A stretch of DNA of 64,000 nt. Source: Xestospongia bergquistia (taxonomy: Eukaryota > Porifera > Demospongiae > Haplosclerida > Petrosiidae). Every line of letters begins with the position of its first letter. The first letter of the stretch is position 1. Of the stretch, positions 1 to 64,000 are shown piece by piece. The translations under genes were made by a program, and so were the position numbers. Below the pieces are notes generated by a model that made no database searches, was not told the origin of the DNA, and saw only the letters and a list, made by a program, of their open reading frames with translations. Location of the stretch: positions 3,224,001 through 3,288,000 of the forward strand of contig OZ014423.1 in the NCBI GenBank assembly GCA_963965975.1, read 5' to 3'.

Positions 1-2855
1 ACTGCTCAGTCTAAAGGACTTTAAGGCTCTTACTAATTAAACAGCTATTAACAGTTTAGTAAGTTAGTTTGCATTAACGCTCTAAAGCCTGTAAGTAAAA
101 GACTTTAGAAGGTTTAGACTATTGAGAGAGGTTTATATAGTAATCTGCGCAGTCTAAAGGACTTTATGGCACTAAGTAAATAAACAGATATTAACAGTTT
201 AGTAAGTTCGTTTGCATTAACGCTCTAAAGTCTTTAAGTTAAAGACTTTAGAAGCTTTAGACTAATGAGAGAAGTTTATAAAGTAAACTGCTCAGTCTAA
301 AGGACTTTATGGCACTAACTAAATAAACAGATATTAACAGTTTAGTAAGTTAGTTTGCATTAACGCTGTAAAGACTTTAAGTTAAAGACTTTAAAGGTTT
401 AGACTATTGAGAGAAGTTTATAAAGTAAACTGCTCAGTCTAAAGGACTTCATGGCACTAACTAAATAAAGAGGTAATATCAGTTTATTAAGTTATTTTGC
501 GTTAACGCTCTAAAGTCTTTAAGTTAAAGACTTTAGAAGGTTTAGGCAGTTCAGAGAATTTTATAAAGTAAACAGCTCAGTCTAAAGGACTTATGGCAAT
601 AACTAAATAAAAAGCTATTAACAGTTTAGTAAGTTAGTTTGCATTAACACTCTAAAGTCTTTAAGTTAAAGACTTTAGAAGGTTTAGACTATTGAGAGAA
701 GTTTATACAGTCAACAGCTTAGTCTAAAGGACTTTATGGCACTTACTAAATAAGCAGATAATAACAGTTTAGTAAGTTTTTTTACATTAAGGCTCTACAG
801 TCTTTAAGTTAAAGACTTTAGAAGGTTTAGACTATTTGAGTGAAGTTTATAAATGAAACTGCTCAGTCTAAAGGACTTTACGGCTCTCACTAATTAAACA
901 GCTATTAACATTTTAGTAAGTTAGTTTGCATTCACGCTCTAAAGCCTGTAAGTAAAAGACTTTAGAAGTTTTAGACTATTGAGAGCACATTATAAAGTAA
1001 ACTGCTCAGTCTAAAGGACTTTATGGCGCTAATAAATAAACAGATATTAACAGTTTCGTAAGTTAGTTTGCATTAACGCTCTAAAGTCTTTAAGATAAAG
1101 ACTTTAGAAGGTCTAGACTAACGAGAGAAGTTTATAAAGTAAACTGCTCAGTCTAAAGGACTTTATGCAACTAACTAAATAAAGAGCTATTAACAGTTTA
1201 GTAAGTTAGTTTGCATTAACGCTCTAAAGTCTTTAAGTTAAAGACTTTAGACGTTTTAGACTAATGAGAGAAGTTTATAAAGTAAACTGCTCAGTCTAAA
1301 GGACTATGTGGCTCGAACAAAATAAATGGCTGTTAACAGTTCAGTAAGTTAGTTTGCATTAACGCTCTAAAGTCTTTAAGATAAAGACTTTAGAAGGTTT
1401 AGACTATTGAGAGAAGTTCATAAAGTGAACTGCTCAGCCTAAAGACCTCATAGCACTAACTAAATAAAGAGCTATTAACAGTTTAGTAAGTTAGTTTGCA
1501 TTAACGCTCTAAAGTCTTTAAGTTAAAGACTTTAAATGTTTAGACTATTGAGAGAATTTTATAAAGTAAACTGCTCAGTCGAAAGGACTTCATGGCACTA
1601 ACTAAATAAACAGCTAATAACAGTTTATTTAGTTATTTTGCGTTAACGCTCTAAATTCTTTAAGTTAAAGACTTTAGAAGGTTTAGGCAGTTCAGAGAAA
1701 TTTATAAAGTAAACAGCTCAGTCTAAAGGACTCTATGGCAATAACTAAATAAACAGCTATTAACAGTTTAGTAAGTTAGTTTGCATTAACGCTCTAAAGT
1801 CATTAAGTTAAAGACTTTAGAAGTTTTAGACTATTGAGAGAAGTTTATAGAGTAAACTGCTCAGTCTAAAGGACTTCATGGCACAAACTAACTAAACAGC
1901 TAATAACAGTTTAGAAAGTTATTTTGCGTTAACGCTCTAAAGTCTTTAAGTTAAAGACTTTAGAAGGTTTAGACTATTGAGAGAAGTTTATAAAGAAAAC
2001 AGCTCAGTCTAAAGGACTTCATGGCAATAACTAAATAAACAGCTATTAACAGTTTAGTAAGTTAGTTTGCATTAACGCTCTAAAGTCTTTAAGTTAAAGA
2101 CTTTAGAAGGTTTAGACCATTGAGAGAAGTTTATAAAGTAAACTGCTCAGTTTAAAGGACTTTATGGCACTAACTAAATAAACAGCTATTAACGGCTTAG
2201 TAAGTTAGTTTGCATTAATGCTCTAAAGTCTTTAAGGTAAAGACTTTAGAAGGTTTAGACTATTGAGTGAAGTTTATAAAGTAAACTGCTCAGTCTAAAG
2301 GACTTTATGGCGCTAACTAATTAAACAGCTATTAACAGTTTAGTAAGTAGTTTGCATTAACGCTCTAAAATCTTTATGTTAAAGACTTTAGAAGGTTCAG
2401 TCTATTGAGAGAAGTTTATAAAGTAATGTGCTCAGTCCAAAGGACTTTATGGCACTAACTAAATAAACAGCTATTAAAAGTTTAGTAAGTTAGCGTGCAT
2501 TAACGCTCTAAAGTCTTTAAGTTAGTGACTTTATAAGGTTTACACTAATGAGAGATGTTTATAAAGAAAACTGCTCAGTCTGAAGGACTTTATGGCACTA
2601 ACTAAATAAACAGCTATTAACAGTTTAGTAAGTTAGTTTGCATTAACTCTCTAAAGTCTTTAAGTTAAAGACTTTAGAAGGTTTAGACTAATGTGAGAAG
2701 ATTATAAAGCAAACTGCTCAGTCTAAAGGACTTGATGGCACTAACTAAATAAAGAGCTATTAACAGTTCAGTAAGTTAGTTTGCATTAACGCTCTGAAGC
2801 CTTTAAGTTAAAGTCTTTAGAAGGTTTAGACTATTGAGAGAAGTTTATAAATTAA
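1..2855 (+). repeat. Higher-order unit I, copy 1 (20 monomers, 2855 bp)
   Basis: The words opening the window (CTTTAAGGCTCTTACTAATT) return at 2856, an offset of 2855 bp or 20 monomers. Other shared private variants are GGCAGTTCAGAG, TTTTGCGTTAACGC, AGTCAACAGCTTAG and GGACTATGTGGCTCG, in the same order in both copies. One pair at 1731 and 4587 (CTCTATGGCAATAAC) confirms an offset of 2856. The first half, to about 1850, is very similar between copies; after that the copies differ by whole-monomer gains and losses. The window may begin inside a longer run of this unit. Confidence 0.9.
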
Positions 2856-5700
2856 ACTGCTCAGTCTAAAGGACTTTAAGGCTCTTACTAATTAAACAGC
2901 TATTAACAGTTTAGTAAGTTAGTTTGCGTTAACGCTCTAAAGCCTGTAAGTAAAAGACTTTAGAAGGTTTAGACTATTGAGAGAGGTTTATAAAGTAAAC
3001 TGCGCAGTCTATAGGACTTTATGGCACTAAGTAAATAAACAGATATTAACAGTTTAGTAAGTTCGTTTGCATTAACGCTCTAAAGTCTTTAAGTTAAAGA
3101 CCTTAGAAGGTTTAGACTAATGAGAGAAGTTTATAAAGTAAACTGCTCAGTCTAAAGGACTTTATGGCACTAACTAAATAAACAGATATTAACAGTTTAG
3201 TAAGTTAGTTTGCATTAACGCTGTAAAGACTTTAAGTTAAAGACTTTAAAGGTTTAGACTATTGAGAGAATTTTATAAAGTAAACTGCTCAGTCTAAAGG
3301 ACTTCATGTCACTAACTAAATAAACAGCTAATATCAGTTTATTTAGTTATTTTGCGTTAACGCTTTAAGTCTTTAAGTTAAAGACTTTAGAAGGTTTAGG
3401 CAGTTCAGAGAAGTTTATAAAGTAAACAGCTCAGTCTAAAGGACTTATGGCAATAACCAAATAAAAAGCTATTAACAGTTTAGTAAGTTAGTTTGCATTA
3501 ACACTCTAAAGTCTTTAAGTTAAAGACTTTAGAAGGTTTAGACTATTGAGAGAAGTTTATACAGTCAACAGCTTAGTCTAAAGGACTTTATGGCACTAAC
3601 TAAATAAGCAGATAATAACAGGTTAGTAAGTTTTTTTACATTAACGCTCTAAAGTCTTTAAGGTAAAGACTTTAGAAGGTTTAGACTATTTGAGTGAAGT
3701 TTATAAATGAAACTGCTCAGTCTAAAGGACTTTACGGCTCTCACTAATTAAACAGCTATTAACATTTTAGTAAGTTAGTTTGCATTAACGCTCTAAAGCC
3801 TGTAAGTAAAAGACTTTAGAAGTTTTAGACTATTGAGAGCAGATTATAAAGTAAACTGCTCAGTCTAAAGGACTTTATGGCGCTAAATAAATAAAAAGAT
3901 ATTAACAGTTTCGTAAGTTTGTTTGCATTAACGCTCTAAAGTCTTTAAGATCAAGACTTTAGAAGGTTTAGGCTAATGAGAGAAGTTTATAAAGTAAACT
4001 GCTCAGTCTAAAGGACTTTATGCAACTAACTAAATAAACAGCTATTAACAGTTTAGTAAGTTAGTTTGCATTAACGCTCTAAAGTCTTTAAGTTAAAGAC
4101 TTTAGACGTTTTAGACTAATGAGAGAAGTTTATAAAGTAAACTGCTCAGTCTAAAGGACTATGTGGCTCGAACAAAATAAATGGCTATTAACAGTTTAGT
4201 AAGTTAGTTTGCATTAACGCTATAAAGTCTTTAAGATAAAGACTTAAGAAGGTTTAGACTAATGAGAGAAGTTCATAAAGTGAACTGCTCAGCCTAAAGG
4301 ACCTCATAGCACTAACTAAATAAACAGCTATTAACAGTTTAGTAAGTCAGTTTGCATTAACGCTCTAAAGTCTTTAAGTTAAAGACTTTAAATGCTTAGA
4401 CTATTGAGAAAATTTTATAAAGTAAACTGCTCAGTCTAAAGGACTTCATTGCACTAACTAAATAAACAGCTAATAACAGTTTATTTAGTTATTTTGCGTT
4501 AACGCTCTAAATTCTTTAAGTTAAAGACTTTAGAAGGTTTAGGCAGTTCAGAGAAATTTATAAAGTAAACAGCTCAGTCTAAAGGACTCTATGGCAATAA
4601 CTAAATAAACAGCTATTAACAGTTTAGTAAGTTAGTTTGCATTAACGCTCTAAAGTCATTAAGTTAAAGACTTTAGAGGGTTTAGACTATTGATAGAAGT
4701 TTATAAAGTAAACAGCTCAGTGTAAAGGATTTCATGGCACTAACTAAATAAACAGCTATTAACAGTTTAGTAAGTTAGTTTGCATTAACGCTCTAAAGTC
4801 TTTAAGTTAAAGACTTTAGAAGGTTTAGACTATTGAGAGAATTTGGTAAAGTAAACTGCTCAGTCTAAAGCACGTTATGACACTAACTAAATAAACAGCT
4901 ATTAACAGTTTAGTAAGTTAGTTTGCATTAACGCTCTAAAGTCTTTAAGGTAAAGACTATAGAATGTTTAGACTATTGAGTGAAGTTTATAAAGTAAACT
5001 GCTCAGTCTAACGGACTTTATGACGCAAACTAATTAAACAGCTATGAACAGTTTAGTAAGTTAGTTTGCATTAACGCTCTAAAGTCTTTAAGTTAAAGAC
5101 TTTAGAAGGTTTACACTATTGAGAGAATTTTATAAAGTAAACTGACCACTCTAAAGGATATTATGGCACTAACAAAATAAACAGCTATTAACGGTTTAGT
5201 AAGTTAGTTTGCATTAACTTTCTAAAGTCTTATGGTAAAGACTTTAGAAGGTTTAGACTATTGAGTGAAGTTTATAAAGTAAACTGCACAGTCTAATGGA
5301 CTTTATGGCACTAACTAATTAAACAGCTATTAACAGTTTAGTAAGTTAGTTTGCATTAACGCTCTAAAGTCTTTAAATTAAAGACTTTAGCAGGTTTAGA
5401 CTATTCAGAGAAGTTTATAAAGTATACTGCTCAGTCTGAACGACTTCATGGCACTAACTAAATAAACAGCTATTAACAGTTTAGTAAGTTAGTTTGCATT
5501 AACGCTCTAAAGTCTTTAAGTTAATGACTTTATAAGGTTTAGACTAATGAGAGATGTTTATAACGTAAACTGCTCAGTCTGAAGGACTTTATGGCACTAA
5601 CTAAATAAAGAGCTATTAACAGTTTAGTAAGTTAGTTTGCATTAACCCTCTGAAGTCTTTAAGTTAAAGACTTTAGAAGGTTTAGACTAATGAGAGAAGT
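2856..5700 (+). repeat. Higher-order unit I, copy 2
   Basis: Second copy of the 20-monomer unit. The offset from copy 1 is about 2855 up to roughly 4710. It then changes to 2713 (2311 against 5024, variant CGCAAACTAATTAAACAG) and to 2999 (2521 against 5520, variant GACTTTATAAGGTT). The steps are close to one and two monomers, so whole monomers were lost and gained after the duplication. The right edge is approximate because the last monomers drift into generic sequence. Confidence 0.8.
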
Positions 5701-6820
5701 TTATAAAGTTAACTGCTCAGTCTAAAGGACTTTATGGCACTAACTAAATAAACAGCTATTAACAGTTTAGTAAGTTAGTTTGCATTAACGCTCTAAAGAC
5801 TTCAAGTTAAAGACTTTAGAAGGTTTAGACTATTGAGAGAAGTTTATAAAGTAAACTGCTCAGTCTAAAGGACTTTATGGCAATAACCAAAATAAGCAGA
5901 TATTAACAGTTTAGTAAGTTAGTTAGCTTTAGCGCTCTAAAGTCTTTAACGTAAAGACATTAGAAGGTTTAGACTATTGAGTGAAGTTTATAAAGTAAAC
6001 TGCTCAGTCTAATGGACTTTAGGGCTCTAACTAATTTAACAGCAACTAACGGTTTAGTAAGTTTGTTTGCATTAACGCTCTAAAGTCTTTAAGTTAAAGA
6101 CTTTAGAAGTGTTAGACTGTTGAAAGAAGTTGTTAAAGTAAACTGCTCAGTCTAAAGGACTCTATGGCAGTTACTAAATAAAGAGCTATTAACAGTTTAG
6201 TAAGTTAGTTTGCATTAACGCTCTAAAGTCTTTAAGTTAAAGACTTGAGAAGGATTACACTAATGAGAGAAGTTTATAAAGTAAACTGCTCAGTCTAAAG
6301 GACTTTATGGCACTAACTAAATAAACAGCTATAAACAGTTTAGTAAGTTAGTTTAAATTAACGCTCTAAAGTCTTTAAGTTAAAGACTTCAAAAGGTTTA
6401 GACTAATGAGAGAAGTTTAAAAAGTAAACTGCTCAGTCTAAAGGACTTTATGGCACAAACTAAATAAACAGCTATAAACAGTTTAGTAAGTTAAATTGCA
6501 TTAACGCTCTAAAGTCTTTAAGTTAAAGACTTTAGAAGTTTAGACTATTGAGAGAAGTTTAAAAGGTAAACTGCTCAGTCTAAAGGTTTTCATGGCACTA
6601 ACTAAATAAACAGCTATTAAAAGTTTAGTAAGTTAGTTTGCATTAACGCTCCAAAGTCTTTAAGTTAAAGTTTTTAGAAGGTTTAGACTGTTGAGAGAAG
6701 TTTAGAAAGTATATTACTCAGTCTAAAGGACATTGTGGCATTAACTAAATAAACAGGTATTAACAGTATAGTAAGTTAGTTTGCATTAACGCTCTAAACT
6801 CTTTAAGTTAAAGACTTTAG
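5700..6820 (+). repeat. Generic monomers between unit I and copy A
   Basis: About eight monomers without a clear partner block elsewhere in the window. They carry some private variants (AAATTGCATTAACG, GTTTAAATTAACG, AAGTTTAAAAAGTAAACTG) but no long ordered match that I could follow. Nothing other than satellite is present. Confidence 0.7.
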
Positions 6821-8978
6821 AAGGTTTAGACTAATGAGAGAATTTTATAAAGTAAACTGCTCCTTCTAAAGGACATTATGGCACTAAGTAAATAAACAGC
6901 TATTAATAGTTTAGTAAGTTAGTTTGCATTAACGCTCTAAAGTCTTTAATTTAAAGACTTTAGAATGTTTAGACTAATGAGAGAAGTTTATAAAGTAAAC
7001 TGCTCAGTCTAAAGGACGTCATGGCAGTAACTAAATAAACAGCTATTAACAGTTTAGTAAGTTAGTTTGCATAAACGCTCTAAAGTGTTTTATTTAAGGA
7101 CTATGGAAGGTTTAGACTATTGAGAGAAGTTTATAAAGTAAACTGCTCTGTGCAAAGGACTTTATGGCACCAAATAAATCGACAATATTAACAGTTTAGT
7201 AATTTAGTTTGCATTAATGCTCTAAAGTCTTTAGGTTAAAGTATTTAGAAGGTTAAGACTATTGACTGAAGTGTATAAAGTAAAATGCTCAGTGTAAAGG
7301 ACTTTATGGCGCTAACTAATGAAACAGCTATTAACAATTTAGAAAGTTAGTTTGCATTAAAGCTCTAAAATCATTAAGTTAATGACTTTAGAAGGTTTAG
7401 ACTATTGAGAGAAGTTGATCAAGTAAACTGCTCGTCTAAAGGACTTTATGGCACTAACTACATAAACAGCTGTTCACAGTTTAGTAAGTTAGTTTGCATT
7501 AACGCTCTAAAGTCTTTAAGTTAAAGACATTAGAAGATTTAGACTATTGAGAGAAGTTTATAAAGTAAACTGCTCAGTCTAAAGGACTATATGACACTAA
7601 CTAAATAAACAGCTGTTACCAGTTTAGTAAGTTAGTTTGCATTAACGCTCTAAAATCTTCAAATTAAAGACTTTAGAAGGTTTAAACTATTGAGAGAAGT
7701 TTATAAGGTAAACTGCTCTGTCTAAAGGACTTTATGGCACTAACTAAATAAACAGCTATTAAAAGTTTCGTAAGTTAGTTTGCATTAACGCTCTAAAGTC
7801 TTTAAGTTAAAGACTTTAGAAGGTTTAGACTACTGAGAGAAGTTTATAAAGTAAACTGCTCAGTCTAAAGAACTTTATGGCACTAACTATATAAGCAGCT
7901 ATTAACAGTTTAGTAAATTATTTTGCATTAATTTTCTAAAGTCTTTAAGTTAAAGACATTACAAGGTTTAGACTATTGAGAGAAGTTTATGAAGTAAACG
8001 GCGCAGTCTAAAGGACTTTATGGCACTAACTAAATAAACAGCTATTAACAGTTTAGCAAGTTAGTTTGCAATATCGTTCTGAAGTCTTTAAGTAAAAGAC
8101 TTTACAAGGTTTAGACTATTGAGAGAATTTTATAATGTAAACTCCTCAGTCTAAAGGTTTTGTGACACTATCTAAACAAACAGATATTAACAGTTTAGTA
8201 AGTTAGTTTGCATTAGCGCTCTAAAGTCTGTAAGTTAAAGACTTTAGTAATTTTAGACTATTGAGAGAAGTTTATTAAGTAAACTGCTCATTATATAGGA
8301 CTTTATGGCACTAACTAAATAAACAGCTATTAACAGTTTAGTAAGTTTGTTTCCATTAACGCTCTAAAGTCTTTAAGATAAAGACTTTAGAAGGTCTAGA
8401 CTATTGAGAGAAGTTTGTAAAGTAAACTGCTCAGTTTAAAGGACTTTATGGCACAAACTAAATAAACAGCTATTAACAGTTTAGTAAGTTAGTTTGCATT
8501 AACAGTCTAAAGTCTTTAAGTTAAAGAGTTTAGAAGGTTTAAACTGTTGAGAGAAGTTTATAAAGTAAACTGCTCATTCTAAAGGACTTTGTGGCACTAA
8601 CTAAATAAACAGCTATTAACAGTTTAGTAAGTTAATTTGCATTAACACTCGAAGGTCTTTAAGATAAAGACTTTAGAAGGTTTAGACTAATGAGTGAAGC
8701 TTATAAAGTAAACGGCTCAGTCTAAAAGACTTCATGGCACTAACTAAATAAACAGCCATTAACAGTTTAGTAAGTTAGTTTGCATTAACGCTCTAAAGTC
8801 TTTAAGTTAAAGACTTTAGAAGGTTTAGAATAATGAGAGAAGTTTTTATAGTAAACTGCTCAGTCTGAAGGACTTTATGGCACTAACTAAATAAACAGCT
8901 ATTAACAGTTTAGTAAGTTTGTTTGCATTAACACTCTAAAGTCTTTAAGTTAAAGAGTTTAGAAGGTTGAGACTATTG

Positions 8979-9691
8979 AATTATGTTTATAAAGTAAACT
9001 CCTCAGTCTAAAGGACTTTATCGCACTAACTAAATAAACAGATGTTAACAGTTTAGTAAGTTAGTTTGCATTAACGCTCTAAAGTCTTTAAGTGAAAGAG
9101 TTTAGAAGGTTTAGACTATTGAGTGAAGTGTATAAAGTAAAATGTCAGTTTAAAGGACTTTATGGCGCTAACTAATGAAGCAGCTATTAACAGTTTAGAA
9201 AGTTAGTTTGCATTAACGCTCTAAAGTCTTTAAGTTAAAGACTTTAGAAGGTTTAGACTATTGAGAGAAGTTTATAAAGTAAACTTCTCGTCTAAAGGAC
9301 TTTATGGCAGTAACTACATAAACAGCTGTTAACAGTTTAGTAAGTTTGTTTGCATTAACGCTCTAAAATCTTTAAGTTAAAGACTTTAGAAGGTTTAGAC
9401 TATTGAGAGATGTTTATAAATTAAACTGCTCAGTCTAAACGACTTTATGGCACTGACGAAATAAACAGCTGTTAACAGTTTAGTAAATTAGTTTGCATTA
9501 ACCCTCAAAAATCTTTAAATTAAAGATTTTAGTAGGTTTAGAATATTGAGAGAAGTTTATAAAGTAAACAGCTCAGTTTAAAGGACTTTATGGCACTAAC
9601 TAAATAAACAGCTATTAAAAGTTTAGTAAGTTCGTTTGCATTAACGCTCTAAAGTCTTTAAGTTAAAGACTTTACAAGGTTTAGACTATTG
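8979..9691 (+). repeat. Five-monomer segment, single copy in A
   Basis: Begins at AATTATGTTTATAAAG and contains the private variants AAAATGTCAGTTTAAAGG, AACTTCTCGTCTAAAGG and TAACCCTCAAAAATC. In copy B the same segment starts at 24921 (offset 15942) but is present three times in tandem. Copy A therefore shows the state before amplification. Confidence 0.85.
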
Positions 9692-10649
9692 AGAGAACTT
9701 TATAAAGTAAACTCCTCAGTCTAAAGGATTTGTGGCACAAACTAAATAAACAGATATTAACAGTCTAGTAAGTTTTTTGCCTTAACGCTGTAAAGTCTGT
9801 AAGATAAAGACTTTAGTAGACTTAGACTGTTGAGAGAAGTTGATGAAGTAAACTGCTCAGTCTAAAGGACTTTATGGCACTAACTAAATAAACAGCTGTT
9901 AACACTTTAGTAAGTTAGTTTGCATTAACGTTCTAAAGTCTTTAAGTTGAAGACTTTAGAACTTTTAGACTATTGAGAGAAGTTTATAAAGTAAACTGCT
10001 CAGTCTAAAGGACTTTATGGCACTAACTAAATGAACAGCTATTAACAGTTTAGTAGGTTAGTTTGCGTTAACGCTCTAAAGTCTTTAAGTTAAATACTTT
10101 ACAATGTTTAGACTATTTAGAGAAGTTTATAAAGTAAACTGTGCAGTTTAAAGGACTTTATGTCACCAAATAAATAAACAGGTATTAACATTTTAGTAAG
10201 TTCGTTTGCATTAACGCTCTAAAGTCTTTAAGTTAAAGACTTTAGAAGGTTTAGACTATTGAGAGAAGATTATAAAGTAAACTGCTAAGTCTAAAGAACA
10301 TTATGGCACTAACTAAATAAACAGCTATTAACAGTTTAGTAAGTTAGTTTGCATTAGCGCTCTAAAGTCTTTAAGTTAAAGACTTTAGAAGGTTTACACT
10401 ACTGAGAGAATTTTATAAAGTAAACTGCTCAGTCTAAAGGACTTTATGGCACTTACTAAATATACAGCTATTAACAGTTTAGTAAGTTAGTTTGCATTAA
10501 CGCTCTAAAGTCTTTAAGGTAAAGACTTTAGAAGGTTTAGACCAATGAGAGAAGTTTAAAAAGTGAACTGCTCAGTCTAAAGGACTTTATGGCACTAAAT
10601 AAGTACACAGCTATTAGCTATTTTGTAAGTTAGTTTGCATTAACGCTCT

Positions 10650-11510
10650 AAAGTCTTTAAGTTAAAGACTTTAGAAGGTTTAGACTATTGAGAGATGTTT
10701 ATAAAGTAAACTGCTCAGTCTAAAGAACTTTGTGGCACTAACTATATAAGCAGCTATTAACGGTTTAGTAAATTATTTTGCATTAATTTTCTAAAGTCTT
10801 TAAGTTAAAGACTTTACAAGGTTTAGACTATTGAGAGAAGTTTATGAAGTAAACGGCGCAGTCTAAAAAACTTTATGGCACTAACTAAATAAACAGCTTT
10901 TAAAAGTTTCGTAAGTTAGTTTGCATTAACGCTCTAAAGTCTTTAAGTTAAAGACTTTAGAAGGTTTAGACTACTGAGAGAAGTTTATAAAGTAAACTGC
11001 TCAGTCTAAAGAACTTTATGGCACTAACTATATAAGCAGCTATTAACAGTTTAGTAAATTATTTTGCATTAATTTTCTAAAGTCTTTAAGTTAAAGACTT
11101 TACAAGGTTTAGACTATTGAGAGAAGTTTATGAAGTAAACGGCGCAGTCTAAAGGACTTTATGGCACTAACTAAATAAACAGCTATTAACAGTTTAGCAA
11201 GTTAGTTTGCAATATCTTTCTGAAGTCTTTAAGTAAAAGACTTTACAAGGTTTAGACTATTGAGAGAATTTTATAATTTAAACTCCTCAGTCTAAAGGTT
11301 TTGTGACACTATCTAAACAAACAGATATTAACAGTTTAGTAAGTTAGTTTGCATTAGCGCTCTAAAGTCTGTAAGTTAAAGACTTTAGTAATTTTAGACT
11401 ATTGAGAGAAGTTTATTAAGTAAACTGCTCATTATAAAGGACTTTATGGCACTAACTAAATAAACAGCTATTAACAGTTTAGTAAGTTAGTTTCCATTAA
11501 CGCTCTAAAG
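10650..11510 (+). repeat. Six-monomer insertion in copy A (about 857 bp)
   Basis: Copy B passes directly from sequence matching 10.65 kb to sequence matching 11.51 kb at about 28020, and the offset drops from 17359 to 16502 (857 bp, six monomers). The same uninterrupted order occurs again at about 29640-29760, which supports B as the older state. The inserted monomers carry CTATATAAGCAGC, AATTTTCTAAAGTC and TGTGACACTATCTAAAC. These also sit at 7.86-8.3 kb (offset 3141 at 8161/11302), so the source was probably within copy A. Confidence 0.75.
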
Positions 11511-12280
11511 TCTTTAAGTTATAGACTTTAGAAGGTTTACACTATTGAGAGAATTTTATAAATTAAACTGCGCAGTCTAAAGGACTTTATGGCACTAACT
11601 AAATAAACAGCTATTAACAGTTTAGTAAGTTAATTTGCATTAAATTTTAAAGTCTTTACGTTAAAGACTATAGAAGGTTTAGACTATTGAGAGAATTTTA
11701 TAAAGTAAACTGCTCAGTCTAAAGGACTTTATGGCGCTAACTTATGAAACAGGTATTAACAGTTTAGTAAGTTAGTTTGCATGAACGCGCTAAAGTCTTT
11801 AAGTTAAAGACTTTACAAGGTTTAGACTATTGAGAGAAGTTTATGAAGTAAACTGTGCAGTCTAAAGGACTTTATTAAACTAACTAAATAAAGAGTTATC
11901 GACATTTTAGTAAGTTAGTTTGCATTAACGCTCTAAAGTCTTTATGTTAAAGACTTTAGAAGTTTTAGACTATTGAGGGAAGTTCATAAAGTAAACTGCT
12001 CAGTCTAAAGGACTTTATGGTACTAACTAAATAAACAGCTATTAACAGTTTAGTAAGTTAGTTTGCATTAACGCTCTAAAGTCTTTAAGTTAAAGACTTT
12101 AGAAGGTTTATACTATTGAGAGAAGTTTATAAAGTAAACTGCTCAGTCTAAAGGACTTTGTGGTACTAAATAAATAAACAGCTGTTAACAGTTTAGTAAG
12201 TTACTTTGCATTAACGCTCTAAAGTCTTTAAGTTAAAGACTTTAAAAGGTTTACTCTAATGAGAGAAGTTTACAAAGTTA

Positions 12281-12398
12281 ACTGCTCAGTCTAAAGGACT
12301 TTATGGCAGTAACTAAATAAACAGCTATAAACAGTTTAGTATGTTAGTTGGCAATAACACTCTAAAGTCTTTAAGTTAAAGAATATAGAAGGAAATAA
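12281..12398 (+). repeat. 118-bp short monomer, type T1 (copy A, first)
   Basis: Lacks about 25 bp between AGAAGG and ATAAAG, which removes TTTAGACTATTGAGAG. The junction reads GAATATAGAAGGAAATAAAG. The same deletion, with the same flanking variants, is at 28782-28899 in copy B. A sister version is at 13686-13802 and 30330-30446. The loss takes out the left arm of the junction-spanning inverted repeat. Confidence 0.88.
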
Positions 12399-12970
12399 AG
12401 TGCTCAGTCTAAAGGATTTAATGGGACTATCTAAGTACACAGTTATTAACTGTTAAGTAAGTTAGTTTGCATTGATGCTCTAAAGTCTTTGAGTTAAAGA
12501 CTTTAGAAGGTTAAGACTATTGAGAGAAGTTTATAAAGTAAACTGCGCAGTCTAAAGGACTTTTTGGCACTAAATAAATAAACAGCTATTAACAGTTTAG
12601 TAAGTTAGTTTGCATTCACGCTCTAAATTCTTTAATTTAAAGACTTTAGAAGGTTTAAACTATTGACTGAAGCTTATAATGTAAACTGCTCAGTCTAAAG
12701 GACTTAATGGGTCTAACTAAGCAAACTGCTATTAACAGTTTAGTAAGTTTGTTTGCAATAACGCTCTAAAGTCTTTAAGTTAAAGCCTTTACAAGGTTTA
12801 GGCTATTTAGTGAAGTTTATAGAGTAAACTGCTCATTCTAAAGGACTTAATGGCTCTAACTAATTAAACAGCTATTGACAGTTTAGTAAGTTAGTTTGCA
12901 TTAACGCTCTAAAGTCATTAAGATAAAGACTTTAGAAGGTTTAGACCAATGAGAGAAGTTTAAAAAGTAA

Positions 12971-13113
12971 ACTGCTCAGTCTAAAGGACTTTATGGCACT
13001 AACTAAATAAACAGCTATTAACAGTTTAGTAAGTTAGTTTGCATTAACGCTCTAAAGTCTTTAAGTTAAAGACTTTAGAAGGTTTAGACTATTGAGAGAA
13101 TTTTATATAATAA
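12971..13113 (+). repeat. Reference monomer (near-consensus 143-bp unit)
   Basis: I use this copy as the reference because bases 1-130 match the consensus exactly as I read it; only the tail differs at a few positions (TTTTATATAATAA instead of GTTTATAAAGTAA). Layout in monomer coordinates: 1-10 ACTGCTCAGT; 10-16 TCTAAAG; 23-40 ATGGCACTAACTAAATAA; 45-63 CTATTAACAGTTTAGTAAG; 69-82 TTGCATTAACGCTC, with the only CpG; 81-109 perfect palindrome; 113-123 TTTAGACTATT; 124-143 purine-rich GAGAGAAG and TATAAAG tail. The three forward frames stop within about the first 40 bases (for example ATG GCA CTA ACT AAA TAA). The three reverse frames stop within about the first 30 bases of the reverse strand. Confidence 0.95.
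13051..13079. repeat. 29-bp perfect palindrome inside each monomer
   Basis: The left arm TCTAAAGTCTTTAA and right arm TTAAAGACTTTAGA are exact reverse complements around one central G (monomer 81-109). This is the strongest dyad in the unit and is present in most copies along the window. Common variants change the centre (AAATTAAAG, still nearly symmetric) or break one arm (AAGGTAAAG, AAGTCCTTAAG). It could extrude as a hairpin or be bound by a dimeric protein; neither is shown by sequence alone. Confidence 0.95.
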
Positions 13114-13685
13114 ACTGCTTATTCTAAAGGACTTTATGGCGCTAACTAATGAAACAGCTATTAACAGTTTAGTAAGTTAGTTTGCATTAACAGTCTAAAG
13201 TCTTTAAGTTAAAGACTTTAGAAGGTTTAGACTATTGAGAGAAGTTTATAAAGTAAACTGTGCAGTCTAAAGGACTTTATGGCACTAACTAAATAAACAG
13301 CTATCGACATTTTAGTAAGTTAGTTTGCATTAACGCTGTAAAGTCTTTATGTTAAAGACTTTAGAAGTTTTAGGCTATTGAGAGAAGTTTATAAAGTAAA
13401 CTGCTCAGTCTAAAGGACTTTATGGCACTAACTAAATGAACAGCTATTAACAGTTTAGTAAGTTAGTTTGCATTAACGCTCTAAAGTCTTTAAGTTAAAG
13501 ACTTTAGAAGGTTTAGACTATTGAGAGAAGTTTATAAATTAAACTGCTCAGTCTAAAGGACTTTGTGGTACTAACTAAATAAACAGCTATTAACAGTTTA
13601 GTAAGTTACTTTGCATTAACGCTCTAAAGTCTTTAAGTTAAAGACTTTAGAAGGTTTACTCTAATGAGAGAAGTTTACAAAGTAA

Positions 13686-13802
13686 ACTGCTCAGTCTAAA
13701 GGACTTTATGGCACTAACTAAATAAACAGCTATTAACAGTTTAGTAAGTTAGTTTGCATTAACGCTCTTAGACTTTCAGTTAAAGACTTTAGAAGGAAGT
13801 AA
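13686..13802 (+). repeat. 117-bp short monomer, type T1 (copy A, second)
   Basis: Same deletion as at 12281, with junction GAAGGAAGTAAAGTGCTCAG and an extra one-base loss in CTCTTAGACTTTCAG. It lies 1404 bp (ten monomers less the deletion) after the first, in a ten-monomer sub-repeat that shares GGGACTATCTAAGTACAC, GACTGAAGCTTATAATG and GGGTCTAACTAAGCAAAC. Confidence 0.88.
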
Positions 13803-14231
13803 AGTGCTCAGTCTAAAGGACTTAATGGGACTATCTAAGTACACAGTTATTAACAGTTAAGGAAGTTAGTTTGCATTGACGCTCTAAATTCTTTAAGTTA
13901 AAGACTTTAGAAGGTTAAGACTATTGAGAGAAGTTTATAAAGTAAACTGCGCAGTCTAAAGGACTCTTTGGCACTAAATAAATAAAGAGCTATTAACAGT
14001 TTAGTTAGTTAGTTTGCATTCACGCTTTAAATTCTTTAAGTTAAAGACTTTAGAAGTTTTAAACTATTGACTGAAGCTTATAATGTAAACTGCACAGTCT
14101 AAAGGACTTAATGGGTCTAACTAAGCAAACTGCTATTAACAGTTTAGTAAATTTGTTTGCAATAACGCTCTAAAGTCTTTAAGTTAAAGGCCTTACAATG
14201 TTTAGGCTATTTAGTGAAGTTTATAGAGTAA

Positions 14232-14541
14232 ACTGCTCAGTCTAAAGGACTTTATGGCGCTAACTAATTAAACAGCTATTGACTGTTTAGTAAGTTAGTT
14301 TGCATTAACTCTCTAAAGTCATTAAGTTAAAGACTTTAGAAGGTTTACACTAATGAGAGAAGTTTATAAAGTAAACTGCTCAGTCTAAAGGACTTTATGG
14401 CGCTAACTAATTAAACAGCTATTGACTGTTTAGTAAGTTAGTTTGCATTAACTCTCTAAAGTCATTAAGCTAAAGACTTCAGAAGGATTAGACTGTTGAG
14501 AGAAGTTTATAAAGTAAACTGCTCAGTCTAAAGGACTTAAT
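14232..14541 (+). repeat. Recent single-monomer duplication
   Basis: Monomers starting at 14232 and 14375 (exactly 143 apart) share the private combination GGCGCTAACTAATTAAACAG, TATTGACTG, TTAACTCTCTAAAG and GTCATTAAG, and are identical over about the first 95 bases. They diverge in the palindrome arm and tail. In copy B (about 30900) only one such monomer is present, so this looks like a one-step duplication in A with an exchange point inside the palindrome. Confidence 0.8.
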
Positions 14542-15232
14542 GGCACTAACTAAGCTTTCAGTTATTAACTCTTTAGTAAGTTAGTTTGCATTAATGCTCT
14601 AAAGTCTTTAAGTTAAAGGCTTTAGAAGGTTTACACTAATGAGTGAAGTTTATAAAGTAAACTGCTCAGTCTAAAGGACTTTATGGCACTAACGAAAAAA
14701 ACAGCTATGAACAGTTTAGTAAGATAGTTTGCATTAACGCTCTAAAGTCTTTAAGTTAAAAACTTTAGAAGGTTTACACTATTGAAAGAAGTTTATAAAG
14801 TAAAATGCTCAGTCTAAGGAACTTTATGGCACTAACTAAATAAAAAGATATTAACAGTTTAGTAAGTTAGTTTGCATTAACGCCCCAAAGTCTTTAAGGT
14901 AAAGACTTTAGAAGGTTTAGACTATTGAGTTAAGTTTATAAAGTAATCTTCGCAGTCTAAAGGATTTTATGGCGCTAAATATTTAAACAACTATTAAAAG
15001 TTTAGTAAGATAGTTTGCATTAACTCTCTAAAGTCGTTAAGTTAAAGACTTTAGAACTTTTAGAATATTGAGAGAAGTTTATAAAGTAAACTGCTCAGTC
15101 TAAAGGACTTTATGGCACTAACTAAATAAACTGCTATCGACATTTTAGTAAGTTAATTTGCATTAACGCTCTAAAGTCTTTATGTTAAAAACTTTAGAAG
15201 GTTTAGACTATTGACAGAAGTTTATAAAGTAA

Positions 15233-15367
15233 ACTGCTCAGTCTAAAGGAGTTTATGGCACTAACTAAATAAACAGCTATTAGTAAGTTAGTTTGCATTA
15301 ACGCTCTAAAGTCTTTAAGTTAAAGACTTTAGAAGGTTTAGACCAATGAGAGAATTTGATAAAGTAA
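15233..15367 (+). repeat. 135-bp short monomer, type T2 (copy A)
   Basis: Loses 8 bp in the middle: CTATTAACAGTTTAGTAAG becomes CTATTAGTAAG, a deletion between short TTA/TAG repeats. It also carries GGAGTTTATGG and GACCAATGAGAG. The same monomer is at 27505-27639 and 32018-32152. Three exact reappearances make it a good lineage marker. Confidence 0.9.
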
Positions 15368-15541
15368 ACTGTTCAGTGTAAAGGCATTTATGGCTCTAAC
15401 TAAATAAACAACTATTAACAGTTTAGTAAGTTAGTTTGCATTAACGCTCTTAAGTCATTAAGTTAAAGACTTTAGAATGTTTACACTATTGAGAGAAGTT
15501 TATAAAGTAAACTGCTCATTTTAAAGGACTTTATGGCCAAA

Positions 15542-18500
15542 ACTAATTAAACAGATATTAACAGTTAAGCAAGTTAGTATGCATTACCGCTCTAATGTCT
15601 TTAAGGTAAAGACTTTAGAAGGTTTAGACTATTGACTGAAGTTTATAAAGTAAACTGCTCAGTCTAAAGGACTTTATGGCGCTTACTAGTTAAATAGCTT
15701 TTAACAGTTTAGTAAGTTAGTTTGCATTAACGCTCTAAAGTCTTTAAATTAAAGACTTTAGAATGTTTAGACTTTTGAGAGAAGTTGATAAAGTAAACTG
15801 CTCAGTTTAAAGGACTTTATGTCAATAACTAAATAAACAACTATTAACAGTTTGATAAGTTATTTTGCATTAACGCTCTAAAGGCTTTGACTTAAAGACT
15901 TTAGAAGGTTTAGACTATTGAGAGAAGTTGATAAATTGAACTGCTCTGTCTAAAAGACTTTATGGCACTTACTAAATAAACAGCTGTTAACAGTTTAGTG
16001 AGTTAGTTTGCATTAACGCTATAAATTCTTTAAGTCAAAGACTTTAGAATGTTTAGATTGTTGAGAGACGTTTATAAAGTAAACTGCTCAGTCTAAAGGA
16101 CTTTATGGCACTAACTAAATAAACAGCTATTAACAGTTTAGTAAGTTAGTTTGCATTAACGCTCTAAAGTCTTTAAGTTAAAGACTTTAGAATATTTACA
16201 CTATTGATAGAAGTTTATAGAGAAAACTGCTCAGTCTAAAGGACTTCATGGCACTAACTAAATAAACATCTATTAACAGTTTAGTAAGTTAGTTTGCATT
16301 AACGCTCTAAAGTCTGTAAGTTAAAGACTTTAGAAGGTTTAGACTATTGAGAGCAGTTTATAAAGTAAACTGCTAAGTCTAAAGGACTTTATGGCACTAA
16401 CTAAATAAACAGCTATTAACAGTTTGGTTAGTTAGTTTGCATTAACGCTCTAAAGTTTTTAAGTTAAAGACTTTGGAAGGTTTAGAATATTGAGAGAAGT
16501 TTATAAAGTAAACTGCTCGGTATAAAGGACTTTATGGCACTAACTAAACAAGCAGATATTAACAGTTGAGTAAGTTAGTTTGCATTAATACTCTAAAGTC
16601 TTTAAGGTAAAGACATTAGAAGGTTTAGACTGTTGAGTGAAGTTTGTAAAGTAAACTTCTTAGTCTAAAGGACATTATGGCGCTGACTAATTAAACAGCT
16701 ATTAACAGTTTAGTAAGTTAGTTTGCATTAACGCTACAAAGTCTTTGAGTTAAAGACTTTAGAAGGTATAGACTAATGAGAGAATTTTATAATGTAAACT
16801 GCTTAGTCTAAAGGACTTTATGGCACTAAATAAATAAACAGCTATTAACAGTTTAGTAAGTTATTTTGCATTAACGCTCTAAAGTCTTTAAGTTAAAGAC
16901 TTTAGAAGGTTTAGACTATTGAGAGAAGTTGATAAAGTAAAATGCTCAGCCTAAAGGACTTTATGGCACTAACTAAATAAACAGCTATTGACAGCCTAGT
17001 AAGATAGTTTGCCTTAACGCTCTAAAGACTTTAAGTTAAATACTTTAGAAGTTATAGACTAATGAGAGAAGTTTATAAAGTAAACTGCTCAGTCTAAAGG
17101 ACTTTCTGGTACTGACTAAATAAACAGATATTAACAGTTTTGTAAGTTAGTTTGCATTAACGGTCTAAAGTCTTTAAGTTGAAGACTTTAGAAGGTTTAG
17201 ACTATTGAGAGAATTTTATAAAGTAAACTGCTCAGTCTAAAGGACTTTATGGCCCTAACTAAATAAACAGCTATTAACAGTTTAGTAAGTTAGTTTGCAT
17301 TGACGCTTTAAACTCTTTAAGTTAAAGACTTTAGAAGGTTTAGACTAATGAGAGAAGTTTATAAAGTAAACTGCTCAGTCTAAAGGACTTTATGGCACTA
17401 ACTAAATAAAGAGATATTAACAGTTTAGTAAGTTAGTTTGCATTAACGCTCTAAAGTCTTTAAGTTAAAGTCTTTAGAAGGTTTAGACTATTGAGAGATG
17501 TTTATAAAGTAAACTGCCAGCCTAAAGGACTTATGGCACTAACTAAATAAAAAGCTATTAAGGGTATAGTAGGTTAGTTTGCATTAACGCTATAAAGTAT
17601 TTAAGTTAAAGACTTTACAAGGTTTTGACTAATGAGAGAAGATTATAAAGTAAACTGCTCAGTCTAACGGACTTTATGGCACTAACTAAATAAACAGCTA
17701 TTAACAGTTCAGTAAGTTAGTTTGCATTAACGCTGTAAAGTGTTTAAGTTAACGACTTTAGAAGGTTTAGACTATTTATAGAAGTTGATAAAGTAAACTC
17801 CTCAGTCTAAAGGACTTTATGGCACTAACTAAATAAACAGCTATCAACAGTTTAGTAAGTTAGTTTGCATTAACGCTCTAAAGTGTTTAAGTTAAAGACT
17901 TTAGAAGGTTTAGACTATTGAGAGAAGTTTATAATTTAAACTGCTCTGTCTAAAGGACTTAATGGCACAAACTAAGCATTCAGTTATTAACAGTTTAGTA
18001 AGTTAGTTTGCATTAACGCTCTAAAGTCTTTAAGTTAAAGACTTTACAAGGTTTAGACTTTTCAGTGAAGTTTATAAAGTAAACTGCTCAGTCTAAAGGA
18101 CTTTATGGCACTAACTATATAAAAAGTTATTAACAGTTTAGTAAGATAGTTTGCATTCCGCTTTAAAGTCTTTAAGTTAAAGACTTTAGAAGGTTTAGAC
18201 TAATGAGGGAAGTCTATGAAGTAAACAGCCCAGTTTAAAGCACTTTATGGCAATAACTAAATAAACGGCAATTAACAGTTTAGTAAGTTAGTTTGCATTA
18301 ACGCTCTAAAGTCTTTAAGTTAAAAACTTCAGAAGGTTTAGTCTATTGAGAGAAGTTTATAAAGTAAACTGCTCAGTCTAAAGGACTTTTTGGCCCTAAC
18401 TAAATAAATAGCTGTTAACAGTTTAGTAAGTTAGTTTGCATTAACGCTCTAAAGTCTTTAAGTTAAAGACTTTAGAATGTTTAGACTATTCAGAGAAGTT

Positions 18501-19400
18501 TATAAAGTAAACTGCTCATTTTAAAGGACTTTATGGCCAAAACTAATTAAACAGATATTAACAGTTAAGCCAGTTAGTATGCATTAACGCTATAATGTCT
18601 TTAAGGTAAAGACTTTAGAAGGTTTAGACTATTGACTGAAGTTTATAAAGAAAACTGCTCAGTCTAAAGGTCTTTACGGCGCTTTCTAATTAAATAGCTT
18701 TTAACAGTTTAGTAAGTTAGTTTGCATTAACGCTCTAAAGTCTTTAAATTAAAGACTTTAGAAGGTTTAGACTTTTGAGAGAAGTTGATAAAATAAGCTG
18801 CTCAGTTTAAAGGACTTTATGTCACTAACTAAATAAACAACTATTAGCAGTTTGATAAGTTATTTTGCATTAACGCTCTAAACGCTTTGACTTAAAGACT
18901 TTAGAAGGTTTAGACTATTGAGAGAAGTTGATAAATTGAACTGCTCTGTCTAAAAGACTTTATGGCACTTACTAAATAAACAGCTGTTAACAGTTTAGTG
19001 AGTTAGTTTGCATTAACGCTATAAATTCTTTAAGATAAAGACTTTAGAAGGTTTAGATTGTTGAGAGACGTTTATAAAGTAAACTGCTCCGTCTAAAGGA
19101 CTTTATTGCACTAACTAAATAAGCAGCTATTAACAGTTTAGTAAGTTAGTTTGCATTAACGCTCTAAAGTCTTTAAGTTAAAGACTTTAGAATGTTTACA
19201 CTATTGAGAGAAGTTTATAGAGAAAACTGCTCAGTCTAAAGGACTTCATGGCACTAACTAAATAAACAGCTATTAACAGTTTAGTAAGTTAGTTTGCATT
19301 AACGCTCTAAAGTCTGTAAGTTAAAGACTTTAGAAGGTTTAGACTATTGAGAGCAGTTTATAAAGTAAACTGCTCAGTCTAAAGGACTTTATGGCACTAA
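15542..19400 (+). repeat. 3000-bp offset repeat inside copy A
   Basis: ACTAATTAAACAGATATTAA with the following GTTAAGCAAGTTAGTATGC at 15542 returns at 18542, exactly 3000 bp later (21 monomers less 3). The next monomers follow in order (TAGCTTTTAACAG, TTTGATAAGTTATTTTGC, TTGAACTGCTCTGTC, TTGTTGAGAGACG) to about 16.45 and 19.45 kb. Copy B has one version at 33041, closer to the 15542 form in detail but preceded by monomers like 17.8-18.5 kb. This suggests an exchange between the two. Confidence 0.82.
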
Positions 19401-21999
19401 CTAAATAAACTGCTATTAACAGTTTGGTTAGTTAGTTTGCATTAACGCTCTAAAGTTTTTAAGTTAAAGACTTTAGAAAGTTTAGAATATTGAGAGAAGT
19501 TTATAAAGTAAACTGCTCAGTCTAAAGGACTTTATGGCACTAAGTAAATAAACTGCTATTAACAGTTTAGTAAGTTTGTTTGCATTAACGCTTTAAACTC
19601 TTTAAGTTAAAGACTTTAGAAGGTTTAGACTAATGAGAGAAGTTTATAAAGTAAACTGCTCAATCTAAAGGACTTTATGGCACTAACTAAATAAAGAGAT
19701 ATTAACAGTTTAGTAAGTTAATTTACATTAACGCTCTAAAGTCTTTAAGTTAAAGTCTTTAGAAGGTTTAGACTATTGAGAGATGTTTATAAAGTAAACT
19801 GCCAGCCTGAAGGACTTTATGGCACTAACTAAATAAAAAGCTATTAAGAGTATATTAAGTTAGTTTGCATTAACGCTATAAAGTATTTAAGTTAAAGACT
19901 TTACAAGGTTTAGACTAATGAGAGAAGATTATAAAGTAAACTGCTCAGTCTAATGGACTTTATGGCACTAACTAAATAAACGCTATTAACAGTTTAGTAA
20001 GTTAGTTTGCGTTAACGCTGTAAAGTCTTTAAGTTAATGACTTTAGAAGGTTTAGACTATTTAAAGAAGTTGATAAAGTAAACTCCTCAGTCTAAAGGAC
20101 TTTATGGCACTAACTAAATAAACAGCTATTAACAGTTTCAGTAAGTTAGTTTGCATTAACGCTATAAAGTCTTTAAGTTAAAGACATTAGAACGATTACA
20201 CTATTCAGAGAAGTTTATAAAGTAAACTGCTCAATCTAAAAGACTTTATGGCACTAACTAAATAAACAGCTATTAACAGTTTAGTAAGCTAGTTTGCATT
20301 AACGCTCTAAAGTCTTTAAGTTAAAGACTTTAAAAGGTTTAGACTACTGAGAGAGGTTTATAAAGTTAATTGCTCAGTCTAAAGGACTTGATGGCACTAA
20401 CTAAATAAATAGCTATTAACAGTTTAGTAAGTTAGTTTGCATTAACGCTCTAAAGTCTTTAAGTTAAAGACTTTAGAATGTTTAGACTATTGAGAGTATT
20501 TTATAAAGTAAACTGCTCAGTCTAAAGGACTTTATGGCACTTACTAAATAAACAGCTATTAACAGTTTAGTAAGTTTATTTGCATTAACGCTCTAAATTC
20601 TTTAAGTTAAAGACTTTAGAAGGTTTAGACTATTTAGAGAAGTTTATAAAGTAAACTCCTCAGTCTAAAGGACTTTATGGCACTAACTAAATAAACAGCT
20701 GTTTACGTTTTAGTAAGTTAGTTTGCATTAACGCTCTAAAGTCTTTAAGGTAAAGACTTTTGAATGTGCAAACTATTTAGTGAATTTTATAAGTGAACTG
20801 CTCAGTCTAAAGGACTTTATGGCGCTAAATAATTAAACAGCTATTAAGAGTTTAGTAAGTTAGTTTGCCTTAACGCAATAAAGTCTTTAAGTTAAAGACT
20901 TTGGAATGTTTACACTATTGAGAGAAGTAGATAAAGTAAACTGCTCAGTCTAAAGAACTTTATGGCACTAACTAAATAAACAGATATTAACTGTTTAGTA
21001 AGTTAGTTTGCATTAACGCTCTAAAGTCTTTAAGTTAAACACTTTAGAAGGTTTAGACTATAGAGAAAAGATTATAAAGTAAACTGCTCAGTCTAAAGGA
21101 CTTTAAGGCACTAACTATATAAGCAGCTATTAACAGTTTAGTAAGTTAGTTTGCATTAACGTTCTAAAGTCTTTAAGTTAAAGACTTCAGAAGGTTTAGG
21201 TTATTGAGAGTATTATATAAAGTAAACTGCTCAGTCTAAAGGACTTTATGGCACTAACTAAATAAACAGATATTACCAGTCTAGTAAGTTATTTTGCATT
21301 AATGCTCTAAAGTCTTTAACGTAAAAACATTGGAAGGTTTAGACTATTGAGTGAAGTTCATAAATTGAACTGCTTAATCTAAAGGACTTTATGGCGCTAA
21401 CTAATTAAGCAGCTATTAACCGTTTAGTAAGTTAGTTTGCATTAACGCTTTAAAGTCTTTAAGTTAAAGACTTTAGTAGGTTTAGACTAATTAGAGAATT
21501 TTTTAAAGTAAACTGCTCAGTCTAAAGGACTTTATGCAACTAACTAAATAAACAGCTATTAACAGTCTAGTAAGTTTGTTTGCGTTAACGCTCTAAAGTC
21601 TTTAAGTTAAAGACTTTAGAAGGTTTAGACTAATGAGAGATGTTTATAAAGTAAACTGCTCAGTCTAAAGGACTTTATGGCACTAACTAAATAAAGAGCT
21701 ATTAAGAGTTTAGTAAGTTAGTTTGCATTAACGCTCTAAAGTCTTTAAGTTAAAGACTTTAGAAGGTTTAGACTATTGAGAGGAGTTGATAAAGTAAACT
21801 GCAGAGCATAAAGGACTTTATGTTACTAACGAAATAAACAGCTATTAACAGTTTAGTAAGTTAGTTTGCATTAACGCTCTAAAGTCTTTAAGTTAAAGAC
21901 TTTAGAAGGTTTAGACTATTGAGATAAGTTTATAAAGTAAACTGCTCAGTCTAAACGACATTATGCACTAACTAAATAAACAGCTATTAACAGTTTAGT

Positions 22000-22760
22000 A
22001 AGCTACTTTGCATTAACGCTCTAAAGTCTTTAAGTTAAATACTTTAGAAGGTTTAGACTATTGAGAGAATTTTCTAAAGTAAACTGCTCAGTCTAAAGGA
22101 CTTTATGGCACTAACTAAATAAACATCTATTAACAGTTTAGTAAGTTAGTTTGCATTAACGCTCTAAAGTTTTTAAGTTAAAGACTTTAGAAGGTTTAAA
22201 CTATTGAGAGAAGTTTATAAAGTAAACTGCTCAGTCTAAAGGACTTTATGGCACTAACTAAATAAACAGCTATTAACAGTTTAGTAAGTTAGCTTGCATA
22301 AATGCTCTAAAGTCTTTAAGGTAAAGACTTTTAAAGGTTTAGACTATTAAGAGAAGTTTATAAAGTAAACTGCTCAGTCTAAAGGACTTTATGGCACTAA
22401 CTAAATAAACAGCTAATAATTGTTTAGTAAGTTAGTTTGCATTAACGCTCTAAAGTCTTTAAGTTAAAGACTTTATAAGGTTTAGACTAATGAGAGAATT
22501 TTATAAAGTAAACTGCTCAGTCTAAAGGACTTTATGTCACTAACTAAATAAACAGCTATTAAAAGTTTAGTAAGTTAGTTTGCATTAACCCTCTAATGTC
22601 TTTAAGTTAAAGACTTTAGAAGGTTTAGACTATTGAGAGAAGTTTATAAAGTAAACTGCTCAGTCTAAAGGACTTTATGGCACTAACTAAATAAACAGCT
22701 ATTAACAGTCTAGTAAGTTAGTTTGCATTAACGCTCTAAAGTCTTTAAGTTAAAGACTTT
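22000..22760 (+). repeat. Linker monomers between copies A and B
   Basis: About five monomers close to the consensus, for example the one at about 22655-22797, with few private markers. The match with copy A starts near the monomer containing TCCTTCTAAAGG, so the A/B junction lies in or just after this stretch. It holds only satellite. Confidence 0.7.
22624..22669. repeat. Nested inverted repeat across a monomer junction
   Basis: The outer arms TTTAGACT (22624-22631) and AGTCTAAA (22662-22669) are reverse complements separated by 30 bases. Inside them AGTTTA (22641-22646) and TAAACT (22652-22657) form a second dyad around TAAAG. In monomer coordinates the outer arms are 113-120 and 8-15 of the next copy, so this structure exists only where monomers are joined head to tail. 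With the internal 29-bp palindrome, each 143-bp period carries two dyad centres, at about 95 and about 138. Confidence 0.85.
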
Positions 22761-24920
22761 AGAAGGTTTAGACTAATGAGAGAATTTTATAAAGTAAACT
22801 GCTCCTTCTAAAGGACATTATGGCACTAAGTAAATAAATAGCTATTAATAGTTTAGTAAGTTAGTTTGCATTAATGCTCTAAAGTCTTTAATTTAAAGAC
22901 TTTAGAAAGATTAGACTAATGAGAGAAGTTTATAAAGTAAACTGCTCAGTCTAAAGGACGTCATGGCAGTAACTAAATAAACAGCTATTAACAGTTTAGT
23001 AAGTTAGTTTGCATAAACGCTCTAAAGTGTTTTAGTTAAGGACTATGGAAGGTTTAGACTATTGAGAGAAGTTTATAAAGTAAACTGCTCTTTGCAAAGG
23101 ACTTTATGGCACTAAATAAATCGACAATATTAACAGTTTAGTAATTTAGTTTGCATTAACGCTCTAAAGTCTTTAGGTTAAAGAATTTAAAAGGTTAAAA
23201 CTATTGACTGAAGTGTATAAAGTAAAATGCTCCGTCTAAAGGACATTATGGCGCTAACTAATGAAACAGCTATTAACAATTTAGAAAGTTAGTTTGCATT
23301 AACGCTCTAAAATCTTTAAGTTAATGACTTTAGAAGGTTTAGACTATTGAGAGAAGTTGATCAAGTAAACTGCTCGTCTAAAGGACTTTATGGCACTAAC
23401 TACATAAACAGCTGTTCACAGTTTAGTAAGTTAGTTTGCATTAACGCTCTAAAGTCTTTAAGTTAAAGACATTAGAAGATTTAGACTATTGAGAGAAGTT
23501 TATAAAGTAAACTGCTCAGTCTAAAGGACTATATGACACTAACTAAATAAACAGCTGTTACCAGTTTAGTAAGTTAGTTTGCATTAACGCTCTAAAATCT
23601 TTAAATTAAAGACTTTAGAAGGTTTAAACTATTGAGAGAAGTTTATAAAGTAAACTGCTCTGTCTAAAGGACTTTATGGCACTAACTAAATAAACAGCTA
23701 TTAAAAGTTTCGTAAGTTAGTTTGCATTAACGCTCTAAAGTCTTTAAGTTAAAGACTTTAGAAGGTTTAGACTACTGAGAGAAGTTTATAAAGTAAACTG
23801 CTCAGTCTAAAGAACTTTATGGCACTAACTATATAAGCAGCTATTAACAGTTTAGTAAATTATTTTGCATTAATTTTCTAAAGTCTTTAAGTTAAAGACT
23901 TTACAAGGTTTAGACTATTGAGAGAAGTTTATGAAGTAAACGGCGCAGTCTAAAGGACTTTATGGCACTAACTAAATAAACAGCTATTAACAGTTTAGCA
24001 AGTTAGTTTGCAATATCGTTCTGAAGTCTTTAAGTAAAAGACTTTACAAGGTTTAGACTATTGAGAGAATTTTATAATGTAAACTCCTCAGTCTAAAGGT
24101 TTTGTGACACTATCTAAACAAACAGATATTAACAGTTTAGTAAGTTAGTTTGCATTAGCGCTCTAAAGTCTGTAAGTTAAAGACTTTAGTAATTTTAGAC
24201 TATTGAGAGAAGTTTATTAAGTAAACTGCTCATTATAAAGGACTTTATGGCACTAAATAAATAAACAGCTATTAACAGTTTAGTAAGTTAGTTTCCATTA
24301 ACGCTCTAAAGTCTTTAAGTTAAAGACTTTAGAAGGTCTAGACTATTGAGAGAAGTTTGTAAAGTAAACTGCTCTGTTTAAAGGACTTTATGGCACAAAC
24401 TAAATAAACAGCTATTAACAGTTTAGTAAGTTAGTTTGCATTAACGCTCTAAAGTCTTTAAGTTAAAGAGTTTAGAAGGTTTAAACTATTGAGAGAAGTT
24501 TATAAAGTAAACTGCTCATTCTAAAGGACTTTGTGGCACTAACTAAATAAACAGCTATTAACAGTTTAGTAAGTTAATTTGCATTAACACTCGAAGGTCT
24601 TTAAGATAAAGACTTTAGAAGGTTTAGACTAATGAGTGAAGCTTATAAAGTAAACGGCTCAGTCTAAAAGACTTCATGGCACTAACTAAATAAACAGCCA
24701 TTAACAGTTTAGTAAGTTAGTTTGCATTAACGCTCTAAAGTCTTTAAGTTAAAGACTTTAGAAGTTTTAGAATAATGAGAGAAGTTTTTATAGTAAACTG
24801 CTCAGTCTGAAGGACTTTATGGCACTAACTAAATAAACAGCTATTAACAGTTTAGTAAGTTAGTTTGCATTAACACTCTAAAGTCTTTAAGTTAAAGAGT
24901 TTAGAAGGTTTAGACTATTG

Positions 24921-25633
24921 AATTATGTTTATAAAGTAAACTCCTCAGTCTAAAGGACTTTATGGCACTAACTAGATCAACAGATGTTAACAGTTTAGTA
25001 AGTTAGTTTGCATTAACGCTCTAAAGTCTTTAAGTTAAAGACTTTAGAAGGTTTAGACTATTGAGTGAAGTGTATAAAGTAAAATGTCAGTTTAAAGGAC
25101 TTTATGGCGCTAACTAATGAAGCAGCTATTAACAGTTTAGAAAGTTAGTTTGCATTAACGCTCTAAAGTCTTTAAGTTAAAGACTTTGGAAGGTTTAGAC
25201 TATTGAGAGAAGTTTATAAAGTAAACTTCTCGTCTAAAGGACTTTATGGCAATAACTACATAAACAGCTGTTAACAGTTTAGTAAGTTTGTTTGCATTAA
25301 CGCTCTAAAGTCTTTAAGTTAAAGACTTTAGAAGGTTTAGACTATTGAGAGATGTTTATAAATTAAACTGCTCAGTCTAAAGGACTTTATGGCACTGACA
25401 AAATAAACAGCTGTTAACAGTTTAGTAAATTAGTTTGCATTAACCCTCAAAAATCTTTAAATTATAGATTTTAGTAGGTTTAGACTATTGAGAGAAGTTT
25501 ATAAAGTAAACAGTTCAGTTTAAAGGACTTTATGGCACTAACCAAATAAACAGCTATTAAAAGTTTAGTAAGTTCGTTTGCATTAACGCTCTAAAGTCTT
25601 TAAGTTAAAGAGTTTAGAAGGTTTAGACTATTG
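24921..25633 (+). repeat. 713-bp unit, tandem copy 1 of 3
   Basis: Five monomers (715 bp less 2). It starts at AATTATG and contains CTAACTAGATCAACAGATG, AAAATGTCAGTTT, CTTCTCGTC and ACCCTCAAAAATC. By eye I find only about two differences from copy 2 over the whole 713 bp, far fewer than between ordinary neighbours in this array. Confidence 0.93.
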
Positions 25634-26346
25634 AATTATGTTTATAAAGTAAACTCCTCAGTCTAAAGGACTTTATGGCACTAACTAGATCAACAGATGT
25701 TAACAGTTTAGTAAGTTAGTTTGCATTAACGCTCTAAAGTCTTTAAGTTAAAGACTTTAGAAGGTTTAGACTATTGAGTGAAGTGTATAAAGTAAAATGT
25801 CAGTTTAAAGGACTTTATGGCGCTAACTAATGAAGCAGCTATTAACAGTTTAGAAAGTTAGTTTGCATTAACGCTCTAAAGTCTTTAAGTTAAAGACTTT
25901 AGAAGGTTTAGACTATTGAGAGAAGTTTATAAAGTAAACTTCTCGTCTAAAGGACTTTATGGCAATAACTACATAAACAGCTGTTAACAGTTTAGTAAGT
26001 TTGTTTGCATTAACGCTCTAAAGTCTTTAAGTTAAAGACTTTAGAAGGTTTAGACTATTGAGAGATGTTTATAAATTAAACTGCTCAGTCTAAAGGACTT
26101 TATGGCACTGACAAAATAAACAGCTGTTAACAGTTTAGTAAATTAGTTTGCATTAACCCTCAAAAATCTTTAAATTATAGATTTTAGTAGGTTTAGACTA
26201 TTGAGAGAAGTTCATAAAGTAAACAGTTCAGTTTAAAGGACTTTATGGCACTAACCAAATAAACAGCTATTAAAAGTTTAGTAAGTTCGTTTGCATTAAC
26301 GCTCTAAAGTCTTTAAGTTAAAGAGTTTAGAAGGTTTAGACTATTG
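25634..26346 (+). repeat. 713-bp unit, tandem copy 2 of 3
   Basis: Starts exactly 713 bp after copy 1 and has the same length and variants. The differences seen from copy 1 are one A/G in a palindrome arm (about 25904) and one T/C near 26212. This near-identity marks the youngest amplification event that I can see in the window. Confidence 0.93.
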
Positions 26347-27050
26347 AATTATGTTTATAAAGTAAACTCCTCAGTCTAAAGGACTTTATGGCACTAACTA
26401 GATCAACAGATGTTAACAGTTTACTAAGTTAGTTTGCATTAACGCTCTAAAGTCTTTCAGTGAAAGAGTTTAGAAGGTTTAGACTATTGAGTGAAGTGTA
26501 TAAAGTAAAATGTCAGTTTAAAGGACTTTATGGCGCTAACTAATGAAGCAGCTATTAACAGTTTAGAAAGTTAGTTTGCATTAACGCTCTAAAGTCTTTA
26601 AGTTAAAGACTTTAGAAGGTTTAGACTATTGAGAGAAGTTTATAAAGTAAACTTCTCGTCTAAAGGACTTTATGGCAATAACTACATAAACAGCTGTTAA
26701 CAGTTTAGTAAGTTTGTTTGCATTAACGCTCTAAAGTCTTTAAGTTAAAGACTTTAGAAGGTTTAGACTATTGAGAGATGTTTATAAATTAAACTGCTCA
26801 GTCTAAAGGACTTTATGGCACTGACAAAATAAACAGCTGTTAACAGTTTAGTAAATTAGTTTGCATTAACCCTCAAAAATCTTTAAATTATAGATTTTAG
26901 TAGGTTTAGACTATTGAGAGAAGTTTATAAAGTAAACAGTTCAGTTTAAAGGACTTTATGGCACTAACTAAATAAACAGCTATTAAAAGTTTAGTAAGTT
27001 CGTTTGCATTAACGCTCTAAAGTCTTTAAGTTAAAGACTTTACAAGGTTT
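26347..27050 (+). repeat. 713-bp unit, tandem copy 3 of 3
   Basis: Starts exactly 713 bp after copy 2. Its second monomer reads CTTTCAGTGAAAGAGTTTAG, close to the copy A version at about 9091 (AGTGAAAGAGTTTAG), whereas units 1 and 2 have the consensus TTAAAGACTTTAG there. Its right end runs into the sequence that also follows the single copy in A (GGATTTGTGGCACAAAC, 9727 and 27095), so this unit keeps the original right flank. Confidence 0.88.
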
Positions 27051-27336
27051 AGACTATTGAGAGAACTTTATAAAGTAAACTCCTCAGTCTAAAGGATTTG
27101 TGGCACAAACTAAATAAACAGATATTAACAGTTTAGTAAGTTTTTTGCCTTACGCTGCAAAGTCTGTAAGATAAAGACTTTAGTAGACTTAGACTGTTGA
27201 GAGAAGTTGATGAAGTAAACTGCTCAGTCTAAAGGACTTTATGGCACTAACTAAATAAACAGCTGTTAACACTTTAGTAAGTTTGTTTGCATTAACGTTC
27301 TAAAGTCTTTAAGTTGAAGACTTTAGAACTTTTAGA

Positions 27337-27714
27337 CTATTGAGAGAAGTTTATAAAGTAAACTGCTCAGTCTAAAGGACTTTATGGCACTAACTAAATA
27401 AACTGCTATCGACATTTTAGTAAGTTAATTTGCATTAACGCTCTAAAGTCTTTATGTTAAAAACTTTAGAAGGTTTAGACTATTAAGAGAAGTTTATAAA
27501 GTAAACTGCTCAGTCTAAAGGAGTTTATGGCACTAACTAAATAAACAGCTATTAGTAAGTTAGTTTGCATTAACGCTCTAAAGTCTTTAAGTTAAAGACT
27601 TTAGAAAGTTTAGACCAATGAGAGAATTTGATAAAGTAAACTGTTCAGTGTAAAGGCATTTATGGCTCTAACTAAATAAACAGCTATTAACAGTTTAGTA
27701 AGTTAGTTTGCATT
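27337..27714 (+). repeat. Conversion-like patch in copy B
   Basis: On both sides, B follows A at offsets of 17368 (left) and 17359 (right). Between them it instead matches 15.07-15.4 kb of A at an offset of 12272, including CTGCTATCGACATTTTAG, the 135-bp short monomer and GTGTAAAGGCATTTATGGCT. Because the flanking offset changes by only 9 bp, about what the 8-bp shorter monomer would cause, a stretch of about 350 bp seems to have been replaced rather than added. Edges are limits set by identical sequence on either side. Confidence 0.75.
27505..27639 (+). repeat. 135-bp short monomer, type T2 (in the copy B patch)
   Basis: Same 8-bp deletion and side variants as the 15233 copy. It lies inside the segment of B that should, by position, match 10.1-10.3 kb, which is the main evidence for the conversion-like patch. 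Confidence 0.9.
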
Positions 27715-28781
27715 AGCGCTCTAAAGTCTTTAAGTTAAAGACTTTAGAAGGTTTACACTACTGAGAGAATTCTATAAAGCAAACTGCTCAGACTAAAGGA
27801 CTTTATGGCACTTACTAAATATACAGCTATTAACAGTTTAGTAAGTTAGTTTGCATTAACGCTCTAAAGTCTTTAAGGTAAAGACTTTAGAAGGTTTAGA
27901 CCAATGAGAGAAGTTTAAAAAGTGAACTGCTCAGTCTAAAGGACTTTATGGCACTAAATAAGTACACAGCTATTAGCTATTTTGTAAGTTAGTTTGCATT
28001 AACGCTCTAAAGTCTTTAAGTTACAGACTTTAGAAGGTTTACACTATTGAGAGAATTTTATAAAGTAAACTGCGCAGTCTAAAGGACTTTATGGCACTGA
28101 CTAAATAAACAGCTATTAACAGTTTAGTAAGTTAATTTGCATTAAATTTTAAAGTCTTTACGTTAAAGACTATTGAAGGTTTAGACTATTGAGAGAATTT
28201 TATAAAGTAAACTGCTCAGTCTAAAGGACTTTATGGCGCTAACTAATGAAACAGGTATTAACAGTTTAGTAAGTTAGTTTGCATGAACGCGCTAAAGTCT
28301 TTAAGTTGAAGACTTTACAAGGTTTAGACTATTGAGAGAAGTTTATGAAGTAAACTGTGCAGTCTAAAGGACTTTATTAAACTAACTAAATAAACAGTTA
28401 TCGACATTTTAGTAAGTTAGTTTGCATTAACGCTCTAAAGTCTTTATGTTAAAGACTTTAGAAGTTTTAGACTATTGAGGGAAGTTCATAAAGTAAACTG
28501 CTCAGTCTAAAGGACTTTTGGTACTAACTAAATAAACAGCTATTAACAGTTTAGTAAGTTAGTTTGCATTAACGCTCTAAAGTCTTTAAGTTAAAGACTT
28601 TAGAAGGTTTATACTATTGAGAGAAGTTTATAAAGTAAACTGCTCAGTCTAAAGGACTTTGTGGTACTAACTAAATAAACAGCTGTTAACAGTTTAGTAA
28701 GTTACTTTGCATTTACGCTCTAAAGTCTTTAAGTTAAAGACTTTAAAAGGTTTACTCTAATGAGAGAAGTTTACAAAGTTA

Positions 28782-28899
28782 ACTGCTCAGTCTAAAGGAC
28801 TTTATGGCAGTAACTAAATAAACAGCTATAAACAGTTTAGTATGTTAGTTGGCAATAACACTCTAAAGTCTTTAAGTTAAAGAATATAGAAGGAAATAA
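28782..28899 (+). repeat. 118-bp short monomer, type T1 (copy B, first)
   Basis: Counterpart of the 12281 monomer at an offset of about 16501, with the same GAATATAGAAGGAAATAAAG junction and the same following GGGACTATCTAAGTACAC. The shared breakpoint supports common descent of the two blocks. Confidence 0.88.
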
Positions 28900-30329
28900 A
28901 GTGCTCAGTCTAAAGGACTTAATGGGACTATCTAAGTACACAGTTATTAACTGTTAAGTAAGTTAGTTTGCATTGATGCTCTAAAGTCTTTGAGTTAAAG
29001 ACTTTAGAAAGTTAAGACTATTGAGAGAAGTTTATAAAGTAAACTGCGCAGTCTAAAGGACTTTTTGGCACTAAATAAATAAACAGCTATTAACAGTTTA
29101 GTAAGTTAGTTTGCATTCACGCTCTAAATTCTTTAATTTAAAGACTTTAGAAGGTTTAAACTATTGACTGAAGCTTATAATGTAAACTGCTCAGTCTAAA
29201 GGACTTAATGGGTCTAACTAAGCAAACTGCTATTAACAGTTTAGTAAGTTTGTTTGCAATAACGCTCTAAAGTCTTTAAGTTAAAGACTTTAAAAGGTTT
29301 AGGCTATTTAGTGAAGTTTATTGAGTAAACTGCTCATTCTAAAGGACTTTATGGCGCTAATTAATTAAACAGCTATTGACAGTTTAGTAAGTTAGTTTGC
29401 ATTAACGCTCTAAAGTCATTAAGTTAAAGACTTTAGAAGGTTTACACTACTGAGAGAATTTTATAAAGTAAACTGCTCAGTCTAAAGGACTTTATGGCAC
29501 TTAATAAATAAACCGCTATTAACAGTTTAGTAAGTTAGTTTGAATTAACGGTCTAAAGTCTTTAAGTTAAAGACTTTAGAAGGTTTAGACCAATGAGAGA
29601 AGCTCAAAAAGTAAACTGCTCAGTCTAAAGGACTTTATGGCACTAAATAAGTAGACAGCTATTAGCTATTTTGTAAGTTAGCTTGCATTAACGCTCTAAA
29701 GTCTTTAAGTTACAGACTTTAGAAGGTTTAAACTATTGAGAGAATTTTATAAAGTAAACTGCGCAGTCTAAAGGACTTTATGGCACTAACTAAATAAACA
29801 GCTATTAACAGTTTAGTAAGTTAGTTTCCATTAACGCTCTAAAGTCTTTAAGTTAAAGACTTTAGAAGGTTTAGACTATTGAGAGAATTTTATATAATAA
29901 ACTGCTTATTCTAAAGGACTTTATGGCGCTAACTAATGAAACAGCTATTAACAGTTTAGTAAGTTATTTTGCATTAACAGTCTAAACTCTTTAAGTTAAA
30001 GACTATAGAAGGTTTAGACTATTGAGAGAAGTTTATAAAGTAAACTGTGCAGTCTAAAGGACTTTATGGCACTAACTAAATAAACAGCTATCGACATTTT
30101 AGTAAGTTAGTTTGCATTAACGCTGTAAAGTCTTTATGTTAAAGACTTTAGAAGTTTTAGGCTATTGAGAGAAGTTTATAAAGTAAACTGCTCAGTCTAA
30201 AGGACTTTATGGGACTAACTAAATGAACAGCTATTAACAGTTTAGTAAGTTAGTTTGCATTAACGCTCTAAAGTCTTTAAGTTAAAGACTTTAGAAGGTT
30301 TAGACTATTGAGAGAAGTTTATAAATTAA

Positions 30330-30446
30330 ACTGCTCAGTCTAAAGGACTTTGTGGTACTAACTAAATAAACAGCTATTAACAGTTTAGTAAGTTACTTTG
30401 CATTAACGCTCTTAGACTTTCAGTTAAAGACTTTAGAAGGAAGTAA
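30330..30446 (+). repeat. 117-bp short monomer, type T1 (copy B, second)
   Basis: Counterpart of the 13686 monomer at an offset of 16644, with the same CTCTTAGACTTTCAG and GAAGGAAGTAAAGTG. It lies 1547 bp after the first in B against 1404 in A, so copy B has one more full monomer between them. Confidence 0.88.
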
Positions 30447-32017
30447 AGTGCTCAGTCTAAAGGACTTAATGGGACTATCTAAGTACACACTTATTAACAG
30501 TTAAGGAAGTTAGTTTGCATTGATGCTCTAAATTCTTTAAGTTAAAGACTTTAGAAGGTTAAGACTATTGAGAGAATTTTATAAAGTAAACTGCGCAGTC
30601 TAAAGGACTCTTTGGCACTAAATAAATAAAGAGCCATTAACAGTTTAGTTAGTTAGTTTGCATTCACGCTTTAAATTCTTTAAGTTAAAGACTTTAGAAG
30701 TTTTAAACTATTGACTGAAGCTTATAATGTAAACTGCACAGTCTAAAGGACTTAATGGGTCTAACTAAGCAAACTGCTATTAACAGTTTAGTAAATTTGT
30801 TTGCAATAACGCTCTAAAGTCTTTAAGTTAAAGGCTTTACAATATTTAGGCTATTTAGTGAAGTTTATAGAGTAAACTGCTCAGTCTAAAGGACTTTATG
30901 GCGCTAACTAATTAAACAGCTATTGACTGTTTAGTAAGTTAGTTTGCATTAACTCTCTAAAGTCATTAAGTTAAAGACTTTAGAAGGTTTAGACTATTGA
31001 GAGTAGTTTATAAAGTAAACTGCTCAGGCTAAAGGACTTTATGGCACTAAATAAGTATGCAGCTATTGAAACTTTAGTAAATTTGTTTGCATTAACCACC
31101 TAAAGTCTTTAAGTTAAAGACTTTAAAAGGTTTAGACTATTAAGTGAAGTTTATAAAGTAAAATGCTCAGTCAAAAGAACTTTATGGCACTAACTAAATA
31201 AAGACATATTGACAGTTTAGTAAGTTAGTTTGCATTAACGATCTAAAGTATTTAAGGTAAAGACTTTAGAACGTTTAGACTATTGAGAGAAGTTTGTAAA
31301 GTAAACTGCTCAGTCTAAAGGAGTTTATGGCACTAACTAAATAAACAGCTATTAACAGTTTAGTTAGTTAGTTTGCATTAACGCTCTAAAGTCTTTAAGT
31401 TAAAGACTTCAGAAGGATTAGACTATTGAGAGAAGTTTATAAAGTAAACTGCTCAGTCTAAAGGACTTAATGGCACTAACTAAGCTTTCAGTTATTAACT
31501 CTTTAGCAAGTTAGTTTGCATTAATGCTTTAAGTCTTTAAGTTAAAGGCTTTAGAAGGTTTACACTAATGAGTGAAGTTTATAAAGTAAACTGCTCAGTC
31601 TAAAGGACTTTATGCACTAACGAAAAAAACAGCTATTAACAGTTTAGTAAGATAGTTTGCATTAACGCTCTAAAGTCTTTAAGTTAAAAACTTTAGAAGG
31701 TTTACACTATTGAAAGAAGTTTATAAAGTAAAATGCTCAGTCTAAGGAACTTTATGGCACTAACTAAATAAACAGATATTAACAGTTTAGTAAGTTAGTT
31801 TGCATTAACGCTCCAAAGTCTTTAAGGTAAAGACTTTAGAAGGTTTAGACTATTGAGTTAAGTTTATAAAGTAATCTTCGCAGTCTAAAGGATTTTATGG
31901 CGCTAAATATTGAAACAGCTATTAAAAGTTTAGTAAGTTAGTTTGCATTAACTCTCTAAAGTCGTTAAGTTAAAGACTTTACAACTTTTAGACTATTGAG
32001 AGAAGTTTATAAAGTAA

Positions 32018-32152
32018 ACTGCTCAGTCTAAAGGAGTTTATGACACTAACTAAATAAACAGCTATTAGTAAGTTAGTTTGCATTAACGCTCTAAAGTCTT
32101 TAAGTTAAAGACTTTAGAAGGTTTAGACCAATGAGAGAATTTGAGAAAGTAA
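32018..32152 (+). repeat. 135-bp short monomer, type T2 (copy B, expected position)
   Basis: Positional counterpart of the 15233 monomer in copy B, with the same CTATTAGTAAG deletion. The monomer with CTGCTATCGAC that precedes it in A is missing here. Confidence 0.88.
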
Positions 32153-35100
32153 CCTGTTCAGTGTAAAGGCATTTATGGCTCTAACTAAATAAACAACTAT
32201 TAACAGTTTAGTAAGTTAGTTTGCATTAACGCTCTAAAGTCATTAAGTTAAAGACTTTAGAATGTTTACACTATTGAGAGAAGTTTATAAAGTAAACTGC
32301 TCAGTCTAAAGGACTTTATGGCACTAACTAAATAAACAGCTATTAACAGTTTAGTAAGTTAGTTTGCATTAACGCTCTAAAGTGTTTAAGTTAAAGACTT
32401 TAGAAGGTTTAGACTATTGAGAGAAGTTTATAAAGTAAACTGCTCAGTCTAAAGGACTTAATGGCACAAACTAAGCATTCAGTTATTAACAGTTCAGTAA
32501 GTTAGTTTGCATTAACGCTCTAAAGTCTTTAACTTAAAGACTTTACAAGGTTTAGACTTTTCAGTGAAGTTTATAAAGTAAACTGCTCAGTCTAAAGGAC
32601 TTTATGGCACTAACTATATAAACAGTTATTAACAGTTTAGTAAGTCAGTTTGCATTCCGCTCTAAAGTCTTTAAGTTAAAGACTTTACAAGGTTTAGACT
32701 AATGAGGGAAGTCTATGAAGTAAACAGCCCAGTTTAAAGCACTTTATGGCAATAACTAAATAAACGGCTATTAACAGTTTAGTAAGTTAGTTTGCATTAA
32801 CGCTCTAAAGTCTTTAAGTTAAAAACTTCAGAAGTTTTAGTCTATTGAGAGAAGTTTATAAAGTAAACTGCTCAGTCTAAAGGACTTTTTGGCACTAACT
32901 AAATAAACAGCTGTTAACAGTTTAGTAAGTTAGTTTGCATTAACGCTCTAAAGTCTTTAAGTTAAAGACTTTAGAATGTTTAGACTATTGAGAGAAGTTT
33001 ATAAAGTAAACTGCTCATTTTAAAGGACTTTATGGCCAAAACTAATTAAACAGATATTAACAGTTAAGCAAGTTAGTATGCATTACCGCTCTAATGTCTT
33101 TAAGGTAAAGACTTTAGAAGGTTTAGACTATTGACTGAAGTTTATAAAGTAAACTGCTCAGTCTAAAGGACTTTATGGCGCTTACTAATTAAATAGCTTT
33201 TAACAGTTTAGTAAGTTAGTTTGCATTAACGCTCTAAAGTCTTTAAATTAAAGACTTTAGAAGGTTTATACTTTTGAGAGAAGTTGATAATGTAAACTGC
33301 TCAGTTTAAAGGACTTTATGTCACTAACTAAATAAACAACTATTAACAGTTTGATAAGTTATTTTGCATTAACGCTCTATAGGCTTTGACTTAAAGACTT
33401 TAGAAGGTTTAGACTATTGAGAGAAGTTGATAAATTGAACTGCTCTGTCTAAAAGACTTTATGGCACTTACTAAATAAACAGCTGTTAACAGTTTAGTGA
33501 GTTAGTTTGCATTAACGCTATAAATTCTTTAAGTCAAAGACTTTAGAAGGTTTAGATTGTTGAGAGACGTTTATAAAGTAAACTGCTCAGTCTAAAGGAC
33601 TTTATGGCACTAACTAAATAAACAGCTATTAACAGTTTAGTAAGTTAGTTTGCATTAACGCTCTAAAGTCTTTAAGTTAAAGACTTTAGAATATTTACAC
33701 TATTGAGAGAAGTTTATAGAGAAAACTGCTCAGTCTAAAGGACTTCATGGCACTAACTAAATAAACAGCTATTAACAGTTTAGTAAGTTAGTTTGCATTA
33801 ACGCTCTAAAGTCTGTAAGTTAAAGACTTTAGAAGGTTTAGACTATTGAGAGCAGTTTATAAAGTAAACTGCTCAGTCTAAAGGACTTTATGGCACTAAC
33901 TAAATAAACAGCTATTAACAGTTTGGTTAGTTAGTTTGCATTAACGCTCTAAAGTTTTTAAGTTAAAGACTTTAGAATGTTTAGAATATTGAGAGAAGTT
34001 TATAAAGTAAACTGCTCAGTCTAAAGGACTTTATAGCACTAACTAAATAAACAGATATTAACAGTTGAGTAAGTTAGTTTGCATTAATGCTCTAAAGTCT
34101 TTAAGGTAAAGACATTAGAAGGTTTAGAATGTTGAGTGAAGTTTATAAAGTAAACTTCTTAGTCTAAAGGACATTATGGCGCTGACTGATTAAACAGCTA
34201 TTAACAGTTTAGTAAGTTAGTTTGCATTAACGCTACAAAGTCTTTGAGTTAAAGAGTTTAGAAGGTACAGACTAATGAGAGAATTTTATAATGTAAACTG
34301 CTTTGTCTAAAGGACTTTATGGCACTAAATAAATAAACAGCTATTAACAGTTTAGTAAGTTAGTTTGCATTAACGCTCTAAAGTCTTTAAGTTAAAGACT
34401 TTAGAATATTTACACTATTGAGAGAAGTTTATAGAGAAAACTGCTCAGTCTAAAGGACTTCATGGCACTAACTAAATAAACAGCTATTAACAGTTTAGTA
34501 AGTTAGTTTGCATTAACGCTCTAAAGTCTGTAAGTTAAAGACTTTAGAAGGTTTAGACTATTGAGAGCAGTTTATAAAGTAAACTGCTCAGTCTAAAGGA
34601 CTTTATGGCACTAACTAAATAAACTGCTATTAACAGTTTAGTAAGTTAGTTTGCATTAACGCTTTAAACTCTTTATGTTAAAGACTTTAGAAGGTTTAGA
34701 CTAATGAGAGAAGTTTATAAAGTAAACTGCTCAATCTAAAGGACTTTATGGCACTAACTAAATAAAGAGATATTAACAGTTTAGTAAGTTAATTTACATT
34801 AACTCTCTAAAGTCTTTAAGTTAAAGTCTTTAGAAGGTTTAGACTATTGAGAGATGTTTATACAGTAAACTGCCAGCCTAAAGGACTTTATGGCACTAAC
34901 TAAATAAAAAGCTATTAAGAGTATATTAAGTTAGTTTGCATTAACGCTATAAAGTATTTAAGTTAAAGACTTTACAAGGTTTAGACTAATGAGAGAAGAT
35001 TATAAAGTAAACTGCTCAGTCTAATGGACTTTATGGCACTAACTAAATAAACAGCTATTAACAGTTTAGTAAGTTAGTTTGCGTTAACGCTGTAAAGTCT

Positions 35101-37131
35101 TTAAGTTAACGACTTTAGAACGATTACACTATTCAGAGGAGTTTATAAAGTAAACTGCTCAATCTAAAAGACTTTATGGCACTAACTAAATAAACAGCTA
35201 TTAACGGTTTAGTAAGCTAGTTTGCATTAACGCTCTAAAGTCTTTAAGTTGAAGACTTTAAAAGGTTTAGACTATTGAGAGAAGTTTATAAAGTTAACTG
35301 CTCAGTCTAAAGGACTTGATGCCACTAACTAAATAAATAGCTATTAAGAGTTTAGTAAGTTAGTTTGCATTAACGCTCTAAAGTCTTCAAGTTAAACACT
35401 TTAGAATGTTTAGACTATTGAGAGTAGTTTATAAAGTAAACTGCTCAGTCTAAAGGACTTTATGGCACTTACTAAATAAACAGCTATTAACAGTTTAGTA
35501 AGTTTATTTGCATTAACGCTCTAAATTCTTTAAGTTAAAGACTTTAGAAGGTTTAAACTATTGAGAGAAGTTTATAAAGTAAACTCCTCAGTCTAAAGGA
35601 CTTTATGGCACTAACTAAATAAACAGCTGTTTACATTTTAGTAAGTTAGTTTGCATTAACGCTCTAATGTCTTTAAGTTAAAGACATTAGAAGGATTAGA
35701 CTATTAAGAGAAGTTTATAAAGTAAACTGCTCAGTCTAAAGGACTTTATTGCACTAACTAAACAAACAGATATTTACTGTTAAGTAATTTAGTTTGCATT
35801 AACGCTCTAAAGTCTTTAAGGTAAAGACTTTTGAATGTGCAAACTATTTAGTGAATTTTATAAGTGAACTGCTCAGTCTAAAGGACTTTATGGCGCTAAC
35901 TAATTAAACAGCTATTAACTGTTTAGTAAGTTAGTTTGCATTAACGCAATAAAGTCTTTAAGTTAAAGACTTTGGAATGTTTACACTATTGAGAGAAGTA
36001 GATAAAGTAAACTGCTCAGTCTAAAGAACTTTATGGCACTAACTAAATAAACAGACATTAACTGTTTAGTAAGTTAGTTTGCATTAACGCTCTAAAGTCT
36101 TTAAGTTAAACACTTTAGAAGGTTTAGACTATAGAGAAAAGATTATAAAGTAAACTGCTCAGTCTAAAGGACTTTAAGGCACTAACTATATAAACAGCTA
36201 TTAACAGTTTAGTAAGTTAGTTTGCATTAACGTTCTAAAGTCTTTAAGTTAAAGACTTTAGAATGTTCAGAGTATTGAGAGAATTATATAAAGTAAACCG
36301 CTCAGTCTAAAGGACTTTTTGGCACTAACTAAATAAACAGATATTAACAGTCTAGTAAGTTATTTTGCATTAATGCTCTAAAGTCTTTAACGTAAAAACA
36401 TTGGAAGGTTTAGACTATTGAGTGAAGTTCATAAATTGAACTGCTTAATCTAAAGGACTTTATGGCGCTAACTAATTAAGCAGCTATTAACCGTTTAGTA
36501 AGTTAGTTTGCATTAACGCTTTAAAGTCTTTAAGTTAAAGACTTTAGTAGGTTTAGACTAATTAGAGAATTTTTTAAAGTAAACTGCTCAGTCTAAAGGA
36601 CTTTATGGCACTAACTAAATAAACAGCTATTAACAGTCTAGTAAGTTAGTTTGCATTAACACTCTAAAGTCTTTAAGTTAAAGACATTAGAAGGTTTAGA
36701 CTAATGAGAGATGTTTATAAAGTAAACTGCTCAGTCTAAAGGACTTTATGGCACTAACTATATAAAGAGCTATTAAGAGTTTAGTAAGTTAGTTTGCATT
36801 AACGCTCTAAAGGCTTTAAGTTAAAGACTTTAGAAGGTTTAGACTATTGAGAGGAGTTGATAAAGTGAACTGCAGAGCATAAAGAACTTTATGTTACTAA
36901 CGAAATAAACAGCTATTAACAGTTTAGTAAGTTAGTTTGCATTAACGCTCTAAAGTCTTTAAATTAAAGACTTCAGAAGGTTTAGACTATTGAGAGAAGT
37001 TTATAAAGTAAACTGCTCAGTCTAAAGGACATTATGGCACTAACTAAATAAACAGCTAATAACAGTTTAGTAAGCTACTTTGCTTTAACGCTCTAAAGTC
37101 TTTAAGTTAAAGACTTTAGAAGGTTTAGACT

Positions 37132-39950
37132 ATTGAGAGGAGATGATAAAGTAAACTGCACAGCCTAAAGGACTTTATCTTTGTAACGAAATAAACAGCT
37201 ATTAACACTTTGGTAAGTTAGTTTCATTAACGCTCTAAAGTCTTTAAGTTAAAGACTTTAGAAGGTTTAGACTATTGAGAGAAGTTTATAAAGTAAACTG
37301 CTCCGTCTAAAGGACTTTATGGCACTAACTAAATAAACAGCTATTAACAGTTTAGTAAGTTAGTTTGCATTAACGCTCTAAAGTCTTTAATTTAAAGACT
37401 TTAGAAGGTTTAGACTATTCAGAGAATTTTGTAAAGTAAACTGCTCAGTCTAAAGGACTTTATGGCACTAACTAAATAGGCAGCCATTAACAGTTTAATA
37501 AGTTATTTTTCATTAACGCTCTAAAGTCTTTAAGTTAAAGACTTTAGAAGGTTTAGACTATTGAGAAATGTTTATAAAGTAAACTGCTCAGTCTAAAGGA
37601 CTTTATGGCGCTAACTAAATATAAAGCTATAAACAGTTTAGCAAGTTTGTTTCCATTAACGCTATAAAGTCTTTAAAATAAAGACTTTAGTAGGTTTAGA
37701 CTATTGCGAGAAGTTTATAAAGTAAACTGCTCATTCTAAAGGACTTTATGGCACTAACTAAATAAACAGCTATTAACAGTTTAGCAAGTTAGTTTGCATT
37801 AATGCTATAAAGTGTTTAAGATAAGACTTTAGAAGGTTTAGACTCTTGAGAGAATTTTATGAAGTAAACTGCTCAGTCTAAAGGACTTTATGGCACTAAC
37901 TATATAAACAGCTATTAACAGTTTAGTAAGTTTGTTGGCATTAACGCTCTAAAGTCTTTAAGTTAAAGACTTTAGATGGTTTTGACTATTTAGAGAGGTT
38001 TATAAAGTAAACTCCTCAGTCTAAAAGACTTTATGGCACTTACTAAATAAACCGCTATTAACAGTTTAGTAAGTTTGTTAGCATTAACGCTGTAATGTCT
38101 TTAAATTAAAGACTTTAGAAGGTTTAGACTATTGAGGGAAGTTTATAAAGTAAACTGCTCAGTCTAAAGGACTTTATGGCACTGACTAAATAAACAGATA
38201 TTAAAAGTTTAGTAAGTTAATTTGCATTAACGCTCTAAAGTCTTTAAGTTAAAGACTTTAGAAGGTTTAGACTATTGAGAGATGTTTATAAAGTAAACTG
38301 CTCAGTCTAAATGACTTTATGGCACAATTTAAATGAACAGCTACTAACTGTTTAGTAAGTTAGTTTGCATTAACGCTGTAAAGTGTTTAAGTTAAAGACT
38401 TTAGAAGGTTTAGACTAATGAGAGAAGTTTATAAAGTAAACTGTTCAGCCTAAAGGACTTTATGGCACTAATTAAATAACAGCTATTAACAGTTTAGTAA
38501 GGTAGTTTGCATTAACGCTCTAAAGTGTTTAAGTTAAACACTTTAGAAGGTTTAGACTAATGAGAGAATTTTATAAAGTAAACTTCTCAGTCTAAAGGAC
38601 TTTATGGCACTAACTAAATAAACAACTATTAACAATTAGTAAGTTAGTTTGCGTTAACGCTCTAAAGTCTTTAAGTTAAAGACTTTAGAATGTTTAGACT
38701 ATTGAGAGGAGTTGATAAGCGAACTGAACAGCCTAAAAAACTTTATGTTACAAACGAAATAAACAGCTACTAACGGTTTAGTAAGTTAGTTTGCATTAAC
38801 GCTCTAAAGTCTTTAAGTTAAAGACTTTAGAAGGTTTAGACTATTGAGAGAAGTTTATAAAGTAAACTGCTCAGTCTAAAGGACTTTATGGCACTAACTA
38901 AATAAACAGCTATTAACATTTTTGTAAGTTAGTTTGCATTAACGCACTAAAGTCTTTAATTTAAAGACTTTAGAAGGTTTAGACTATTGAGAGAATTTTA
39001 TAAAGTAAACTGCTCAGTCTAATGGACTTTATGGCACTAACTAAATAAACAGCTATTAACAGTTTAGTAAGATAGTTTGCATTAACGCTCTAAAGTCTTT
39101 AAGTTAAAGACTTTAGAAGGTTTAGACTATTGAGAAATGTTTATAAAGTAAACTGCTCAGTCTAAAGGACTTTATGGTGCTAACTAAATAAACAGCTATT
39201 AACTGTTTAGTAAGTTTGTTTCCATTAACGCTTTAAAGTCTTTCAAATAAAGACTTTATTAGGTTTAGACTATTGAGAGAAGTTTATAAAGTAAAATGCT
39301 CAGTCTAAAGGACTTTATGGCACGAACAAAATAAACAGCTATTAACAGTTTAGTAAGTTAGTTTGCATTAACGCTCTAAAGTCTTTAAGTTAAAGACATT
39401 AGAAGGTTTAGACTCTTGAGAGAATTTTATAAAGTAAACTGCTCAGTCTAAAGATCTTTATGGCACTAACTAAATAAACTGCTATTAACAGTTTAGTAGG
39501 TTTGTTTGCATTAACGCTCTAAAGTCTTTAAGTTAAAGACTTTAGTTGGTTTTGACTATTTAGAGAGGTTTATAAAGTGAACTGCTCAGTCTAAAGGACT
39601 TTATGGCACTAACTAAATAAACCGCTATTAACAGTTTAGTAAGTTAGTTAGCATTAACGCTGTAATGTCTCTAAATTAAAGACTTTAGAAGGTTTAGACT
39701 ATTGAGGGAAGTTTATAAAGTAAAGTGCTCAGTCAAAAGGACTTTATGGCACTAACAAAATAAACAGCTATTAACAGTTTAGTAACTTAGTTTGCATTAA
39801 CGCTCTAAAGTCTTTAAGTTAAAGACTTTAGAATGTTTAGACTATTGAGAGAAGTTTATAAAGTAATCTGCTCAGTCTACAGGACTTTATGGCACTAAAT
39901 GAATAAACAGCTATTAACACTTTAGTAAGTTACTTTGCATTAACACTCTA
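37132..39950 (+). repeat. Eleven-monomer repeat (1.57 kb), nearly two copies
   Basis: Offset pairs are 37132 with 38701 (TTGAGAGGAG and the following AACGAAATAAACAG), 37561 with 39130 (TTGAGAAATG) and 37981 with 39551 (TTTGACTATTTAGAGAGG), giving 1569-1570 bp, 11 monomers less 3. Shared variants include GTTTGTTTCCATTAACGC, AAATAAAGACTTTA and GTTAGCATTAACGCTGTAATG. The first marker also ends copy B (36852) and copy A (21781), so this repeat probably grew out of the end of the macro-unit. Confidence 0.82.
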
Positions 39951-41990
39951 AAGTCTTTAAGATAAAGACCTTAGAAGGTTTAGACTATTGAGAGAATTTT
40001 GTAAAGTAAACTGCTCAGTCTAAAGGACTTTATGGCACTAACTAAATAAACAGCTATTAACAGTTTAGTAAGTTTGTTTGCTTTAACGCTCTAAAGTCTT
40101 TAAGTTAAAGAATTTATAAGGTTTAGACTATTGAGAGAAGTTTATAAAGTACACTGCACAGTCTAAAGGACTTTATGGCACTAACTAAATAAACAGCTAT
40201 TAACAGTTTGGTAAGTTTGTTTGCATTAACGCTTTAAAGTCTTTAGTAAGTTTAGACTATTAAGAGAAGTTTATAAAGTAAACTGCTCAGTCTAAAGGAC
40301 TTTATGTCACTAACTAATAAAAAGCTATTAACAGTTTAGTAAGTTTGTTTGCTTTAACACTTTAAAGTCTTTAAGTAAAGACTTTAAGAGCTTTAGACTA
40401 CTGAGAGGAGTTTATAAAGTAAACTCTTCAGTCTAAAGGACTTTATGGCGCTAACTAAATAAACAGCTATTAACAGTTTAGTAAGTTTGTTTGCATTAAC
40501 GCTCTAAAGTCTTTAAGTTAAAGACTTTAGAAGGTTTAGACTATTGATAGAAATTTATAAAGTAAACTGCTCAGTCTAAAGGACTTCATGGCACTACCTA
40601 AATAAACAGCTATTAACAGTATAGTAAGTTTGTTTGCATTAACGCTTTAAAGTCTTTAAGTTAAAGACTTTAGATGGTTTAGACTATTTAGAGAAGTTTA
40701 TAAAGTAAACTGCTCAGTCTAAAGGACTTTATGGCACTAACTAAATAAACCGCTATTAATATTTTAGTAAGTTAGTTAGCATTAACACTCTAATGTCTTT
40801 AAGTTAAAGACTTTAGAAGGTTTAGACTATTGAGAGAAGTTTATAAAGAAGACTGCTTAGTCTAAAGCACTTGATGGCACTAACAAATAAACAACTTTTA
40901 ACATTTTAGTAAATTTGTTTGCTTTAACGCTCTAAAGACTTTAAGTTAAAGACTTTAGAATATTTAGACTATTGAGAGAACTTTGTAAAGTAAACTGTCA
41001 GTCTAAAGGACATTATGGCACTAACTAAATAAACAACTATTAACAGTTTAGTAAGTTACTTTGCATTAACACTCTGAAGTCTTTAAGTTAAAGACTTTAG
41101 AAGGTTTAGACTATTGAGAGAATTTTCTAAAGTAGACTGCTCAGTTTAAAGGACTTTATGGCACTAACTAATAAACAGCTATTAAGAGTTTAGTAACTTT
41201 GTTTGCATTAAGGCTCTAAGGTCTTTAAGTTAAAGACTTTAGAAGGTTTAGACTATTGAGAGAAGTTTATAAAGTAAACTGCTCAGTCTAAAGGACTTTA
41301 TTGCACTAACTATGTAGACAGCTATTAACAGTTTAGTAAGTTAGTTAGCATTTATGCTCTAAAGTCTTTAAGTTAAAGACTTTAGAAGGTTTAAACTATT
41401 GAGAGAATTTTATAAAGTAAACTGCTCAGTCTAAAGGACTTTTTGGCACTAACTAAATAAAGAGCTTTTAACAGTTTAGTAAGTTAGTTAGCATTAACGC
41501 TCTAAAGTCTTTACGTTAAAGACTTTAGAAGGTTTGGACTATTGAGGGAATTTTATAAAGTAAACAGCTCAGTCTAAAGGACTTTATGGCACTAACTAAA
41601 TAAACAGCTTTTAACAGTTTAGTAAGTTAGTTTGCATTAACGCTCTAAAGTCTTTAAGTTAAAGACTTTAGAAGGTTTAGACTATTGAGAGAAGTTTATA
41701 AAGTAAACTGCTCAGTATAAAGGACTTTGTGGCACTAACTAATAAACAGATATTAACAGTTTAGTAAGTTAGTTTGCATTGACGCTCTAAAGTCTTTAAG
41801 GTAAACACTTTAGAAGGTTTAGACTATTGAGTGAAGATTATAAAGTAAACTGCTTAGTCTAAAGGACTTTATGGCGCTAATTAATTAAAAGCTATTAACA
41901 GTTTAGTAAATTATTTTGCATTAACGCTGTAAAGTGTTTGTGTTAAAGACTTTAGAAGGTTTGAACTAATGAGAGAAGTTTATAAAGTAA
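39950..41990 (+). repeat. Unit D, copy 1
   Basis: Series of variants GATAAAGACCTTAGAAGG (39961), a 129-bp short monomer (40153), CTTTAAGAGCTTTAGACTAC with GAGAGGAG (40381), CTACCTAAATAAAC, GAAGACTGCTTAG, TATGTAGACAGC, GACTTTTTGGCAC (41440) and GGTAAACACTTTAG. It matches 42.0-43.8 kb at an offset of 1709 and 44.18-46.1 kb at 4224, then about 4083 after a one-monomer loss. Confidence 0.85.
40153..40281 (+). repeat. 129-bp short monomer, type T3 (first)
   Basis: Lacks 14 bp, about half of the 29-bp palindrome: CTTTAAAGTCTTTAGTAAG instead of both arms. The deletion is flanked by TCTTT/ACTTT, so it could have arisen by slippage or hairpin bypass between the arms. It recurs at 44377 at exactly 4224 bp. 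Confidence 0.9.
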
Positions 41991-43880
41991 ACAGCTCTGT
42001 CTAAAGGACTTTATGGTACTAACTAATAAAAAGCTATTAACAGTTTAGTAACTTTGTTTGCTTGAACACTTTAAAGTCTTTAAGTAAAGACTTTAAGAGC
42101 TTTAGACTACTGAGAGGAGTTTATAAAGTAAACTCTTCAGTCTAAAGGACTTTATGGCGCTAACTAAATAAACAGCTATTAACAGTTTAGTAAGTTTGTT
42201 TGCATCAACGCTCTAAAGTCTTTAAGTTAAAGACTTTAGAAGGTTTAGACTATTGATAGAAATTTATAAAGTAAACTGCTCAGTCTAAAGGACTTCATGG
42301 CACTACCTATACAAACAGCTATTAACAGTTTAGTAAGTTTGTTTGCATTAACGCTTTAAAGTCTTTAAGTTAAAGACTTTAGATGGTTTAGACTATTTAG
42401 AGAAGTTTATAAAGTAAACTGCTCAGTCTAAAGGACTTTATGGCACTAACTAAATAAACCGCTATTAACATTTTAGTAAGTTAGTTAGCATTAACACTCT
42501 AATGACTTTAAGTTAAAGACTTTAGAAGGTTTAGACTATTGAGAGAAGTTTATAAAGAAGACTGCTCAGTCTAAAGCACTTTATGGCACTAACAAATAAA
42601 CAACTTTTAACATTTTAGTAAGTTTGTTTGCTTTAACGCTCTAAAGACTTTAAGTTAAAGACTTTAGAATGTTTAGAGTGTTGAGAGAACTTTGTAAAGT
42701 AAACTGCTCAGTATAAAGGACATTATGGCTCTAACTAAATAAACAGCTATTAACAGTTTAGTAAGTTACTTTGCATTAACACTCTGAAGTCTTTAAGTTA
42801 AAGACTTTAGAAGGTTTAGACTATTGAGAGAATTTTCTAAAGTAGACTGCTCAGTTTAAAGGACTTTATGGCACTAACTAATAAACAGCTATTAAGAGTT
42901 TAGTAACTTTGTTTGCATTAAGGCTCTAAGGTCTTTAAGTTAAAGACTTTAGAAGGTTTAGACTATTGAGAGAAGTTTATAAAGTAAACTGCTCAGTCTA
43001 AAGGACTTTATTGCACTAACTATGTAGACAGCTATTAACAGTTTAGTAAGTTAGTTAGCAATTATGCTCTAAAGTCTTTAAGTAAAGACTTTAGAAGGTT
43101 TAGACTATTGAGAGAATTTTATAAAGTAAACTGCTCAGTCTAAAGGACTTTTTGGCACTAACTAAATAAAGAGCTTTTAACAGTTTAGTATTTAGTTTGC
43201 ATTAACGCTCTAAAGTCTTTAAGTTAAAGACTTTAGAAGGTTTGGACTATTGAGGGAATTTTATAAAGTAATCTGCTCAGTCTAAAGGACTTTATGGCAC
43301 TAACTAAATAAACAGCTTTTAACAGTTTAGTAAGTTAGTTTGCATTAACGCTCTAAAGTCTTTACGTTAAAGACTTTAGAAGGTTTGGACTATTGAGGGA
43401 ATTTTATAAAGTAAACAGCTCAGTCTAAAGGACTTTATGGCACTAACTAAATAAACAGCTTTTAACAGTTTAGTAAGTTAGTTTGCATTAACGCTCTAAA
43501 GTCTTTAAGTTAAAGACTTTAGAAGGTTTAGACTATTGAGAGAAGTTTATAAAGTAAACTGCTCAGTATAAAGGACTTTGTGGCACTAACTAATAAACAG
43601 ATATTAACAGTTTAGTAAGTTAGTTTGCATTGACGCTCTAAAGTCTTTAAGGTAAACACTTTAGAAGGTTTAGACTATTGAGTGAAGATTATAAAGTAAA
43701 CTGCTTAGTCTAAAGGACTTTATGGCACTAATTAATTAAAAGCTATTAACAGTTTAGTAAATTATTTTGCATTAACGCTGTAAAGTGTTTGTGTTAAAGA
43801 CTTTAGAAGGTTTGAACTAATGAGAGAAGTTTATAAAGTAAACAGCTCTGTCTAAAGGACTTTATGGTACTAACTAATAA
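41990..43880 (+). repeat. Unit D, copy 2
   Basis: Follows copy 1 at an offset of 1709 (40381 with 42090, 41440 with 43149). It contains an extra monomer from a local duplication: GGTTTGGACTATTGAGGG occurs at about 43238 and again about 142 bp later. That is why the next marker spacing grows to 1851 (42090 to 43941). Confidence 0.82.
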
Positions 43881-43982
43881 AAAGCTATTAACAGTTTAGT
43901 AAGTTTGTTTGCTTTAACACTTTAAAGTCTTTAAGTAAAGACTTTAAGAGCTTTAGACTACTGAGAGGAGTTTATAAAGTAA

Positions 43983-44091
43983 ACTCTTCAGTCTAAAGGA
44001 CTTTATGGCGCTAACTAAATAAACAGCTTCTAAAGTCTTTAAGTTAAAGACTTTAGAAGGTTTAGACTATTGAGAGAAGTTTATGAAGTAA
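43983..44091 (+). repeat. 109-bp short monomer, type T4 (first)
   Basis: Loses 34 bp: AAACAGCT is joined to TCTAAAGTC, which removes monomer positions 47-80 including the CpG and TTTGCATTAAC. The 29-bp palindrome is kept. The identical junction AAACAGCTTCTAAAG is found at 46215-46323. Confidence 0.92.
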
Positions 44092-44376
44092 ACTGCTCAG
44101 TATAAAGGACTTTGTGGCACTAACTAATAAACAGATATTAACAGTTTAGTAAGTTAGTTTGCATTGACGCACTAAAGTCTTTAAGATAAAGACCTTAGAA
44201 GGTTTAGACTATTGAGAGAATTTTGTAAAGTAAACTGCTCAGTCTAAAGGACCTTATGGCACTAACTAAATAAACAGCTATTAACAGTTTAGTAAGTTTG
44301 TTTGCTTTAACGCTCTAAAGTCTTTAAGTTAAAGAATTTATAAGGTTTAGACTATTGAGAGAAGTTTATAAAGTAA

Positions 44377-44505
44377 ACTGCACAGTCTAAAGGACTTTAT
44401 GGCACTAACTAAATAAACAGCTATTAACAGTTTGGTAAGTTTGTTTGCATTAACGCTTTAAAGTCTTTAGTAAATTTAGACTATTAAGAGAAGTTTATAA
44501 AGTAA
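44377..44505 (+). repeat. 129-bp short monomer, type T3 (second)
   Basis: Same 14-bp loss of one palindrome arm as at 40153, exactly 4224 bp later, with the same neighbours (TTAGACTATTAAGAGAAG after it). Confidence 0.9.
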
Positions 44506-46214
44506 ACTGCTCAGTCTAAAGGACTTTATGGCACTAACTAATAAAAAGCTTTTAACAGTTTAGTAAGTTTGTTTGCTTTAACACTTTAAAGTCTTTAAGT
44601 AAAGACTTTAAGAGCTTTAGACTACTGAGAGGAGTTTATAAAGTAAACTCTTCAGTCTAAAGGACTTTATGGCGCTAACTAAATAAACAGCTATTAACAG
44701 TTTAGTAAGTTTGTTTGCATTAACGCTCTAAAGTCTTTAAGTTAAAGACTTTAGAAGGTTTAGACTATTGATAGAAATTTATAAAGTAAACTGCTCAGTC
44801 TAAAGGACTTCATGGCACTACCTAAATAAACAGCTATTAACAGTATAGTAAGTTTGTTTGCATTAACGCTTTAAAGTCTTTAAGTTAAAGACTTTAGATG
44901 GTTTAGACTATTGAGAGAAGTTTATAAAGTAAACTGCTCAGTCTAAAGGACTTTATGGCACTAACTAAATAAACCGCTATTAATATTTTAGTAAGTTAGT
45001 TAGCATTAACACTCTAATGTCTTTAATTTAAAGACTTTAGAAGGTTTAGACTATTGAGAGAAGTTTATAAAGAAGACTGCTTAGTCTAAAGCACTTGATG
45101 GCACTAACAAATAAACAACTTTTAACATTTTAGTAAGTTTGTTTGCTTTAACGCTCTAAAGACTTTAAGTTAAAGACTTTAGAATGTTTAGACTATTGAG
45201 AGAACTTTGTAAAGTAAACTGCTCAGTCTAAAGGACATTATGGCACTAACTAAATAAACAACTATTAACAGTTTAGTAAGTTACTTTGCATTAACACTCT
45301 GAAGTCTTTAAGTTAAAGACTTTAGAAGGTTTAGACTATTGAGAGAAGTTTATAAAGTAAACTGCTCAGTCTAAAGGACTTTATTGCACTAACTATGTAG
45401 ACAGCTATTAACAGTTTAGTAAGTTAGTTAGCATTTATGCTCTAAAGTCTTTAAGTTAAAGACTTTAGAAGGTTTAAACTATTGAGAGAAGTTTATAAAG
45501 TAAACTGCTCAGTCTAAAGGACTTTTTGGCACTAACTAAATAAAGAGCTTTTAACAGTTTAGTAAGTTAGTTAGCATTAACGCTCTAAAGTCTTTACGTT
45601 AAAGACTTTAGAAGGTTTGGACTATTGAGGGAATTTTATAAAGTAAACAGCTCAGTCTAAAGGACTTTATGGCACTAACTAAATAAACAGCTTTTAACAG
45701 TTTAGTAAGTTAGTTTGCATTAACGCTCTAAAGTCTTTAAGTTAAAGACTTTAGAATGTTTAGACTATTGAGAGAAGTTTATAAAGTAAACTGCTCAGTA
45801 TAAAGGACTTTGTGGCACTAACTAATAAACAGATATTAACAGTTTAGTAAGTTAGTTTGCATTGACGCTCTAAAGTCTTTAAGGTAAACACTTTAGAAGG
45901 TTTAGACTATTGAGTGAAGATTATAAAGTAAACTGCTTAGTCTAAAGGACTTTATGGCACTAATTAATTAAAAGCTATTAACAGTTTAGTAAATTATTTT
46001 GCATTAACGCTGTAAAGTGTTTGTGTTAAAGACTTTAGAAGGTTTGAACTAATGAGAGAAGTTTATAAAGTAAACAGCTTTGTCTAAAGGACTTTATGGT
46101 ACTAACTAATAAAAAGCTATTAACAGTTTAGTAAGTTTGTTTGCTTTAACACTTTAAAGTCTTTAATTAAAGACTTTAAGAGCTTTAGACTACTGAGAGG
46201 AGTTTATAAAGTAA

Positions 46215-46323
46215 ACTCTTCAGTCTAAAGGACTTTATGGCGCTAACTAAATAAACAGCTTCTAAAGTCTTTAAGTTAAAGACTTTAGAAGGTTTAGACT
46301 ATTGAGAGAAGTTTATGAAGTAA
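46215..46323 (+). repeat. 109-bp short monomer, type T4 (second)
   Basis: Same 34-bp deletion and same neighbours (TTATGAAGTAAACTGCTCAG after it) as the 43983 monomer, 2232 bp downstream. One deletion event followed by amplification explains both. Confidence 0.92.
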
Positions 46324-46329
46324 ACTGCT

Positions 46330-46980
46330 CAGTATAAAGGACTTTGTGGCACTAACTAATAAACAGATATTAACAGTTTAGTAAGTTAGTTTGCATTGAC
46401 GCACTAAAGTCTTTAAGGTAAACACTTTAGAAGGTTTAGACTATTGAGTGAAGATTATAAAGTAAACTGCTTAGTCTAAAGGACTTTATGGCGCTAATTA
46501 ATTAAACAGCTATTAACAGTTTAGTAAATTATTTTGCATTAACGCTGTAAAGTGTTTGTGTTAAAGACTTTAGAAGGTTTAAACTAATGAGAGAAGTTTA
46601 TAATGTAAGCAGCTCTGTCTAAAGGACTTTATGGCAATAACTAAATCAACAGCTATTAACAGTTTAGTAAGGTAGTTTGCATTAACGCTAAAAAGTCTTT
46701 AAGTTAAAGACTTTGAAAGGTTTAGACTATTGAGAGAAGTTTATAAAGTAAACTTCTCAGTCTAAAGGACTTAATGGCACTAAATAAATAAACAACTATT
46801 AACAGTTAGTAAGTTAGTTTGCATTAACGCTCTAAAGTCTTTAAGTTAAAGACTTTAGAAGGTTTAGACTATTGAGAGAATTTTATATAGTAAACTGCTC
46901 AGTCTAAAGGACTTTATGGCACTAACTAAATAAACAGCTATTAACAGTTTAGTAAGTTAGTTTGCATTAACGCTCTAAAG
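46330..46980 (+). repeat. Transition monomers between D and E domains
   Basis: Four to five monomers. The first two still carry D-type variants (GGTAAACACTTTAG, GTGTTTGTGTTAAAG, TTAATTAAACAG), and the later ones are close to consensus. Only satellite sequence is present. Confidence 0.7.
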
Positions 46981-49700
46981 TCTTTAAGTTAAAGACTTTA
47001 GAATGTTCAGACTATTGAGAGAAGATTATAAAGTAAACTGCTCAGTCTAAAGGACTTTATGGCGTTAACCAATTAAACAGCTCTTAACAGTTTAGTAAGT
47101 TTGTTTGCATTAACGCTCTAAAGTCTTTAAGTTAAAGACTTTAGAAGGTTTAAACTATTGAGAGAAATTTATAAAGTAAACAGCTTAGTCTAAAGGACTT
47201 TATGGCACTAACTAAATAAACATCTATTAACAGTTTAGTAAGTTTGTTTGCATTAACGCTCTAAAGTCTTTAAGTTAAAGACTTTAGAAGGTTTAAACTA
47301 TTGAGAGAATTTTATAAAGTAAACTGCTCAGTCTAAAGGACTTTATGGCACTAACTAAATAAACAGCTATTAACAGTTTAGTAAGTTAGTTTGCATTACC
47401 GCTCTAAAGTCTTTAAGTTAAAGACTTTAGAAGGCTTAGACTATTGAGAGAAGTTTATAAAGTAAACTGCTTAGTCTAAAGGACTTTATGGCACTAACTA
47501 AATAAAGAGCTATTAACAGTTTAGTAAGTTAGTTTACATTAACGCTTTAAAGTCTTTAAGTTAATGACTTTAAGAGCTTTAGACTATTGAGAGAAGTTTA
47601 TAAAGTAAACTGCTCAGTCTAAAGGACTTTATGGCACTAACTAAATAAACAGCTATTAACAGTTTATTAAGTTTGTTTGCATTAACGCTCTAAAGTCTTT
47701 AAGGTAAAGACTTTAAAATGTTTAGACTATTTAAACAAGTTTTAAAGTAAACTCTCAGTTTAAAGGACTTTATGCCACTAACTAAATAAACAGCTATTAA
47801 CAGTTTAGTAAGTTTGTTTGCATCAACGTTCTAATGTCCTTAAGTTGGAGACTTTAGAAGATTTAAGCTATTGAGAGAAGTTTCTAAAGTAAACTGCTCA
47901 GTCTAAAGGACTTTATGGCACTAACTAAATTAACAGGTATTAACAGTTTAGTAAGATAGTTTGCATTAACGCTCCAAAGTCTGTAAGTTAAAGAATTTAG
48001 AAGGTTTGTACTATTGAGAGAAGTTTATAGAGTAAACTGCTCAGTTTAAAGGACTTTATGGCACTAACCAAATAAACAGCTATTAACTATTTGGTAAGTT
48101 ACTTTGCATTAAGACTTTAAAGTCTTTAAGATAAAGACTTTAGAAGGTTTAGACTATTGAGAGATTTTTATAAAGTAAACTGCTCAGTCTAAAGGACTTT
48201 ATGGCACTAACTGAATAAACAGCTATTAACAGTTTAGTAAGTTAGTTTGCTTTAACGCTCTAAAGACTTTCAGTTAAAGACTTTAGAAGGTTTAGACTAT
48301 TGAGAGAAGTTTATAAAGTAAACTGCTCAGTCTAAAGAACTTTATGGCACTAACTAAATAAAGAGCTATTAACAGTTCAGTAAGTTAGTTTGCATTAATG
48401 CACTAAAGTCTTTAAGTTAGAGAGTTTAGAAGGTTTAGACTGTTGAGAGTAGTTTATAAAGTAAACTGCTCAGTCTAAAGGACTTTATGGCACTAAATAA
48501 ATAAACAGCTATTAACAGTTTAGTAAGTTTGTTTGCATTAACGCTCTAAAGTCTTTAAGTTAAAGACTTTAGATGGTTTAGACTATTTAGAGAAGTTTAT
48601 AAAGTAAACTGCTCAGTCTAAAGGACTTTACGGCACTAACTAAATAAACCGCTATTAATAGTTTCGTAAGTTAGTTAGCATTAACGCTCTAATGTCTTTA
48701 AGTTAAAGACTTTAGAAGGTTTAGACTATTGAGAGAAGTTTATAAAGTAAAGTGCTAAGTCGAAAGGACTTTGTGGCACTAACTAAATAAATAGCTACTA
48801 ACAGTTTAGTAAGACAGTTTGCATAACTCTCTAACGTCTGTAAGTTAAAGACTTTAGAAGGTTTAGACTATTGAGAGAAGTTTATAAAGTAAACTGCTCA
48901 GTCTAAACGACTTTATGGCACTAACTAAATGAACAGCTATTAACAGTTTGTTAAGTTACTTTGCATTAACACTCTAAAGTCTTTAAGTTAAACACTTTAG
49001 AAGGTTTAGACTATTGAGAGAATTTTATAAAGTAAACTGCTCAGTCTAAAGGACTTTATGGCACTAACTAAATAAACAGCTATTAACAGTTTAGTAAGTT
49101 AGTTTGCATTAATGCTCTAAAGTCTTTAAGTTGGAGACTTTAGAAGGTTTAGACTATTGAGAGAAGTTTATAAAGTAAACTGCTCAGTCTAAAGCACTTT
49201 ATGGCACTAACTAAATAAACAGCTATTAACAGTTTAGTAAGTTTGTTTGCATTAACGCTCTAAAGTCTTTAAGTTAAAGACTTTAGAAAGTTTAGACTAT
49301 TGATAGAAGTTTATTAAGTAAACTACTCAGTCTAAAGGACTTTATGGAACTAACTAAATAAACAGCTATTAACAGTTTAGTAAGTTTTTTTGCATTAACG
49401 CTCCAAAGTCTTTAAGTTAAAGACTTTAGATGGTTTAGACTATTGACAAAAGTTTATAAAGTAAACTGCTCAGTCTAAAGGACTTTACGGTACTAACTAA
49501 ATGAAAAGCTATTAATAGTTTCGTAAGTTAGTTAGCATTAACGCTCTAATGTCTTTAAGTTAAAGACTTTAGAAGGTTCAGACTATTGAGAGAATTTTAT
49601 AAAGTAAACTGCTCAGTCTAAAGGACTTTATGGCACAAACTAAATAAACAGCTATTAACAGTTTAGTAAGTTAGTTTGCATTAACGCTCTAAAGTCTTTA
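46980..49700 (+). repeat. Unit E, copy 1
   Basis: Marker series: GGCGTTAACCAATTAAAC with CTCTTAACAG (47061), CATCAACGTTCTAATGTCC (47821), TTTGGTAAGTTACTTTGC, GACTTTCAGTTAAAG, ATAGCTACTAACAG with AAGACAGTTTGCATAAC (48791) and AAGTTGGAGAC (about 49130). It also has the late monomers at 49.2-49.6 kb (ATTAATAGTTTCGTAAG). It matches copy 2 at an offset of 2714 at its left end and 2430 from 47.8 kb onward, a two-monomer difference. Confidence 0.83.
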
Positions 49701-51650
49701 AGTTAAAGACTTTAGAATGTTTAGACTATTGAGAGAAGATTATAAAGTAAACTGCTCAGTCTAAAGGACTTTATGGCGCTAACCAATTAAACAGCTCTTA
49801 ACAGTTTAGTAAGTTTGTTTGCATTAACGCTCTAAAGTCTTTAAGTTAAAGACCTTAGAAGGTTTAGACTATTGAGAGAAGTTTATAAAGTAAACTGCTT
49901 AGTCTAATGGACTTTATGGCACTAACTAAATAAACATCTATTAACAGTTTAGTAAGTTTGTTTGCATTAACGCTCTAAAGTCTTTAAGTTAAAGACTTTA
50001 GATGGTTTAAACTATTGAGAGAATTTTATAAAGTAAACTGCTCAGTCTAAAGGACTTTATGGCACTAACTAAATAAACAGCGATTAACAGTTTAGTAAGT
50101 TAGTTTGCATTACCGCTCTAAAGTCTTTAAGTTAAAGACTTTAGAAGGTTTAGACTATTGAGAGAATTGTATAAAGTAAACTGCTCAGTCTAAAGGACTT
50201 TATGGCACTAACTAAATAAACAGCTATTAACAGTATAGTAAGTTTGTTTGCATCAACGTTCTAATGTCCTTAAGTTGGAGACTTTAGAAGATTTAGGCTA
50301 TTGAGAGAAGTTTCTAAAGTAAACTGCTCAGTCTAAAGGACTTTATGGTACTAACTAAATAAACAGCTATTAACAGTTTAGTAAGATAGTTTGCATTAAC
50401 GCTCCAAAGTCTGTAAGTTAAAGAATTTAGAAGGTTTATACTATTGAGAGAAGTTTATAAAGTAAACTGCTCAGTTTAAAGGACTTTATGGCAATAATCA
50501 AATAAACAGCTACTAACTATTTGGTAAGTTACTTTGCATTAACACTTTAAAGTCTTTAAGATAATGACTTTAGAAGGTTTAGACTATTGAGAGAATTTTA
50601 TAAAGTAAACTGCTCAGTCTAAAGGACTTTATGGCACTAACTAAATAAACAGCTATTAACAGTTTAGTAACTTAGTTTGCTTTAACGCTCTAAAGACTTT
50701 CAGTTAAAGACTTTAGAAGGTTTAGACTATTGAGAGAAGTTTATAAAGTAAACTGCTCAGTCTACAGAACTTTATGGCACTAACTAAATAAAGAGCTATT
50801 AACAGTTTAGTAAGTTAGTTTGCATTAATGCACTAAAGTCTTTAAGTTAGAGAGTTTAGAAGGTTTAGACTGCTGAGAGTAGTTTATAAAGTAAACTGCT
50901 CAGTCTAAAGGACTTTATGGCACTAAATAAATAAACAGCTATTAACAGTTTAGTAAGTTTGTTTGCATTAACGCTCTAAACTCTTTAAGTTAAAAATTTA
51001 GATGGTTTAGACTATTTAGAGAAGTTTATAAAGTAAACTGCTCAGTCTAAAGGACTTTACGGCACTAACTAAATAAACCGCTATTAATAGTTTCGTAAGT
51101 TAGTTAGCATTAACGCTCTAATGTCTTTAAGTTAAAGACTTTAGAAGGTTTAGACTATTGAGAGAAGTTTATAAAGTAAAGTGCTCAGTCTAAAGGACTT
51201 TATGGCACTAACTAAATAAATAGCTACTAACAGTTTAGTAAGACAGTTTGCATAACTCTCTAACGTCTGTAAGTTAAAGACTTTAGAAGGTTTAGACTAT
51301 TGAGAGAAGTTTATAAAGTAAACTGCTCAGTCTAAAGGACTTTATGGCACTAACTAAATAAACAGCTATTAACAGTTTGTTAAGTTACTTTGCATTAACA
51401 CTGTAAAGTCTTTAAGTTAAAGACTTTAGAAGGTTTAGACTATTGAGAGAATTTTATAAAGTAAACTGCTCAGTCTAAAGCACTTTATGGCACTAACTAA
51501 ATAAACAGCTATTAACAGTTTAGTAAGTTAGTTTGCATTAATGCTCTAAAGTCTTTAAGTTGGAGACTTTAGAAGGTTTAGACTATTGAGAGAAGTTTAT
51601 AAAGTAAACTGCTCAGTCTAAAGCACTTTATGGCACTAACTAAATAAACA
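49700..51650 (+). repeat. Unit E, copy 2
   Basis: Repeats the copy 1 series: GGCGCTAACCAATTAAAC (49775), CATCAACGTTCTAATGTCC (50251), TTTGGTAAGTTACTTTGC, GACTTTCAGTTAAAG, AAGACAGTTTGCATAAC (about 51240) and AAGTTGGAGAC (about 51560). It lacks two monomers that copy 1 has between about 47.5 and 47.8 kb. Differences from copy 1 are few, so this is a fairly recent duplication. Confidence 0.83.
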
Positions 51651-54600
51651 GCTATTAACAGTTTAGTAAGTTAGCTTGCATTAATGGTCTAAAGTCTTTA
51701 AGGTAAAGACTTTAGAAGGTTTAGGCTATTGAGATAAGTTTATAAAGTAAACTGCTCAGTCTAAACTACTTTATGGCATTAACTAAATAAAAAGCTATTA
51801 ACAGTTTAGTAATTTAGTTAGCATTAATGCTCTAAAGTCTTTTAAGTTAAAGACTTTAGAAGGTTTAGACTATTGAGAGAATTTTATAAAGTGAACTGCT
51901 CAGTCTAAAGGCATTAATGGCACTAGCTAAATAAACAGCTATTTACAGTTTAGTAAGTTAGTTTGCATTAACGCTCTAAAGTCTTTAAGTTAAAGACTTT
52001 ACAAGGTTTAGACTATTCAGAGAAGTTAATGAAGTAAACTGCTCAGTCTAAAGGACTCTATGTCCTAAATAAATAAACCGCTCTTAACAGTTTAGCAAGT
52101 TAGTTAGCATTAACGTTATAATATCTTTAAGTTAGAGAATTTGATAAAGTAAACTGCTTAGTCTAAAGGACTTTATGTCGCTAATTAATTAAACAGCTAT
52201 CAACAGTTTAGTAAGATATTTTGCATTAACGCTCTAAAGTGTTTATGTTTCAGACTTTAGAAGATTTAGTCTAGTGAGAGATGTTTATAAAGTAAACTGC
52301 TCAGTCTAAAGGACTTAATGGCACTAAATAAATAAACAGCTTTTACAGTTAGTAAGTTAGTTTGCATTAACGCTCTAAAGTCTTTAATTTAAAGACTTTA
52401 GATGGTTCAGAATATTGAGAGAAGTTTATATAGTAAACTGCTCAGTCTAAAGGACTTCATGGCACTAACTAAATAAACAGCTATTAACAGTTTAGTAGGT
52501 TAGTTTGCATTAACACTCTAAAGTCTTTAAGTTAAAGTCTTTAGAATGTTTAGACTATTGAGAGAAGATTACAAAGTAAACTGCTCAGTCTAAAGGACTT
52601 TATGGCAGTAAGTAAATACACAGCTATTAACAGTTTAGTAAGTTAGTTTGCATTAACGCTCTAAAGTCTTTAAGTTAAAGACTTTAGAAGGTTTAGACTA
52701 TTGAGAGAACTTTACAAAGCAAACTGCTCAGTCTAAAGGACTTTATGGCACTAACTAATAAACAGATATTAACAGTTTAGAAAGTTAGTTTGCATTAACG
52801 CTCTAAACTTTTTAACTTAAAGACTTTAGAAGGTTTAGATTATTGAGAGAAGTTTATGAAGTAAACTGCTCAGTCTAAAGGACTTTATGGCAATAAATTT
52901 ATAAGCAGCTATTAACAGTTTAGTAAATTAGTTTGCATTAACGATCTAAAGACTTTAAGTTAAAGACTTTAGTAGGTTTAGACTATTGAGAGAAGTTTAT
53001 AAAGTAAACTGCTCAGTCTAAAGAACTTTATGGCGCTAACTAAATAAACAACTATTAACAGTTTAGTAAGTTAGTTTGCATTAACGCTCCAAAGTCTTTA
53101 AGTTAAAGACTTTAGAAGGTTTAGACTATTGAGGGAAGTTTATAAAGTAAACTGCTCAGTCTAAAGGACTTTATGGCACTAACTAAATAAACAGCTATTA
53201 ACAGTTTAGTAAGTTTGTTTGCATTAACGCTCTAAAGTCTTTAAGTTAAAGACTTTAGATGGTTTAGACTATTCAGAGAAGTTAATGAAGTAAACTGCTC
53301 AGTCTAAAGGACTCTATGTCCTAAATAAATAAACCGCTCTTAACAGTTTAGCAAGTTAGTTAGCATTAACGTTATAATATCTTTAAGTTAAAGACTTTAG
53401 AAGGTTTAGACTATTGAGAGAAGTTTATAAAATAAACTGCTCAGTCTAAAGGAGTTTATGTCACTAACTAAATAAACAGCTATTAACAGTTTAGTAAATT
53501 AGTTTGCATTAACGCTATAAAGTCTTTAAGTTGAAGACATTAGAATGTTTAAACTATTGAGAGAAGTTTATAAAGTAAACTGCTCAGTCTAAAGGACTTT
53601 GAGGCACTAACTAAATAAACAGCTATTAACAGTTTAGTAAGTTAGTTTGCATTAACGCTCTAAAGTCTTTAAGTTAAAGACTTTAGAAGGTCTAGAATAT
53701 TGAGAGAATTTTATAAAGTAAACTGCTAAGTCTAAAGGACTTAATGGCACTAACTAAATAAACAGCTATTAACAGTTTAGTAATTTAGTTTGTTTTAACG
53801 CTCTAAAGTCTTTATGTTAAAGACTTTAGAAGGTTTAGACTATTGAGAGAAGTTTATAAAGTAAACTGCTCAGTCTAAACGACTTCATGGCACTAACTAA
53901 GTAAACAGCTCTTAACAGTTTAGTAAGTTAGTTTGCATTGATGCTGTAAAGTCTTTAAGGGAAAGACATTTAGAAGGCTTAGACTAATGAGAGAAGTTTA
54001 TAAAGTAAACTGCTCAGTCTAAAGGACTTTATGGCACTAACTAAATAAACAGCTATTAACAGTTTAGTAAGTTAGTTTGCATTAACGATCTAAAGACTAT
54101 AAGTTAAAGACTTTAGTAGGTTTAGACTATTGAGAGAAGTTTATAAAGTAAATTGCTCAGTCTAATGAACTTTATGGCACTGACTACATAAACAGCTATT
54201 AACAGTTTAGTAAGTTAGTTTGCATTAAAGCTCTAAAGTCTTTAAGTTAAAGACTTTAAATGGTTAAGACTATTTAAAGAAGTTTATAAGGTAAACTGCT
54301 CAGTCTAAAGGACTTTATGGCACTAACTATATAAACCGCTATTAATAGTTTCGTAAGTTAGTTTGCATTAACGCTCTAATGTCTTTAAGTTAAAGACTTT
54401 AGAAGGTTTAGACTATTGAGAGAAGTTTATAAAGTAAACTGCTCAGTCCAAAGGACTTTATGGCACTAACTAAATAAACAGCTATTAACAGTTTAGTAAG
54501 TTAGTTTGCATTAACGCTCTAAAGTCTTTAAGTTAAAAACTTTAGAAGGTATAGACTATTGAGAGAAGTTGATAAAGTAAACTACTCAGTCGAAAGGACT
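51650..54600 (+). repeat. F domain: loosely repeated monomers
   Basis: A short match at 52061 and 53317 (TGTCCTAAATAAATAAACCG, then GTTAGCATTAACGTTATAATATC) gives an offset of 1256 bp. Another pair, CGATCTAAAGACT with GACTTTAGTAGG, lies at about 52940 and 54086. Order between them is not well kept, so this domain is either older or more scrambled than its neighbours. Otherwise ordinary monomers. Confidence 0.72.
52038..52152 (+). repeat. 115-bp short monomer, type T5
   Basis: Lacks about 27 bp between CTTTAAGTTA and GAGAATTTGATAAAG, which removes the right palindrome arm and TTTAGACTATT. Its partner at about 53294 has the same left half (TGTCCTAAATAAATAAACCG) but is full length. The deletion therefore arose after that duplication or was repaired in the partner. 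Confidence 0.85.
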
Positions 54601-57196
54601 TTATGACTCTGACTAAATAAACAGCTATTAACAGTTTAGTAAGTTAGTTTGTATTAACGCTCTAAAGTCTTTAAGTTAAAGACTTTAGAAGGTTTACGCT
54701 ATTAATAGAAGTTCATACAGTAAACTGCTCAGTCTAAAGGACTTTATGGCACTAACTAAATAAACAGCTATTAACAGTTTAGTAAGTTAGTTTGTATTAA
54801 CGCTCTAAAGTCTTTAAGTTAAAGACTTGAGAAAGTTTAGACTATTGAGAAAAGTTTATAAAGTAAACTGCTCAGTCTAAAGGAGTTTATGGCACTAACT
54901 AAATAAACAGCTATTAACAGTATAGTAAGTTAGTTTGCATTAACGCTTTAAAGTCTTTAAATTAAAGACTTTAGAAGGTTTAGACTATTGAGAGAAGTTT
55001 ATAAAGTAAACTGCTCTGTCTAAAGGACTTTATGGCACTAATTAAATAAATAGCTATTAACAGCTTAGGAAGTTAGTTTGCATTAACGCTTTAATGTCTT
55101 TAAGTTAAAGACTTTCGAAGGTTTAGACTATTGAGAGAAGTTTACAAAGTAAACTGCTCAGTCTAAAGGACTTTATTGCACTAATTAAATAAAGAGCTAT
55201 TAACAGTTTAGTAAGTTATTTTGCATTAACGCTTTAAAGTCTTTAAGTTAAAGACTCTAGAAGGTTTAGACTATTGAGAGAAGTTTATTAAGTAAACTGC
55301 TCAGTATAAAGGACGTTATGGCACTAACTAAATAAAGAAGTATTAACAGTTTAGTAAGTCAGTTTGCATTAACGCTCTAAAGTCTTTAACTTAAAGACTT
55401 TAGAAGGTTTAGACTATTGAGAGAAGTTGATAAAATAAACTACTCAGTCTAAAGGACATTATGGCACTAACTAAATAAACAGTTATTAACAGTTTAGTAA
55501 GTTAGTTTGCATGAAAGGTTTAAAGTCCTTAAGTTAAAGACTTTAGAAGGTGTAGACTATTGAGAGAAGTTTATAAAGTAAACTACTCAGTATAAAGGAC
55601 ATTATGGCAATAACTAAATAAACAGCTATTAACTGTTTAGTAACTTAGTTTGCATTAACTCTCTAAAGTCTTTAAGTTAAAGACTTTAGAAAGTTTAGAC
55701 TATTGAGAGAAGTTCATAACGTAAACTACTCAGTCTAAAGGACTTTATGACACTAACTAAATAAACAGCTATTAACAGTTTAGTAAGTTAGTTTGCATTA
55801 ACGCTCTAAAGTCTTTAAGATAAAGACTTTAGAAGGTTTAGACTATTGATAGAAGTTCATACAGTAAAATGCTCAGTTTAAAGGACTTTATGGCACTAAC
55901 TAAATAAACAACTATTAACAGTTTAGTAAGTTTGTTTGCATTGACGCTCTAATGTCTTTAAGTTAAAGACTTGAGAAGGTTTAGAACTATTGAGAGAAGT
56001 TTATTAAGTAAAGTGCTCAGTCTAAAGGACTTTATGGCACTAACTAAATAAACAGCTATTAACAGTTTAGTAAGTTATTTTGCATTAACGCTCTCAAGTC
56101 TTTAAGTTAAAGACTTTAGAAGGTTTAGACTGTTGAGAGAAGGTGATAAATTAAACTACTCAGTCTAAAGGACTTTATGGCTCTAACTAAATAAACAGTT
56201 ATTAACAGTTTAGTAAGTTAGTTTGCATGAAAGATATAAAGTCCTTAAGTTAAACACTTTAGAAGGTGTGGACTATTGAGAGAAGCTTATAAAGTAAACT
56301 GCGCAGTCTAAAGGACTTTACTGCACAAACTAAATAAACAGCTATTAACTGTTTAGTAAGTTAGTTTGCATTAACGCTCTAATGTCTTTAAGTTAAAGAC
56401 TTTAGAAGGTTTAGAGTATTGAGAGAATTTTATAAAGTAAACTGCTCTGTCTAACGGACTTTATGGCACTAACTAAATAAACAGTTATCAACAGTTTAGT
56501 AAGTTAGTTTGCATTAACGGTCTAAAGTCTTTAAGTTAAAGACTTTAGAAGTTTTAGACTATTGAGAGAAGTTTATAAAGTAAACTGCTCAGTCTAAAGG
56601 ACTTTATGGCACTAACTAAATAAACAGCTATTAGCAGTTTGGTAAGTTAGTTTGTGTTAACGCCCTAAAGTCTTTAAGTTAAAGACTTTAGAAGGTTTAG
56701 ACTATTGAGAGAAGTTTATAAAGTAGACTGCTCAGTCTAAAGGACTTTATGGCACTAACTAAATAAACAGCTATTAAGAGTTTAGTAAGTTAGTTTGCTT
56801 GAAAGGTCTAAGGTTCTTAAGTTAAAGACTTTAGAAGGTTTAGACTATTGAGAGAAGTTTATGATGTAACTGCTCAGTCTAAAGGACTTTATGGCACTAA
56901 CTAAATAAACTGCTATTAGCAGTTTGGTAAGTTAGTTTGTATTAACGGCCTAAAGTCTTTAAGTTAAAGACTTTAGAAGGTTTAGACTATCGAGAGAAGT
57001 TTATAAAGTAAACAGCTCAGTCTAAAGGACTTTATGGCACTAACTAAATAAAGAGCTATTAGCAGTTTAGTAAGTTAGTTTGCATTAACGCTCTAAAGTC
57101 TTTAAGTTAAAGACTTTAGAAGGTTTAGACTATTTAGAGTAGTTTATAATGTAAACTGGCCACTCTAAAGGACTTTATGGCACTAACTAAATAAAC

Positions 57197-58790
57197 AGCT
57201 GTTAGCAGTTCAGTAAGTTAGTTTGCATTGAAGCTCTAAAGTCTTTAAGTTAAAGACTTTAGAAGGTTTAGACTATTTAGAGAAGTTTATAATGTAAACT
57301 GCCCAGTCTAAGGACTTTATGGCACTAACTAAATAAACAGCTGTTAGCAGTTCAGTGAGTTAGTTTGCATTAAAGCTCTAAAGTCTTTAAGTTAAAGACT
57401 TTAGAAGGTTTAGACTATTTAGAGAAGTTTATTAAGTAAACTGCTCAATCCAAAGGACTTTATGGCACTAACTAAATAAATAGCTATTAGCAGTTTAGTA
57501 AGATTGTTTGCATTAATGCTCTAAAGTCTTTAAGTTAAAGACTTTAGAAGGTTTGGACTATTGAGAGAAGTCGATAAAGTAAACTACTCAGTCTAAAGGA
57601 CTTTATGCCATTGACTAAATAAACAGCTATTAACAGTTTCGTTAGTTAGTTTGCATTAACGCTCTAAAGTCTTTAAGTTAAAGACTTTAGAAGGTTTAGA
57701 CTATTCATAGAAGTTCATACAGTAAACTGCTCAGTCTAAAGGACTTTATGGCACTAACTAAATAAAAAGCTATTAACAGTTTAGTAAGTTAGTTTGCTTG
57801 AAAGGTCTAAAGTCCTTAAGTTAAAGACTTTAGAAGGTGTAGACTATTGAGAGAAGTTTATAAAGTAAACTGCTCAGTCTAAAGGACTTTACGGCACTAA
57901 CTAAATAAACAGCTACTAACTGTTTAATAAGTTAGTTTGCATTAACGCTCTAAAGTCTTTAAGTTAAAGACTTTAGAAGGTTTAGACTATTGAGAGAAGT
58001 CGATAAAGTAAACTACTCAGTCTAAAGGACTTATGGCACTAACTAAATAAACAGTTATTAACAGTTTAGTAAGTTAGTTTGCATGAAAGGTCTAAAGTCC
58101 TTAAGTTTAAGACTTTAGAAGGTTTAGACTATTGAGAGAAGTTGACAAAGTAAACTGCTCAGTCTAAAGGACATTATGGCACTAACAAAATAAACAGCTA
58201 TTAACTGTTTAGTAAGTTAGTTTGCATTAACTCTCTAAGGTCTTTAAGTTAAAGACTTTAGAAGGTTTAGACTATTGAGAGAAGTTCATAAAGTAAACTA
58301 CTCAGTCTAAAGGACTTTATGGCACTAACTAAGTAAACAGTTATTAACACTTTAGTAAGTTAGTTCGCATAACGCTCTAAAGTCTTTAAGTTAAAGACTT
58401 TAGAAGGTTCAGACTATTGAGAGCAGTTTATAAAATAAACAGCTCAGTCTAAAGGACTTTATGGCACTAACTAAATAAACAGCTATTAGCAGTTTAGTAA
58501 GTTAGTTTGTATGAAAACGCCCTAAAGTCTTTAAGTTAAAGACTTTAGACGGTTTAGACTATTGAGAGAAGTTTATAAAGTAAACTGCTCAGTCTAAAGG
58601 AGTTTATGGCACTAACTAAATAAACAGCTATTAACAGTTTAGTAACTTTGTTTGCTTGAAATGTCTAAGGTTCTTAAGTTAAAGACTTTAGAAGGTTTAG
58701 ACTATTGAGTGAAGTTTATTCAGTAAACTGCTCAGTCTAAAGGACTTTATGGCACTAACTAAATAAACAGCTATTAGCAGTTTAGTAAGT
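57197..58790 (+). repeat. Unit G, copy 1 (15-monomer period)
   Basis: Markers: CTGTTAGCAGTTCAG (57197), ATTAAGTAAACTGCTCAATC (57431), ATGCCATTGACTAA, TATTCATAGAAGTTCATACAG, GTTTGCATGAAAGGTC with AAGTTTAAGAC (58081) and GTATGAAAACGCCC (58511). Each returns 2144-2147 bp later, against 2145 expected for 15 monomers. Confidence 0.86.
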
Positions 58791-59340
58791 TAGTTTGCAT
58801 TAACGCTTTAAAGTCTTTAAGTTAATGACTTTAGAAGGTTTAGACTATTGAGAGAAGTCGATAAAGTAAACTACTAAGTCTAAAGGACTTTATGGCACTA
58901 ACTAAATAAAGAGCTATTAGCAGTTTAGTAAGGTAGTTTGCATTAACGCTCTAAAGTCTTTAATTTAAAGACTTTAGAAGGTTTAGACTATTGAGAGAAG
59001 TTGATAAAGTAAACGACTCAGTCTAAAGGACTTTATGGCACCAACTAAATAAACAGTTATTACCCGTTTAGTAAGTTAGTTTGCATTAACGGTCTAAAGT
59101 CTTTAAATTAAAGACTTTTGAAGGTTTAGACTATTGAGAGAAGTTTATAAAGTAAACTGCTCAGTCTAAAGGACTTTATGGCGCTAACTAAATAAACAGC
59201 TATTAACAGTTTAGTAAGTTAGTTTGCATTAACGCTCTAAAGTCTTTAAGTTAAAGACTTTAGAAGGTTTAGACTAGTGAGAGAAGTTTATAAAGTAAAC
59301 TGCTCAGTCTAAAGGACTTTATGGCACTAACTAAATAAAC

Positions 59341-60930
59341 AGCTGTTAGCAGTTCAGTAAGTTATTTTGCATTAAAGCTCTAAAGTCTTTAAGTTAAAGA
59401 CTTTAGAAGGTTTAGACTATTTTGAGAAGTTTATAATGTAAACTGCCGAGTCTAAAGGACTTTATGGCACTAACTAAATAAACAGCTGTTAGCAGTTCAG
59501 TAAGTTAGTTTGCGTTAAAGCTCAAAAGTCTTTAAGTTAAAGACTTTAGAAGGTTTAGACTATTGAGAGAAGTTTATTAAGTAAACTGCTCAATCCAAAG
59601 GACTTTATGGCACTAACTAAATAAACAGCTATTAGCAGTTTAGTAAGATTGTTTGCATTAATGCTCTAAAGTCTTTAAGTTAAAGACTTTAGAAGGTTTG
59701 GACTATTGAGAGAAGTCGATAAAGTAAACTACTCAGTCTAAAGGACTTTATGCCATTGACTAAGTAAACAGCTATTAACAGTTTCGTAAGTTAGTTTGCA
59801 TTAACGCTCTAAAGTCTTTAAGTTAAAGACTTTAGAAGGTTTAGACTATTCATAAAAGATCATACAGTAAACTGCTCAGTCTAAAGGACTTTATGGCACT
59901 AACTAAATAAAAAGCTATTAACAGTTTAGTAAGTTAGTTTGCTTGAAAGGTCTAAAGTCCTTAAGTTAAAGACTTTAGAAGGTTTAGACTATTGAGAGAA
60001 GTTTATAAAGTAAACTGCTCAGTCTAAAGGACTTTACGGCACTAACTAAATAAACAGCTACAAACTGTTTAGTAAGTTTGTGTGCATTAACGCTCTAAAG
60101 TCTTTAAGTTAAAGACTTTAGAAGGTTTAGACTATTTAGAGAAGTCGATAAAGTAAACTACTCAGTCTAAAGGACTTTATTGCACTAACTAAATAAACAG
60201 TTATTAACAGTTTAGTAAGTTAGTTTGCATGAAAGGTCTAAAGTCCTTAAGTTTAAGACTTTAGAAGGTTTAGACTATTGAGAGAAGTTGATAAAGTAAA
60301 CTGCTCAGTCTAAAGGACATTATGGCACTAACTAAATAAACAGCTATTAACTGTTTAGAAAGTTAGTTTGCATTAACTCTCTAAGGTCTTTAAGATAAAG
60401 ACTTTAGAAGGTTTAGACTATTGAGAGAAGTTCATAAAGTAAACTACTCAGTCTAAAGGACTTTATGGCACTAACTAAGTAAACAGTTATTAACACTTTT
60501 GTAAGTTAGTTTTCATTAACGCTCTAAAGTCTTTAAGTTAAAGACTTTAGAAGGTTTAGACTATTGAGAGAATTGTATAAAGCAAACTGCTCAGTCTAAA
60601 GGACTTTATGGCACTAACTAAATCAACAGCTATTAGCAGTTTAGTAAGTTAGTTTGTATGAAAACGACCTAAAGTCTTTAAGTTAAAGACTTTAGAAGGT
60701 TTAGACTATTGAGAAAAGTTTATAAAGTAAACTGCTCAGTGTAAAGGACTTCATGGCACTAACTAAATAAACAGCTATTAACTGTTTAGTAAGTTAGTTT
60801 GCATTAACGCTCTAAAGTCTTTAAGTTAAAGACTTTAGAAGGTTTAGACTATTGAGAGAAGTTGATAAAGTAAACAGCTCAGTCTAAAGGACTTTATAGC
60901 ACTAACTAAATAAACAGCGATTAACAGTTG
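59341..60930 (+). repeat. Unit G, copy 2
   Basis: Second copy of the 15-monomer unit: CTGTTAGCAGTTCAG (59341), ATTAAGTAAACTGCTCAATC (59576), ATGCCATTGACTAAG, GCATGAAAGGTC with AAGTTTAAGAC (60228) and GTATGAAAACGACC (60656 region). The small drift from 2144 to 2147 is explained by 1-2 bp indels such as GGACTTATGG near 58030 in copy 1. Confidence 0.86.
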
Positions 60931-63900
60931 AGTAAGTTAGTTTGCATTAACGCTCTAAACTCTTTCAGTTAAAGACTTAAGAAGGTTTAGACTATTGACA
61001 GAAGTTTATAATGTAAACTGCTCAGTCTAAAGGACTTTATGGCACTAACTAAATAAACAGCTATTAACAGTTTAGTAAGTTAGTTTGCATTAACGCTCTA
61101 AAGTCTTTAAGTTAAAGACTTTAGAAGGTTTAGACTATTGAGAGAAGTTGATAAATTAAACTACTCAGTCTAAAGCACTTTATGGCACTCACTAAATAAA
61201 CAGTTATTAACAGTTTAGTAAGTTAGTTTGGATGAAAGGTCTAAAGTCCTTAAGTTAATGACTTTAGAAGGTGTAGACTATTAAGAGAAGTTTATAAAGT
61301 AAACCGCTAAGTCTAAAGGACTTTACGGCACTAACTAAATAAACAGCTATTAACTGTTTCGTAAGTTAGTTTGCATTAACGCTCTAAAGTCTTTAAGTTA
61401 AAGACTTTAGAAGGTTTAGACTATTGAGAGAAGTCGATAAAGTAAACTACTCAGTCTGAAGGACTTTATGGCACTAACTCAATGAACAGTTATTAACAGT
61501 TTAGTAAGTTAGTTTGCATGAAAGGTCTAAAGTCCTTAAGTTAAAGACTTTAGAAGGTTTAGACTATTGAGAGAAGTTTATAAAGTAAACTGCTCAGTCT
61601 AAAGGACTTTATGGCACTAACTAAATAAACAGCTATTAACAGTTTAGTTAGTTAGTTGGCATTAACGCTCTAATGTCTTTAAGTTAAAGACTTTAGAAGG
61701 TTTAGATGATTGAGAGAAGTTTATAAAGTAAACTGCTCATTCTAACGGACTTTATGGCACTAACTAAATAAACAGTTATCAACAGTTTAGTAAGTTAGTT
61801 TGCATTAACGCTCTAATGTCTTTAAGTTAAAGACTTTAGAAGGTTTAGACTATTGAGAGAAGTTTATAAAGTAAACTGCTCAGTCTAACGGACTTTATGG
61901 CACTAACTAAATAAAGAGTTATCAACAGTTTAGTAAGTTAGTTTGCATTAACGGTCTAAAGTCTTTAAGTTAAAGACTTTAGAAGTTTTAGACTATTGAG
62001 AGAAGTTTATAAAGTAAACTGCTCAGTCTAAAGGACTTTATGGCACCAACTAAATGAACAGCTATTAGCAGTTTAGTAAGTTAGTTTGTATTAACGCTCT
62101 AAAGTCTTTAAGTTAAAGACTTTAGAAGGTTTAGACTATTGAGAGTAGTTTATAAAGTAAACTGAGCAGTCTAAAGGACTTTATGGCACTAACTAAATAA
62201 ACAGCTGTTAGCAGTTTAGTAAGTTAGTTTGCATTAAAGCTCTAAAGTCTTTAAGTTAAATACTTTAGAAGGTTTATACTATTGAGAGAAATTTATAAAG
62301 TAAACTGCTCAGTCTAAAGGACTTTATGGAACTAACTAAACAAACAGCTATTAACAGTTTAGCAAGTTAGTTTGCATTAACGCTCTAAAGTCTTTAAGTT
62401 AAAGACTTAAGAAGGTTTAGACTATTGAGAGAAGTTTATAAATTAAACTGCTCAGTCTAAAGGACTTTATGGCACTAACTAAACAAACAGCTATTAACAG
62501 TTTAGTAAGTTAGTTTGCATTAACGCTCTAAAGTCTTTAAGATAAAGACTTGAGAAGGTTTAGACTATTGAGAGAAGTTTACAAAGTAGACTGCTCAGTC
62601 TAAAGGAGTTTATGGCACTAACTAAATAAACAGCTATTAACAGTTTAGTAAGTTAGTTTGTATTAACGCTCTAAAGTCTTTAAGTTAAAGACTTTAGAAG
62701 ATTTAGACTGTTGAGAGAAGTTTATAAAGTAAACTGCTCAGTCTAAAGGACTTTATGGCACTAAGTAAATAAACAGCTATTAACAGTTTAGGAAGTTAGT
62801 TTGCGTTAATGCTCTAAAGTCTTTAAGTTAAAGTCTTTAGAAGGATTAGACTATTGAGAGAAGTTTATAAAGTAAACTGCTCAGTATAAAGGACTTTATG
62901 GCACTAACTAAATAAAGAAGTATTAACAGTTTAGTAAGTGATTTTGCATTAAAGCTCTAAAGCCTTTAAGTAAAAGACTTTAGAAGGTTTAGACTATTGA
63001 GGGAAGTTGATAAATTAAACTACTCACTCTAAAGGACTTTATGGCACTAACTAAATAAACAGCTATTAACAGTTTAGTAAGTTAGTTTGCATTAACGCTC
63101 TAAAGATTTTAAGTTAAAGACTTGAGAAAGTTTAGACTATTGAGAGAAGTTTATAAAGTAAACTGCTCAGTCTAAAGGAGTTTATGGCCCTAACTAAATA
63201 AACAGCTATTAACAGTTTAGTAAGTTAGTTTGCATTAACGCTCTAAAGTCTTTTAGTTAAAGACTTTAGAAGTTTTAGACTATTGAGTGAAGTTTATAAA
63301 GTAAACTGCTCAGTCTAAAGGACTATATGGCAGTAATTAAATAAAAAGCTATTAACAGTTTAGGAAGTTAGTTTGCATTAACACTCTAATGTCTTTAAGT
63401 TAAGGACTTTAGAACGTTTAGACTATTGAGAGAAGTTTATAAAGTAAACTGCTCAGTCTAAAGGACTTTATGGCACTAACTAAATAAACAGCTATTAACA
63501 GTTTAGTAAGCTAGTTTGCATTAACGCTCTAAAGTCTTTAAGTTAAAGACTTTAGAAGGTTTAGACTATTGAGAGAAATTTATTAAGTAAACTGCTCAAT
63601 AGAAAGGACTTTATGGCACTAACTAAATAAACAGCTATTAACTGTTTAGTAAGTTAGTTTGCATTAACGCACTAAAGTCTTTAAGTTAAAGACTTTAGAA
63701 GTTTAGACTATTGAGAGAAGTTGATAAATTAAACTACTCAGTCTAAAGGACTTTATGGCACTAACTAAATAAACAGTTATTAACAGTTTCGTAAGTTAGT
63801 TTGCATGAAAGGTCTAAAGTCCTTAAGTTAAAGACTTTAGAAGGTGTAGACTATTGAGAGAAGTTTATAAAGAAAACTGCTCAGTCTAAAGGACATTATG

Positions 63901-64000
63901 GCAATAACTAAATAAACAGCTATTAACATTTTAGGAAGTTTGTTTGCATTAACTCTCTAAAGTCTTAAAGTTAATGACTTAGAAGGTTTAGACTATTGAG

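Follow-up and report, generated by a model that had tools for sequence, protein, structure and literature searches.

A Long, Nearly Adjacent Duplication in a 143-bp Satellite Array of the Sponge Xestospongia bergquistia

The 143-bp Satellite Array

The window analyzed here is a stretch of 64,000 bases (positions 3224001–3288000 of contig OZ014423.1, termed C13), and a further 100 kb was taken on each side of it. The window has a G+C content of approximately 30% and consists entirely of a head-to-tail satellite with a 143-bp monomer. The array outreaches the window and lies near the middle of the 6,494,400-base contig.

1–64000 of the window, + strand: 143-bp satellite array (TRF, k-mer profile, and monomer tiling)
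C13:3194695–3302337: full array, 107.6 kb, 741 monomers (monomer tiling)

The monomer matrix was built without the inverted and partial pieces beyond C13:3302400. The 741 placed monomers agreed with the consensus at 93.2% of monomer positions, and two monomers differed by 12.7% on average, with gaps scored as differences. There are 450 monomer starts in the window, for which only 9 of 450 spacings fell outside 136–147. The array is interrupted for more than 40 bases in a single place, to the left of the window, by 2.5 kb of non-satellite sequence (C13:3203600–3206091). A transposase frame in this segment matches Pfam DDE_Tnp_1_7 (E = 9.8e-69) and resumes past a stop in the assembly; we take it to be of the piggyBac type. 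Past the right edge, after approximately 4.7 kb of other sequence, satellite pieces reappear at C13:3307085–3310330, some of them inverted.

The genome searched comprises 146.46 Mb in 21 contigs. A 60-base consensus pattern gave 15,760 matches (9374 + 6386) at no more than 3 mismatches, and those listed include contigs C4, C5, C6, C7, C10, and C11. A second 60-base pattern gave 1514 exact matches (961 + 553), of which those listed were all on C4, spanning 4194583–4456189. The first pattern matched 215 times within the window against the 450 monomer starts; extrapolating this ratio genome-wide, the family would amount to approximately 33,000 monomers, or 4.7 Mb. On C13 and C7, the two contigs of known length, the arrays are both near the contig middle, while among the matches listed for C6 and C10 the satellite lies far apart on each contig. 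On C10, the matches are on the minus strand at 2441863–2448315 and 2590121–2599786 and on the plus strand at 2797567–2807421, which suggests that the C10 arrays are inverted relative to each other. The 143-bp array is probably centromere-like, and we infer a centromeric role for it. A scan for the CENP-B box gave 0 hits on either strand, Rfam gave no match within the window, and 1001 bases of the window had no match in a plasmid collection. No report of the 143-bp satellite was found in the literature search, and the array itself may be undescribed so far.

Positions 55–83 of the consensus monomer form a perfect 14+1+14 inverted repeat, whose 23-bp core is slightly better conserved than the remainder (95.0% vs. 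92.9%). Double compensating changes were found in 9 of 8060 cells, against 626 with single-side changes. Because double compensating changes are so few, there is no evidence for a selected hairpin.

Extent of the Duplicated Block

The initial annotation had described a tandem macro-duplication of about 100 monomers, in which ordered rare variants of 6.8–22 kb recur in 22.7–37 kb. This pattern is confirmed in the assembled sequence, and its copies were found to comprise 107 and 101 monomers, the monomers of a left copy (A) reappearing in order in a right copy (B). The 31-mers occurring exactly twice in the window were used as anchors; in this rare 31-mer map, which had been proposed as a check, they are collinear and line up on the off-diagonal, and the edges were refined as follows.

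6739–21965, + strand: left copy A, 107 monomers (nos. 237–343), 31-mer anchors at 6607–21861
21966–22680, + strand: spacer between the copies, five monomers (nos. 344–348) without a clear positional partner after B
22681–37037, + strand: right copy B, 101 monomers (nos. 349–449), 31-mer anchors at 22549–36932

Copy A thus extends from approximately 6607–6739 to 21965, and copy B from approximately 22549–22681 to 37037. Both edges are sharp. At the left edge, at a lag of 112, monomers 228–236 have 0–1 rare states in common with their counterparts and monomers 237–241 have 2–10. At the right edge, pairing at a lag of 106 stops at 343/449, and the spacer monomers 344–348 at this lag exhibit 12, 11, 11, 15, and 17 differences of 143. 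The monomer register is kept across the junction, with a spacing of 143 at 22109–22967.

The offset between the copies is exactly 15942 (112 monomers) from 6607 to 8963, where it is carried by 646 31-mers over 2357 bp; the constancy over more than 2 kb that had been claimed is borne out, and past approximately 2.4 kb the offset varies. The shifts are mostly of whole monomers, to which the larger steps come close, and bring the offset to 15071. An offset of 17368/17359 at 9091–10654 is followed by 16502/16501 at 11614–12907, then by 16787, 16644, and 16928, by a crossed pair of 17499/14499, and finally by 15071 at 19545–21861. The crossed segments of A, 15491–16804 and 17855–19080, correspond to overlapping stretches of B.

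The arrangement comprises two ordered, nearby copies that are far more alike than the background, as in an adjacent segmental duplication. Given the five spacer monomers, a perfect two-copy tandem would call for subsequent loss or replacement and was rejected, so that "nearly adjacent" duplication is the strict description: homology does not fill the junction on both sides. A higher-order-repeat array was also rejected, as two copies were found instead of many homogenized ones.

Similarity of the Two Copies

Without any selection, a rare-variant partner in the other copy was found for 75 of the 107 A monomers and 76 of the 101 B monomers. From the best-match table, 78 pairs were then chained by hand, with poor matches dropped, which kept 78 of the 107 A monomers and left 29 unpaired. 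These pairs differed at 196 of 11,003 sites (1.78%, bootstrap 1.47–2.10%), a value that describes the paired part alone and should be read beside the unselected fractions. Nine displacements of the partner, of between 1 and 10 monomers, gave differences of 10.4–11.7%. A cheap-gap global alignment of A against B was also tried and rejected, as it mis-paired several stretches at 88–90% identity (e.g., 9775–11481); its overall identity of 95.5% understates the homology, and monomer pairing was used instead.

Three 60-mers private to the block gave two matches each genome-wide at no more than 3 mismatches, both within the window, and their pairs, taken from different parts of the block, had offsets of 14499, 15071, and 16501. 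Neither the 108-kb array nor the genome-wide 60-mer matches revealed a third copy of the block, such as the further copies beyond the window for which a search had been proposed.

The finding of only two copies is what would be expected if A and B were two haplotypes of one 15-kb stretch falsely set in tandem by the assembly, and a divergence of 1.78% may be no more than normal heterozygosity for a sponge. A second long offset could likewise be an assembly duplicate: C7:4863001–4872573 and 4913428–4923000 (9,573 bp, offset 50,427 bp) differ by 15 substitutions and no indel (0.16%, Poisson 0.09–0.26%), and over the 9,573 bp compared this pair offers a lead to either a young long duplication or such a duplicate. 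For A and B, we nevertheless regard an assembly origin as unlikely. No N bases were found within the array, hence there is no scaffold gap at the junction, and accurate long reads should be able to tell apart monomers that differ by approximately 11%. The five extra monomers at the junction, in place of a bare abutment, argue weakly in the same direction.

The good pairs SIGNIFICANCE (n = 264, those with most rare variants in common) formed 33 collinear runs, 14 of them at a lag of 90–127, against 0 runs in 200 shuffles of the monomer order. Their lags are bimodal: 153 pairs are no more than 40 monomers apart, 7 fall at 41–84, 93 at 85–130, and 11 beyond, and the lag of the macro-duplication is an outlier in this array. 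Many small conversions or duplications, with no single long event, might have brought about the likeness of the two stretches, considering that local duplications of 5–30 monomers are common throughout the array and that 27388–27667 resembles a short non-allelic transfer. Such an origin is extremely improbable in view of the drop to 7 good pairs at lags 41–84 against 93 at 85–130, and of an order largely preserved over approximately 100 monomers. Furthermore, the divergence of the 14 chained segments (0.70–2.80%) is of one size, as predicted for one event followed by drift. Substitutions are spread a little unevenly among the pairs (variance/mean 1.64), which makes a degree of subsequent exchange likely.

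Nested Events and Relative Age

Several smaller events lie within or between the copies.

11879–14114, + strand: ten-monomer-lag duplication in A, six monomers, 4.65% (monomer pairing)
10736–11592, + strand: six monomers present in A only (nos. 265–270), 857 bp (monomer pairing)
24823–26961, + strand: five-monomer unit, three times in B and once in A (8881–9593), period approximately 713 bp
27388–27667, + strand: B monomers 382–383 matching A monomers 296–297 (from 15116), which are not their positional partners (31-mers and monomer pairing)

The ten-monomer-lag duplication has a counterpart in B at 28808–30758 (three monomers, 6.98%) and predates the macro-duplication. Neighboring units of the tripled five-monomer unit differ at 0.70–0.85%, and the triplet of B represents a later local expansion. 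The A-only insert is partly a further copy of 7738–8308 in A (0.88%) and of 23680–24250 in B (mean 0.5%). Divergence accordingly descends from 4.65%/6.98% for the duplication present in both copies, through 1.78% for the macro-duplication, to 0.70–0.88% for those in one copy only. Judged from these comparisons, the order of events given by divergence largely agrees with that given by occurrence in a single copy or in both, with one ambiguous case. This is a 21-monomer-lag duplication in A (monomers 299–305/320–326, 2.73%) that has a single mixed counterpart in B, where monomers 422–425 are closer to A 299–302 than to A 320–323 (chained pair).

The stretch at 27388–27667 suggests a patch derived from exchange or conversion between the copies, and the A-only insert is equally close to the version of B and that of A. 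Because of this patch, the closeness of the insert to the B version, and the mixed counterpart of the 21-monomer-lag duplication, A and B have probably exchanged sequence since the duplication.

Other local duplications in the window, at lags of 12 to 30, differ at 0.98–2.19%, so the macro-duplication is unusual in length and not in age. Local duplications are dense at 40036–46349 of the window (lags 12–30, mean difference 0.7–3.4%), where two monomer spacings of 107 bp were also observed. In the local comparison designated "left lag20", monomers outside the window were skipped. When the array was divided into bins of 40 monomers, a near-identical partner (3 differences or fewer) was found for a share of 0.50–0.82 of the monomers in six of the seven bins between 7.2 and 46.9 kb and of 0.30 in the seventh (35.6–41.3 kb); the six bins further left gave 0.10–0.33 and the six further right 0.12–0.47. 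This share peaks mid-array, and the distance to the consensus exhibits no gradient.

Probable Origin of the Duplication

We consider it likely that a block of approximately 112 monomers (15.9 kb) in a centromere-like array was duplicated once, in direct orientation and nearly adjacent, by homology-guided repair. A break in the array would have been followed by repair guided by homology, either because misaligned sister chromatids underwent unequal exchange or because break-induced replication re-entered approximately 112 monomers upstream; sequence does not distinguish the two. Homology-guided repair is favored over blind end joining because the junction is in monomer register. Gains and losses, mostly of whole monomers, then took place in each copy, and the mismatch of the spacer after B may reflect later loss or replacement at the B end. 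Both the mechanism and the correctness of the assembly are what we infer here.

A 15-kb circle that was excised and reinserted beside its source could also yield neighboring copies in register, with the unmatched spacer perhaps marking the insertion site. In sequence alone this looks the same as unequal exchange, but it takes two steps, and a third or permuted copy did not turn up in the array or among the genome-wide 60-mer matches, which makes it quite improbable. For the favored single duplication by homology-guided repair, the suggestion in the initial annotation that exchange or amplification acts on very long segments stands insofar as one very long segment was doubled. The accompanying notion of "layered expansion", a term that occurs in 12 papers alongside centromere and alpha satellite, is not established by two copies and a mid-array peak in near-identical partners, as the distance to the consensus lacks graded symmetric layers.

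Comparison with Known Systems

A 22.7-kb adjacent segmental duplication and an adjacent duplication of 10 CentC monomers have been reported for maize centromere 10, in a paper whose abstract gives double-strand break repair as the most plausible mechanism (PMC4806543). As in maize, where CentC monomers are described as pairing by position, a long stretch of DNA, here probably centromeric, is doubled beside itself. The 22.7-kb maize unit is described as running from CR1 coding sequence to a CR1 LTR, whereas the sponge unit is pure satellite, and the CentC case involves 10 monomers in a plant as against approximately 112 in an animal. For two satellite arrays of pea CEN6, long parallel lines have been attributed to the duplication of large portions (PMC10027222); self-comparison of the present array again gives long parallel lines, although the pea host is a plant with a centromere given as 81.6 Mb. 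Alpha satellite higher-order repeats, as generally outlined, resemble the sponge block in that a multi-monomer unit is repeated with its internal order retained, but here there are two copies of unequal monomer content, 1.78% apart where paired. A 59-mer is named in the title of PMC11276891 as the largest higher-order-repeat unit in primates, and beside it a block of approximately 112 monomers is indeed longer than usual units, as the initial annotation had held.

The event class, long duplication in a centromere, is already known from plants; the present duplication is ordinary in kind and notable for its length and host. No paper on sponge centromere satellites was found among the matches listed in the literature search, and a term search of the sponge chromosome paper PMC7385117 yielded "centromer" a single time and neither "satellite" nor "tandem repeat". 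Tentatively, and with rather less than even confidence, sponge centromere arrays may grow by rare very long duplications (15.9 kb on C13, 50.4 kb on C7) atop frequent short ones, leaving a dated nested history. If true, this would place plant-like, repair-driven centromere growth in an early-branching animal lineage. Slightly diverged long duplications record how satellite arrays change; the 107.6-kb array is small enough to be read whole, and single events can be ordered in it because divergence and nesting largely agree.

Other Genome Observations

Fragments of mitochondrial-type COX1, some with an internal TAG or TAA, were observed at C6:3154917–3155898 and 3199148–3200446, approximately 0.17–0.21 Mb from the first listed C6 satellite match (3366418), and they are probably nuclear copies of mitochondrial DNA. 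Taken together with the NK-type homeobox cluster of a demosponge and the mitochondrial code of sponges, the following features suggest a demosponge. The RuBisCO large chain had no match in the genome, which argues against a plant whose plastid is included. In a contig that carries COX1, the gene reads through with 9 TGA codons as its sole stops, the pattern of a mitochondrial code in which TGA = Trp. The genome also contains a macroH2A-like gene, in which histone and macro domains share one open frame of 381 aa. For the homeobox, 47 scored matches were obtained, seven of which lie within a stretch of approximately 40 kb on C13 (145926–186068).
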